This document shows, in pieces, positions 1 through 64,000 of a stretch of DNA of 64,000 bases; the stretch's first letter is position 1, and every line of letters starts with the position of its first letter. The translations under genes were made by a program, and so were the position numbers. The notes under the pieces are model-generated. The model saw nothing but the letters and a program-made list of their open reading frames with translations. It was not told the DNA's origin and made no database searches. Source of the DNA: Limnomonas spitsbergensis (lineage: Eukaryota; Chlorophyta; Chlorophyceae; Chlamydomonadales); NCBI GenBank assembly GCA_037349105.1, contig JAYJMM010000009.1, positions 806,001 through 870,000 of the forward strand. Reading direction: 5' to 3'.

Positions 1-1420
1 TCCCTAAGCCTCTCCTTCACGCTAGGGCACTGGAAGCAGGTATGCAGCGCATCCTCCACATGCTCGCCACCTCCCCTTGCCCAACACAGCTGGCAGCAGC
101 GTGTCTCACTTTGTTGACCGCTCCGCCGTCCTCTTGTGTCAGCCGTGCTAACCGCACCGAGCCGCAGCCGTAAGTTCACGCGCACACAAGCGCACGCCCT
201 ATTGCTGGTGCGGCCCCTAGCTTGCGCCAGTCTACGGCGCCCACCGTAGCTTAGAATCAAGCGCAGTAGGCGGCTACAGACCTGTGCTCGGTGGCGGGTA
301 CCTTGGGGTCTCCTGTGCCAGTCGCCTGAAGCTGCACCTGCTGGTAGGCTGCATCCACTAGGTGTAGCACCTCTGGGACGGGTAGGGCTACATGTCAGAG
401 ACTGCCTCACACAGTTTGGGGGCATCTGCTCCACGCTCCTACTCCTTCAACGCCTCCATCAGCTCACCACACCATGTGTGCTCTTCGGTGTTCTGTCGAA
501 GTGCAAGCTGCATGTCGGCCGCCATGCCTGCTGCCATGAGTGGGCTGTCTTGCTGTGCTGCAGGTGCTACCGCTGCGTTGTAGAAGCCGAGCACTTGCTG
601 CCACCAGTCTCGTTGTAAGGGTTGGATCTGCAGCTCCCTCATGACCCCCCAGTTGGCAGCTGAGGCAGGCAGCCCCGCAGCCTGGTGCAAGTGCTGAAGT
701 AGGCTGGACTGCATCCTCCTCCGGAGGCAGTGTTGCGGCCAGAGTTGATCGGTGGCCCACACCACATCTCCGTAGTTGGCCGCAGGCTCTGCATAGACAG
801 CCGCTAGCCGGATGCGCGTAAGCAGATGATGCATCAAAGTATCAAACGCACCCTGGCGGCCATGCATGTGGCGATTACGATGCAACGCAGTAGCCAGAGG
901 CGCCTATCTACCTTCAATGGCTTTCCTCATGCTGCTGCTTTCGTGCTGAGTGATGCCCAACAATTTGAATGACTGGCGCGCTTTAGCATTCGCCTATCCG
1001 AGCCGTACACTCAGACATGGGCTTGCTGTCGGCGTTGCGCTGAGCGGCTGCCAAACTCTGTCTTGCTGACGTTGACCTGGAGCTGTTTGACCGCCACACA
1101 TTTATGCAGGGCATCTAGCATGCGCTGCAGCCCTGCCGGGCTGCTGGCTAGTAGGAGAGATCATCCGCATACAAGAGGCACCTGAGTCGCCGCCCTGCCC
1201 CCAGCGCAATGCCCCTCTGCCGGGCACTGGGCTGCGATCTTGCCTGTCAGGTCGCTAATAAAGAGGCTGAAGAGGAGGGAGCTGAGAGGGCAGCCCTGCT
1301 TGATACTGCGGATGCAAGGCACAGGGCCAGTGCTTTAGGGTCATCTGTCATCTGTGAGCACCGTGTAGAGTGTGGACGCCTAGACGGCACCGTTATATGG
1401 CGTTTGCACAGCGCGTAACA
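1..1420 (-). pseudogene. Non-LTR retrotransposon reverse transcriptase fragment, copy 1 (decayed)
   Basis: Read on the minus strand this is the second half of a LINE-type polymerase. Around 1259-1312 it encodes SIKQGCPLSSLLFSLFI, the classic non-LTR RT block before the active site. At 1160-1171 it encodes YADD, the catalytic motif, but in another frame, so at least one frameshift separates them. From about 885 down to 439 an open stretch reads RIRLAAVYAEPAANYGDVVWAT and continues. At about 20-110 a Cys/His cluster of zf-RVT type follows (RCCQLCWARG, then HVEDALHTCFQC). The N-terminal half and endonuclease are not visible and the 3' end lies left of the window. The other copies in this window are paralogues of the same family. 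Seen: the motifs. Inferred: dead copy. Confidence 0.8.
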
Positions 1421-2049
1421 TGCCTGATGGCATGTGAAGATGCTCTGACAGATGCCACCAGAGCTGCTCCTGGAGTTAGCAAGTGAAAAGCAGGAACGTA
1501 AGGAGATACATTTAGACGCCGATTTAGACTCGGGGCTTTTAAGGTATGAACATGCAAATAGGTTGTTCACACCAAACCCCCAACCCCGGGGTTACTTGTC
1601 CGGCACGATATCAGGGCCGATGCGCACAGCTCCTCACAAAACTCTATGATTGCCACCTCCTTCAAATGAATTAATCGACCGGATCCATTCCTCCCCGCGG
1701 ATTCGAAATCAACCTCGATGCGAGTTACCGTCGCCGGGCCGGACGCGCTGCCTGGAGCCGAGATCGAGGGTGAGCTCACACCCTATGCGACTAAGCATAT
1801 TCATTCCGCCTTTGATTTCCATTCCAACGTTTCAACCTCGATTAGGCGTCCCACTGCACATGCCCAGCCTGGTGTCCGCATGGGTGGCCTGCTCTGCATG
1901 GGCGCCGCCGCATGGCCTGGAGCACTTGAAGCAGATCGCGGGAGAAGCCCGAATACAGGTCAGGCCACGAATCTTTCCGCTTTGTTTCTTCAGCTTCTGC
2001 TGTTCAGCCCTGTCCATCATGGCCTTCGGACGGGGTTCTGAGGGGGCCT

Positions 2050-2150
2050 GGAGTAGCAAGCCCTGCTGCTCGGGCCACCGCCCGTGGGCCGGCCCAAGGT
2101 TTGGTCCTAGTTGTTCCAGTGGTGGCCGCCCAGAAGTCCAACAAAAAGAA
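2050..2150 (+). repeat. Short interspersed repeat family B, partial
   Basis: It shares the core CTGCTGCTCGGGCCA, then GTTTGGTCC and GGTGGCCGCC, with the better copy at 55780-55965. Confidence 0.55.
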
Positions 2151-2934
2151 ACCTGGTGGCCAGATTTAAAAATACAGTTCAATTGACACAGACCTTTGTT
2201 CAATGTGGATTGTCGGGCCAAGATTAGCTGATTCATATATTTTCACGAATGGAATCTACTGGGTCGGCCTCTGCTGTATTCAGTAGATTTTCTACAAGGA
2301 TACGAAACACAATATTTAAATACCGCGGAGTATAGAGGGGCAGAGAACAAGGGACGGCGCAATGAGAAGCAGAGCAGGTCAATGAAAGGAATGCCGAATC
2401 GCCCACTGCAGCGGTGTTTACTTGAAGTCAACTAGGCTCATAAGTTGTCCAAATCGTAAAGTGATTAGCGTTCTAGAAATCCAAGACAAATGTGTATGGC
2501 ACAGGATACTCAGCTGCCTGCCCATGGTAGACCTAGCTCATGAGGGTCGGTGGCACACGTCCCGGCCTTCCTGGGGATCGGTGACACACGTCCTGGCCCT
2601 CCCGGGGGTCGACGGCGCACGTCCCAGCCATCCTGATGGTCAGTAGCGGAGACATGCTGAACACCATGACCACCATCACCTACGAGCGCCACCCACCCTG
2701 TTCTCAGAACCCGATGCTCAGGGATAAGGGTTCAGGATTTCAGGCAGTCTCTTCTGTTTTTGCGCACGAGTAATAGGAGTGCCGACTGCAGCAGTGATTG
2801 CTTTTTCAGCGCCACCCACCCTCTTCTCAGAAACTGATGTCCAAGGTTAAGGGCTCAGGATTTTAGGCCTACCCTTCTGTTTGTACGTATGTGTAATAGG
2901 AATGCCGACAGCAGTAGTGTCTATTTTTTCCCGG

Positions 2935-3095
2935 CTGCGATTCCACCTTTGGCAGGCCGCCCCGCGGCCCCCAAAGGCCCGATTGGGACCAAACCTGGAC
3001 CGGCCTACGACTGGTGGTCAAAGCAGCACAGCTGGCTACAAATGGGGCCTCCGGGGAGAGGCTGGGGTGTAGCTGACCTGTAGCTGAGACACGAA
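2935..3095 (-). repeat. Short interspersed repeat family B
   Basis: Minus-oriented copy: GGACCAAACCTGGACC, then a region parallel to AAGCAGCAGGGCTGGC, ending in TGTAGCTGACCTGTAGCTGA. Same architecture as 29770-29915. Confidence 0.65.
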
Positions 3096-4125
3096 GAAAA
3101 AAACTGGACAACAGAAGCCGAAAGCATGGAGGCAGGATACGAAAGTTAGGCGACGCCAACGAAAATCCAACTGGCTAATAAATATCAAATATTATAATAT
3201 TATAGAATTAATCACGATTAATGATTATAATGATATTATAGAAACACCACAGGTCAAGGAGAGTGCTGGTGTCGACTTCTCTGTACCTTCAATCGAGGGT
3301 TTGAAGGGTGGTGTTGTCGTAATTAGGGGTTGAGGGGGGATTTTAAGGATTTTGGGGATTTTGGGGAAATTCTGACAGGTTATCCTGCGTGGTGATTCCT
3401 CATTCATGACGTGAAGCAAGGTTGGAATTAATCCTCTTTCAATCCCTCGATGTCTCTCTGCTCGATATAGATGATATGTCATGTTGGGAACACGGCAAGG
3501 TCGTAAAGGCATACCATGCACAATTGCACATGAGCATATCATATCCATGACCTGAAGCAAGATTGGAATGAATCATTTTTCAAGCCCTGGATATAATGCA
3601 GCTTGTGAGCTTTACCTTCCCTAACAAAAATCTTGTTGAGGAGTGAGGGATGCATTTAAATACAATGACCGATCCTCCATGCCAGTTTTCAGTCGCAAAT
3701 TGAGAGGTTGGCCGATGATTTGATCTAAGGGCGGTATAGAAGCAATTAATTCATACCCAAGGGACGGCATTTCAAATTTACAAGTATACACACAAGCAAT
3801 TCATTTACCAGCGTAAGCTGCGAGGTATGCAGCCTCGCATACAAGAGCCTCGCATACAAAGATAGGGAATGAGGGTTGAGGGTTGAAGGTTGAAGGTTGA
3901 AGGTTGAGGGTTGAAGGTTGAGGGTTGAGGGCAGGTGTTGGTACTTTGTGCTGCTCGTTACTGGCATGACTGATCTGACCCGAGATCTGCTATAAAGAGA
4001 GGGGAATATAGCCGGAGCAATCGTACTTCTGATAGGATTTGATATCTGTGACTTTTGAAGGGATGGGAGGTCGCTTGTGTCAGCGTTCCACACTGCCCCA
4101 GCCTGTCATGCAGTACTAGGTCATG

Positions 4126-5370
4126 AGGCCTATGTCGGATCCGACCTTAATCTGCAATCAAAGACAGGGGATGCAGTCTGAGATGTGCAATCAAAGGTAT
4201 GTTGGATCCGACCTGGGTCTGCAAATAATGAAGATCTGCAATCAAAGACAAGGGATGCAGTCTGAGATGTGCAATCAAAGATATGTTGGATCCCACCTGA
4301 GATCTGCAAATAATGAAGATCTGCAATCAAAGATAGGGGATGCAGTCTGAGATGTGCAATCAAAGATATGTTGGATCCGACCTGAGATCTGCAAATAATG
4401 AAGATCTGCAATCAAAGATAGGGGATGCAGTCTGAGATGTGCAATCAAAGATATGTTGGATCCGACCTGAGATCTGCAAATAATGAAGATCTGCAATCAA
4501 AGATAGGGGATGCAGTCTGAGATGTGCATTCAAAGATATGTTGGATCCGACCTGAGATCTGCAAATAATGAAGATCTGCAATCAAAGACAGGGGATGCAA
4601 TCTGAGATGTGCAATCAAAGATATGTTGGATCCGACCTGAGATCTGCAAATAATGAAGATCTGCAATCAAAGTCAGGGGATGCAATCTGAGATGTGCAAT
4701 CAAAGATATGTTGGATCCGACCTGAGATCTGCAAATAATGAAGATCTGCAATCAAAGATAGGGGATGCAATCTGAGATGTGCAATCAAAGATATGTTGGA
4801 TCCGACCTGAGATCTGCAAATAATGAAGATCTGCAATCAAAGATAGGGGATGCAGTCTGAGATGTGCAATCAAAGATATGTTGGATCCGACCTGAGATCT
4901 GCAAATAATGAAGATCTGCAATCAAAGATAGGGGATGCAGTCTGAGATGTGCAATCAAAGATATGTTGGATCCGACCTGAGATCTGCAAATAATGAAGAT
5001 CTGCAATCAAAGATAGGGGATGCAGTCTGAGATGTGCAATCAAAGATATGTTGGATCCGACCTGAGATCTGCAAATAATGAAGATCTGCAATCAAAGTCA
5101 GGGGATGCAATCTGAGATGTGCAATCAAAGATATGTTGGATCCGACCTGAGATCTGCAAATAATGAAGATCTGCAATCAAAGATAGGGGATGCAATCTGA
5201 GATGTGCAATCAAAGATATGTTGGTTTCGACCTGAGATCTGCAAATAAGGAAGATCTGCAATCAAAGATAGGGGATGCAGTCTGAGATGTGCAATCAAAG
5301 ATAAGTTGGATCCGACCTGAGATCTGCAAATAATGAAGATCTGCAATCAAAGATAGGGGATGCAATCTGG
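4126..5370. repeat. 85-bp tandem satellite, about 14.5 copies
   Basis: The unit contains GATCTGCAATCAAAGATA, GGGGATGCAGTCTGAGATG and TTGGATCCGACCTGAGATC. Spacing is exactly 85 bp over many copies, and substitutions such as GATA/GACA/GTCA recur. Overlapping 73-codon minus-strand frames appear at every 85 bp; they are a by-product of the repeat and not genes. The array ends near 5370, where the sequence turns into a GTCATGCTTTCTGC-type spacer. Confidence 0.95.
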
Positions 5371-6115
5371 GCCAGTCCGTGATCCCACTTTGTACCACCC
5401 TGCCATGCAACACTAGGTCATGCTTTCTGCTTCGGATCTGTTTTGGGGCGACATTCATCGTCACGAGCCCATCAACATGAGGTGAGGTTCATTGGTCCTG
5501 TTTGCGACTGCCTGACCACCTTTGGTGGCTACCAGGCAGACACCACTGGGTCGATAGGGACGGGACCACGGCTGGCGGCCCAGTTATCCAGGCTCCCTAT
5601 ATGAGGCCCCTGCGATAGGCCGTGATGTAGCTTAACTGTAGATGAACTGTAGCTGAACTCTGGGGGTCTGCAGGGTAGACACCACTGGGTCGATAGGAAC
5701 AATACCTAAATTATACCGTTGAATTGGGGTGACTCCACTGTAAATATATAATTGTTGGGTGTGTGCGGACCAGCTGCGCAGTTGATAATTAATTGTGGGG
5801 GCTGCTGTGCATACAACACTGAACCGATAGGGACGGGACCTTGATCGGTCCTGGCGTGCAGCCCATTTATCCGGGCGCCGTACACGAGGGTCTTGCGGCA
5901 GTAGGATGTGATGTAGCTTGACTGTAGCTTAACTGTAGCTTAACTGTAGCTTAACTGTACGTGAACTGTAGCTGAACTTAAGCTTAACTGTAGCTGAACT
6001 GTAGGTGAAATGTAGCTGAACTGTAGATGAACTATAGATGAGCTGCAGGTTAACTGAAGTTGAGCTATAGCTGAAGCACCCTGAAATTAACACTGCAGCC
6101 AGCCTCCCTGAGGAT
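5370..6115. other. Repeat-rich spacer
   Basis: It contains a partly duplicated block (CACCACTGGGTCGATAGGGA at about 5540 and 5680, ACTGAACCGATAGGGACGGG at about 5818), a copy of an AT-rich dispersed element (5705-5810), and an 11-bp run of GTAGCTTAACT/GTAGCTGAACT (5915-6075) that resembles the terminal motif of repeat family B. I see no gene. Confidence 0.6.
5705..5810 (+). repeat. AT-rich dispersed element
   Basis: Begins near ATTATACCGTTGAATTGGGG and carries GTGTGCGGACCAGCTGCGC. Related copies lie at 18035-18130 and 19645-19765, so this is a small dispersed family; its class is unknown. Confidence 0.45.
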
Positions 6116-6179
6116 GGCTCCTGGGAGATGTTCCCTAGGATACCTCAGGTTGCTTAAGAGGAATGGAAGGGGAGGGCCA

Positions 6180-9100
6180 TGGATGTCATCCAATGGGAGT
6201 GTTGCTGGTTTACTGAATGAAAGGGCAGGGCTAAGGGGCGATGGATGTCATCCAATGGGAGTGTTGCTGGTTGTCATGAATGAAAGGGCAGGGCTAAGGG
6301 GCGATGGATGTCATCCAATGGGAGTGTTGCTGGTTTACTGAATGAAAGGGCAGGGCTAAGGGGCGATGGATGTCAGCCAATGGGAGTGTTGCTGGTTTAC
6401 TGAATGAAAGGGCAGGGCTAAGGGGCGATGGATGTCATCCAATGGGAGTGTTGCTGGTTTACTGAATGAAAGGGCAGGGCTAAGGGGCGATGGATGTCAG
6501 CCAATGGGAGTGTTGCTGGTTTACTGAATGAAAGGGCAGGGCTAAGGGGCGATGGATGTCATCCAATGGGAGTGTTGCTGGTTTACTGAATGAAAGGGCA
6601 GGGCTAAGGGGCGATGGATGTCAGCCAGTGGGAGTGTTGCTGGTTTACTGAATGAAAGGGCAGGGCTAAGGGGCGGTGGATGTCAGCCAATGGGAGTGTT
6701 GCTGGTTTACTGAATGAAAGGGCAGGGCTAAGGGGCGATGGATGTCAGCCAATGGGAGTGTTGCTGGTTTACTGAATGAAAGGGCAGGGCTAAGGGGCGG
6801 TGGATGTCAGCCAATGGGAGTGTTGCTGGTTTACTGAATGAAAGGGCAGGGCTAAGGGGCGATGGATGTCATCCAATGGGAGTGTTGCTGGTTTACTGAA
6901 TGAAAGGGCAGGGCTAAGGGGCGATGGATGTCAGCCAATGGGAGTGTTGCTGGTTTACTGAATGAAAGGGCAGGGCTAAGGGGCGGTGGATGTCAGCCAA
7001 TGGGAGTGTTGCTGGTTTACTGAATGAAAGGGCAGGGCTAAGGGGCGATGGATGTCATCCAATGGGAGTGTTGCTGGTTTACTGAATGAAAGGGCAGGGC
7101 TAAGGGGCGATGGATGTCAGTCAATGGGAGTGTTGCTGGTTTACTGAATGAAAGGGCAGGGCTAAGGGGCGATGGATGTCATCCAATGGGAGTGTTGCTG
7201 GTTTACTGAATGAAAGGGAAGGGCTAAGGGGCGGTGGATGTCAGCCAATGGGAGTGTTGCTGGTTTACTGAATGAAAGGGCAGGGCTAAGGGGCGATGGA
7301 TGTCATCCAATGGGAGTGTTGCTGGTTTACTGAATGAAAGGGCAGGGCTAAGGGGCGATGGATGTCATCCAATGGGAGTGTTGCTGGTTTACTGAATGAA
7401 AGGGCAGGGCTAAGGGGCGATGGATGTCAGCCAATGGGAGTGTTGCAGGTTTACTGAATGAAAGGGCAGGGCTAAGGGGCGATGGATGTCATCCAATGGG
7501 AGTGTTGCTGGTTTACTGAATGAAAGGGCAGGGCTAAGGGGCGATGGATGTCAGCCAATGGGAGTGTTGCTGGTTTACTGAATGAAAGGGCAGGGCTAAG
7601 GGGCGATGGATGTCATCCAATGGGAGTGTTGCTGGTTTACTGAATGAAAGGGCAGGGCTAAGGGGCGATGGATGTCAGCCAATGGGAGTGTTGCTGGTTT
7701 ACTGAATGAAAAGGCAGGGCTAAGGGGCGATGGATGTCAGCCAATGGGAGTGTTGCTGGTTTACTGAATGAAAGGGCAGGGCTAAGGGGCGATGGATGTC
7801 AGTCAATGGGAGTGTTGCTGGTTTACTGAATGAAAGGGCAGGGCTAAGGGGCGATGGATGTCATCCAATGGGAGTGTTGCTGGTTTACTGAATGAAAGGG
7901 AAGGGCTAAGGGGCGGTGGATGTCAGCCAATGGGAGTGTTGCTGGTTTACTGAATGAAAGGGCAGGGCTAAGGGGCGATGGATGTCAGCCAATGGGAGTG
8001 TTGCTGGTTTACTGAATGAAAGGGCAGGGCTAAGGGGCGATGGATGTCAGTCAATGGGAGTGTTGCTGGTTTACTGAATGAAAGGGCAGGGCTAAGGGGC
8101 GATGGATGTCATCCAATGGGAGTGTTGCTGGTTTACTGAATGAAAGGGCAGGGCTAAGGGGCGATGGATGTCAGCCAATGGGAGTGTTGCTGGTTTACTG
8201 AATGAAAGGGCAGGGCTAAGGGGCGATGGATGTCAGCCAATGGGAGTGTTGCTGGTTTACTGAATGAAAGGGCAGGGCTAAGGGGCGATGGATGTCATCC
8301 AATGGGAGTGTTGCTGGTTTACTGAATGAAAGGGAAGGGCTAAGGGGCGGTGGATGTCAGCCAATGGGAGTGTTGCTGGTTTACTGAATGAAAGGGCAGG
8401 GCTAAGGGGCGATGGATGTCAGCCAATGGGAGTGTTGCTGGTTTACTGAATGAAAGGGCAGGGCTAAGGGGCGATGGATGTCATCCAATGGGAGTGTTGC
8501 TGGTTTACTGAATGAAAGGGCAGGGCTAAGGGGCGATGGATGTCAGCCAATGGGAGTGTTGCAGGTTTACTGAATGAAAGGGCAGGGCTAAGGGGCGATG
8601 GATGTCATCCAATGGGAGTGTTGCTGGTTTACTGAATGAAAGGGCAGGGCTAAGGGGCGATGGATGTCAGCCAATGGGAGTGTTGCTGGTTTACTGAATG
8701 AAAGGGCAGGGCTAAGGGGCGATGGATGTCATCCAATGGGAGTGTTGCTGGTTTACTGAATGAAAGGGCAGGGCTAAGGGGCGATGGATGTCAGCCAATG
8801 GGAGTGTTGCTGGTTTACTGAATGAAAGGGCAGGGCTAAGGGGCGATGGATGTCAGTCAATGGGAGTGTTGCTGGTTTACTGAATGAAAGGGCAGGGCTA
8901 AGGGGCGATGGATGTCATCCAATGGGAGTGTTGCTGGTTTACTGAATGAAAGGGAAGGGCTAAGGGGCGGTGGATGTCAGCCAATGGGAGTGTTGCTGGT
9001 TTACTGAATGAAAGGGCAGGGCTAAGGGGCGATGGATGTCAGCCAATGGGAGTGTTGCTGGTTTACTGAATGAAAGGGCAGGGCTAAGGGGCGATGGATG

Positions 9101-12100
9101 TCAGTCAATGGGAGTGTTGCTGGTTTACTGAATGAAAGGGCAGGGCTAAGGGGCGATGGATGTCATCCAATGGGAGTGTTGCTGGTTTACTGAATGAAAG
9201 GGCAGGGCTAAGGGGCGATGGATGTCAGCCAATGGGAGTGTTGCTGGTTTACTGAATGAAAGGGCAGGGCTAAGGGGCGATGGATGTCAGCCAATGGGAG
9301 TGTTGCTGGTTTACTGAATGAAAGGGCAGGGCTAAGGGGCGATGGATGTCAGCCAATGGGAGTGTTGCTGGTTTACTGAATGAAAGGGCAGGGCTAAGGG
9401 GCGATGGATGTCAGCCAATGGGAGTGTTGCTGGTTTACTGAATGAAAGGGCAGGGCTAAGGGGCGATGGATGTCAGCCAATGGGAGTGTTGCTGGTTTAC
9501 TGAATGAAAAGGAAGGGCTAAGGGGCGGTGGATGTCAGCCAATGGGAGTGTTGCTGGTTTACTGAATGAAAGGGAAGGGCTAAGGGGCGATGGATGTCAT
9601 CCAATGGGAGTGTTGCTGGTTTACTGAATGAAAGGGCAGGGCTAAGGGGCGATGGATGTCAGCCAGTGGGAGTGTTGCTGGTTTACTGAATGAAAGGGCA
9701 GGGCTAAGGGGCGATGGATGTCAGCCAATGGGAGTGTTGCTGGTTTACTGAATGAAAGGGCAGGGCTAAGGGGCGATGGATGTCATCCAATGGGAGTGTT
9801 GCTGGCTTACTGAATGAAAGGGAAGGGCTAAGGGGCGATGGATGTCAGCCAATGGGAGTGTTGCTGGTTTACTGAATGAAAGGGCAGGGCTAAGGGGCGA
9901 TGGATGTCAGCCAATGGGAGTGTTGCTGGTTTACTGAATGAAAGGGCAGGGCTAAGGGGCGATGGATGTCAGCCAATGGGAGTGTTGCTGGTTTACTGAA
10001 TGAAAGGGCAGGGCTAAGGGGCGATGGATGTCAGCCAATGGGAGTGTTGCTGGTTTACTGAATGAAAGGGCAGGGCTAAGGGGCGATGGATGTCAGCCAA
10101 TGGGAGTGTTGCTGGTTTACTGAATGAAAGGGCAGGGCTAAGGGGCGATGGATGTCAGCCAATGGGAGTGTTGCTGGTTTACTGAATGAAAAGGAAGGGC
10201 TAAGGGGCGGTGGATGTCAGCCAATGGGAGTGTTGCTGGTTTACTGAATGAAAGGGAAGGGCTAAGGGGCGATGGATGTCATCCAATGGGAGTGTTGCTG
10301 GTTTACTGAATGAAAGGGCAGGGCTAAGGGGCGATGGATGTCAGCCAGTGGGAGTGTTGCTGGTTTACTGAATGAAAGGGCAGGGCTAAGGGGCGATGGA
10401 TGTCAGCCAATGGGAGTGTTGCTGGTTTACTGAATGAAAGGGCAGGGCTAAGGGGCGATGGATGTCATCCAATGGGAGTGTTGCTGGCTTACTGAATGAA
10501 AGGGAAGGGCTAAGGGGCGATGGATGTCAGCCAATGGGAGTGTTGCTGGTTTACTGAATGAAAGGGCAGGGCTAAGGGGCGGTGGATGTCATCCAATGGG
10601 AGTGTTGCTGGTTTACTGAATGAAAGGGCAGGGCTAAGGGGCGATGGATGTCAGCCAATGGGAGTGTTGCTGGTTTACTGAATGAAAGGGCAGGGCTAAG
10701 GGGCGATGGATGTCAGCCAATGGGAGTGTTGCTGGTTTACTGAATGAAAGGGCAGGGCTAAGGGGCGGTGGATGTCAGCCAATGGGAGTGTTGCTGGTTT
10801 ACTGAATGAAAGGGCAGGGCTAAGGGGCGATGGATGTCAGCCAATGGGAGTGTTGCTGGTTTACTGAATGAAAGGGAAGGGCTAAGGGGCGATGGATGTC
10901 AGCCAATGGGAGTGTTGCTGGTTTACTGAATGAAAGGGCAGGGCTTAGGGGCGATGGATGTCAGCCAATGGGAGTGTTGCTGGTTTACTGAATGAAAAGG
11001 AAGGGCTAAGGGGCGATGGATGTCAGCCAATGGGAGTGTTGCTGGTTTACTGAATGAAAGGCAGGGCTAAGGGGCGATGGATGTCAGCCAATGGGAATGT
11101 TGCTGGTTTACTGAATGAAAGGGCAGGGCTAAGGGGCGATGGATATCAGCCAATGGGAGTGTTGCTGGTTTACTGAATGAAAAGGCAGGGCTAAGGGGCG
11201 ATGGATGTCAGCCAATGGGAGTGTTGCTGGTTTACTGAATGAAAGGGCAGGGCTAAGGGGCGATGGATGTCAGCCAATGGGAGTGTTGCAGGTTTACTGA
11301 ATGAAAGGGCAGGGCTAAGGGGCGATGGATGTCAGCCAATGGGAGTGTTGCTGGTTTACTGAATGAAAGGGCAGGGCTAAGGGGCGATGGATGTCAGCCA
11401 ATGGGAGTGTTGCTGGTTGTCATGAATGAAAGGGCAGGGCTAAGGGGCGATGGATGTCAGCCAATGGGAGTGTTGCTGGTTTACTGAATGAAAGGGCAGG
11501 GCTTAGGGGCGATGGATGTCATCCAATGGGAGTGTTGCTGGTTTACTGAATGAAAGGGCAGGGCTAAGGGGCGATGGATGTCAGCCAATGGGAGTGTTGC
11601 TGGTTGTCATGAATGAAAGGGCAGGGCTAAGGGGCGATGGATGTCATCCAATGGGAGTGTTGCTGGTTTACTGAATGAAAGGGCAGGGCTAAGGGGCGAT
11701 GGATGTCAGCCAATGGGAGTGTTGCTGGTTTACTGAATGAAAGGGCAGGGCTAAGGGGCGATGGATGTCATCCAATGGGAGTGTTGCTGGTTTACTGAAT
11801 GAAAGGGCAGGGTTAAGGGGCGATGGATGTCATCCAATGGGAGTGTTGCTGGTTTACTGAATGAAAGGGCAGGGCTAAGGGGCGATGGATGTCAGCCAAT
11901 GGGAGTGTTGCAGGTTTACTGAATGAAAGGGCAGGGCTAAGGGGCGATGGATGTCAGCCAATGGGAGTGTTGCTGGTTGTCATGAATAAAAGGGCAGGGC
12001 TAAGGGGCGATGGATGTCATCCAATGGGAGTGTTGCTGGTTTACTGAATGAAAAGGAAGGGCTAAGGGGCGATGGATGTCATCCAATGGGAGTGTTGCTG

Positions 12101-15100
12101 GCTTACTGAATGAAAGGGCAGGGCTAAGGGGCGATGGATGTCAGTCAATGGGAGTGTTGCTGGTTGTCATGAATGAAAAGGAAGGGCTAAGGGGCGATGG
12201 ATGTCATCCAATGGGAGTGTTGCTGGTTGTCATGAATGAAAAGGAAGGGCTAAGGGGCGATGGATGTCAGCCAATGGGAGTGTTGCTGGTTTACTGAATG
12301 AAAGGGCAGGGCTAAGGGGCGATGGATGTCATCCAATGGGAGTGTTGCTGGTTTACTGAATGAAAGGGCAGGGCTAAGGGGCGATGGATGTCAGCCAATG
12401 GGAGTGTTGCTGGTTTACTGAATGAAAGGGCAGGGCTAAGGGGCGATGGATGTCATCCAATGGGAGTGTTGCTGGTTTACTGAATGAAAGGGCAGGGCTA
12501 AGGGGCGATGGATGTCAGCCAATGGGAGTGTTGCTGGTTTACTGAATGAAAGGGCAGGGCTAAGGGGCGATGGATGTCAGTCAATGGGAGTGTTGCTGGT
12601 TTACTGAATGAAAGGGCAGGGCTAAGGGGCGATGGATGTCATCCAATGGGAGTGTTGCTGGTTTACTGAATGAAAGGGAAGGGCTAAGGGGCGGTGGATG
12701 TCAGCCAATGGGAGTGTTGCTGGTTTACTGAATGAAAGGGCAGGGCTAAGGGGCGATGGATGTCAGCCAATGGGAGTGTTGCTGGTTTACTGAATGAAAG
12801 GGCAGGGCTAAGGGGCGATGGATGTCAGTCAATGGGAGTGTTGCTGGTTTACTGAATGAAAGGGCAGGGCTAAGGGGCGATGGATGTCATCCAATGGGAG
12901 TGTTGCTGGTTTACTGAATGAAAGGGCAGGGCTAAGGGGCGATGGATGTCAGCCAATGGGAGTGTTGCTGGTTTACTGAATGAAAGGGCAGGGCTAAGGG
13001 GCGATGGATGTCAGCCAATGGGAGTGTTGCTGGTTTACTGAATGAAAGGGCAGGGCTAAGGGGCGATGGATGTCAGCCAATGGGAGTGTTGCTGGTTTAC
13101 TGAATGAAAGGGCAGGGCTAAGGGGCGATGGATGTCAGCCAATGGGAGTGTTGCTGGTTTACTGAATGAAAGGGCAGGGCTAAGGGGCGATGGATGTCAG
13201 CCAATGGGAGTGTTGCTGGTTTACTGAATGAAAAGGAAGGGCTAAGGGGCGGTGGATGTCAGCCAATGGGAGTGTTGCTGGTTTACTGAATGAAAGGGCA
13301 GGGCTAAGGGGCGATGGATGTCATCCAATGGGAGTGTTGCTGGTTTACTGAATGAAAGGGCAGGGCTAAGGGGCGATGGATGTCAGCCAGTGGGAGTGTT
13401 GCTGGTTTACTGAATGAAAGGGCAGGGCTAAGGGGCGATGGATGTCAGCCAATGGGAGTGTTGCTGGTTTACTGAATGAAAGGGCAGGGCTAAGGGGCGA
13501 TGGATGTCATCCAATGGGAGTGTTGCTGGCTTACTGAATGAAAGGGAAGGGCTAAGGGGCGATGGATGTCAGCCAATGGGAGTGTTGCTGGTTTACTGAA
13601 TGAAAGGGCAGGGCTAAGGGGCGATGGATGTCAGCCAATGGGAGTGTTGCTGGTTTACTGAATGAAAGGGCAGGGCTAAGGGGCGATGGATGTCAGCCAA
13701 TGGGAGTGTTGCTGGTTTACTGAATGAAAGGGCAGGGCTAAGGGGCGATGGATGTCAGCCAATGGGAGTGTTGCTGGTTTACTGAATGAAAGGGCAGGGC
13801 TAAGGGGCGATGGATGTCAGCCAATGGGAGTGTTGCTGGTTTACTGAATGAAAGGGCAGGGCTAAGGGGCGATGGATGTCAGCCAATGGGAGTGTTGCTG
13901 GTTTACTGAATGAAAAGGAAGGGCTAAGGGGCGGTGGATGTCAGCCAATGGGAGTGTTGCTGGTTTACTGAATGAAAGGGAAGGGCTAAGGGGCGATGGA
14001 TGTCATCCAATGGGAGTGTTGCTGGTTTACTGAATGAAAGGGCAGGGCTAAGGGGCGATGGATGTCAGCCAGTGGGAGTGTTGCTGGTTTACTGAATGAA
14101 AGGGCAGGGCTAAGGGGCGATGGATGTCAGCCAATGGGAGTGTTGCTGGTTTACTGAATGAAAGGGCAGGGCTAAGGGGCGATGGATGTCATCCAATGGG
14201 AGTGTTGCTGGCTTACTGAATGAAAGGGAAGGGCTAAGGGGCGATGGATGTCAGCCAATGGGAGTGTTGCTGGTTTACTGAATGAAAGGGCAGGGCTAAG
14301 GGGCGGTGGATGTCATCCAATGGGAGTGTTGCTGGTTTACTGAATGAAAGGGCAGGGCTAAGGGGCGATGGATGTCAGCCAATGGGAGTGTTGCTGGTTT
14401 ACTGAATGAAAGGGCAGGGCTAAGGGGCGATGGATGTCAGCCAATGGGAGTGTTGCTGGTTTACTGAATGAAAGGGCAGGGCTAAGGGGCGGTGGATGTC
14501 AGCCAATGGGAGTGTTGCTGGTTTACTGAATGAAAGGGCAGGGCTAAGGGGCGATGGATGTCAGCCAATGGGAGTGTTGCTGGTTTACTGAATGAAAGGG
14601 AAGGGCTAAGGGGCGATGGATGTCAGCCAATGGGAGTGTTGCTGGTTTACTGAATGAAAGGGCAGGGCTTAGGGGCGATGGATGTCAGCCAATGGGAGTG
14701 TTGCTGGTTTACTGAATGAAAAGGAAGGGCTAAGGGGCGATGGATGTCAGCCAATGGGAGTGTTGCTGGTTTACTGAATGAAAAGGCAGGGCTAAGGGGC
14801 GATGGATGTCAGCCAATGGGAATGTTGCTGGTTTACTGAATGAAAGGGCAGGGCTAAGGGGCGATGGATATCAGCCAATGGGAGTGTTGCTGGTTTACTG
14901 AATGAAAAGGCAGGGCTAAGGGGCGATGGATGTCAGCCAATGGGAGTGTTGCTGGTTTACTGAATGAAAGGGCAGGGCTAAGGGGCGATGGATGTCAGCC
15001 AATGGGAGTGTTGCTGGTTGTCATGAATGAAAGGGCAGGGCTAAGGGGCGATGGATGTCAGCCAATGGGAGTGTTGCTGGTTTACTGAATGAAAGGGCAG

Positions 15101-16895
15101 GGCTTAGGGGCGATGGATGTCATCCAATGGGAGTGTTGCTGGTTTACTGAATGAAAGGGCAGGGCTAAGGGGCGATGGATGTCAGCCAATGGGAGTGTTG
15201 CTGGTTGTCATGAATGAAAGGGCAGGGCTAAGGGGCGATGGATGTCATCCAATGGGAGTGTTGCTGGTTTACTGAATGAAAGGGCAGGGCTAAGGGGCGA
15301 TGGATGTCAGCCAATGGGAGTGTTGCTGGTTTACTGAATGAAAGGGCAGGGCTAAGGGGCGATGGATGTCATCCAATGGGAGTGTTGCTGGTTTACTGAA
15401 TGAAAGGGCAGGGTTAAGGGGCGATGGATGTCATCCAATGGGAGTGTTGCTGGTTTACTGAATGAAAGGGCAGGGCTAAGGGGCGATGGATGTCAGCCAA
15501 TGGGAGTGTTGCAGGTTTACTGAATGAAAGGGCAGGGCTAAGGGGCGATGGATGTCAGCCAATGGGAGTGTTGCTGGTTGTCATGAATAAAAGGGCAGGG
15601 CTAAGGGGCGATGGATGTCATCCAATGGGAGTGTTGCTGGTTTACTGAATGAAAAGGAAGGGCTAAGGGGCGATGGATGTCATCCAATGGGAGTGTTGCT
15701 GGCTTACTGAATGAAAGGGCAGGGCTAAGGGGCGATGGATGTCAGTCAATGGGAGTGTTGCTGGTTGTCATGAATGAAAAGGAAGGGCTAAGGGGCGATG
15801 GATGTCATCCAATGGGAGTGTTGCTGGTTGTCATGAATGAAAAGGAAGGGCTAAGGGGCGATGGATGTCAGCCAATGGGAGTGTTGCTGGTTTACTGAAT
15901 GAAAGGGCAGGGCTAAGGGGCGATGGATGTCATCCAATGGGAGTGTTGCTGGTTTACTGAATGAAAGGGCAGGGCTAAGGGGCGATGGATGTCAGCCAAT
16001 GGGAGTGTTGCTGGTTTACTGAATGAAAGGGCAGGGCTAAGGGGCGATGGATGTCAGCCAATGGGAGTGTTGCTGGTTTACTGAATGAAAGGGCAGGGCT
16101 AAGGGGCGATGGATGTCAGCCAATGGGAGTGTTGCTGGTTTACTGAATGAAAGGGCAGGGCTAAGGGGCGATGGATGTCAGCCAATGGGAGTGTTGCTGG
16201 TTGTCATGAATGAAAAGGAAGGGCTAAGGGGCGATGGATGTCAGCCAATGGGAGTGTTGCTGGTTGTCATGAATGAAAGGGCAGGGCTAAGGGGCGGTGG
16301 ATGTCAGCCAATGGGAGTGTTGCTGGTTTACTGAATGAAAGGGCAGGGCTAAGGGGCGATGGATGTCATCCAATGGGAGTGTTGCTGGTTTACTGAATGA
16401 AAGGGCAGGGCTAAGGGGCGATGGATGTCATCCAATGGGAGTGTTGCTGGTTTACTGAATGAAAGGGCAGGGCTAAGGGGCGATGGATGTCAGCCAATGG
16501 GAGTGTTGCTGGTTTACTGAATGAAAGGGCAGGGCTAAGGGGCGATGGATGTCAGTCAATGGGAGTGTTGCTGGTTTACTGAATGAAAGGGCAGGGCTAA
16601 GGGGCGATGGATGTCATCCAATGGGAGTGTTGCTGGTTTACTGAATGAAAGGGCAGGGCTAAGGGGCGATGGATGTCATCCAATGGGAGTGTTGCTGGTT
16701 TACTGAATGAAAGGGCAGGGCTAAGGGGCGATGGATGTCAGCCAATGGGAGTGTTGCTGGTTTACTGAATGAAAGGGAAGGGCTAAGGGGCGATGGATGT
16801 CAGCCAATGGGAGTGTTGCTGGTTTACTGAATGAAAAGGAAGGGCTAAGGGGCGATGGATGTCAGCCAATGGGAGTGTTGCTGGTTGTCATGACA
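6180..16895. repeat. 62-bp tandem satellite, about 170 copies, with higher-order repeats
   Basis: The unit holds AATGAAAGGGCAGGGCTAAG, GGGCGATGGATGTCATCC and AATGGGAGTGTTGCTGG, then TTTACTG. Common variants are CATCC/CAGCC/CAGTC, GGCAGGG/GGAAGGG and CGATGG/CGGTGG. A second unit class ends in TTGTCATG instead of TTTACTG and is 63 bp. Higher-order structure is visible: variant sets recur at 682 bp (11 units; 7216/7898, and the GGCTTACTG variant near 9804/10486 and 13527/14209), and about 3.7 kb is duplicated (12076-12297 is repeated at 15677-15898). The array ends near 16895, just before a run of A. Confidence 0.97.
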
Positions 16896-17127
16896 AAAAA
16901 AAGGGAAGGGCTAACGGCTGCAAGCTAATTGTAAGGTGTGGTGTACCTGCACCCCCCCTTCAAATGCGGCACGAGGGCCGGAATTTGTTTTTAGGGTTAA
17001 GGTGTTAGGTTATAACCCTTAACTCTTATCCCTTAACCTGGAAAGCCCCCTTCAATTGCGGCGTGAGGGCCGAGGTTGTCGTTACTGCGTCTACTCGTTC
17101 ACCTGCTAGCTCTGTCAGTAAGGGTTT
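16896..17127. other. Spacer between two satellites
   Basis: Two similar stretches, CCCCTTCAAATGCGGC with GAGGGCCGG (about 16955) and CCCCTTCAATTGCGGC with GAGGGCCGA (about 17047), flank TTAGGGTTAAGG-like sequence. No coding signal. Confidence 0.5.
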
Positions 17128-17860
17128 AGGGCCCATCTCCAGGGTTCATGGCTAAGGGCCCATCTCCAGGGTTCATGGCTAAGAGCCCATCTCCAGGGTT
17201 CATGGCTAAGGGCCCATCTCCAGGGTTCATGGCTAAGGGCTCATCTCTAGGGTTCATGGCTAAGGGCTCATCTCCAGGGTTCATGGCTAAGGGCCCATCT
17301 CCAGGGTTCAGGGCTAAGGGCCCATCTCCAGGGTTCATGGCTAAGAGCCCATCTCCAGGGTTCATGGCTAAGAGCCCATCTCCAGGGTTCATGGCTAAGG
17401 GCCCATCTCCAGGGTTCAGGGCTGAGGGCCCATCTCCAGGGTTCATGGCTAAGGGCCCATCTCCAGGGTTCATGGCTAAGGGCCCATCTCCAGGGTTCAT
17501 GGCTAAGAGCCCATCTCCAGGGTTCATGGCTAAGAGCCCATCTCCAGGGTTCATGGCTAAGGGCCCATCTCCAGGGTTCAGGGCTAAGGGCCCATCTCCA
17601 GGGTTCATGGCTAAGGGCCCATCTCCAGGGTTCATGGCTAAGGGCCCATCTCCAGGGTTCATGGCTAAGGGCCCATCTCCAGGGTTTAGGGCTAAGGGCT
17701 CATCTCCAGGGTTCATGGCTAAGAGCCCATCTCCAGGGTTCATGGCTAAGGGCCCATCTCCAGGGTTCAGGGCTAAGGGCCCATCTCCAGGGTTCAGGGC
17801 TAAAGGCCCATCTCCAGGGTTCATGGCTAAGGGCCCATCTCCAGGGTTCAGGGCTCCTCT
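17128..17860. repeat. 27-bp tandem satellite, about 27 copies
   Basis: Unit: GGGCCCATCTCCAGGG then TTCATGGCTAA, with ATG/AGG variants. Because 27 is divisible by three, long frames open on both strands (240 codons forward reading MAKGPSPGF repeats, 232 reverse reading MNPGDGPLA repeats). With no splice or start context and equal openness on both strands, I treat these as by-products. Confidence 0.93.
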
Positions 17861-17869
17861 GCCGGAGTG

Positions 17870-18490
17870 AGGGTTACAGGCTTCAGTATGGGTTTTAGGT
17901 GAAAAGGCTCATGTACAGGGTTAAGGGTGAAGGGTGCTGCAACCGGGCTATCAGAACCTGGAGGGTGGTGTCGACCTCATAGGTTTTTGCTTTTCAAGCA
18001 TACTGGTAGGGCATTGAACATGCAAATGGATTCTACCGTAAAATCAGGTTGACGCCACTATATATTGATTAATTTTGGGGGGGGCGCGGACCTGTTGCGC
18101 GGTTTAAATTGATTAAAAAACCTGCTGTGGGGACCAGTCAGTCACGGGCTGGGTGCGCATACTTCACATCAATTCAAAACCCAGTCACAATCGCCGCTGC
18201 ACCACAAGAAAATAATAATTTGGATTCAAAATTTTGACGTTTCTGGATCGTGCAGTGATGTGTTATTTTACCTGCGCGGTGATTCCGATAAAACATGCAA
18301 AATAGGGGTGCGCGAACACGACCAGTAACCGGTTCTAGGGTTATGCATATTGTAAGGCTCTGTTGGCGTGAAAGAACTTGACCAGAGTTCACCCACCCTT
18401 CTGGAACTTATCCACGGTATGCTGAGATCAGGGTTTTGGAATTCGAAATGCATATCAACCGAATGAACAAATATCACACACACACAGTAA
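17870..18490. other. Spacer
   Basis: Telomere-like fragments (GGGTTAAGGGTGAAGGG) and one AT-rich dispersed element (18035-18130, with GTTGACGCCACTATATATTG and GGGGCGCGGACCTGTTGCGC). No gene recognised. Confidence 0.5.
18035..18130 (+). repeat. AT-rich dispersed element
   Basis: Related to 5705-5810 and 19645-19765: ACCGTAAAATCAGGTTGACG followed by an AT stretch and GGGGCGCGGACC. Confidence 0.45.
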
Positions 18491-18539
18491 GATACAGCAC
18501 CCCCCTACACCACACACACACACACCTCACAACTCAGAT

Positions 18540-18655
18540 TCTGGCACTCTCCTGCAGCTTTTCTCAGTTCCTAGATGAGGCCTCGTTAGCTGGCGACAGC
18601 GACTCCAAGCGTAACGTATCTTGCACAAGCGACTCGAAATTTCGCCGCTCCGCAG
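18540..18655 (+). repeat. Partial duplicate of the acceptor and 5' half of a JmjC-gene exon
   Basis: CCTGCAG followed by a frame reading [17 protein letters not shown] is a close copy of the start of the exon at 18721 ([17 protein letters not shown]), about 175 bp upstream. After the shared part the sequence diverges and the frame runs into a stop. It could be a mutually exclusive alternative exon, but it lacks the rest of the exon and its donor, so a junction duplication is more likely. Confidence 0.7.
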
Positions 18656-18720
18656 CGTGCAGTGATTTTGTTTTGCATCGCACACACACCTGACAACTCC
18701 GTTCCTGGCACTCTCTGCAG

Positions 18721-21700
18721 CTTTTCTCAATTCCTAGACGAGGCATCGTTAATTGGTGACAGCGACTCCAAGTGTAACGTGTCTAGCGCAAGTGACTCGA
18801 AGGCCCCCAGCGGAGACCCGGGCCGCGGTGGTCAGCCAGGTCCAGCTGATGGAGACCTTGAACAAAGGGGTGGAGAACCTCGTGTTGAAAGAGACTCATG
18901 TGTAGGCAGCTTGCAGCGGGCCACTGGAGAAAAACGGGATGCTCTACCCAGGCCTCACCTCTACCTGGCACAGCATCCCCTCCAGGAAGGTGCGATGGGT
19001 GTCCACTGGCCATTGTTTCTTTTTTCGTGACTCAGCTGCATGTCAGCTACACTCCGGCCTCTGGCCGGCGACCCCATTTGTAGCCAGCCATGCTGCTGTG
19101 GCAACCAGTCGTAAGCTGGACCAAGTTTGGTTCCCAGTGGGCCCTCAGCGGCCACGGGGCCGCCTGCTGAAGGTGGACTCGTAGCCGAAAAAGTAAACCC
19201 TGTGGGTGCCTTGCTGCTTCATACAGTGCTGTCATGTTCCTTAGGGGTTAGGGGTAAGGGGTAAGGGGCTAGGGGTTAGGAGTTAGGGGCTAGGGGTTAG
19301 GGGTTAGGAGTTAGGGGTTAGGGGAAAGGAGTTAGGGGTTAGAGTTAGGGGTTAGGGGTTAGGGGTTAGGGGTTAGGGGTTTAGGGTAAGGGTTGCAGTG
19401 TCAGGAGAAAATGCCTTCATGTTCCAAAGTTCATATTGGTCAAACAGCATGTTCAGTGTTGGGCGATTTACGGCCAGAGACAATGCTGTCATGTTCCTGA
19501 GTTCATATGAATTGAACAACATGTTCAGTTTTGGGTGATTTATGACCGTGACGGCCTGCCCTCTGACAGTGCCACAAACATGTTACACGTTTCATCAGTG
19601 TTGGGCGATGTACGGCCATGACGGAGTGCCCACTGACAGTGCCACACATACCGTAAAACTGGTTTGACGCTGCCTTAAATTAATTATGTTTGGAGGTGCG
19701 CGGAGTGGTGTGCGACAGAATAATAATGTACAACTATTTTTGGGGGTGCGCGGAGTAGTGTTTCCGGCACCAAATATCAAACAAACCAGCTGCACGAGCG
19801 CGAACTAGGGTTTGTTTTGCCTGTGTGACGAACCTGATGTATAGTTCTCAACAGGGGTGCACGGACCCTATCCCGTTTTACGGTTTGTTACGTTTCTCCA
19901 GTCGCCATTTGATTGCTTGTAGGTATGGCCTTACTTGCAGCTGAAGCACCCGCACCCGACTGCCTCATTGGTCGGCAGCTGAGCAGCACTAACTTGTGGA
20001 TGTGTGCCAGGTGAGGGGGTGAGACGGGTGTTTGGGTGGGGGGGGGGGGGGGTGAGGGGGGGGGGGAGATGAGTGTGCCAGGTGAGGGGGTGAGATGGGT
20101 GTGTGTGTGGGGGGGGGGGGGGGGTGAGATGAGTGTGCCAGATAAGGGGGGTGGGGGTGAAGGGTGGGGGTGTGAGATGGGTGTGGGTGTGGGTGGGGTA
20201 AGATGGGTGTGTGGGGTGGGGTGGGGGGTGAGATGGGTGTGTGGGGTGGGGTGGGGGTGAGATGGGTGTGTGGGATGGGGTTTGGGGTGAGCTGGGTGGG
20301 GGGGGGTGGGGGTGGGGGGGGCTGGGTGGGTGGTGTGGGTGTGTAGGGGGGTGAGATGGGTGTGTGGGGGTAAAGATGTGTGTGGGGGGGGTGGGGGTGG
20401 GGGGGTGAGGTGGCTGTGCCAGGTGAGGGGGTGATATGGGTGTGGGGGGGGGGTGAGAGGTGGAGGTACAGAGAACTTACAAGTGTGATTGATGGGACCC
20501 TGTTGCCCTGCCCCCCTCCCTCAGTATCTTCCGGCCACCTTGCCGTACCCTGCTTCCCTTTCCCCCTCAGTGGCAGCAGATCAAGCCTGTGGCGCGACAC
20601 AAGCAACACCCTCGTTTGTGAAAGAAAGCAGGCTACGCCCCGTGTGGGGCGTGAGAGTTCAGGTATCAGCGCAGCCTGGGGCTCGTGTGTGTACGGCTGT
20701 CAACTTTGCCCTGTCCTTCCCCCTCAGTGGCAGCCGATCGAGTTTGCATTACGACCCCAACGACAACCTCCTGTGCCTGGTGTCTGGTTCCAAGCGAGTG
20801 AAGCTGTTTTCCCCGGGCCTCACGCCCAGCCTGTACCCGCGCCACATCACGGACGAGTCCTGCAACCACAGCCAGGTCAACTTTGCCAGCCCGGACTATG
20901 CTGTACATCCCCTGTACAGGTAAACAGTACACATGATGTATGTATGAGCGGTACACATCCTGTACATGCAAGCTGTACCCCCCTGTTCAGGTGAGCAGTA
21001 CACATGATGTATATATGAGCGGTACACATCATGTACATGCGAGCTGTACCCCCCCTGTGCAGGTGAGCAGTACACATGATGTATACGCAAGCAGTACACT
21101 TCATGCACATGTGAGCAGTACAATCCGCATAGACAAAAGAACTGTTCCCCTGGTAACTGCACCCAATGAATCATACTTAGAGACGCCCTGACTTATCCCT
21201 AAATCTGAACCCACTCAGGCATGTCCTTGTCCCTACGCCCACTCAGGCATGTCCTTGTCCCTACCCCCACTCAGACATGTCCTCAGGCATGTCCCTACAC
21301 CCTACATGTCCCTACCCCCACTCAGACATGTCCCTACCCCCTACTACATGTCCCTACCCCACTCGGACATGTCCTTGTCCCTTCCCCCACTCAGGCATGT
21401 CCTCAGGCATGTCCCTACACCCTACATGTCCCTACCCCCACTCAGACATGTCCCTACCCCCTACTACATGACCCTACCCCACTCGGACATGTCCTTGTCC
21501 CTTCCCCCACTCAGGCATGTCCCTACCCCACTCGGACATGTCCTTGTCCCTTCCCCCACTCAGGCATGTCCTTGTCCCTACCCCCACTCAGACATGTCCT
21601 CAGGCATGTCCCTACACCCTACATGTCCCTACCCCCACTCAGACATGTCCCTACCCCCTACTACATGTCCCTACCCCCACTCAGACATGTCCCTACCCCC

Positions 21701-24700
21701 TACTACATGACCCTACCCCACTCGGACATGTCCTTGTCCCTTCCCCCACTCAGACATGTCCCTCCCCCCTACATGTCCCTACCCCCTACATGTCCCTCCC
21801 CCCTACATGTCCCTACACCCTACATGTCCCTACCCCCACTCAGACATGTCCCTACCCCCTACTACATGTCCCTACCCCACTCGGACATGTCCTTGTCCCT
21901 TCCCCCACTCAGACATGTCCCTCCCCCCTACATGTCCCTACCCCCTACATGTCCCTACCCCCTACTACATGTCCCTACCCCCTACATGTCCCTACCTCCT
22001 ACATGTCCCTACCCCCTACATGTCCCTACCTCCTACATGTCCCTACCCCCTACATGTCCCTACCTCCTACATGTCCCTACCTCCTACATGTCCCTACCCC
22101 CTACATGTCCCTACCTCCTACATGTCCCTACCTCCTACATGTCCCTACCCCCTACATGTCCCTACCTCCTACATGTCCCTACCCCCTACATGTCCCTACC
22201 TCCTACATGTCCCTACCCCCTACATGTCCCTACCTCCTACATGTCCCTACCCCCTACATGTCCCTACCTCCTACATGTCCCTACCCCCTACATGTCCCTA
22301 CCTCCTACATGTCCCTCCCCCCTACATGTCCCTACCCCCTACATGTCCCTACCCCCTACATGTCCCTACCTCCTACATGTCCCTACCTCCTACATGTCCC
22401 TACCCCCTACATGTCCCTACCTCCTACATGTCCCTACCCCCTACATGTCCCTACCTCCTACATGTCCCTACCCCCTACATGTCCCTACCTCCTACATGTC
22501 CCTACCCCCTACATGTCCCTACCTCCTACATGTCCCTACCTCCTACATGTCCCTACCTCCTACATGTCCCTACCTCCTACATGTCCCTACCTCCTACATG
22601 TCCCTACCCCCTACATGTCCCTACCTCCTACATGTCCCTACCTCCTACATGTCCCTACCTCCTACATGTCCCTACCCCCTACATGTCCCTACCTCCTACA
22701 TGTCCCTACCCCCTACATGTCCCTACCCCTACATGTCCCTACCCCCTACTACATGTCCCTACCTCCTACATGTCCCTACCCCCTACATGTCCCTACCCCC
22801 TACATGTCCCTACCCCCTACATGTCCCTACCTCCTACATGTCCCTACCTCCTACATGTCCCTACCTCCTACATGTCCCTCCCTCCTACATGTCCCTACCT
22901 CCTACATGTCCCTACCCCCTACATGTCCCTACCTCCTACATGTCCCTACCTCCTACATGTCCCTACCTCCTACATGTCCCTACCTCCTACATGTCCCTAC
23001 CTCCTACATGTCCCTACCCCCTACATGTCCCTACCTCCTACATGTCCCTACCTCCTACATGTCCCTACCCCCTACATGTCCCTACCTCCTACATGTCCCT
23101 ACCCCCTACATGTCCCTACCTCCTACATGTCCCTACCTCCTACATGTCCCTCCCTCCTACATGTCCCTACCTCCTACATGTCCCTACCCCCTACATGTCC
23201 CTACCTCCTACATGTCCCTACCTCCTACATGTCCCTACCTCCTACATGTCCCTACCCCCTACATGTCCCTACCCCCTACATGTCCCTACCTCCTACATGT
23301 CCCTACCCCCTACATGTCCCTACCTCCTACATGTCCCTACCTCCTACATGTCCCTACCTCCTACATGTCCCTACCTCCTACATGTCCCTACCCCCTACAT
23401 GTCCCTACCTCCTACATGTCCCTACCTCCTACATGTCCCTACCTCCTACATGTCCCTCCCCCCTACATGTCCCTACCTCCTACATGTCCCTACCTCCTAC
23501 ATGTCCCTACCTCCTACATGTCCCTACCCCCTACATGTCCCTACCTCCTACATGTCCCTACCTCCTACATGTCCCTACCTCCTACATGTCCCTACCCCCT
23601 ACATGTCCCTACCTCCTACATGTCCCTACCTCCTACATGTCCCTACCCCCTACATGTCCCTACCTCCTACATGTCCCTACCTCCTACATGTCCCTACCCC
23701 CTACATGTCCCTACCTCCTACATGTCCCTACCTCCTACATGTCCCTACCCCCTACATGTCCCTACCCCCTACATGTCCCTACCTCCTACATGTCCCTACC
23801 TCCTACATGTCCCTACCTCCTACATGTCCCTACCCCCTACATGTCCCTACCTCCTACATGTCCCTACCTCCTACATGTCCCTACCCCCTACATGTCCCTA
23901 CCCCCTACATGTCCCTACCTCCTACATGTCCCTACCTCCTACATGTCCCTACCTCCTACATGTCCCTCCCTCCTACATGTCCCTACCTCCTACATGTCCC
24001 TACCTCCTACATGTCCCTACCCCCTACATGTCCCTACCTCCTACATGTCCCTACCCCCTACATGTCCCTACCCCTTACATGTCCCTACCTCCTACATGTC
24101 CCTACCCCCTACATGTCCCTACCCCCTACATGTCCCTACCTCCTACATGTCCCTACCCCCTACATGTCCCTACCTCCTACATGTCCCTACCTCCTACATG
24201 TCCCTACCTCCTACATGTCCCTACCCCCTACATGTCCCTACCTCCTACATGTCCCTACCCCCTACATGTCCCTACCCCCTACATGTCCCTACCTCCTACA
24301 TGTCCCTACCTCCTACATGTCCCTACCTCCTACATGTCCCTCCCCCCTACATGTCCCTACCTCCTACATGTCCCTACCCCCTACATGTCCCTACCCCCTA
24401 CATGTCCCTACCTCCTACATGTCCCTACCTCCTACATGTCCCTACCTCCTACATGTCCCTACCCCCTACATGTCCCTACCTCCTACATGTCCCTACCTCC
24501 TACATGTCCCTACCCCCTACATGTCCCTACCCCCTACATGTCCCTACCTCCTACATGTCCCTACCCCCTACATGTCCCTACCTCCTACATGTCCCTACCC
24601 CCTACATGTCCCTACCCCCTACATGTCCCTACCCCCTACATGTCCCTACCTCCTACATGTCCCTACCTCCTACATGTCCCTCCCCCCTACATGTCCCTAC

Positions 24701-27700
24701 CTCCTACATGTCCCTACCTCCTACATGTCCCTTCCCCCACTCAGACATGTCCTTGTCCCTTCCCCCACTCAGACATGTCCCTACCCCCTACATGTCCCTA
24801 CCTCCTACATGTCCCTACCCCCACTCAGGCATGTCCTTGTCCCTTCCCCCACTCAGGCATGCACTTCAGCACATGATGCAAGTTACTATGAAGGTGCGAC
24901 TTGATGCCCCATGTCGGCTCATTTCCTTTTCCTTACTTCTTCCCGCCCACTTCTCTTCTGTCTATGTGTTTCCGCCCTTGTATTCTCACCCATGTTCTCT
25001 CTGCCCCGTGTCCTCGCTGCCCCGTGTCCTCTCCGCCTTTGTCTTTGCCGCCTTTGTCTTTCCGCTTTTGTCTTCTCGCACATGTACCTTTGCCAACGTT
25101 TTTTCGCCGATTTACATTTCACCTAATTCGCATTCAAACCGTCTCCAACGTTGAATTGCTGTCAATGCTGTGCCGATAACGGTCCTAACGGTGGCTGAAT
25201 TATGTAGCTGAGTTTCAGTCACCACAATTAGAAGGCAAATTCAGCTACTTTTACCAGTAAGAGACCGTAATTTCTTGCACGATTTCTGAATCACGGCGCA
25301 ATTGCAGAGCACTGATTGCTGTACACTGTGGCACTGCCATCATAGCTTCCATTTTTCACTCCCCGGGGCAGTGAATATCCACTTGGGCACTTGTCATCTG
25401 TGCCTCGTCATGTCCACGCTTCACCATCTGTGCCTCGTCATTTCCACACTTGACCATCTGTGCCTCGTCATTTCCACACTTGACCATCTGTCTTTGAACA
25501 CGGTCGCCAGGCGGGAGATGCTCTGTTCATTCCCAGTGGCTGGTGGCATCAAGTGGATAGCTCAGGTGGGCCGGTGGGCTGGTGGGCCGGTGGGTCAGTG
25601 GGCCAGTGGGCCAGTGGGCTGGTGGGCTGGTGGGCCGGTGGGTGAGTGGGCCAGTGGGCTAGTGGGCTAGTGGGCCAGTGGGCTGGTAGCATCAAGTGGA
25701 TAGCTCAGGTGGGCCGGTGGGCTGGTGGGCCGGTGGGCTGGTGGGTCAGTGGGCCAGTGGGCCAGTGGGCCGGTGGGCTGGTGGGCCAGTGGGCTGGTGG
25801 CATCAAGTGGATAGCTCAGGTGGGCCGGTGGGCTGGTGGGCCAGTGGGCCAGTGGACTGGTGGGCTGGTGGCATCAAGTGGATAGCTCAGGTGGGCCAGT
25901 TAGTCGGTGGTCTGGTGGGCTGGTGGACCAGTGAGCTGGTGGGCTGGTGGGCCAATTAGCCGGTGGGCTGGTGGGCTATTGGGTTGGTGGACCGGTTAGC
26001 TGGTGGGCCGGGGGGCCGGTTAGCTGGTGGGCTGGTGGGCTGGTGGACCGGTTAGCCGGTGGGATGGTGGGCCAGTGGGCTGGTGGCATCAAGTGGATAG
26101 CTCAGGTGGGCCGGTGGGCTGGTGGGTCAGTGGACCAGTGGGCCAGTGGGCCGGTGGGCTGGTGGGCCAGTGGGCTGGTGGCATCAAGTGGATAGCTCAG
26201 GTGGGCCGGTGGGCTGGTGGGCCAGTGGGCCAGTGGACTGGTGGGCTGGTGGCATCAAGTGGATAGGTCAGGTGGGCCAGTTAGCCGGTGGTCTGGTGGG
26301 CTGGTGGACCAGTTAGCTGGTGGGCTGGTGGGCCAGTTAGCCGGTGGGTGGTGGGCTATTGGGTTGGTGGACCGGTTAGCTGGTGGGCTGGGGGGCTGAT
26401 GGACCGGTTAGCCGGTGGGCTGGTGGGCCGGTGGGCTGGTGGACCGGTTAGCCGGTGGGCTGGTGGACCGGTTAGCCGGTGGGCTGGTGGACCGGTTAGC
26501 CGGTGGGCTGGTGGACCGGTTAGCCGGTGGGCTGGTGGGCTGGTGGACCGGTTAGCCGGTGGGCTGGTGGGCCGGTGGGCTGATGGCATCAAGTGGATAG
26601 CTCAGGTGGGCCTTGGTACTCCGATTTGTACTGCTTTCCCCGTCATATATCGCCTATTTTCATGTCTACTGCATCTCCTGGTATTTACTGCATTCTGATA
26701 TAAACTGCCTCTCAGACATGTACCGCCTCTGTCAATATGTACCGCTTCGCCCCGTGTATTCTGAGGTATAATTTTTGTTGTCATGTGTTTTGGTGATCCC
26801 CATTCACTGCGCGCTGCTGCCTCTCCCTAGCAGTACATTCTCTCCCTATGTGTACCGCCTTTCCTGATGAGTTCTCCTTCTGCTGTGTACTGCCTCAGGT
26901 ACCACCATAGCCGTAAACTTCTGGTGGGACCCTTTGTCACTTGCCGCTGCCGCCTCTGGCTGCGGCTCTCACCCCCTGCCTGCTGCCGCCTCTGGCTGCG
27001 GCCCTCACCCCCTGCCCTATTCTGCCTCTGGTCGCGGCACTCCCCCCCTACCCGCTGCTGCCTCTGGTCGCGGCCGCACCGGCCACGGCTACGCACTCTT
27101 CCACCTGCGACAGTGCTTGGGTGAGGCTCTGGTGGAGATGATGGGGCAGATGGTTTTGGAGGTCTCACAGGGGCAGCAGCAGCAGCATTTGGGGCAGCAG
27201 CAGCAGCAGCAGCAGGGGCGGCAGCAGCAGGGGCAGCAGCAGCGGGGGCAGCAGCAGCAGGGGCAGCAACAGCAGCAGGGGCGGCAGCAGCAGCAGCAGG
27301 GGCGGCAGCAGCAGGGGCAGCAGCAGCGGGGGCAGCAGCAGGAGGGGCAGCAACAGCAGCAGGGGCGGCAGCAGCAGCAGCGGGGGCGGCCGTTGGAAGC
27401 CGAGCAAGAGGTCGCGGGAGGGCCCGCAGAGGGCCAGTTGGATTCACCTGCGGAAGAAGAAGGTTCCGGACACTCTGCGGGCCAGCAGGGTGCCCCCTCC
27501 CTAGAAGGTTCCGGAAGGTTGGAAGCAGAGAGGCAGGGTGCTCCCTCCCTGGAAGCTACCGGAAGGTTGGAAGAAGAGGAGCGGCGTCCCTCAGACTCAC
27601 GTAAGCGTGGTCGGGTAGAGAGCTGGGTCTCTGGAAAGCCAGGCTCTGAACCGGCTGGCGGCGTGGCAGCATCCTCTGTACTGCCTGGTAGCGTGACAGC

Positions 27701-30089
27701 ATATTTTGTACCGCCTGACAGCGTGGCAGCATCTTGTGTACTGCCTGGCGAGGTGGCAGCATCCTCTGTACTGCCTGGCGTTTCGGTCCCCTCTGGGCGG
27801 TACCGGCGGTCCGCTGCAGGACTGGTGGACACATTCATGGGGATCCTTGCGCACCGGCAACTGCCGCGGCATGGGCCAGGGCATGGCAAGCACTGCGGTG
27901 TTGATGAGATGGCCGTGCTTCTGGCGCCTCTATCCGGCGCTGAGCTGGCAGGTCTGTTGTACCGGGTGGCGAACGACTACCCGGGGGCCATCAGGCAGTT
28001 GTTTTTCGGTGTTTCTGCTGCCGGCGGCGGAAGTGCAGCCGGCAACAGGCCTTCCGCCGCCGTAACAGCAGCAGCTCCCGCGCCAGCTGTGGCGGCGGTG
28101 GCTGTGGCTGCGCCAGCTGCTGCTGCTGCGGCGGCGGTGGCTGTTGCTGCACCAGCTCCTGCTGCTGCGGCGGCTCCAGCTCCTGCTGCTGCTCCTGCTG
28201 TGACTGCGGTGACATTGGCGCCTGGGCCCGGTCAGCCCTCCTCATCTGAAATAGATTTATCATGCTGGGACTCAGGCGCTATGACCCCCATGGTAGCGTA
28301 CTTGATAACGAGTAAGCTGGAGGCGCTGGAGCAGCAGGAGCAGCAAGAGAACGAGCAGCAGGAGCAGCAAGAGAACGAGCAGCAGGAGCAGCAAGAGCAC
28401 GAGCAGGAAATGCAGCGGCAAAATCATAGTCATCAGCAGCAGCAGCACCAAGGAGTTGACGAGGCGGGCGTATCGGGAGGCTGCGAGGATGCCACTGTGG
28501 ATGCTCGAGGGCGCAATGTAGTGACAGCACCCAGCTTGGCGGAGCTTTACCCGGCATTGTATGGCGCAACAGGGGATGCTGATAAGGTGAGGGCAGTAGC
28601 CATGGTCCCATGCCTCGGCCGAAACGATCGGCTTCCTTAATCCAGGCACTTGTTTGCATACCGCGGTATACTGGTATCTATTTATTGATCTATTTATGAG
28701 GACTGAGGAAATTCGGGAGATATGATTGAGCGCCCGGTTTAGCTCTGAGCTTTGCCCGGCGTTGTATGGCGCAACAGGAGACGCTGATAAGGTGAGGACG
28801 ATAGCCATGTGAATGGTATCGGCGCGGATGCGGCTACGGCCCCAAGCTGTGTTGTTTCCTTAAATTCCACGCCCTAGTAGGGCGTAGCTTTCTTTCTTTC
28901 TTATGGGGCAACAGGGGACGGAGACAAGGTGAGGACGATAGCCATGTGCATGGTAACGGCGCGGATGTGGCTACGGCCCCAAGCTGCGCTTGTCTCCTTA
29001 ACCTCCACGCCCTAGTAGGGCGTAGCTTTCTTTCTTTCTTATGGTGCCGCAACAGGGGACGCTAACAAGGTGAGGACGATAGCCATATGCATGGTAACGG
29101 CGCGAATGTGGCTACGGCCCCAAGCTGCGTTGTCTCCTTAACCTCCACGCCCTAGTAGGGCGCAGCTTTCTCTTCTTTTTTTTGCGCACCAGGGGACGCT
29201 GACAAGGTGAGGACTGAGGAAACCTGGGAGGCAGGAGGCTTGAGCGCCCGGGTGGGGTAGGAGGCTAAGTGGGAGACTTGCTGAGGAAACCTCACGTTAG
29301 CGTACCTGGTGCTACGACCCAACGAGGGGCTTCATTAATCCTCATTAATCCTCATTAATCCTCATTAATCCTCATTAATCCATGCCTCAGGGTGTGTTCT
29401 TTATTTATATAGAGACGGTACGCCCTGAGGCGTGGATTATGGAAGCCACCCGTTCGGCCGCAACACTAGGTGGGCTAAAAAACTATTTATTTATTTATTT
29501 ATGGCGCCCATGCGACCGAGCATTTTTTAGCAGGGCCCAGAGGTGTAACGTTATTGGCATGTTGTCTGTGTTTGCTTGAACATGATGAGGCATGTGCCTC
29601 CACGCATGCATTCAACCAGTCAATGACATAACACCTCTGGGCCCTCCTCAAAAAGGCTCGGCCGTGTGGGCGCCCAACTGTCCGATTGGGAGAAATGAAA
29701 CGGAACTCGAGGTAAGAGGGAAATGCATGCAAGCATTCAACGAGTACTACCGGTAAGTTGTACCATTGCTGCGCTCCCCCAGAGGCCTTCATGGCCATCC
29801 CTAGGCCGATTCCTACCAAACCTGGACCTGCCTCCGAGCGGTGGCCCAAGCAGCAGGGCTGGCCGCACCAGGGGCTTGTGGCTGGGGGCCACAGTGTAGC
29901 TGAACTGTAGCTGATAGCGGCATACCACTAACTAAAAACATCACTGGGCAATTGCCTTCATGCAAGCATTCATAGAGTATTGAGTTGTACCATAACTGCG
30001 CTCCCCCACAGGCATTCGAGGTGTTGTTGCGTGGCAGGCAGAAGCTGGCAGAGGAAGCGATGCAAAGATTAATGGAGCGAGTGCTGTAA
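18721..30089 (+). CDS. JmjC/cupin_8 family Fe(II)/2-oxoglutarate-type oxygenase with Gln/Ala-rich C-terminal tail (5' incomplete)
   Basis: Exons: 18721-18989, 19941-20010, 20728-20919, 24857-24893, 25511-25565, 26899-28586, 30012-30089. All introns are GT-AG and phases match throughout; the exons give about 795 codons. In order: [22 protein letters not shown], typical of the JMJD5/JMJD7/TYW5-like group; [19 protein letters not shown] with the HxD iron ligands; [53 protein letters not shown] with the distal iron His; and [12 protein letters not shown] long tail follows: poly-Gln blocks, a 10-residue repeat ([10 protein letters not shown] type), a helical segment near [20 protein letters not shown], Ala-rich and Gln/Glu-rich coiled-coil stretches. 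The last exon reads [20 protein letters not shown] and ends in TAA at 30087. Family members hydroxylate proteins or tRNA, or demethylate histones; the substrate here is unknown. The first exon starts in phase 2, so upstream exons must exist. Confidence 0.82.
19020..19190 (+). repeat. Short interspersed repeat family B in a JmjC-gene intron
   Basis: Starts CAGCTGCATGTCAGCTACAC and continues with GGCAACCAGTCG, GGACCAAGTTTGGTTCCC and GCGGCCACGG, matching the order of motifs in 55780-55965. Confidence 0.6.
19235..19395 (+). repeat. TTAGGGG-type telomere-like interstitial array
   Basis: About 20 degenerate copies of GGGGTTA (TTAGGGG), with GGGTAAG and GGAGTTA variants. It resembles telomere-type repeats but lies inside an intron of the JmjC gene. 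Confidence 0.8.
19396..19940. other. Remainder of JmjC-gene intron
   Basis: Contains two to three decayed copies of a roughly 100-bp unit (AACATGTTCAGTGTTGGGCG at about 19446, again near 19510 and 19595) and an AT-rich dispersed element at 19645-19765 (ACCGTAAAACTGGTTTGACG, twice GGGGTGCGCGGAGT). Ends with the TTACTTGCAG acceptor of the exon at 19941. Confidence 0.55.
20011..20465 (+). repeat. G-rich minisatellite that includes copies of the upstream splice donor
   Basis: The exon ending at 20010 joins its donor as GTGTGCCAG|GTGAGGGGG. The same string with GTGAGATGGGTGTG recurs near 20078 and 20417, and GTGTGCCAGATAAGG near 20126. Runs of G and GTGTGTGGGG fill the rest. The array therefore appears to have grown from this intron's own 5' splice junction. 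Confidence 0.75.
20555..20727 (+). repeat. Broken duplicate exon start interrupted by repeat family A
   Basis: CCCCCTCAG|TGGCAGCAGATC (exon-like from about 20570) copies the acceptor and first bases of the true exon at 20728 (CCCCCTCAG|TGGCAGCCGATC). It would read [16 protein letters not shown] against [16 protein letters not shown], losing the HxD motif. From about 20618 it runs into a family A repeat (GAAAGAAAGCAGGCTACGCC). Confidence 0.7.
20920..21125 (+). repeat. About 72-bp tandem copies of exon end plus splice donor
   Basis: The exon ends CCCCTGTACAG|GTAAACAGTACACATGATG. Further units CCCCCTGTTCAGGTGAGCAG (about 20977) and CCCCTGTGCAGGTGAGCAG (about 21053) follow with the same downstream ACACATGATGTAT sequence, each keeping a plausible GT donor. 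Confidence 0.8.
21217..24850 (+). repeat. 17-bp / 28-bp satellite related to the intron's own acceptor
   Basis: Early part (21217-21950): 28-bp-like units CCCACTCAGGCATGTCC with TTGTCCCTACC. Main part: 17-bp units CCCTACCTCCTACATGT or CCCTACCCCCTACATGT, roughly 170 copies. The array returns to the first type at 24728-24850 and runs directly into the real acceptor, TTCCCCCACTCAG|GCATGCA, at 24856. The acceptor and the 28-bp units share TTCCCCCACTCAGGCATG. Frames of more than 1,100 codons open in all three forward frames because 17 bp times three repeats in phase; they are not genes. Confidence 0.95.
24894..25510. other. JmjC-gene intron, low complexity
   Basis: Pyrimidine-rich: decayed repeats of CCCCGTGTCCTC and CCGCCTTTGTCTTT (24950-25090), then three copies of a roughly 31-bp unit CACTTGACCATCTGTGCCTC (25395-25495). 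Ends in the acceptor CGGTCGCCAG. Not coding in the gene frame. Confidence 0.55.
25566..26612 (+). repeat. GGGCTGGT-type satellite carrying seven copies of an exon end with its donor
   Basis: The exon 25511-25565 ends GGTGGCATCAAGTGGATAGC followed by TCAG|GTGGGCCGG. The same exon-plus-donor block recurs near 25685, 25796, 25868, 26081, 26178, 26249 and 26580, separated by 8-bp GGGCTGGT/GGGCCGGT/GGGCCAGT units and GGACCGGTTAGCC variants. Most copies keep the GT and could in principle act as donors or cryptic exons. Confidence 0.92.
26613..26898. other. End of JmjC-gene intron
   Basis: Decayed spacer units ending in TGTACTGCCTC or TGTACCGCCTC, similar to the 30-bp unit repeated inside the following exon at 27660-27790. 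Ends with the acceptor ACTGCCTCAG at 26898. Confidence 0.5.
28587..29260 (+). repeat. Tandem copies of JmjC exon end plus donor, interleaved with repeat family A
   Basis: The true exon ends GCAACAGGGGATGCTGATAA then G|GTGAGG at 28586. Copies of this junction follow near 28768, 28906, 29047 and 29190 (for example GACGCTGATAAGGTGAGGAC). Each of the first three continues into a minus-oriented family A repeat (28800-28905, 28925-29040, 29065-29185) ending in TTTC repeats, giving a hybrid unit of about 140 bp. Confidence 0.85.
29503..29700. repeat. Inverted pair of retrotransposon 3' tails
   Basis: Left arm 29503-29560 (GGCGCCCATGCGACCGAGC, then GGGCCCAGAGGTGTAACG) and right arm about 29620-29690 (ATAACACCTCTGGGCCC, then GGCTCGGCCGTGTGGGCGCC) are reverse complements with a spacer near 60 bp. 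Both tails point inward. The arms match the 3' end of the retrotransposon family seen at 52265-52340. Confidence 0.8.
29735..30011 (-). repeat. Family B repeat flanked by a duplicated acceptor region
   Basis: A minus-oriented family B copy (29770-29915, ending TGTAGCTGAACTGTAGCTGA) sits between two copies of the JmjC-gene last-intron acceptor region: CATTGCTGCGCTCCCCCAGA at about 29763 and ATAACTGCGCTCCCCCACAG at about 29992. Only the second is followed by the true exon. Confidence 0.7.
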
Positions 30090-30180
30090 GGAAGAAAGAA
30101 AGAAACTACGCCCTGTTAGGGCCCGGAGGTTAATAAGGAAACAGCGCAGCCTGGGGCCGCAGCCAGAGTGTTGCAAAGAA
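30090..30180 (+). repeat. Short interspersed repeat family A
   Basis: Directly after the JmjC stop codon: GAAAGAAAGAAACTACGCCC, GGAGGTTAATAAGGAAAC, AGCGCAGCCTGGGGCCG. One of about nine copies in the window. Confidence 0.75.
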
Positions 30181-31640
30181 GGAATCCATATATGAGTCCT
30201 TATTAAGTATTCGAATTAATCTTTGGTCCAAAGCATTAGAAGCAGTGTTGTGCGATGTATGGTTCCGGTTGTATCACGGTTTTCCTTTAAATACGGTGTA
30301 ATACCAGCGTCAATGAGTCACAAGCCTTGCCCTAAGTATCAACTACGGCTTTCCTTGATTGGTTAAGAACTGCAATCCGGCACTTGCCGTTTTGTCATTT
30401 TGAATCGAACAGATTCACAAATTCTTTCAACCCTTTCCTTCAAATTTAAAAATGCTTTGATCTTGAATATAACCTTCAGTTATTATGAGAGCCAAAATCT
30501 GGGCAGTATGTAAATGACGTCTGGGCCCTGCTCAAATTGAAAGCTTGGCCACGACGGCAAACAAAAAGCCTGCTAGGAAACTCAAGAGAGAAGGCACGAG
30601 ACGAAAGAAAGGAAAGGCGGCATGCAAAATTCGTGCTGTTGTTAGCAGGCGTAAGTCAATAACGCATGCTGGAGCCCAGTAGCCAGCTTGCTAGACCCTT
30701 CTTCATCACAAGCTTCACAAAAAGATACAAAACAAATCCCACAGATTTTTAGCCAGGCTCAACTGCTCAAGGGAGATAATCTCGCGTTCCTGCTTGTTTC
30801 CTATCTCCGTGCTCCATGCGAGTGCTCCATGCAAGTGCTCCATGTCCGTGCTCCATGCGAGTGCTCCATGGGCTTTGTAATTATTTACTTTCTTTCCCTC
30901 TGCTCTCTCTAGGCTGCTCTGGCAGTCTGCCTCCAAATCCCCAGAGTGTTAATGGCCAGCTGGAGCTCAGAATGGCCCTTCTGTTCTCTGGGCCGTTCTA
31001 GCAGTCTGCCTCCTGATCCTCAGGGTTTCAATGGCCAGCCGGAGCTCCATGCTCGTTTCCAATACTCTAGCATTAAAGTGGCTCTTAGGGAGCGGGGGTG
31101 GGTGCAAATGCGGTGGTTGCAGGGGTAATGGGAGGGTATGGGGGAGTACGGGGGGCGGGAGGGTATGGGAGAGAACGGGAGGTTACAAGGCTACTTGTAG
31201 GTTTGTGGCAAGAGTGTGCGGCCGGCTGATACCGGAGTGGTGGCTATAGCGGGCGGGGTGGTGAAGGGGCAGGCACGGCCCATGCACAACTAACGAGCAG
31301 GCAGGGGGCATGATGCAACAATATTGCCACATGCATCACCAATCGTACCGGGCGACCCTCCCTAGCACCTCCCATCTAAAAGCACCCCCAACCCCACAAT
31401 CCCCCTCCATCATCTTGCCCACTCTCCAACCCCTGCAGCTTCTCAGACTACCGTATTTATCAAAAATCTTTTCACCGACCTCCACTCTCCGCATGCGCCA
31501 GGCCGGCCCTGATCGAGAAAGTTTGGGCCGCCAGCCATGCATATCAGTCAGTCTATCAAGCAAACATTGATCAAGCAATTTGAAAAGACGTGCATGATGC
31601 CCTAGTAAACACATCGTCAAATGAGTCATAGCAAAAACTG
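30181..31640. other. Intergenic spacer between JmjC gene and retrotransposon copy 2
   Basis: Contains an 11-12-bp run of GTGCTCCATGCGA (30808-30872), a roughly 90-bp pair (GGCAGTCTGCCTCCAAATCC at 30920; AGCAGTCTGCCTCCTGATCC at 31000), and a GGGAGGGTATGGG run (31130-31180). The rest has no recognisable gene or repeat. Confidence 0.5.
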
Positions 31641-32770
31641 AATGAACTCAAATCCGGAAAATCCGGAGACTGCGGCTGAGGGGACCAGCTGAGGCATGCA
31701 GTAGCTAGATCGTAGTCGGTCGCTCCATGCGCGAGTAGTGAACGCGGAAGGGATTGGAAAGCTTTGACGGCGCCGAGCCGCAGCCTTAAGTCCGTGGGCA
31801 CGCAAGCACACACTCTTCGGCTAGTGCGGCCCCTGAAACCAGGTGCGGTAGGCGTGCGCAGGCCTCTGTTCAGAAGCAGGATCTCCGGGGTCCCCCCTGC
31901 CAGCAGCATCCAGCTGCGCCCGCTCATCTGCTGCATCAACTAGCGCTAGCACCTCTGTGATAGGTAGCGGCTGTAGATAGGTCATTCGCTTTCTGACGCA
32001 GTTTGGGGACGGCTGATCCCAACTCCAGCTCCAGCAAGGCACCTAGCAATTCACTGCACCAATGGCGCCCTCCGGTGCCCTGCCAGACAGCGAGCTGCAT
32101 GTCGGCCGCCATGGCTGCCGCCATGAGTGGGCCGTCTTGTGCTGCTCGAGCGACCGCTGCGATGTAGAAGCAAAGTACATACTACCACCAACTTCATTGT
32201 AACAACTGCATCTGCAGCTCCCTCATGACACCCCAGCTGGCAGCGGACGCAGGTAGCCCTGCAGCCTGGCGCAGATGCTGGAGGAAGCTGGACTGCATTC
32301 TGCTCTTGAGGCGATGCCGCGGTCTGAGCCTCTGAAGTGATCGGTGGCCCACACCACATCACCGTAGTTGGCCCCAGGCGCAACATAGACGGACAGACGC
32401 CAACCGGATGTGTGTACACAGATGATGCCTGAGCCCTGAGGAGCATGACCTTGGCGGCCATGGGGCGGACCCGCTGCAACGCGGCAGCCAAAGGCACCTC
32501 TCTACCGTGCATGGCTTTCCTCATGTTGCCGCTCTCGTGCTGAATGATGCCCATTCAAGAACTTGAAATCCTAGACACGCTTCAGCACTATCCTATCGGG
32601 GCCATACACGCAAGCATGGGCTGATTGCCGGCGCTGTGCAGTTAAGCGGCTGCCAAACTCCAATGTCTGTCTTGCTAACGATGACCTGGAGCTGCTTGAC
32701 CGCCGCATGGCATACTTGCAGGGCATCTATCATGTGTTGCAGCCCAAGCTCAAGAATGTGGATAGTGCAA
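31640..32770 (-). pseudogene. Non-LTR retrotransposon fragment, copy 2 (decayed)
   Basis: Minus-strand paralogue of 47777-48856. Recognisable pieces are a frame reading VYVAPGANYGDVVW (about 32350-32390), ITEVLALVDAADERAQLDAA (about 31900-31965) and LRLGAVKAFQSLP (about 31750), spread over three frames with several frameshifts. The 5' part matches copy 1 up to the region of GCTGCTTGACCGCCGC (about 32694). The zf-RVT end is missing. It lies about 200 bp upstream of the MFP2 start codon, so the MFP2 promoter must be short or lie within retrotransposon-derived DNA. Confidence 0.75.
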
Positions 32771-32969
32771 CGGTGTTGGGGTTGGGCACGTGGAACATGG
32801 TGCGTAACATTCTCTAGGATTCTCTGGACAAGCACGGCATGATCGCAACCAGGCGGATTACGCAGCATGCAACAACTGAAACTAATTCAGTTGCGCTCGG
32901 CATGCTGACGTGGAGGTGGGCGAGATGACAAGTGTCAAACTTCCTTCGCATTATGCAGATCTCTCGATA

Positions 32970-35900
32970 ATGGCTCAAGCTACCACCCAATACCGAGTGG
33001 ACCAAGATGGCGTCGCTGTCATCACGCTCTCTTACCCGCCTTTGAATGCGTTGCACCCCCAGCGTAAGTGCCCCGTGGCCTTGCGAAAAATTGTTGCGTC
33101 TGCCCTGGTCGATGACATGCAGTTAACGTCCCAAAGAATGAATGTATTTACTTTCCATGCATCTGTAGTTCTCGCTTCTCTGTTCGAGAACCTGGAGCGT
33201 GCGCATAGCGACCCGAAGGCAAAGGCCATCGTGCTGATTGGCGCAAAGAATAATTTCAGCCCAGGCTTCGATATCATGCAGTTCAAGAACCAGACCGGAG
33301 GCGGGGGTATCGACAACAAGGTCCGCACCGCTCGCCTCTTGGCCTTCTGGCCACGATGCCTGACCGCTTTGCAGCATGGCAATATATTTATACTCTGGCA
33401 ACGCCTCCCCCGATTTTTCAACCCAACTCCATTGCATACCCTCCGCATGCCATTACGCAGTGCATGGCAGCATGACAAGGTTCATGTCTTGTTTGACTGA
33501 AGTGCGCACCATGCCACCTTTTTGACGGCCGATCTGCTGGGCCAATAGGGGTTTGTCAGGCTTAGAGCCAGTAATCCGAGCAACTAGGCTTGTTGCACCA
33601 GGCCCCTCCTTCAGTGGTGTAGCTGAAATGTAGCTGCAAGCACCCTAACAAAAGCAGCTCCCCTGCCTGAGCCTGTTGATCCCACCTTGCCGCTATACAC
33701 CTCCCCATGCCCCCACCACTCGTCACACCTCTGCAGATCAATAACATAATCTGCTCCTCACGCCCTGTCGTCCCTCACCACCCGTACTGCTTCCCACCAC
33801 CCTGTCGAAGCTCAATGACGTTATCTAATCCTCACGTCCTCGACACTCTTTTTGTTTATCTCTGCCACCTCCTCGACACTCATTTTGTGCAATATCTGTC
33901 ATATTTTGTGTAATGTCTGCCACCTTTTGTGTAATCTCTACCACCTACTGTCTTAGCGTGTACCGACACCCCTGTTACAGATTAATGATGCAATCTGCTT
34001 GGTGCTGGATGGCGGCCCCAGGCCGCCTGTCGCCGCTATCAAGAATAGGATATGCTCCCGACCCCCCTCGCTCTCCTCACACCCCTGTCGCTGATCCATG
34101 ATGAGATCTGCTCGGTGCTGGAAGGTGGCCCCAAGCCGCCTGTTGCCGCCATCAAGAATAGGATCTGCTCCGGACCCCCCTCACACTCCTCACACACCTG
34201 TCGCAGATCAATGATGCAATCTGCTCGGTACTGGAAGGTGGTCCCAAGCCCACTGTCGCCGCCATCAATAATAGGATCTGCTCCCGACCCCCCTCACTCT
34301 CCTCACACCCCTGTCGCAGATTAATGATGCAATCTGCTCGGTGCTGGAAGGTGGTCCCAAGCCCACAGTCGCCGCCATCAACGGCGTGGCCCTCGGCGGC
34401 GGCCTGGAGGTGGCCATGGGCTGCAACGCGCGCGTGTGCACGCCCGGCGCGCGCATGGGCCTGCCGGAGCTCAGCCTCGGAATCATCCCGGGCTTCGGAG
34501 GCACGCAGCGCCTGCCGCGCCTCGTGGGCCTCAAGAAAGCCGTTGAAATCATGCTAACGTCACAGGTACAGAAAAATACGCCCCAGGGGCAGGGGCGAGA
34601 AGATGTGATTGAAACAGTGCGGCATAGGCCTAGGCCGCGTCTGTGCCGTTACCATTCACAGGTACAATACGGATCACGTGCATCCCGCTCCTCGCAACCC
34701 TTCTCGTTCACCCGCTGCTCTCTCAGTTTTTTCTCTCCCTGCTCCCTGCCCCCTCCTCCCCCTCCTGCTGAACCCCCTCCCTGCCCCCCATGAGCACACT
34801 CCCTAGCCTGTTCCCTGCCCACATGTTGATTCCGCTCTCTGCCCCCCCCTCTCCTTTAACAACACATCAAGCCTGGTCTGCTCCCTTCCCCCCACTTACA
34901 TTCCACAAGTCCGCTCCCTACCTCTCGTGCATCCCGCTCCTCGCACCTTCTCGTTCACCCGCTTCCCCCCTCTCATTTTTTTCTCTCCCTGCTTTCTGCC
35001 CCCTCCTCCCCCTCCCGCTGAATCCCCTCCCTGCCCTTATGAGCACACTCCCCAGCCTGTTCCCTGCCCACATGGTGATTCCACTCTCTGCCCCCCCCCC
35101 CTCTCCTTTAACGACACATCATGCCTGGTCTCCCTCCCTTCCCCCCACTTAAACTCTGCGAGTCCGCTCCCTGCCTCTCGAGCTTTTTTGCCTCCCCCCC
35201 CCCCCCTCTCCTTTAGCGGCACATCAAGCCTGGTCTCCCTCCCTTCCCCCCACTTACATTCCACAAGTCCGCTCCCTGCCTCTCGTGTTCATTCCGCTCC
35301 TCGCACCTTCTCGTTCACCCGCTTTCCCCCTCTCCTTTTTTTCTCTCCCTGCTCCCTGCCCCCTCCTCCCCCCTTCTGCTGAACCCCCTCCCTGCCCCCC
35401 ATGAGCACACTCCCCAGCCTGTTCCCTGCCCACATGTTGATTTCGCTCTCTGCCCCCCCCCTGCTTTAGCGGCACATCAAGCCTGGTCTGCTCCCTTCCC
35501 CCCACTTACACTTTGCTAGTCCGCTCCCTGCCTCTCGTGTTCATTCCGCTCCTCGCACTCTTGTTCACCCGCTTTCCCCCTCTCATTTTTTTCTCTCCCT
35601 GCTCCCTGCCCCCTCCTACCCCCTCCTGCTGAATCCCCTCCCTGCCCCCCATGAGCACACTCCCCAGCCTGTTCCCTGCCCACATGTTGATTCCGCTCTC
35701 TGCCCCCCCCCCCTGCTTTAGCGGCACATCAAGCCTGGTCTGCTCCCTTCCCCCACTTACACTTCGCTAGTCCGCTCCCTGCCTCTCGTGTTCACTCCGC
35801 TCTTTGCCCCCCCCCTGTTTTCACAAGTAATCAAGCCTAGTCTGCTTCTTGCCCCCCATATTCATTCTGCTAGTCTGCTCCCTGCCCTGCGTGTACATTC

Positions 35901-38900
35901 TGCGCCCCCCCCCCCCCCCTGCTTTCACAGCCCATCCAATACAACGAAGGTTGTAAGTTAAATCATTAACCCTATCACCTCCTGCTTTCGAAACCAATCA
36001 GGCACGACGAAGCTTTCAAGTTCAATCCTTAACCCTATCACCTCCTGCTTCACAGCTCATCATGCATGGCAAAGCTGTCAAGTTCAATCCTTAACCCTAA
36101 CACCTAAATCCTAAACCCTAACTCCCTAACACCCTAACATCCCCTGCTTTCGCAGCCCATCAAGCACGACGAAGCTCTCAAGCTGGGTCTGGTGGACGAG
36201 GTAGCTCCCAGCCTGGACCAACTTCTACCAGCTGCCAAGAGGCGCGCCTTGGATATGGCTGAGGGCAGGCAGCCACGCATCCTGTCACTCGTACGCACGG
36301 ACAGGTAGGGCCCAGCATGCGCGGCATATGTATGACCGGCGGAATCATGGCAGTGGCAGTGGCAGTGGCAGTGGCAGTGGCTTGTCACTCGTACGCACGG
36401 ACAGGTAGGGTCCAGCATGCGCGGCATATGTATGACCGGCGGAATCATGGCATCTATAGTGTTTGTGGTGTGGTTGTGCTTTTGTCATCTGGGTTCAAGC
36501 TGAGGGTGTCGCTTGGCAGTGGCCATCGTGCGCTGGGTATGGTCGAGGGCAGGCAGCCACGCATCCAGTCTGACTCGTACGCACAAACAGGTGGGGCCCA
36601 GCATGCGCGGCATGCGGCATGCGCTGAGATGCGCCACATGCGCCACGCACACGCGGTATACTTAAAGACCCGCGGAATCATGGAACCCTAAACCCAAGAG
36701 CCCTAAAACCATGCCCACCCTTCTTACCTCTGCCACTTCCTTCACAGCCTCCAGCCACTCACCCCCCCCCCCCCTTTCTCCCTGCCTCTGCCTCTTTCCT
36801 TACAGGCTTGAGCCCCTATCAGAGGCTCTGGCCATCTTCGACTTCGCCCGTGCCGAGGCCTCCAAACGCGCTCCCGGCCTGCAGCACCCGCAGCTGTGTA
36901 TCGATGCCATTCGACATGGAGTAGAGAATGGAGGTGCTGCGGGACTGGCCAAGGTGATGACGAGAGATGGCCCAACCTGTTCCTTTTGTGTGTGTTTGGG
37001 GATGCCTCTGGACTAGTGGAAGTGATGGGAAGAGATGACCTGACCTGGTCCTTTCGTGTGTGTTGGGGATACCTCAGGACTAGCCAAAGTGATAGACCTG
37101 CAGCACCCGCAGCTGTGCATGGATGCCATCCGCCATGAATTGTTGAGGAGGGTGGGTGTTTCCCTGCAGGATCATAGCCATTGGCCTATATAAAAATATT
37201 AGTGCCACTCGATTTCTGCACGCGATAAGCCGAGTGCTTTACCCGCCATCACGCAGCCATCAGCATAAAAAAAAACGTTTATCTGCTGCTGTCAGGAGGG
37301 CAAGTGCTTTGCATTAAAAGACGATCATGCCATTTACCTGCTGCTTTCAGGAGGGCGAGTGCTTTGCATTAAAAGACGATCATGCCATTTACCTGCTGCT
37401 TTCAGGAGGGCGAGTGCTTTGCCCGTGCCGCCAGCTTGGATACGCACAAGGCCCTGGTGCACATCTTTTTCGCACAGAGGTCCACGAAGAAGGTGGCCGG
37501 CATCACAGACGCAGGTGTGATGGTGTGACACTGGTGTGATAATGTGACGCAGGTGTGATGGTGTGACGCAGGTGTGATTGTGTGGTGCAGGGCTATTAGA
37601 ACCCTGGACCCTTAGCAAATGAGGGTAGCCGGCATCTTCTTCGTGCAGGGGTGCACCAAGAAGGTTGCGAGCATCACAGACGCATGTGTGATGGTGTGAC
37701 GCAGGGCTGTGGTATCATAACCCTGAACCCTCAAATAGGCTGCACTGCTGCTGTACTACAATCCTGGAACCTAGTTTAGGGTTAAGGGTTTAGACCCTAA
37801 ACCCTGGACCCTAAACCCTAAAAAGGAGGTGGCCGGCATAACAGACGCAGTCGTGACGCAGGTGTGACGCTAGGCTGAAGTATTGGAACCCTGAACTGAA
37901 ATGGGCTGCAGTTTGAGTAACCTTGGACCCTAAACCCAACAGGGCGACCGGGATTGCAGACGCGGGTGTGATGGTGTGACGCAGGGCTGTGGTATTAGAA
38001 CCCTGGACCCTAAGCAACAGAAGGTAGCCGTCATCACAGACACAGGTGTGATGGAGTGACGCAGGGCTATTAGAACCCTGAACCCTGAACAATTGAAGGT
38101 AGCCGACGTGTTTTTCGTGCAGGGGTCCACCAAGAAGGTGACCGGCATCACAGACATGGGTGTGATGCTAGGTCAACAAAGCCATACACACAAAGGAAAC
38201 CTCTGTGGCTATGGCCCCAAGCTGTGTTGTTTCCTTGGAACTCAAATGGGCTGCAGTATTAGAACCCTGGACCCTGAACCCAACAGAGTCACAGACACAT
38301 GTGTGACGCGGGGCCAACAGAGCCATACACGTAAAGGAAACCTCTGTGAGGAAGTAACTTATCGCTTGCTGCCTCATGGTAACTTCTCCGATGTGGCTAC
38401 CGCCCCAAGCTGCGTTGTTTCTTTGAACCCCACGCCCAAGTTCGGGCTAGGCTTTCGTTCGTTCGTATGACACAGGGCTTAAGTATTGGAACCCTGAACT
38501 TAATGGGGTGCAGTGTAAGAACCCTGTTCCATTATCCCAAGGAGGCATGTAGTATTACATACAAAAGAGCGAGGTGTGACATTGGGCTGCTGGATCAGAA
38601 CCCTGAACGTCTGGACCTTTATAACCCAATTGGGGTGCAGGTTAAGAATCCTGGATCCTGAACCCAAATGGGCTGCAAAGTTAGTTACTTAAGACCTTAA
38701 ACCTTCAAGCTTACAGCTTAAATATTAAAGCTTAAGCTGTCTTAGTGTATCCAAGTGCCTGTACCGCCTTACATGCACATGTCCCATGCATCAAATGCGA
38801 TGCTCTGCTGGACTGTAAAAACCTTCTCAAACCCATAAGGTAGCCGGAATCGCACACGCTGGTGTATTGGTGGATTAAAGCCCTGGACTTGCACCTTGAG

Positions 38901-41900
38901 CCCAAACCCTGGACTTAATCCTAAAACCCTTATGTGCTGCAGTACCGGTATTGGGACCCTGGACTCGAAAGCCAAATGAGCCCGACGCCCTCCCCATACA
39001 ATCAGGCTTAAATTCCTGCAAGCTTTTGTCACCTGACGGTGCCTGGCAGGGAATGCCTGACCGTAATCTTGACATGCCCCTGTGACCCCACCCCCCCAGT
39101 CCTCACGTCCAAATTATAACCCGCAGGCTTCAGCCACTTGCTTGTGCCTGGCCTTGATCTTGGCATGCCCTCGTGACCCCCAATCACGTCCAAACAAGTC
39201 CAAACACTCAGTCCAAACAGGCCTCAGGCCCCGCAAGCTGCAGACAGGCGTGGTCTGCTCAGTCCAAACACTGAATCAGGTATCAAACATGTAATCACGT
39301 CCAAACGCTCAAACAGGCCTCAAGCCCCGCAAGCTGCAGAACGTGGCGGTCATCGGCGGCGGGCTCATGGGCAGCGGCATTGCCACTGCGCTCGCGCTGT
39401 CTGGCGTGGACGTCCTACTCAAGGAGGTCAATCAGCAGTTTCTAGATGTGAGTGAGGTTCCCTTGAGTGTCTAGTACAAGAAAGGAGTTTCTGTTTTTGA
39501 AAGGTACTAGTTAGAGGGGGTGTCTGTGGCAGGAGGATGTCCGCGGCAGGGCTCAGGCGCCCAGCGCTGTCTGGTGTGGACGTCCTGCTTAATGAGGTCA
39601 ATCAGCAGTTTCTGGATGTGAGTGAGGTTCGGAGCCGCTCCCTAGGAACTTTGTCATTCTCACTTTCCCCCCTCTGTCACAAGCGTTCTCACATTTGTTT
39701 CCCTGTGTTTGTGTTATTCTTCGGATGGCTGCGTGTGTCTCCAATTGTGGCCGGTTTTGAGGCTCTGGTTCTCGTCGCTGGTTTCCCCCCGGGTCGCTCA
39801 GCCTGGCCCTTTCGAAACAGCATGTGGGTGGTTTCGTTCAGTTAGATACAGCAACTACACTGACGGTTGTTTCTACGTTTCAGGGCGGCCTCCCCCCCAA
39901 GATTTTACTTTCAAATATCTACTTGGACCAGGCCGGCTTGACTCTGTTGTGTCACAAGGGGGGGGGGGGGGCGCTCGCATGGACTGGCTTGTTGCATTTC
40001 TGCTGTGTCCATGTTTGAGAGCGACCTGCCCCCCAAGATTTACTTTCAAATATCTACTTGGACCAGGCCGGCTTGACTCTGTTGTGTTGTTGGGGTGGGG
40101 GGGTATGCCGGCGCTCGTATAGACTGGCTTGACGCGTTTCTGCCGTGTCCACATTTCAGGGTGGCCTGTCTCGCATCAAGTCCAACGTGGCCAGTCGGGT
40201 AAAGAAGGGAGCCATGTCCCAGAAGCAAGCGGAGGTGGCACTGGCTCGCGTGAAGGGCGCATTGGACTACAAGGACTTCAAAAAGTGGGTCGGGAGCTCA
40301 TGTTTCAAATTTGAAACTCCTTTGAAGGGCACATTCAAATCAAAACTCGCGTGAAGGGCGCATTCAAATTTAAAATTCGAGTGAAGGGGGCATTAGACAA
40401 CAAGGACTTCAAGAAGTGGGTCAGGATTTCATGTCTCGAATTAACGCTTTCTGAACACTGAACACCCTGGACCCTGAATACCCTTAACCCAGGATACCGT
40501 GAAGCTGGAACACCTTATCCCTGAATACCCTAAACCCAGGATACCGTGAACCTGGAACACCCTATCCCTGAATACCCTAAACCCAGAATGCTGTGAACCT
40601 GGAACACCCTATCCCTGAATACCCTAAACCCAGGATACCGTGAACCTGGAACACCCTATCCCTGAATACCCTAAACCCAGAATGCTGTGAACCTGGAACA
40701 CCCTATCCCTGAATACCCTAAACCCAGGATACCGTGAACCTGGAACACCCTATCCCTGAATACCCTAAACCCAGGATACCATGAACCTGGAACACCCTAT
40801 CCCTGAATACCCTAAACCCAGGATACCGTGAACCTGGAACACCCTATCCCTGAATTCCCTAAACCCAGGATACCGTGAACCTGGAACACCCTATCCCTGA
40901 ATACCCTAAACCCAGGATACCGTGAACCTGGAACACCCTATCCCTGAATACCCTAAACCCAGGATACCGTGAACCTGGAATACCCTATCCCTGAATACCC
41001 TTAACCCAGAATACCGTGAACCTGGAACACCCTATCCCTGAATACCCTAAACCCAGGATACCGTGAACCTGGAACACCCTATCCCTGAATACCCTAAACC
41101 CAGGATACCGTGAACCTGGAACACCCTATCTCTGAATACCCTAAACCCAGGATACCGTGAACCTGGAACACCCTATCTCTGAATACCCTAAACCCAGGAT
41201 ACCGTGAACCTGGAACACCCTATCCCTGAATACCCTAAACCCAGGATACCGTGAACCTGGAACACCCTATCTCTGAATACCCTTAACCCAGAATACCGTG
41301 AACCTGGAACACCCTATCCCTGAATACCCTAAACCCAGAATACCGTGAACCTGGAACACCCTATCCCTGAATACCCTAAACCCTGGACACTTTGAAATAT
41401 TTTGATCGAGGACATCCTCCTCATCACTGAACTTTGAAATGTTTTGATTACTTAGCACTGAACTCTGGACACCCTGCCACGTGCAGCATTGACAGGGTCG
41501 TTGAGGCTGTGATCGAGGACATCCTCCTCATCACTGAACTTTGAAATGTTTTGATCACTTAGCACTGAACCCTGGACACCCTGCCACGTGCAGGATTGAC
41601 ATGGTCATTGAGGCTGTGATCGAGGACATCCTCTTAATCACTGAACTTTGAAATGTTTCGATCACTAAGGACTGAACCCTGGACACCCTGCCACGTGCAG
41701 GATTGACATGGTCATTGAGGCTGTGATCGAGGACATCCCCCTGAAGCAGCGTATCTTTGCCGACCTGGATCGGGAGACGCGTCCCGACTGCATCCTGTCC
41801 ACCAACACCTCCACTATTGACATCAACCTGGTGGGCGAGAAGGCGCAGCGGGGCGCGCGGGAGAGGATCATCGGGGCGCACTTCTTCAGCCCGGCGCACA

Positions 41901-44900
41901 TCATGCCGCTGCTGGAGATAGTTAAGACAGAGCACACAAGCAAGCAGGTGGGGAGGAGTGGGGTTAGGGGTCTGGGGGAGCGGGTGGCACACTTCTTCAG
42001 CCCGGCGCACATCATGCTGCTGCTGGAGATTGTCACGACGGAGCACACAAGCAAGCAGGTGGGGAGAAAGGGAGGGGGGGGTGAGAGGCCAGGGGGAGCG
42101 GGTGACGCTGTTTTTCACTATGCACATGGTGCCGTTGCTTGAGGTTGTCAAGACGGAGCACATCGAGGTAGGGAGGTGGTAGGGTGAATGGGGGGAGGGC
42201 AAGAGGGGGGGGGGAGGGCCAGAGGGAGCGGGAAACATGATTTGTCAGCCCAGCGCTCATCATGCCACTTCTTGAAATCGCGAAGTCGGAGCACACGAGC
42301 AAACAGGTTGGGAGGGAAGGCCTGTCCCAGGTTTCCCAAGATGGGTAAGGGTTTAGGGTTGAAGTCCCAGGTCTTTTAAGGTGGTGGATCAGCCGTCTTC
42401 CCTGTCTCCCCCTCCCGCCTCTCAGGTCATCTTGGACACGCTGGAGCTGTCTTCGCGCATCAAGAAGACGCCGGTGCTGGTGGGCAACTGCACTGGCTTT
42501 GCAGTCAACAGGGTGTTCTTCCCCTACACCATGTCTGCTTGCATGTGAGTTGGAGAATCTTTGTGCTGGCCTCACTGTGCCTGCCTGCATGTGAGTGGAG
42601 CGTGTTGGGAGGCAATGGCCACTGGCTTTGCAGTCGACATGGTGTTCTTCCCCAACACCATGTCCGCGTGCAAATGAGTCAAAGAGGGGAAAAGAGGGAG
42701 GCAGGGAGAGAGGTTTTGTAAACACCTGTGACGTAAACCCTCATGATCCCATCTTGTGTGAACACCTGTGACATACACCCTCATGATCACATCTTGTGTG
42801 AACACCTGTGACATACACCCTCGTGATCCCATCTTGTGTGAACACCTGTGACCTAAACCCTCATGATCCCATCTTGTGTGAAACCTGTGACCTAAACCCT
42901 CATCATCCCATCTTGTGCGCACTGCGCAGGCTGGTGGATATGGGGCTCAATCCCTACAGCATTGACAAGGTCGTTGCTGGGAAGTTTGGGATGCCCATGG
43001 GGCCCTTCAGGTGAGCAGTATTCATGGGGGCTTGCTACAGGCAGCGCGTCCTGGACCTGTTTAGGGTGAAAGTTTCCACACAAGTGTGGGATGCCCATGG
43101 GGTCCAATTGAGCAGTATTCATGGGGGCTTGCTACAGGCAGCGCGTCCTGGACCTGTTTAGGGTGAAAGTTTCCACACAAGTGTGGGATGCCCATGGGGT
43201 CCAATTGAGCAGTATTCATGGGGGCTTGCTACAGGCAGCGCGTCCTGGACCTGTTAGGGTGAAAGTTTCCACACAAGTGTGGGATGCCCATGGGACCCTA
43301 CAGGTCAGCAGTGTACTTAAGAGGGATGCCAATGGCAGATAGGCCTAGGCCTGCTTAGGGTGAAATTTTCCACACAAGTGTGGGATGCCCATGGGACCCT
43401 ACAGGTCAGCAGTGTACTTAAGAGAGATGCCAATGGCAGATAGGCCTAGGCCTGCTTAGGGTAAGCTTGTCACACACGCCACAGCAGTGAACCTTACACC
43501 CTAGGGACAGCTCCTCCTACGATGCCCATGGGACCCTTCAGGAGAGCGGCGTCCCTGGGGCAGTGAGGCTTCGTCATTTTCAGGGTTGCCCATGTACCCT
43601 CTGGTTAGTTCCCCTACGCACGCCGTACCCCAAGGGTTCTTCAAGGGGGGCACCCCTATTGCGCTTGTTGTGTCTAGGGTTTACAACCCTAAACCCTCAA
43701 CCCTAAATCAAAGGGGGACACCCCTCCTGCGCTTGTTGTGTTTGCCTTTAAGGTTTCCACACGAGCCTCAGCATGTGAGCCTTCAGCCTAGGGGCAGCTC
43801 GCCCTTGGACGGTCTTCCCGCTATCCTGGGCATTAAAAAACATGCTTAGGGACTTGGTGGGCGCTGACGTGGGGCTGCATGTGGGCAAGAGCATCCTGGT
43901 TGCAAGCACATATTCCTGCCTCACTAGTCACTACCTTCCTACATCCCGGTCTCTCGGTCCTCCCATCAGGCTGAATGACCTAGTGGGGTCCGACGTGGGG
44001 CTTGCATTATGTGGGCAACAGATTCCTTGTTATAAGCACAAATCCCTCTGCCTCAATGCCTCCCTGCCTCCCGTTCCTCACTTAAGGCTGAATGACCAGG
44101 TGGTCTCAGGCGTTTGGCTACATGGGGACAAGACCTCCCTCGCTACAAGCACAGATCCCTACCTCATGCCTTAATGCCTCCCTGCTTCACTAAAGGCTGA
44201 ACGGCGTTGTGGGTTCTCTGACGTGGGGCTGCATGTGGGCAAGAGCTCCCTTGTGACAAAGACATGCCTCCCCGCCTCCCGTTCCCCCTGTCAGGTTGAA
44301 TTATCTCGTGACAAGCACATGCCCCTGCCTCACTAGTCACTACCTCCCTGCCTCCCGTTCCCCCCGTCAGGTTGAATGATCTAGTGGGCTCTGACGTGGG
44401 GCTGCATGTGGGCAAGAACTTCCTGGAGTCCTTCCCGGACCGCGTTCACGCCAGCTCCCTCATCCCGTTGCTCAACCAGAACAAGAGGCTGGGAGAGAAG
44501 ACGGGCAAGGGCTTTTACCAGGTGGGGGGTCTGAAGCTAGTGAGACGGGCAAGGGCTTTTACCAGGTGGGGGGTCTGAAGCTAGTGAGACGGGCAAGGGC
44601 TTTTACCAGGTGGGGGGTCTGAAGCTAGTGAGATGGGGGGTAGAAGACGGGCAAGGGCTTTTACCAGGTGGGGGGTCTGAGGCTAGTGAGATGGGGGGTA
44701 GAAGACGCCTAGCTCGCCCTTGGACGGTCACTTACCCCCACTCACTTGCCACTACCTGCCCTCACCCATCCCGCTACCTCTCCCCCCCCCCCTCCCCTGC
44801 GCTCACCCATCCCGCTACTTTCCCCCCCCTCCCAACATGCAATCAGTATGACGCCAAGTGTCCCCTGATGCCCAAGCGATGGTCACTTACCCCCACTCAC

Positions 44901-46786
44901 TTGCCCCTGCCTGCCCTCACCCATCCCGCTACCTCCCCACCCCCCCCCGACTCGCTCACTTATCCCGCTACCTCTCTACCCCCTGCCCAACGTGCACTCA
45001 GTATGACGCCAAGCGCCGTGCATCCCCTGATGCCTCCGTGGTTCCTATTATCGAAGAGTCCAGGCGGAACGGTGGACTGCTCAAGGACCCGAGCAAGCCG
45101 CCCAAGATGAGCGACCAGGAGATCATTGAGTTCATCTTCTTCCCGGTCGTCAATGAGGGCTGCAGGTGCGTTTAGGGTTAAAGGCTTAGGACTTAAGGGT
45201 TAGGTTTAGGGTTTCTTCACCCCAGTCGTCAATGAGGGCTGCAGGTGCGCGTGCATGGCATCAAGCGTTGAGGAACGAGAATGTGATGTGTTGAGGGTGC
45301 TGTGTGCGGTGGGCGTTGGGGTCTTAAACATGGGGTTTAGGGTTTGGGCTTCTCCCTACACCTTTGACTAGGGCGTTGAGGGATGAGGTCTTCGGCACAG
45401 GGTTAAGGGTTCAGGGCTTCACCCTAAACCTTTGACTAGGGCGTTGAGGGATGAGGTCTTCGGCACATGGTTAAGGGTTTAGGGCTTCACCCTAAACCTT
45501 TAACTAGGGCGTTGAGGGATGAGGTCTTCGGCACAGGGTCAAGGGTTTAGGGCTTCACCCTACACCCACCCTAAACTAGGGCATTGAGGGATGAGGTCTT
45601 CGGCACAGGGTCAAGGGTTTAGGGCTTCACCCTAAACCCTAAACCTTTAACTAGGGCATTGAGGGATGAGGTCTTCGGCACAGGGTCAAGGGTTTAGGGC
45701 TTCACCCTAAACCCTAAACCTTTAACTAGGGCATTGAGGGATGAGGTCTCCGTCGTGTCAATACAACCTAACACCTCTTTTAACTCCTCACCCTAAACCC
45801 TCAGGGTGATTGCGGAGGGCATTGTGGACAAGCCTGCTGACCTGGATGTGGCCACCGTCATGTCAATGGGTTTCCCTGCATCCAAGGGAGGATTGATCTT
45901 CTGGGCTGATCTGGTGGGAGCACCCTACATTGTGAAGAGGCTGGAGCAGTTTGCAGCGCAGGTGAGACTAGACTGAAGGTGAAAGGGGAGGCTTGATCTT
46001 CTGGGCGGATTAAACTGGAAGACATGTGGTAAATGGAGTTGGTAAAAAAAAATGTTCTTTTGTGCCGCAACCCTACAACTACTTGCGGCCTACAGGTAAG
46101 TCTGTAGGTTAGCTTTGCTGCCTAGGCTGCCGGCCGTATCCTGGTTGCGATGTGGGGGCGGCTGCCCCCCATTGATAAATAGATGGTTTGTTTTGTGCAG
46201 CGACCTACGTCGCAGCCTGCAGTTTATGCAGCGATGTACGTCGCGGCCAGCAGTTGAGTGCAACTAAATCTGCTGCCTAGGCTGCCGGTTGTATCCTGGT
46301 TGTGTTCTGATCGGCCTAGTGGTTGATGCCCAGAAGCCCCCCTGTGGGTGGTGTGGTGTGCTATGAACATCAGGGGTGAAGTTGTTGTGAAGTTTCTACA
46401 GTCAAGCAGAGCATCACGTTTGATGCAGGGGACATTCGCCCGTACATAAACCAGTACAGGAAATTGCTACACTAGGACATGCAGGGGTACACACGGTGAG
46501 GCGGGACTGAGTGGCGGTGGTGCGGAATGACCCCCAATAATGAAAACCAAACACTTGCAACCATCCTTTTCCTTTTTGTTGCCTGCCCCTTCTAGTTAGG
46601 CGCCCACGTGGCCGAGCCTTATTGAGCAGGGCCCAGAAGTGTAATATCACTGGCCTGCAATCATCTGCGCAGGGTGGGCCTAAGCTAGCAGGTTTCTTCA
46701 AGCCGTGCGACTACCTGCTGCAAGCGGCACGCAGCGGAGGGAAGCTGGAGCAGGGCTTGAATGGCCAGGCTGCATCCAAGTTGTAA
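32970..46786 (+). CDS. MFP2: Peroxisomal multifunctional protein: enoyl-CoA hydratase / 3-hydroxyacyl-CoA dehydrogenase (MFP2/AIM1 type), complete
   Basis: Exons: 32970-33063, 33169-33320, 34320-34565, 36156-36304, 36806-36953, 37406-37514, 39317-39447, 40160-40284, 41701-41947, 42426-42544, 42930-43010, 44371-44521, 45002-45165, 45805-45961, 46673-46786. They join in phase to 728 aa plus TAA, close to plant MFP2. It carries out the second and third steps of fatty-acid beta-oxidation: hydration of trans-2-enoyl-CoA, then NAD-dependent oxidation. Hydratase: FSPGFDI near residue 61, [12 protein letters not shown] with Glu112 and GLPEL with Glu132, the paired catalytic acids. Dehydrogenase: NAD loop GGGLMGSG at 313-320, STNTSTID near 418, [15 protein letters not shown] with His445 and Glu457, [10 protein letters not shown], then the second C-terminal dehydrogenase domain. 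It ends AASKL, and SKL is a type 1 peroxisomal signal. ATG context is ATAATGG; an in-frame upstream ATG at 32910 is possible. Donor after exon 2 (GTCCGC) is unusual. Confidence 0.93.
33555..33645 (-). repeat. Short interspersed repeat family B, partial
   Basis: GCACCAGGCCCCTCCTTCAG followed by GTGTAGCTGAAATGTAGCTG, in MFP2 intron 2. Confidence 0.45.
33725..34319 (+). repeat. Tandem copies of the MFP2 intron 2 acceptor and exon 3 start
   Basis: The true junction is CGCAG|ATTAATGATGCAATCTG at 34319/34320, continuing into GGAAGGTGGTCCCAAGCCC. Decayed copies lie near 33735, 33810, 33983, 34096 and 34207 (CAGATCAATGATGCAATCTG). The last three include the following GTCGCCGCCATCAA-like coding stretch and units of about 110 bp. 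Confidence 0.88.
34675..35905 (+). repeat. Long pyrimidine-rich tandem repeat in MFP2 intron 3
   Basis: About four copies of a 250-360-bp unit marked by GAGCACACTCCCCAGCCTGT (34791, 35041, 35402, 35652), GTTCACCCGCTTTCCCCC and GCACATCAAGCCTGGTCTG. Strong strand bias to C and T. Open frames here are by-products. Confidence 0.85.
35915..36155 (+). repeat. Copies of the MFP2 intron 3 acceptor
   Basis: True junction CGCAG|CCCATCAAGCACGACG at 36155/36156. Copies: TTCACAGCCCATCCAATACA (about 35922), AAACCAATCAGGCACGACGA (about 35990) and TTCACAGCTCATCATGCATG (about 36050), each followed by AGTTCAATCCTTAACCC or a decayed form. Confidence 0.85.
36305..36600 (+). repeat. Copies of the MFP2 exon 4 end and its donor
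   Basis: The exon ends GTACGCACGGACAG|GTAGGG at 36304. The block TCACTCGTACGCACGGACAG then GTAGGGTCCAGCATGCGCGG recurs at 36382-36422, and a longer exon piece (GGGCAGGCAGCCACGCATCC) with GCACAAACAGGTGGGG recurs at about 36547-36595. Confidence 0.88.
36954..37405 (+). repeat. MFP2 intron 5: copies of both flanking junctions
   Basis: Donor side: the exon 5 end GGCCAAG|GTGATGACGAGAG is echoed at about 37015 (GTGGAAGTGATGGGAAGAG) and 37083, and exon-internal CTGCAGCACCCGCAGCTGTG recurs at about 37098. Acceptor side: GAGGGCAAGTGCTTTGCATT units at 37296 and 37351 precede the true exon at 37406, spaced exactly 55 bp, each preceded by CTGCTGCTTTCAG or a near form. Confidence 0.88.
37515..38190 (+). 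repeat. Copies of the MFP2 exon 6 end and donor in intron 6
   Basis: The exon ends GGCATCACAGACGCAG|GTGTGATGG. Copies near 37620-37700 (with TTCTTCGTGCAGGGGTGCAC), 37828, 37948, 38025 and 38098-38165 keep ATCACAGACGCATGTGTGAT-like junctions, interspersed with telomere-like CCCTGGACCCTAAACCC. Confidence 0.85.
38195..38470 (-). repeat. Short interspersed repeat family A, two adjoining copies
   Basis: A partial copy (38203-38240: GCCCCAAGCTGTGTTGTTTC) and a fuller copy (38360-38465: GATGTGGCTACCGCCCCAAG, then a TTCGTTCG tail), minus orientation, in MFP2 intron 6. Confidence 0.65.
38471..39316. other. Remainder of MFP2 intron 6
   Basis: Telomere-like CCCTGGACCCTGAACCC text and partial copies of the coming acceptor: AACAGGCCTCAGGCCCCGCA at about 39217 precedes the true AACAG|GCCTCAAGCCCCGC at 39316/39317. 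Confidence 0.6.
39448..40159 (+). repeat. MFP2 intron 7: duplicated exon 7 end and exon 8 acceptor
   Basis: 39536-39640 repeats most of exon 7's second half (GCGCTGTCTGGTGTGGACGT, then TCAATCAGCAGTTTCTGG and ATGTGAGTGAGG). Acceptor-side units TTTCAGGGCGGCCTCCCCCC (39880) and the related unit near 40013 precede the true exon at 40160; both are followed by TTTACTTTCAAATATCTACT and GACCAGGCCGGCTTGAC. Confidence 0.87.
40285..40450 (+). repeat. Copies of the MFP2 exon 8 end and donor
   Basis: The exon ends GACTACAAGGACTTCAAAAA|GTGGGTCGG. At about 40378-40427 the block GTGAAGGGGGCATTAGACAA then CAAGGACTTCAAGAAGTGGG repeats it, and GCGTGAAGGGCGCATTCAAA recurs at about 40351. Confidence 0.85.
40455..41392 (+). 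repeat. 47-bp tandem satellite in MFP2 intron 8, about 20 copies
   Basis: Unit: ACACCCTATCCCTGAATACC, CTAAACCCAGGATACCGTGA, ACCTGGA, with CTCTG and AATGCTG variants. It contains a telomere-like CCTAAACCC. Confidence 0.93.
41393..41700 (+). repeat. Copies of the MFP2 intron 8 acceptor and exon 9 start
   Basis: The true junction is CACGTGCAG|GATTGACATGGTC at 41700/41701. Near-identical blocks occur at 41480-41545 and 41585-41640 (GTGCAGCATTGACAGGGTCG; GTGCAGGATTGACATGGTCA) plus an earlier fragment at 41400, about 105-115 bp apart and separated by AACTTTGAAATGTTTTGATC. Confidence 0.92.
41948..42330 (+). repeat. Three extra copies of the MFP2 exon 9 end carrying the dehydrogenase active-site block
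   Basis: The exon ends ATAGTTAAGACAGAGCACAC then AAGCAAGCAG|GTGGGG. Copies at about 41983-42059, 42110-42172 and 42243-42308 keep much of the coding text; the first still reads [20 protein letters not shown] and ends in CAG|GTGGGG. The others have lost the frame or the donor. Confidence 0.9.
42545..42925 (+). repeat. MFP2 intron 10: exon 10 end duplicate and a 37-bp repeat
   Basis: 42600-42676 copies the exon 10 end (GCCACTGGCTTTGCAGTCGA, then GGTGTTCTTCCCCAACACC) with a damaged donor (AATGAGTC). It is followed by five copies of a 36-37-bp unit AACACCTGTGACATACACCC then TCATGATCCCATCTTGTG (42720-42920) that leads into the acceptor CTGCGCAG. Confidence 0.88.
43011..43480 (+). repeat. Copies of the MFP2 exon 11 end and donor, about 115 bp each
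   Basis: The exon ends GGGATGCCCATGGGGCCCTT then CAG|GTGAGCAGTATTCATGG. Units with GTGTGGGATGCCCATGGGGT recur at 43086, 43183, 43280 and 43379; the later ones read CCCATGGGACCCTACAGGTC and may be usable splice sites. Confidence 0.9.
43845..44370 (+). repeat. Copies of the MFP2 exon 12 acceptor and start
   Basis: The true junction is CCCGTCAG|GTTGAATGATCTAGTG at 44370/44371. Decayed copies near 43847, 43968, 44085, 44195 and 44293 keep GACGTGGGGCTGCATGTGGG or CAGGCTGAATGACCTAGTGG. Spacing is about 80-120 bp. Confidence 0.9.
44522..44710 (+). repeat. Copies of the MFP2 exon 12 end and donor
   Basis: The junction GGGCAAGGGCTTTTACCAG|G followed by TGGGGGGTCTGAAGCTAGTG recurs at about 44548, 44592 and 44647, about 44-55 bp apart and nearly unmutated, so these are recent duplications. 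Confidence 0.93.
44711..45001 (+). repeat. MFP2 intron 12: duplicated acceptor block
   Basis: CAGTATGACGCCAAGTGTCC at about 44845 copies the true exon 13 start (CAG|TATGACGCCAAGCGCC at 45002), with its upstream CACTTACCCCCACTCACTTG and ATCCCGCTACCTC text duplicated at about 44730 and 44885. Confidence 0.85.
45166..45804 (+). repeat. MFP2 intron 13: donor copy and about 78-bp tandem repeat
   Basis: CCAGTCGTCAATGAGGGCTG then CAGGTGCG at about 45224 repeats the exon 13 end. From 45360 to 45755 about five to six copies of ACTAGGGCGTTGAGGGATGA, GGTCTTCGGCACAGGG and GGGCTTCACCCTAAACC follow. Confidence 0.88.
46585..46660 (+). repeat. Retrotransposon 3' tail in MFP2 intron 14
   Basis: CTAGTTAGGCGCCCACGTGG, CCGAGCCTTATTGAGCAGGG, CCCAGAAGTGTAATATCACT. 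It ends only about 12 bp before the CTGCGCAG acceptor of the final exon, so the polypyrimidine and branch region of this intron is partly transposon-derived. Confidence 0.75.
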
Positions 46787-47285
46787 GGCTGCATCCAAGC
46801 TGTAAGGCTGGAGCAGGCGACGTCTTAGCTGTAAGGCTGGAGCAGGGCTTGGCTGGCCAGGCTGCATCCAAGCTGTAAGGCTACACCACTCAATACGTGG
46901 GGGGATAGGAGGGGAGAGTGGCGCCACATCTGGGTGAAGCAGGCCAGGCTGCATACAAACTGTGGGGCTGGACCACTCCATGCGTGGTGGGAGGAGGAGG
47001 GGGGAGGTAGCGCCACATCTGGGTGAAGCGGGCCAGGCACCGTCTAAGCTTTGAGGCAGACACTCAATGTGTAGTGGGGGAGGCGGAGGGGGCAGGTAGC
47101 GCCATATCTGGGTGCAGCAGGCCAGTCGGTATACAAGGTGTGAAGCTGGACCACTCAATGTGTGGCCTGTGTGTGTGTGTGAGATTGGACCCTAGTGTGT
47201 CGAGGGGGGGAGGGGGGCGGTATCGTCAAATAGGGGTTCGACAGGTCAGGCTGCATTTAAGCTGTGAGGCTGGACCCCTGTGTGG
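46787..47285 (+). repeat. Tandem copies of the MFP2 stop-codon region, including the SKL signal
   Basis: The coding end GGCCAGGCTGCATCCAAGTT then GTAAGG (SKL and stop) is followed by copies at about 46787 (GCTGCATCCAAGCTGTAAGG), 46825 (GTCTTAGCTGTAAGG) and 46852-46882 (GGCCAGGCTGCATCCAAGCT then GTAAGG), then more decayed units near 46940, 47030, 47115 and 47240. Each good copy carries TGTAA, the green-algal poly(A) signal. Confidence 0.88.
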
Positions 47286-47554
47286 ATGGCGCCAAAACAG
47301 AGCCTTGCTATGCTTGCTTGTTGATCGATTTTTAGTTTTCTCGGTATTTTGTTTGTTGCTAAGCCTTCTCGGCTTAGCTGGCGTAAGACGGCGTGCCTTC
47401 TGGGTAGCATGCTGATTTGGGGTGGAGCAGAGCTGCATGGATTGTTTGAAGAAACATGAAACCGGGGTCTTGCTTTCCTTCTGCAATCATGTTCAACGTA
47501 GATGACGTAAAATCGCCGCACGCTGCTCCAGAAGCCCAGGCCGCAATACCACTG

Positions 47555-47695
47555 ACAAAGGCTCGGCCTCGTGGGCGCCCAATTGTCTCGTTAGGAGGAA
47601 GAAGAAAAGGAATTTCAGAGGAAAGACAGAGAGGAGCACAAAGGACAGAAAAGTACCCCCTCTAGAAGAAGACAAGGCGGGCCGAAGGTACGAGC
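47555..47695 (-). repeat. Retrotransposon 3' tail
   Basis: GGCTCGGCCTCGTGGGCGCC followed by purine-rich GGAGGAAGAAGAAAAGG, the reverse of the T-rich 3' untranslated end of this family. It forms an inward-pointing pair with 46585-46660 at about 0.9 kb distance. Confidence 0.65.
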
Positions 47696-47776
47696 CTAGC
47701 CCTCTGCACAGGGGAGAGAAAGCAAGAGAGAGACAAAATGGGAAAGAGCCAGTCCATTAGGTTTTGACTGATCAGG

Positions 47777-48856
47777 TTGCGGCATGCGGTCAAAACCAGC
47801 AGGGGCTCAGTGATGATATTTATTGTGTTGAAAGCTGCCAAGATAGCCCTGGATAGTGAGATCACGTGGCCCAAAGCAGCAGAGCGTCTTGTACTCATTG
47901 GCCTAAGGCGCCATCTTCCAACCCGCATCAGGCTGGCAGCTGTGTACGCAACGCCTGCGGCCAACTACGGCGACGTGGTGTGGGCCACCAGCCACCTTCG
48001 GCCGCGGCAATGTCTCTCCAGCAAAATGCAGTCCAGCTTGCTTCAGCACCTACGTCAGGCTGCGGGGCTACCCGCATCAGCCGCCAGTTGGGGAGTCATA
48101 AGAGAGCTGCAACTCCAACCACTACAGCGAGACTGGTGGGCCCATATCCTCCGCTTCTACAATGCAGCGGTGGCACCGGAGACACAGCAATACAGCCCCC
48201 TCATGGCTGAAGCCATGGCAGCAGATATGCAGCTTGCAATCAGCCAGGGCACTGGCGGCTGCACGTGGTGCTCTGATCTGCTGGGTGCATTAGAGGAGCT
48301 GGAGCGGGGGGCAGCCACCCCCACCTTGCGCGAGGCAGCAGCTGCCCTACAGCGCCTACCCGTCACTGAGGTGTTGGCACTCGTTGACGCAGCCTACGAG
48401 CAAGCACGGCTGGACGCAAGCGGCAGTGGGGACCCCAGGGCCCCTACCACCGATCACAGATCTGCAGCGACCTACCACGCCTGGTTCCAGTCCACGGCGG
48501 GTGCCGTGCTGGCGCAAGCCAAGAGCCGACCTAGTCAGAGGGAGTGTGCTTGTGTGCGCACCAATTTGCGACTGCGGCTTGGCGCGATCAGCACTGCTGA
48601 TACCAGAGGACGGCGCAACGGTCAGCGGCGACAGGCACGCTGCTGCCAGCGGTGTTGGGCTCGGGGGGATAGAGAGCAGGTAGAGGATGCGCTGCATGTG
48701 TGCTTCCAGTGCCCTAGTGTCAGGGAGCAGTTACGGGAGCGGGGGTGGGCAGGTCCTCCGGGCGCTGCCACTAACTTCAAACAGTTGTACCAGGCTGAGC
48801 ATGGGTGGGACGCACTTGCTTTTGTGGACTGTGCTGTGGGCATTATTGAGGGTTAG
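47777..48856 (+). pseudogene. Non-LTR retrotransposon C-terminal ORF, best copy (copy 3)
   Basis: An open frame of 359 codons. It starts after the RT catalytic region, so it is 5'-truncated. It reads RIRLAAVYATPAANYGDVVW, then VIRELQLQPLQRDWW, VTEVLALVDAAYEQARLDAS, ECACVRTNLRLRLGAISTAD, and a zf-RVT-type finger (RCCQRCWARG then EDALHVCFQCPSV). It stops at TAG 48854-48856. The open frame suggests a recent insertion or selection on the family, not on this copy. The N-terminal ATG is probably incidental. Confidence 0.8.
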
Positions 48857-49080
48857 TCTCCAGGGCTTCTGAGGCCGATGTCGTATGCCTTTCCGGCCAT
48901 CTCTTTTAGCCTTTTTGTTGTTGTTGTTGTTGTTGTTTGCCCCCTTTTTAGTTTCTTCTCTTCTCCCTTCTGATCAGTGGAGCGCCCTCGCGGCCAAGCA
49001 GGGGTGGGATACGCTTGCTTTCCTGGACTTTTCTTAGAGGCTTTGTTGAGGGCTAGTTGTAGCTAAAGGAGTGCTAGGAG
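48857..49080 (+). other. 3' untranslated end of retrotransposon copy 3 with an appended partial copy
   Basis: T-rich, with a TTG microsatellite (about 48916-48940). After CGCCCTCGCGGCC the sequence GCAGGGGTGGGATACGCTTG reverts to text homologous to the ORF end (GCATGGGTGGGACGCACTTG at about 48799), so two element ends are joined here. Confidence 0.55.
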
Positions 49081-49200
49081 CCCTTTATCAAGGGTAACCT
49101 GCTGTGCAGGAGCGATAATCTGGCTGGCACCAGATTATCCCCGACTTAATCCTTGGGTTACTGCACTAACCTTTGATGATTCTTCCCTTACTGTTGACAG

Positions 49201-49381
49201 AAGTTACGAATTGAAGTCGACCCTTGATGAGACTGATGCACTGAGGTCGACAGTTGCCAGGTTGAGGCGGTCTATATCGGACTTGTGGACGAAACAGCCC
49301 GAAGTGAAGAAGGATGCAGAGCTGACTGAACGACTCTTGATGAAGAAGAGCAACCGAAGGATCGGATGGTCGACTTGGTAG
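49201..49381 (+). CDS. Possible terminal exon of an unidentified coiled-coil protein
   Basis: After a good acceptor (CACTAAC branch-like motif, then CTTACTGTTGACAG) the frame reads SYELKSTLDETDALRSTVAR, LRRSISDLWTKQPEVKKDAE, LTERLLMKKSNRRIGW and stops at TAG 49379. The composition is charged and helical, with heptad-like leucines, unlike the surrounding low-complexity DNA. No matching upstream exon was found. It may belong to a transposable element or an unrelated gene; I do not recognise a family. Confidence 0.3.
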
Positions 49382-50091
49382 CCAGGAAAGGCTGGGAAAG
49401 CAACTTGCAGTGTCGACTTAAGTTCTAGAGATTGAGCTGAGAGCTGCAGTGTAGAGTTAGTATCAAGCGAGAGAGTAAGAAGAATGAGAGATGGAGTAGA
49501 GGTGCTGAAGCTAGAGATAGTGAATATGTGTATTGTTAACTAGATATATTCTCACAGTGTAGCTGCCAGGTCCTGATACTGGATGAAGTGGGCTTAGAGC
49601 GAAAGGATCAGTGTAGAGTAAACTAGAGATCTCCGATCAGTGTAGTTTCCTGGCCTTGATAAAGGACCGAAATATCACAGGTAGACGATTAGTCCCAGAA
49701 CAGATTAAAGACAGGGTGATTCAACTTCGTGTATACTTGAGTAAGAAGAGAAGAATGCCTGGAACGAGCCAGGCATTCTCGAAGTACCACAAAACATAAT
49801 GGATCCGAAACCAAAAAGAATGTACAAGCCACCCCTGCGTGCGGTGCACCCATACGTCGTGACAGCTGTCACGAGGTACCAGTGACCTTGAAGTATCACT
49901 GCGCACAGCAGTCACCCCCCCGTTTTTTCTTCCAGAATAAAATGCAAGTAGACAAGAAATCAGGACAGACCTACTGTCCCCCCCCCAACCTGAGCCAAGC
50001 ACATCGTTGGAGAGGGTTGCAAGCAATAAGGGCAAGACGGATTTCCTGGAAATAAAATAAAAGCTACACTCCGTATCGCATGTGCAAACAG
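49382..50091. other. Spacer
   Basis: Contains repeated CAGTGTAGAGT/CAGTGTAGTT text (49560-49650) and an AT-moderate stretch without recognised features. It might be the untranslated end of the exon-like segment before it. Confidence 0.4.
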
Positions 50092-51528
50092 TCAGGCACA
50101 TGCTGACAGGTGTGTATAGCGGTGGGACTGGCGCGTGACTAGGCGCAGGTGTACCGCAGGTGTGTACCAGAAGTATGATATGACAGAACACCGAGCAAGC
50201 ACCGACACGTGTGAACTTGTGAACAACAAGATTGCACCACAAGTGTCAAGTGGCAGGTGATCTAGATGGTTGCACTGCAAGACAGGTGTGTGCTCCCGCA
50301 TAGGATGGGTAGGAGAGCAAAATATCGGGGAAATCATTTCAAGAACTAACGTGCGGGCCCCACCACTGAAGTCCTTTCCAATGGATTGATCATGAGCCAC
50401 GCTTGGGGCAGGGAACCTGGAGAACCCACATACCTCAAGTTGGCAGTGAACTTGCTTAAACCATAGAAAGCATCTGCCTTCCACATTACCGGAGGTGCGG
50501 CCTGCGTCGATCACCCGCGGCCAGGCCGTCTTGTCCCGCACGCGGGGAAGAAGAAACCCTGGTCTTGAAGGGGACAGAGGGCACACATCTGTAACGCTGG
50601 ATCTGCTCTGGTCTTTCTTGCTCAGACTGCCCTGTCCATCATGTTGGTCGAGGGCACCCTGGCTCTGGGCAAGAAAAGGGACAAGCTCATGGTCGTGGTC
50701 AGTTAGCATGGCCAGGGCAGAGCATGGGATTATCTGGCCACGCTCACTTGCGGCCTGGCCTGTGTCAGCCCACATCTGCCGAATCTCCCATTCCCCAATC
50801 ACGTGTGTGGTGAATAGCGCGAAGCGGGGTGCATCAGGCTCAACCTGATCTGCCAACTCACATGGTCGGTGATGGTTCTCGCTGCGGGGCCCGGGCGCTA
50901 GAGCCGTATCGTGCGGCACTAGACCATGACCCTCAAAGAGGGGGTTTTGCCATTCAAACCACGGCTCACCTGTCTGAGAACTTGTGGGGTTCCCCCCCAC
51001 AGTTGTGATCGACACCTCACCTTCGGTGCGCAAGCCACACAACCTTGTGGCTAGATCTGAGGTGACCCCACGGGACCCCCGTAGTTCCCTGAACAGCTCA
51101 TTCCTTACCGGGTTCTCATCGGCGGGGAATCCAAGATATGTTTGGGAGATTTGCATGCTTCCACCCGGGTCATACTGATGGGAACCTCGGTTAGGGGTCT
51201 GGCTCGCGTCAGTGGTGTTGTCCATGCCCCCCCCAAGCATTCCCTTCACTTTTTGTGCCAGAAAAGGCCAGACATTAGGAGACTCGTTGTCGGGGATGGA
51301 GACAGAACAACGTGCTGTACCAGCTCCGGATCCAATCTTATGACCCTCTCCTGAGACCCGGGCTGCACCCACCTGGGGCTGCACACCGTTTACTGGTGCT
51401 GACGGTACGACGGCATGGGATTGCCCCTCTCTATGTGGGAAGCCCTCCCACCCCTGGTGGTGAGAATCACGTGGAGGGTCTTCCCCTGACTGCGCGCCGG
51501 CTACCAAAGCCCAGGTACTGCTGTGCAT
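50092..51528 (-). CDS. Orphan ORF, 478 codons, unknown function
   Basis: The longest non-repetitive open frame in the window. The first 380 residues have ordinary mixed composition (for example MQISQTYLGFPADENPVR, GEWEIRQMWADTGQAASE, RVRDKTAWPRVIDAGRTS). The last 80 look like read-through of non-coding DNA (ILLFTSSHVSVLARCSVI). I find no domain. It is bounded by retrotransposon pieces on both sides (48857-49080 and 51600-51985), so it may be a mobile-element ORF or a chance frame. The ATG at 51528 is the first in frame; splice structure is unknown. Confidence 0.3.
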   Translation of the reverse strand: MHSSTWALVAGAQSGEDPPRDSHHQGWEGFPHREGQSHAVVPSAPVNGVQPQVGAARVSGEGHKIGSGAGTARCSVSIPDNESPNVWPFLAQKVKGMLGGGMDNTTDASQTPNRGSHQYDPGGSMQISQTYLGFPADENPVRNELFRELRGSRGVTSDLATRLCGLRTEGEVSITTVGGNPTSSQTGEPWFEWQNPLFEGHGLVPHDTALAPGPRSENHHRPCELADQVEPDAPRFALFTTHVIGEWEIRQMWADTGQAASERGQIIPCSALAMLTDHDHELVPFLAQSQGALDQHDGQGSLSKKDQSRSSVTDVCPLSPSRPGFLLPRVRDKTAWPRVIDAGRTSGNVEGRCFLWFKQVHCQLEVCGFSRFPAPSVAHDQSIGKDFSGGARTLVLEMISPIFCSPTHPMREHTPVLQCNHLDHLPLDTCGAILLFTSSHVSVLARCSVISYFWYTPAVHLRLVTRQSHRYTHLSACA

Positions 51529-51599
51529 GCTGTACTGGCTGTTCCTGCAACACCACTGGTGACATAGTCTCTAGTGGAACTCAGGTGTTGGACTTGGTC

Positions 51600-51985
51600 T
51601 GCTTTGCCTTCCCGGCCTCTCCTTTTGTTCCTTTCCCCCTCTCTTCCTTTTAGTTCCTCCTGAACTCCCTTCTGAACAGTTGGGCGCCCATGCGGCCGAG
51701 CTTTGAGCGGGCCCAGAGGTGTAACGTTATTGACTCACGGGCTAATCATTTGATTTTCCTGCAAGTGGCATTTTGGGCCCCATTTTCTTGGTAGATGGAA
51801 CTTTCAAAAAGTCCATATCTCACCTGGACACCCTTTCAATGACGTTACACCTCTGGGCCATGCACAAGATGGCTCGGCCGCACGGGCGCCCAACTGTTCA
51901 GATGGGAGAAGAGAAAATAAAACTCAAAGGAAGAGGGAACACAAAATAAAGGAACAAAAGGAGAGGCTGGGAAGGCAAACATGTC
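51600..51985. repeat. Large inverted repeat made of two retrotransposon 3' ends, tail to tail
   Basis: Left arm 51600-51737 (GCCTTCCCGGCCTCTCCTTT, GGGCGCCCATGCGGCCGAGC, GGGCCCAGAGGTGTAACG) is the reverse complement of right arm about 51838-51982, with a spacer near 100 bp. Arms of about 140 bp include the T-rich 3' untranslated region and terminal tail of the family. Confidence 0.85.
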
Positions 51986-52264
51986 CGATGGCATCTGAGC
52001 TCCTCTAGCAACTAGCCATGAACAAAATCTACGACAGCGTCCACAAGAGCAAGTGCATCCCACCCCTGCCCGGCCTAGTACAGCTGGTGGTAGTCCGTGG
52101 ACACCCTGTAAAGTCTTGATTGTTTTGCAGTCGAAAGCCGTTCCATGGCTTTAATCCCTCGGTCTCATGTGGACAACGCTGCTGTTGCTTTACGGGCTTC
52201 GGCTTATGTTTCTGGTCGGTCGGTCGGTCGGTCGGTCGCTACCTACCCCTTCCGATGCCCTCGC
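51986..52264. other. Spacer
   Basis: No gene seen. A short GGTC/CGGT tetranucleotide run lies at 52215-52240. Confidence 0.4.
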
Positions 52265-53000
52265 TACCATGACGTTATACCTCTGGGCGCTGCTCAAAAC
52301 AGGCGAGGCCGCGTGGGCGCCTAACTAAAGAGTCGGGAGGAAAATTGGAAAGAAACACAAAAAAAAAAATGGTGAGTGTCGTAAGGGGCAGTGTTAGATT
52401 CTAACGCGTTAGAGGGTTTCAGGGTCCAGAGGGGCGCGTTGGCAAGGGGGCAGGACAAAAGAAAGGAGGAAAAAGTGGAAAATAAAGTGAAGGGACAAAA
52501 CAAAAGGTTGGGGTAAACAAAATAAAAGGAATTTTCAACCTCTGAAAATGTCTACGCCTCAACGATATCTACCACATCGTTCACAAAGGCCAGGGCATCC
52601 CACCCCAGCCTGCCCCAGTGCTACTATAAAAAGTCTCTAGCACCGTTCAGAGGACCTGCCCATCCCTGCTCTCCAAGTTGATCCAGCACGCTGGGGCATT
52701 TAAAACAAGCATGCAGCGCGTCCTCTACATGGTCGCCGTTCCCCCTAGCCCAACATTGCAGGCAACACCGTTTGTCACGCAGCTGACCAATGCACCGTCC
52801 TCTACTGTCAGCCGTGCTGACGGCGCGGAGCCGCAGCCTTAAGTTCTTGCGCACGCAAGCATACTCCTTTCGGTTGGTGCGGCCCGCCGTAGACTGAAAC
52901 CAGGTGCGGTAGGCGGCCGCAGACTGTGTTCAGTAGCAGGATCTCTGGGGTCCCCTCTGCCAGCTGCATCCAGCAGCGCCCGCTCGTATGGAGGGTACCA
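52265..53000 (-). pseudogene. Non-LTR retrotransposon 3' end, copy 4
   Basis: On the minus strand from about 53000 to 52620 it encodes the family's C-terminal part (LRLRAVSTADSRGR, RCCLQCWARGNGDHVEDALH, CFKCPSVLDQL), with a frame change near 52850. A T-rich 3' untranslated region follows, then the tail CTAACTTTAG-type text and GGCGCCCACGCGGCCTCGCC (reverse strand), ending at about 52265 with the GGTATAACGTCATG tail. This copy links the tail motif, found alone elsewhere, to the polymerase ORF. Confidence 0.75.
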
Positions 53001-53214
53001 TGACGTTTGTCAAGCATTCGCTTCAGTCGGCTCAGGATCGTCAGAAGCTGTAAGCTGGCCGTCTCGGTTAGTCCCATTTGTGCTTTGCTGGTTAGCATGT
53101 TTTGCTGTCGTCCCGCAACCTTCGCTCGAGGACCGGTGTAATAAGAGGAAATGGTTTCCCAAGTTCATTGGTCCCTTCCTCCTGACTGACATAGTGGGGG
53201 ACAACGCTGCTAGA

Positions 53215-53600
53215 CTTGCCATGCACTTGGGGGCACATCCTGCGACTGTATGTTAATCTCGTCATGCATGCTCGGAGCGTGCTGCACATATTGTGGACGC
53301 GGTGTGCCCTGAGGCGACGAATGCATGCTCGGCATGGGCCTTGGGGCATATGCACCCACCGTCCGCCACTGGGACTGTTGCTGATAGAATTGGGCATGCT
53401 GCTGAAACTGAATGCTACCAACAGAGGGAATAGAGGTCCACCCCACTCTCTTCGTGTTGGGATGCATCTTGTTGTGCTCCTCGAGGAATCGGCAAGGCAT
53501 TTAAAGCCCAGAAGCGGCGGTAGACGCCCTTACCATCCTTCATCATGAACGCGATGATGATCTTCACCTTGTTTCTAGGAGTCGGGCACCATGAGGTCAC
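53215..53600 (-). pseudogene. Possible Gln/Pro/His-rich coding remnant
   Basis: The minus strand reads KVKIIIAFMMKDGKGVYRRF in one frame (about 53500-53570) and FQQHAQFYQQQSQW then GTPRPQYVQHAPSMHDEINI in another (53225-53420). The composition is protein-like but the two pieces are out of frame with no clear intron between. It may be a broken gene or transposon ORF. No family recognised. Confidence 0.25.
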
Positions 53601-54682
53601 TTTTCAAAGGCTTGGGATTCTGGCTTTGTCTCTGCTTGTATCACAGTCAGACAAGTGCCATTCTCCCGGCTTGCGCTGACCTAGACTCAGTCCCTGCATG
53701 GTGTTTCACCTTCCAGGCATGCCTTGCCTATCCTGCGTCCACCTCCCTGGGGCGAGCAACGAGGTTGCATCATGCAATTGCTGCCTCCATACATGCAGCA
53801 TCCCCATGGCGTGCACCCCCCTCACAACATGCAGGATCCCTAGGGAGTCCAATACCATGAGTTCAGGCATGGACCTCAGCACCTCCCAGGCCGGGGCGAG
53901 CAGCGAGGTTACAACGTGCACGTGTCTCATGATACGCACGTGTCTCACGATAGGGCATGATGCATTTGAAGGAATATTGGCAGCTTACTGCAACTGGTGA
54001 TGGATTAACAGACACGATGGAACGGTTGTTATTTGACTAAATAAAAAATAAGCGGCTGCTTGCCTCAAGGCGATCGAACATCAACATTGTGTGGGGCAAC
54101 AGTATAGGAGGGGGTTATCGACGCACTGCTTCCAAAGCGAGAAATCGATCAGGCGATGTGTTGTTGCTTGATGATGAAACCTGTACGACACAGCCATCGA
54201 TGCCAGATCTATCGCTTGCATGTGAGGGTTTGCAAAAACCAGGAACCGTTTGCCCACCGTTGCGTCCCATACCATAGGGATTCGCCACATCTACACGGAT
54301 TCGACCTAAAATGAATATAATTAACACAATGCCACCACCACTTGCGAGGACCCAAGTAGCCTCCTCGACTTCCCAACCACCGCCAACCAACTTCGGCTTC
54401 GACTTCGCCCCATACCATACGGATACGCCGTACCGATACGGTTCGCCAACCGAAGCGTCGTCCGAACAAAACGAAATGTGCGTCCGGTACACATTTATGA
54501 AGCCCCCTCCCATCCTCATACACATGCTCCTCCTCCAGCTTTCTGCGTCCTGCCTTTCTACAAACTAACGGCCTGATGTACGACAGGCTTTCCTGCACTT
54601 GCACACGTGCGTCAGTTCGGCCTCTCTCAACATGTCGGCTTTCTTGATTGCTTCGTGCGTTTCCCCATCACCGCCTCTCGTC
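53601..54682. other. Region upstream of the Pro/Gln-rich gene
   Basis: A plus-strand frame at 53720-53960 reads PPPWGEQRGCIMQLLPPYMQ and GPQHLPGRGEQRGYN with one stop between. Its composition resembles the downstream gene, so it may be a decayed or unspliced upstream exon, but I cannot link it by phase. The rest (54000-54680) shows nothing recognisable. Confidence 0.3.
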
Positions 54683-57600
54683 ATGTCAGACCGATATTTC
54701 AACTTGCTTGAGGCAGAAGCCGCAGCGAAGCTGAGCACCGACATACCCCAAATCAAGCAGGCGGGCATGCGGGCGGACCAGATGGAAAGCGAGCTCCATC
54801 ACTTGCAGCACAACAGGCACGTTCCATGCGCATGTGCTGGCGAGTTGCTAGAGTGTTAGCAATATCATGTGTCATCAGTGCCATCCAGGCATCCAGCTGA
54901 TGGGTCATACAGTATAGCCGGCGGCGGCATCCGTGCATGCAAACTTGCAAAGTGTGTGCGCGTGCTCTATGCATGCATGTATGCATGCAGGTGTGTACGT
55001 GCAGGTATAGAACGTGCTGACTCACACTGCCAGATTGCAGGCAAAAACATGAAACGTTAGTTAGCCCCGACTGCTGGGGCATGCCTTGATGGGCATACAT
55101 GGTATCCATGGTAATGTCGCGGATGTGGCTTCGGCCCAGGCTGCGCTGATTCCTTAACTCTCACGCGGCCCCCACAAAGCGTAATTTTTTTCTATACGTT
55201 TCTTTGAGCAGCAGGGCAAGCCACGCTTGTCCCTGCAGGCCATAGACAGTATCATAGATTAAGTGTAAATCAAGCGTGACTAAAGTGTAGCTGAAATGTA
55301 GTTGAACATGCAAAAAAAAAATACACCTGTGTAGCTGAAGTGTAGCTGAACACCCCAATACAAAACGGGATACACCGGTGCAGCTGAAGTGTAGCTGAAC
55401 ACCCCAAGTCAAATAGGCGTATACATGTGTAGCTGAATGCAGCTGAAAACCCCAATACAAAAATGCGTACACCTGTGTAGCTGAAATGTAGCTGAACACC
55501 CCAGTACAAGGCATACACTTGTGTAGCTTAAGTGTTGCTGAAGCACCCAATACAAATCGGCATACACCTACGCCTAAAAGTATGGCTCATAGCTCGATCA
55601 TCGCTTTCACGGGTACATGTGTCCGGCTGTGCATGCCAGGTTTTATTCTGGCATGCTTCCGCCACAATTCAGCTACACCATGTCTGAAGGGGTGAATCTA
55701 AGGGGGTTGGTGCAGGTAGCCCTGATGCGCAAGCCAGTGGCTGCACACCAGTTTGTGTTTAGTGAGTGGTACACCACCATCAGCTACAGTTCAGCTACAG
55801 TTCAGCTACAGTTCAGCTAAATGTCAGCTACAGTTCAGCTACACCGTGGCCCCGGCCTTGAGCCCCTGGTTCGGCCAGCCCTGCTGCTTGGGCCAGGTCT
55901 GGTCCAGGTTTGGTGGGCATTGGCCCAGGGGTGGCCGCGGGGCGGACCAGAAAAGGTGGTCCCTTATCCACTAAAAGAGACACTGGTGCACACCCGTCCA
56001 GTATTGGTCGCGCGATATATGTGCATGTCTGCTGCATTGCTGACCCTTAAAGCATGAGATTAAAGTACACAGCGCAGGGGGCTCTCGTACCATATGCCCC
56101 AGACCTGCTGAACCCATATAACTGCTGACCCGCTGACCTTCTGAACCCCATCTCATGAACCTTGAACCCCAGTCCTGCTGAACCCATAGAACTGCTGAAC
56201 CGCTGACCCTCTTAACCCCATCTCATGAACCCTGAACCCCAGTCCTGCTGAACCCATAGAACTGCTGAACCGCTGACCCTCTTAACCCCATCTCATGAAC
56301 CCTGAACCCCAGTCCTGCTGAACCCATAGAACTGCTGAACCCCAGACATTCTGAACCCCATCTCATGAACCCTGAACCCCAGTCCTGCTGAACCCATAGA
56401 ACTGCTGAACCGCTGACCCTCTTAACCCCATCTCATGAACCCTGAACCCCAGTCCTGCTGAACCCATAGAACTGCTGAACCGCTGACCCTCTTAACCCCA
56501 TCTCATGAACCCTGAACCCCAGTCCTGCTGAACCCATAGAACTGCTGAACCGCTGACCCTCTTAACCCCATCTCATGAACCCTGAACCCCAGTCCTGCTG
56601 AACCCATAGAACTGCTGAACCGCTGACCCTCTTAACCCCATCTCATGAACCCTGAACCCCAGTCCTGCTGAACCCATAGAACTGCTGAACCGCTGACCCT
56701 CTTAACCCCATCTCATGAACCCTGAACCCCAGTCCTGCTGAACCCATATAACTGCTGAACCACTGACCCTCTTACCCCCATCTCATGAACCCTGAACCCC
56801 AGTCCTGCTGAACCCATAGAACTGCTGAACCGCTGACCCTCTTAACCCCATCTCATGAACCCTGAACCCCAGTCCTGCTGAACCCATAGAACTGCTGAAC
56901 CGCTGACCCTCTTAACCCCATCTCATGAACCCTGAACCCCAGTCCTGCTGAACCCATAGAACTGCTGAATCGCTGACCCTCTTAACCCCATCTCATGAAC
57001 CCTGAACCCCAGTCCTGCTGAACCCATAGAACTGCTGAACCGCTGAACCGCTGAGCCCTGTCTCATGAACCCTGAACCCCAGTCCTGCTGAACCCAAATA
57101 ACTGCTGAACCGCTGACCCTCTTAACCCCATCTCATGAACCCTGAACTCCAGACCCTCTAAACCCCATCTTATTAACCTGACTCCCCTGACCTGCTGAAC
57201 CCCCATCCCTCCTGTCAGGGATACTAGAGCGGCAATTGAGGGACAGATGCACACCATGCAGCAGTACATGCAGGAGCAGATGGCACCTCCAGGTAATCGA
57301 TCAGGGGAGGCTGTATGCCCTTAACCCTTAACCTTAACCCTAAACAAATAGCTTAAGCCTCCAAATACTTAACCCATCAAACCAAATTATAAACCCTCAG
57401 GGGATCCCTCAACCCTAGGCTGCGTGTGGAGGTTAAAGGGCTCAGATTTAAATGGAGATACCGGGCGGCTGATGTGTCATGTACCTTCATGCGGCATGTC
57501 CAGTACCATCACCTCAGCCATTTCCCATCGAATTGAGGTAACTGCATGCCATACATGTGAAGCTTTTATACAGGGGCGCGAGGCGGCTGATGTGTCATGT

Positions 57601-60600
57601 ACCTTCACGCGGCACGTCCGGTACCATCACCTCAGCTATTTCCCATCGAATTGCGGTAACTGCATGCCATACATTCGAGGCTTTTATACAGGGGCGCGTG
57701 GCGGCTGATGTTTCATGTACCTTCACGCGGCATGTCCGGTACCATCACCTCAGCCATTTCCAATTGAATTGAGGCAACTGCATGCCAAATATGCCAATTC
57801 TGCCCCATGTTCCTAATAAACCCTTAACCCTTGTCCTCAAACCCTTGTCCTCAAGTCATAATTTACCCTTCACCCATATTAACCTGACCTGCCCCCTACT
57901 CGCAGCAACGTACCCTTACCTGCCCTCTGTTCCTTAACAACCCTAAACCACTGTCCATTAAACCTGACCTGCCCCCTACTCGCAGCAACGTACCCATACC
58001 CACCCCACAACTCTGCCAACTTGCTGCCTGAACGGCAATACCAGCACAGTTTCATTCCGAATATTGAGCAGCTGCAGCTGCAACCGCAGCAGCAGCAGCA
58101 ATATCAGGTGAGCGAGGGTACCAAACAAAAAATGCTCGCCATTCCATTTTTTCTTGCTGCCCAGTCTCAATTTTGTGTCATTTCGGCAGCCCACATAAAA
58201 CACCGAGTACCAGAACCCTTCACCTTCAACCCTCATCTCTCAATCTTCAACCAAACACGATTTCACACTGTTTCATCCTCTTTCTGTACAGCCTCCAGCA
58301 AATTGCACTCCGGCAGGCCCGTACGATCCCATCGGTACCATCCTGAGGCCTAGGGGCCTGCCGCCCCCTCCCCAGCCGTCCCCTCCCCAGCCGTCCTACG
58401 ACCCCACTAGCCCAGTGGCAGCCCGGGGCCTGCCCTCGCACCCTGAAACCTGGCCTGCCACGTGGATGCTGGCCGCGCCCCGCCCGTCCGACCCGTATGC
58501 GCAGCAGATGCAGCTCCAGAACCAGCTGAGGGAGCGAGAGCTGGATCTGGAGCAGGCTGACTGGACAGAGCACCAGTACATGCAGAAGGTGGGTTGAAGA
58601 TGAAGGGGAGGTGGATAGAAGGTGGGTGGAAGGTGGGTAGAAGGTGGGGAGATGGTGGGTAGAAGATGAAGGGGAGGTGGCTAGAAGGTGGGCAGAAGGT
58701 GGGTAGAAGATGAAGGGGAGGTGGATAGAAGGTGGGCAGAAGGTGGGTAGAAGATGAAGGGGAGGTGGCTAGAAGGTGGGGGAGAATGTGGCTAGAATGT
58801 GGGCAGAAAGTGGGTAGAAGGTGGGTAGAAGATGAAGGGGAGGTGGCTAGAAGGTGGCTAGAGGGTGAGTGTAAGATGAAGGGAGGTGGATAGAAGGTGG
58901 GCAGAAGGTGGGTAGAAGCCATGATGAATGCAGTGACACCCCCTCCTCCCTCCCCCTCTGCCTCTCAGTTCCACCACCCTGGGCGGGAAGCACCTCTTAA
59001 GGAGCAATGGGCGCAGGCGTACGCTATAATGAATGCAGTGACACCCCCTCCTCCCTCCCCCTCCGCCCCTCAGTTCCACTACCCTGGGCGAGAGGCCCCT
59101 CTTAAGGAGCAATGGGCGCAGGCATACGCTATGAATGCCGTGGCGCCAGCGCCGGCACATGGACAAAACGCTATTAGCATGGACTACGGCCACAATTTGA
59201 TCATGGCGTACAACTTGAAATACGGTGGGCAACCAAGAATGTCCTTTGCTTTTAAAGCGCTGTCCATGTGCCGGTAGTTTCATTGGTCGTACGTTGATTT
59301 TGAATTGCCTTCCCTCGGGTGTGAATTGTTTTTAGTGATGCCACCCGTCCATTTGATTTGCACCATTTTTATTTGTTGCCACCCTCGGGAATACCCTCGG
59401 GCTTCAAAACATGATTTCTTTTATTGCTGCCCTCATGGCAAACTCCCGTCTGCCAAAACTTTGAACTTCTGACTGAAAACTGGCGTCAAGTTTTGATCAG
59501 GGTTTTAATGGATCTCTCAGCCTCAAACAATGAGGGAAGGCAAATTAATAAGGACATGAGGGAAGGCAAAGCAATGTACGGGTAGCCTAGTGGACAAGTG
59601 ATCAGAGGTTCTGCTGTGCAGCACGAAAAACAGCAGAGCGTCACGCACTCCCTCTTTCAGAATGAATGACTGCAAGACGGATTGGCAGTTGGGCCTGATG
59701 CATTATCCAGCAGACAAATAATCTTGCCAGGAGATGCCAACTGAAGGCATGCCCTGCAAGTCCGTATCCCTTGCATGACGTATTTGAATATTTGCATGGC
59801 GACATGCACTGGTCACACTTATTTGAATATGGCCACATGCAATGGCCATACTTATTAGGATATGTACATGACGACATATAGGCATAGCTTAATTTTAATG
59901 TGTTAAATTCATTTCCTCAGGAACATGGCCATCTTGCAAATTTGCGTGATGCTCAGTGAGTGTTTGGCCATGGTAGCCTCCGTCAGCTGAGGGCTGAGGC
60001 ACAACCAGCAGAGGTCCAGCGTTTATCAAAACAGGAAGCTTGAGGATCCTTTATCTCGATGCATATTTTTAGCGCTTTGGCTGCGCTGCGCTTCATTACG
60101 TGCAGTGGTCATCTTCCGCCCTTGCGCTGACCCTCGTCATCAGGACTCCAAACTATTGTATAGGTATTCGGTGCAATTTTGCAACTCTGTGACGACCCCA
60201 TGGGGCAGTCACTTCAAAAAAAAGGGAGGGTTGCAATGGTGCCCCTGTAGCCCTGTACCCCTGTAGCCCTGTACCCCTGTACCCCTGTACCCCTGACCCC
60301 TGTACACCTGTACACCTGTACACCTGTACACCTGTACACCTGTACACCTGTACACCTGTACACCTGTACACCTGTACCCCTGTACCCCTGTACCCCTGTA
60401 CCCCTGTACCCCTGTACCCCTGTACCCCTGTACACCTGTACACCTGTACACCTGTACACCTGTACACCTGTACACCTGTACACCTGTACACCTGTCCACC
60501 TGTACACCTGTGCCCCTGTGCCCCTGTACCCCTGTACCCCTGTACCCCTGTACCCCTGTACCCCTGTACCCCTGTGCCCCTGTACCCATGTACCCTGTAC

Positions 60601-63596
60601 CCATGTACCCCTGTACCCCTGTACTTCTGTACTTCTGTACTTCTGTACCCCTGTACCCTGTACCCCTGTGCCCCTGTGCCCCTGGACCCCTGTACCCCTG
60701 TATCCCTGTTCCCCTGTGCCCCTGTACACCTGTACCCATGTACCCTGTACCCCTGTACCCTTCCCTACTTTTTGCTTTAAATAACGTTTCCCTCCACAGT
60801 TGCCATGTCCCATGCACCGGCCAATATGGGTGGCTTCCTTAATCCACACACTTGAATGTGTATGTATAACATTATGTATCAATATATGAATTGATTTACA
60901 GTATGTTTGATTTAATTGATCAATGTACAATCAATGTATGTTAACGTTTCCTGCCCGTCCTCAGGTGTGAACGGCGGCGGTAGCGGCACTCCTGGAACAA
61001 CGGTAGGTCTCTGTGGAAGACCTTGTTTTTATGAAAAATGCCCGGACGAATAACTGAGTTCGAAAAAATAAACACGTTTCAAGCTGTGAGTAGCTGTATT
61101 TGCTTTTCAATGCTGTGCTCCTGCTGATTGCTGTGTAGAAAGAAAGAAAGCTACGCCCCGTGGGGGGCATGAGAGTTAAAGAAACAGTGCAGCCTGGACC
61201 GAAGCCACATCCGCGTCGTTTCTGTCATTACTAAATGCCGTTCAACGCTGCTTAATGCTTAATTATTGCTTAATGCTTAATGCTTGTTAATTCTTTATAT
61301 GCTGGCCAACGCTCTTTAATACTGTGAAATGCTATTTCTGCTGTTAAATGTTATTTTGATTGATGGTGTTTTATTTAGTTCTGTTTAATGCTGTTATGAT
61401 TGATGGCTCCCTGAACGTCAACAGATGACACAAATCAGGGAAGGTTCAGGGTTTAGGGTCTAGAAACCCTACCCTACTAGGGAGGGTCTAGAAACCCTAA
61501 ACCCTGAACGTTAAGAGGATTACACAAATCAGGGAGTGGGGACAAGTCATCCGAGTCGGCTTTAGTAAAAAGTGACTTTTAAAAGGCGGAATCTTACAAC
61601 CAAATTAAATGTCGCCATAATAACAAGCTGCAGGGGACAGAGAGATACAAGAGGTCCTTCAAGCTTATCGGCGCGTTGTTTTTTATGGTTGTGGATGCTC
61701 ATGAGCGACGGACAGCCTGCCTACACATCGTCATCCGGATGGCCGTCGCCATGGTCATAATTGGGTGAGACATTTTCATGTGTTAGCAAATCGATCGGGT
61801 GGAATAAATATAACCGAGATTTGGATTTGCTGGCCTTTCATTTCTAATGGGAGGCCTGCCTTGTCATCCAGATGGCCGTCACCATGGTCATCATTGGGTG
61901 AGATAGGTCAGACTACTAAAAGGGTTATATATGAGGGTTATATATGAGGGTTTCATAAACAAAGCCGGTTTAGGTATAGGCTACTTTTTATTTCTAGAGC
62001 GGGCCTACCTCGTAGCCCGCTTTCATACCTGGATGGCCGTCGCCATGGTCAGAATTGGGTCTAGAACGGTGCTTAGCCGCTGGGCCCTGCTGAACGCTTG
62101 GCTGTGTGGGGCTGGTAGGGAATGACTAGGCCCAAATCCAGCTACCATGCACAGCCTATGACATGGTGCAGCCATGACAGCCTCTTTTGTGAGGGGGGCA
62201 GGAACCCGGCGTTGTAGGAGGAGGGAGAGAGAAGATTGTTTGGCGGATTCGATCCCTCAACCTCTGGGTATGGATGCATGAACTGGATGCATAAACTGGA
62301 TGCATAAACTGGATGCATGAATTCGATGCCTTAATTGAATGAGACATGTTGCGGTGGGAGTGCGTGTGGAGTTCATGCCACATACATTGCCTTGTCCCAT
62401 GCTTTGGCCAAACGTGCAGCTTCTTTATTCCACACACTCGTTTTTTCATACTTGCTTATTTAATTATAGCTCATGAGGGCAGCCTTGCCTGCGGCGAAGT
62501 CCTCATCGGGTTAACCGTCAAAATGGACACATGATGGGGTTCACAATTTGCTTCTTAAAAAATCTGGTAACAGTCACGAGTTCCGTACTCGTCCAGAAAG
62601 AAAGAAAGCTACGCCCTACTGGGGCGTGGAGGTCCATGAAACAACGCAGCTTGGGGCCGAAGCCACATCCGCGCCGTTACCATGAAGCAGCAAGCAAATT
62701 GCAAGTTATTCATGGTGGCTTGGAGTTTTTAGGGTTTAGGGTTAAGGGCTTGGGGTTTACTCTGGTGGTTCCTCTAGTGGTCTACACTTCTGGGTATGCT
62801 TTGTTGACCCAGTGGCAGGCTGTGTGGTGAACAATCGATTAACATCTCTAGGGCAGTTTGACGCGAAGATCTCATTGGGAGAGCCCTCAAAATGTTCATG
62901 AAAGGGTTCATAATAGGCTTCCTGAAAGAGCTGGTCATAGTCGAGTTATGAACTTCTCTAGGGCAGTTTGATGCAAAGACCTCATTGGGATAGCCTTCAA
63001 AATGTTCATGACAGGGTTCATAATAGGCTTCCTGTATGAGCTGGTCATAGTCGATTTATGAACTTCTCTAGGGCAGTTTGACGCAAAGACCTCATTGGGA
63101 TAGCCTTTAAAATGTTCATGACAGGGTTCATAATAGGCTTCCTGAAAGAGCTGGTCATAGTCGAGTTACGAACTTCTCTAGGGTAGTTTGATGCAAAGAC
63201 CTCATTGGGATAGCCTTTAAAATGTTCATGACAGGGTTCATAATAGGCTTCCTGAAAGAGCTGGTCATAGTCGAGTTACGAACTTCTCTAGGGCAGTTTG
63301 ACGCAAGGACCATTTGGGGTGTCCGTTAAGATGGTCATAATGGATGAGGGTACTTTTGTTGACGCAACACATTAGCGTTATCATAGTCAGCCAACCTCTC
63401 CGATGCTCATACCTTAGTCCTGAACCTCTTAAACCCCAAACCCTGAACCCTGATCCCAAGCCCATGAACTTAAAACCCATTCCATTCACCTCCACAGGGC
63501 CGTTCTGCTCGGGCTGTGCCTGGGTGGCGTGTATCCCACAAGTGTGGGCAACCAGAAGCTCATGGACATCTTAACGCTGACCTGGATCAAGTACAC
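54683..63596 (+). CDS. Pro/Gln-rich coiled-coil protein of unknown function (3' end beyond window)
   Basis: Exons: 54683-54816, 57219-57292, 57986-58107, 58292-58588, 58969-59224, 60965-61002, 63498-63596. All phases match, giving 340 codons so far. The first exon begins MSDRYFNLLEAEAAAKLSTD and ends MESELHHLQHN; its donor is GC (AACAG|GCACGT), all others GT. Then DTRAAIEGQMHTMQQYMQEQ (helical), NIEQLQLQPQQQQQYQ, a proline-rich exon (PRGLPPPPQPSPPQPSYDP) ending in a charged helix QLRERELDLEQADWTEHQYM, an exon holding an internal 35-residue repeat (FHHPGREAPLKEQWAQAYA / FHYPGREAPLKEQWAQAYA), then GVNGGGSGTPGTT. The last exon is followed by GTAAGT at 63597. A true 5' exon may lie upstream because ATG 54683 overlaps a possible acceptor (CATGTCAG). 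No domain recognised; scaffold or RNA-binding roles would be guesses. Confidence 0.65.
54817..55090. other. Start of intron 1 of the Pro/Gln-rich gene
   Basis: No gene; ATGCATGCATG-type alternation near 54970-54990. Confidence 0.45.
55091..55205 (-). repeat. Short interspersed repeat family A
   Basis: GGTAATGTCGCGGATGTGGC, TTCGGCCCAGGCTGCGCTGA, then CTCACGCGGCCC and AAGCGTAATTTTTTTC; minus orientation. Confidence 0.7.
55265..55570. repeat. About 60-bp tandem repeat ending in TGTAGCTGAA
   Basis: Five units with TACACCTGTGTAGCTGAAGT, GTAGCTGAACACCCCAATAC. The motif is the same as the end of repeat family B, so this may be a local expansion of a family B terminus. Confidence 0.8.
55780..55965 (+). 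repeat. Short interspersed repeat family B, best copy
   Basis: Four to five AGCTACAGTTC units, then ACACCGTGGCCCCGGCCTTG, GAGCCCCTGGTTCGGCCAGC, CCTGCTGCTTGGGCCAGGTC, and GGTTTGGTGGGC. Copies occur at 2050, 2935, 19020, 29770 and 33555. Confidence 0.75.
56090..57165 (+). repeat. 70-bp tandem satellite in intron 1 of the Pro/Gln-rich gene, about 15 copies
   Basis: Unit: CTCATGAACCCTGAACCCCA, GTCCTGCTGAACCCATAGAA, CTGCTGAACCGCTGACCCTC, TTAACCCCAT; exactly 70 bp over most of the array. Confidence 0.95.
57460..57790 (+). repeat. 117-bp tandem repeat, about 2.8 copies
   Basis: Units at about 57464, 57581 and 57698: GCGGCTGATGTGTCATGTAC, CAGTACCATCACCTCAGCCA, TTTTATACAGGGGCGCG. It lies in intron 2 of the Pro/Gln-rich gene. 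Confidence 0.9.
57895..57985 (+). repeat. Duplicated acceptor of exon 3 of the Pro/Gln-rich gene
   Basis: CCCCCTACTCGCAGCAACGT then ACCCTTACC at about 57893-57921 copies the true junction CTACTCGCAG|CAACGTACCC at 57985/57986. Only the second continues into the conserved frame. Confidence 0.85.
58589..58925 (+). repeat. Minisatellite similar to the donor of exon 4 of the Pro/Gln-rich gene
   Basis: The exon ends ACATGCAGAAG|GTGGGTTG. AGAAGGTGGG and GCAGAAGGTGGGTAGAAG recur throughout with GATGAAGGGGAGGTGG spacers, so each unit contains an exon-end-like AGAAG|GTGGGT. Confidence 0.85.
60235..60775. repeat. 9-bp minisatellite CCTGTACMC
   Basis: About 60 copies of CCTGTACCC/CCTGTACAC with TGTGCCC and TGTACTTCTG variants. 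Long frames on both strands (for example GVQVYRCT repeats) are by-products. Confidence 0.95.
61136..61215 (+). repeat. Short interspersed repeat family A
   Basis: AGAAAGAAAGAAAGCTACGC, GCATGAGAGTTAAAGAAAC, AGTGCAGCCTGG, GCCACATCCGCG. Confidence 0.75.
61216..61570. other. Intron of the Pro/Gln-rich gene
   Basis: TTAATGCTTAAT-type decayed repeats (61230-61400), then a duplicated block GGGTCTAGAAACCCTA (61455 and 61485). No exon in the gene's frame. Confidence 0.5.
61725..62060 (+). repeat. Three decayed copies of a roughly 140-bp unit
   Basis: GGATGGCCGTCGCCATGGTC followed by ATAATTGGGTGAGA at about 61738, 61868 and 62031. Confidence 0.75.
62596..62692 (+). repeat. Short interspersed repeat family A
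   Basis: AGAAAGAAAGAAAGCTACGC, CCTACTGGGGCGTGGAGGT, ACAACGCAGCTTGGGGCCGA, GCCACATCCGCGCCGTTACC. A full-length member. Confidence 0.8.
62845..63335 (+). repeat. 110-bp tandem repeat, about 4.4 copies
   Basis: Units start at about 62841, 62951, 63061, 63171 and 63281: AACTTCTCTAGGGCAGTTTG, CTCATTGGGATAGCC, TTCATGACAGGGTTCATAAT, GAGCTGGTCATAGTCGAG. It lies in the intron before the last visible exon. Confidence 0.93.
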
Positions 63597-64000
63597 GTAA
63601 GTACACGTTACACCGTAGTACAATATGTACTGCTTAGCTGAACCAGGAGCGGTACAGATGTACACACATGCATTGCATCAGTCATGCCCTCGCAGGTGAT
63701 GGGCCGAATCATGCTATGTGATCATAGTACAGCAAAAGCTGTACAATTTGCTCGCTTCCAGTGTATAGATCTTTTGCCGTACCTTTTCTTCTGCACTTAA
63801 AAGTAGCCGATCAATGATGCTATACGTATCTCTCTCCTGTACCCTTCTGCAAGACTCCATAAACCCTTAGCCTAAAGCCCATGTTATAAACCCTCTGAAC
63901 CCTGAACCTTCAACCTTCAACCCTGAACCCCAAACCCTGAAACAGAAACCTGAAACCTGAGCCCGAAAATCCCTTCCCGGCGATTCGTCACTGCCGGTAT
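63597..64000. other. Start of the next intron of the Pro/Gln-rich gene
   Basis: Short GTACACGTAAGTACACGTTA echo of the donor at the start, then unique text and CCCTGAACC-type runs (63890-63960). No further exon seen before the window ends. Confidence 0.5.

Follow-up and report, generated by a model that had tools for sequence, protein, structure and literature searches.

Do the introns of three neighbouring genes grow from their own splice junctions, or are exon edges copied there as part of a duplication process indifferent to splicing? The question is raised by a window of 64,000 nucleotides (the whole stretch of DNA analysed here), in which a sequence-only reading had described the introns of a JmjC/cupin gene, an MFP2 gene and a Pro/Gln-rich gene as built from tandem copies of adjoining exon edges. 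Residues 6-718 of the MFP2 product align with the Arabidopsis MFP2 structure 2WTB (E 2e-248), and no second close MFP2 copy was found among the 20 matches listed. The JmjC gene product matches both Pfam Cupin_8 and JmjC above cut-off. No Pfam match was obtained for the 90 aa of the Pro/Gln-rich gene that were tested, and an Rfam scan of the window gave no match at gathering score.

To detect copies, we compared the exonic 30 nt at each junction with the adjoining intron over its full length and used dinucleotide shuffles as the null. We found that 16 of 28 exonic edge 30-mers of MFP2 possess a copy in their own intron scoring above all 200 shuffles, spread over 12 of 14 introns, confirming that exon edges do recur in introns; the score of each of these 16 edges was unmatched by any of the 13 other MFP2 introns. 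Four of 12 edges exceeded all shuffles in the JmjC gene, two of them weakly (scores 11 and 13, the score of 13 against 20 shuffles only), and the first modelled JmjC exon has its copy on the upstream side. The Pro/Gln-rich gene gave 1 of 6 edges above all shuffles, with a further one equalled by 1 of 100 shuffles. Around 63498-63596 a further exon was tentatively placed by eye, and neither of its flanks holds an edge copy. Mid-exon MFP2 sequence, tested in 12 exons, was copied in exon 5 and nearly so in exon 10. The earlier statement that almost every long intron carries such copies stands for MFP2 (11 of 12 introns of at least 400 bp) and is too strong for the JmjC gene (4 of 6). Near-identical copies of the MFP2 exon 12 donor and arrays starting right at a junction, as in JmjC intron 5, were recovered as described (Table 1).

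Table 1. Gene models and copied exon edges in the window (positions are those of the window)
Feature	Position	Strand	Details
JmjC/cupin gene	18721-30089	+	7 modelled exons, open frame; 4/12 exonic edges copied
Acceptor-edge copy, first modelled JmjC exon	18545-18690	+	exon start 18721; limits by eye; score 24, null maximum 12
JmjC intron 3	20920-24856	+	donor copies, acceptor-edge copies, 17-bp satellite; direct repeats cover 98%
JmjC intron 5	25566-26610	+	exon end 25565; 8-bp-based array 25565-26580 starting at donor; nine spanning edge copies
JmjC intron 6	28752-29214	+	137-bp units with donor edge (exon end 28586)
MFP2 gene	32970-46786	+	15 exons, 728 aa, C-terminal SKL; edge copies in 12/14 introns
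MFP2 exon 3 acceptor-edge copies	33701-34319	+	upstream of real acceptor (exon start 34320); five spanning copies, identity 0.74-0.94; 113-bp array
MFP2 exon 6 donor-edge copies, decayed	37646-38860	+	exon end 37514; six spanning copies, identity 0.80-0.88
MFP2 exon 9 acceptor-edge copies	41447-41700	+	exon start 41701; two spanning copies, identity 0.91 and 0.97; 107-bp array
MFP2 exon 9 donor-edge copies	42019-42310	+	exon end 41947; three spanning copies, identity 0.72-0.89; 111-bp repeat
MFP2 exon 11 donor-edge copies	43082-43560	+	exon end 43010; five spanning copies, identity 0.76-0.94; 97-bp array
MFP2 exon 12 acceptor-edge copies	43922-44370	+	exon start 44371; four spanning copies, identity 0.78-0.88
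MFP2 exon 12 donor-edge copies, near-identical	44522-44707	+	exon end 44521; 44-bp and 58-bp units, 98%; edge test
MFP2 last codons and stop, copied into 3' flank	46767-46870	+	stop end 46786; 19-bp repeat; coding border, not splice site
Pro/Gln-rich gene	57219-59224	+	4 modelled exons, open frame
Pro/Gln-rich gene, 11-bp array from donor	58584-58918	+	
Pro/Gln-rich gene, acceptor-edge copy	58924-59137	+	within 105-bp repeat

The same genome (260 million bases) was sampled further through its chaperonin, HSP70, tRNA-synthetase and kinesin families, which gave 112 counted introns (30, 52, 13 and 17, respectively). Exon pairs were included when they had a GT donor, an AG acceptor, an open frame and near-continuous domain coordinates; the domain matches used, of those listed, were 70 of 72 for chaperonin, 82 of 88 for HSP70, 25 of 30 for tRNA-synthetase and 35 of 139 for kinesin, whose nine loci were hand-chosen as compact ones and pairs. 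A small position-weight model, with MFP2 as its basis, placed the edges in these families; some of them may lie a few bases off. Own-intron copies were found for 28 of 224 edges, where introns matched for length at other loci predict 0.5, and for none of the 224 reverse-complement edges. This comparison of own with other introns had been named in advance as a check on the proposal, which is not refuted by it. Counted singly, 15 of 117 chaperonin, 10 of 47 tRNA-synthetase and 11 of 56 kinesin edges are copied. Over all 135 introns, 53 of 270 junctions have a spanning copy, in which exonic and intronic parts are contiguous, for a total of 161 copies; these junctions comprise 25 donors and 28 acceptors, so both edge types are copied alike.

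The excess of own-intron copies is what would be seen if a process aimed at splice junctions, involving R-loops, transcription or the spliceosome for instance, copied exon edges into introns. Such a process should favour edges over the rest of the intron, and overall it does not. Interior 30-mers were copied in 160 of 260 cases in MFP2 versus 15 of 28 edges, and in 301 of 1980 cases in the four other families versus 28 of 224 edges. Taken intron by intron, the edge/interior difference is -0.001 (95% -0.052 to 0.049; 99 introns). Both rates climb with intron length, at 0.035/0.053, 0.176/0.178 and 0.295/0.305 (edge/interior) in successive length bins. Under less strict pairing of the chaperonin introns, 16 of 90 edges and 81 of 400 interior 30-mers were copied. 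Kinesin leans the other way, with 8 of 34 edges versus 44 of 340 interior 30-mers (P 0.11). Exon edges are therefore copied at about the same rate as other stretches of the introns they adjoin; junction-specific copying was rejected for want of an edge excess, and the process looks general and unaimed at splice sites.

Inside exons, copying declines over some 60 nt from the edge, in MFP2 through steps of 15/28, 9/28, 7/28, 4/28 and 1/26 and then 0, and in the four other families through 28, 17, 9, 5 and 3 of 224. The MFP2 stop-codon border, which is no splice site, is copied into the 3' flank (score 24 versus null maxima of 14 and 15 in two tests); it is a single case, the borders at the JmjC stop and the MFP2 start having no copy. 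With this border copied and the interior copied at an equal rate, the proposal that introns are made of splice junctions in particular is not supported, and we regard a junction-aimed process as very unlikely.

In the three window genes, 69% of the intron DNA lies in direct repeats, and 23 introns gave 186 direct repeat pairs and 3 inverted HSPs, supporting the idea of intron growth by duplication in a direct tandem layout. Of 427 repeat events, 294 have a lag to the next occurrence of under 200 bp. Junction copies lie at a median distance of 117 bp from the junction, by a measure to which spacings below about 50 bp are invisible, and the all-pair spacing of intron repeats has a median of 334 bp, larger than the unit size to which the nearest copies point. 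Slippage would predict brief homology where units meet; the matched stretch is longer than the lag by at least 3 nt in 58 of 92 young pairs, a count inflated by nested arrays and low-complexity runs. Since copies carry unspliced intron adjoining exon sequence, their source is DNA, as opposed to spliced RNA. The donor core is kept in 69 of 80 copies and the acceptor core in 35 of 46, counts weighted by one 25-copy array (locus L014) and including some doubtful machine-set edges (L009); these values are similar to those of neighbouring positions, with no clear departure towards purging or retention of GT/AG.

Could an assembler have expanded repeated stretches? Some arrays are 98% identical, and the matter was assessed from the assembly alone. 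Most repeat pairs are diverged, with quartiles of identity at 78, 85 and 90% and a 5-95% range of 72-95%, in keeping with the wide spread of identities noticed at the outset. As many contigs and four gene families also show the pattern, we give an assembly artefact hardly any credence.

AG|GT does occur in tandem units here, and the copies might then be traces of introns born when exonic AG|GT segments were duplicated in tandem (the Rogers model), an idea that the sequence-only reading had brought up. In such an intron the start resembles the start of the downstream exon, and the end resembles the end of the upstream exon. All 135 introns lack this signature: none has at least 18 of 24 matches at either end, and local scores reach at most 11 and 9. 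Related gene pairs also have 75 matched junctions in common, so those introns are older than most of the copies. This origin is accordingly extremely improbable. Introners were rejected as well, a cross-gene match being present in 15 of 135 introns and covering half of the intron in none.

Related gene copies differ in their duplications. Among the 75 matched junctions, in 11 pairs, 3 are copied in both members, 4 in one and 68 in neither, a comparison too small to date the process and in which loci L044 and L045 share one contig. At one pair (loci L011 and L012), compared by eye, the copies end at the same 3' breakpoint and have in common two bases, close to the acceptor, that are specific to the copies, as though the duplication were older than the separation of the pair; yet each copy has the exonic bases of its own gene. 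This one pair hints that junction and copy may evolve together; independent duplication could also produce it. That exon edges and intron copies co-evolve, with unequal exchange or conversion between a real junction and copies close to it repeatedly rewriting exon ends and reseeding junction-derived satellites, seems to us a rather doubtful prospect.

The best explanation is very probably unselective short tandem duplication, which is retained in sequence that can change freely and takes in exon edges proportionately. Local DNA would often be duplicated as short tandem units, presumably through slippage during replication or repair of the DNA, and some units would duplicate again into arrays and satellites. 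Such duplications would persist in freely changing sequence, and introns would therefore grow by them; selection presumably clears them from exons. A duplication straddling a junction would leave one working junction, probably the original site, and, within the intron, a duplicate exon edge together with the GT or AG that belongs to it, making edge copies a by-product proportional to the general rate. The duplication load is uneven (160 of 260 in MFP2 introns, 49 of 880 in HSP70 introns and 37 of 306 in window DNA outside the three genes), so the rule that duplications persist in any freely changing sequence is too simple; intron length explains part of the difference. The kinesin edges, the two uncopied coding borders, the mid-exon copies in MFP2 and the wide all-pair spacing also count against this explanation.

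Short tandem duplication, then, supplies much of the intron length in the sampled genes. Since coding borders can be recognised, copies of them serve as built-in tags of the process, from which unit size can be read along with direction and relative age, with no need of an outgroup. The genome also offers many natural candidate decoy splice sites beside true ones, through which spliceosome choice could be addressed with RNA data. A literature search, in which subscription papers were incompletely covered, turned up no description of introns saturated by their own edge copies.

Minisatellite and other short tandem-duplication mutation consists of local direct duplications that seed arrays. The introns described here resemble it in this respect and in having no preference for splice junctions, and their load is high enough to catch exon edges often. 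Introner elements are a recurrent source of intron sequence and place common sequence in different genes; the likeness ends with the recurrent supply of intron sequence, since none of the 135 introns shares half its length across genes. Introners are named in PMC4974935. Intron gain by AG|GT tandem duplication, as related there, has tandem copies of AG|GT-bearing sequence in common with our introns, which lack its defining end-to-end resemblance. A close precedent described in that paper is the potato RdRp gene, where a tandem duplication crossing an intron-exon boundary made a new intron in a single event. In both systems, a genomic tandem duplication over a splice boundary puts another exon edge, splice signal included, next to the original, and the copies found here are likewise direct, junction-spanning and locally head to tail. 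Unlike the potato event as reported there, and with no new intron shown, the duplications in the present genome are many, involve both edges and lengthen existing introns.

The window lies at positions 806001-870000 of contig C9, in an assembly of 260 Mb and 124 contigs. MFP2 has a complete model (728 aa from 15 exons, C-terminal SKL), and Arabidopsis MFP2 can be aligned to residues 6-718 of its product, which places the exon edges securely. The JmjC/cupin and Pro/Gln-rich genes each keep a single open frame, through 7 and 4 modelled exons, respectively. For every MFP2 junction, the 30 adjacent exonic bases were compared with the entire adjoining intron and with 200 dinucleotide shuffles. Sixteen of the 28 edges, spread over 12 of the 14 introns, beat all shuffles, and for none of them did any of the 13 other MFP2 introns match equally well. 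In a mid-exon control (12 exons, 23 tests), exon 5 was the sole case beating all shuffles, and for exon 10 a single one of the 200 shuffles scored as high. Intron copies were also found for 4 of 12 JmjC edges and 1 of 6 Pro/Gln-rich gene edges, confirming the sequence-only reading that these three neighbouring genes carry exon-edge copies in their own introns. Direct repeats occupy 15,160 of the 21,954 pooled intron bases (69%), with 186 direct pairs versus 3 inverted HSPs.

The comparison was extended to 112 introns of chaperonin, HSP70, tRNA-synthetase and kinesin genes elsewhere in the genome (four families drawn non-randomly, with hand-picked kinesin loci); exon edges there were placed using domain hits together with a small splice-site model. 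Edges are copied far above chance relative to introns of other loci: 28/224 were copied, versus 0.5/224 expected from length-matched introns. Junction sequences are indeed commoner in their own introns than in others, as the sequence-only reading required. Reverse-complemented edges were never copied (0/224). The further claim that introns are built from their own splice junctions in particular is not supported, as 30-mers from intron interiors had a further copy within their own intron about as frequently as edges did, both in MFP2 (160/260 vs 15/28; P 0.42) and outside the window (301/1980 vs 28/224; P 0.32). No significant difference between edge and interior was found in chaperonin (13/60 vs 125/500; P 0.64), HSP70 (2/104 vs 49/880; P 0.16), tRNA-synthetase (5/26 vs 83/260; P 0.26) or kinesin genes (8/34 vs 44/340; P 0.11, tilting to edge excess). 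Per-intron means for the 99 introns of at least 200 bp were 0.141 for edges and 0.143 for interiors (difference -0.001, bootstrap 95% -0.052 to 0.049). Edge and interior rates in the 112-intron sample were 0.035 and 0.053 at 200-400 bp, 0.176 and 0.178 at 400-800 bp, and 0.295 and 0.305 at 800-4000 bp; all 13 introns below 200 bp lacked edge copies. By these two interior controls, the splice junction is not special as a copied sequence.

Copying fades with depth into the exon, in MFP2 (15/28, 9/28, 7/28, 4/28, 1/26, then 0 from 75 nt) and in the outside genes (28, 17, 9, 5 and 3 of 224 in 15-nt steps). No splicing takes place where the last codons of MFP2 meet the 3' flank, yet this border is copied in a junction-like manner (score 24 vs null maxima of 14 and 15); no copy was found at the MFP2 start or JmjC stop border. 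The median distance separating junction copies from their real junction is 117 bp (76-171 bp for the 10-90% range, spacings below about 50 bp being undetectable). Across 326 kb of the genome, the next copy followed at a lag of under 200 bp in 294 of the 427 repeat events (0 in shuffles). When all repeat pairs in the window introns are counted, the spacing rises to a median of 334 bp, as expected if arrays add multiples of their own unit.

Copy load is unequal among genes, from 160/260 interior 30-mers in MFP2 to 49/880 in HSP70, and intron length accounts for part of the difference. Window DNA outside the three genes (37/306 copied) falls far under MFP2 introns and close to the pooled rate of other introns. 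Among the other repeats in the window, the 85-bp array holds decayed 33-35-bp sub-repeats, a nested duplication. The dispersed element looks SINE-like by eye, and intron matches of 60-190 bp between genes may represent such elements.

Other repeats and elements in the window
Feature	Position	Character	Copies or further sites
62-bp satellite	6174-16886	strongly G-rich on + strand, GC skew ~0.5	~173 copies, 96%
85-bp tandem array	4150-5369		14.4 copies, 97%
Dispersed element	28769-29214	words CTACGCCC and GGTAACGGCGCGGATGTGGCTACGGCCCCAAGCTGCG	by eye also near 20640, 55100, 61140, 62600
Open frame, 362 codons	47768-48853	candidate retroelement piece, by eye	

Many sampled genes form diverged pairs across contigs (e.g. 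C39/C99, C36/C119, C84/C114, C4/C123), as after whole-genome duplication or hybridisation. Three chaperonin pairs on different contigs keep best-matching blocks of 88-92% identity within diverged introns. Among 75 matched junctions in 11 related pairs, both partners were copied in 3, one only in 4 and neither in 68, indicating that at least some copies were gained or lost after the split. Intron copies in two related genes (L011 ~6310-6440; L012 ~7360-7490) have a common breakpoint and two common bases near the acceptor, yet each matches exonic bases of its own gene. This hints at exon-copy conversion, a single case being insufficient to establish it.

We propose that short segments of DNA undergo tandem duplication, with slippage in replication or repair as the probable mechanism. 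Duplications inside exons would presumably be purged by selection; where one crosses a border, one copy would stay working and the spare would turn into intron or flank. Repeated rounds would yield arrays. A donor edge is present in 25 copies in a chaperonin intron (L014), and arrays start at a donor in the Pro/Gln-rich gene (11-bp) and the JmjC gene (8-bp-based). Repeat pairs in window-gene introns range from 72 to 95% identity (5-95% range), a spread that fits a long-running process, and we infer that duplication may be continuing today.

Of 135 pooled introns, none bore the Rogers signature of intron gain, in which intron ends resemble the opposite exon ends. Introners are disfavoured, since none of the 135 introns had half of its length in common with an intron from a different gene. 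The unusual feature is the saturation with copies, of which our literature search found no report. Border-crossing tandem duplication itself has a counterpart in potato, where such a duplication over an intron-exon border gave a new intron (PMC4974935).
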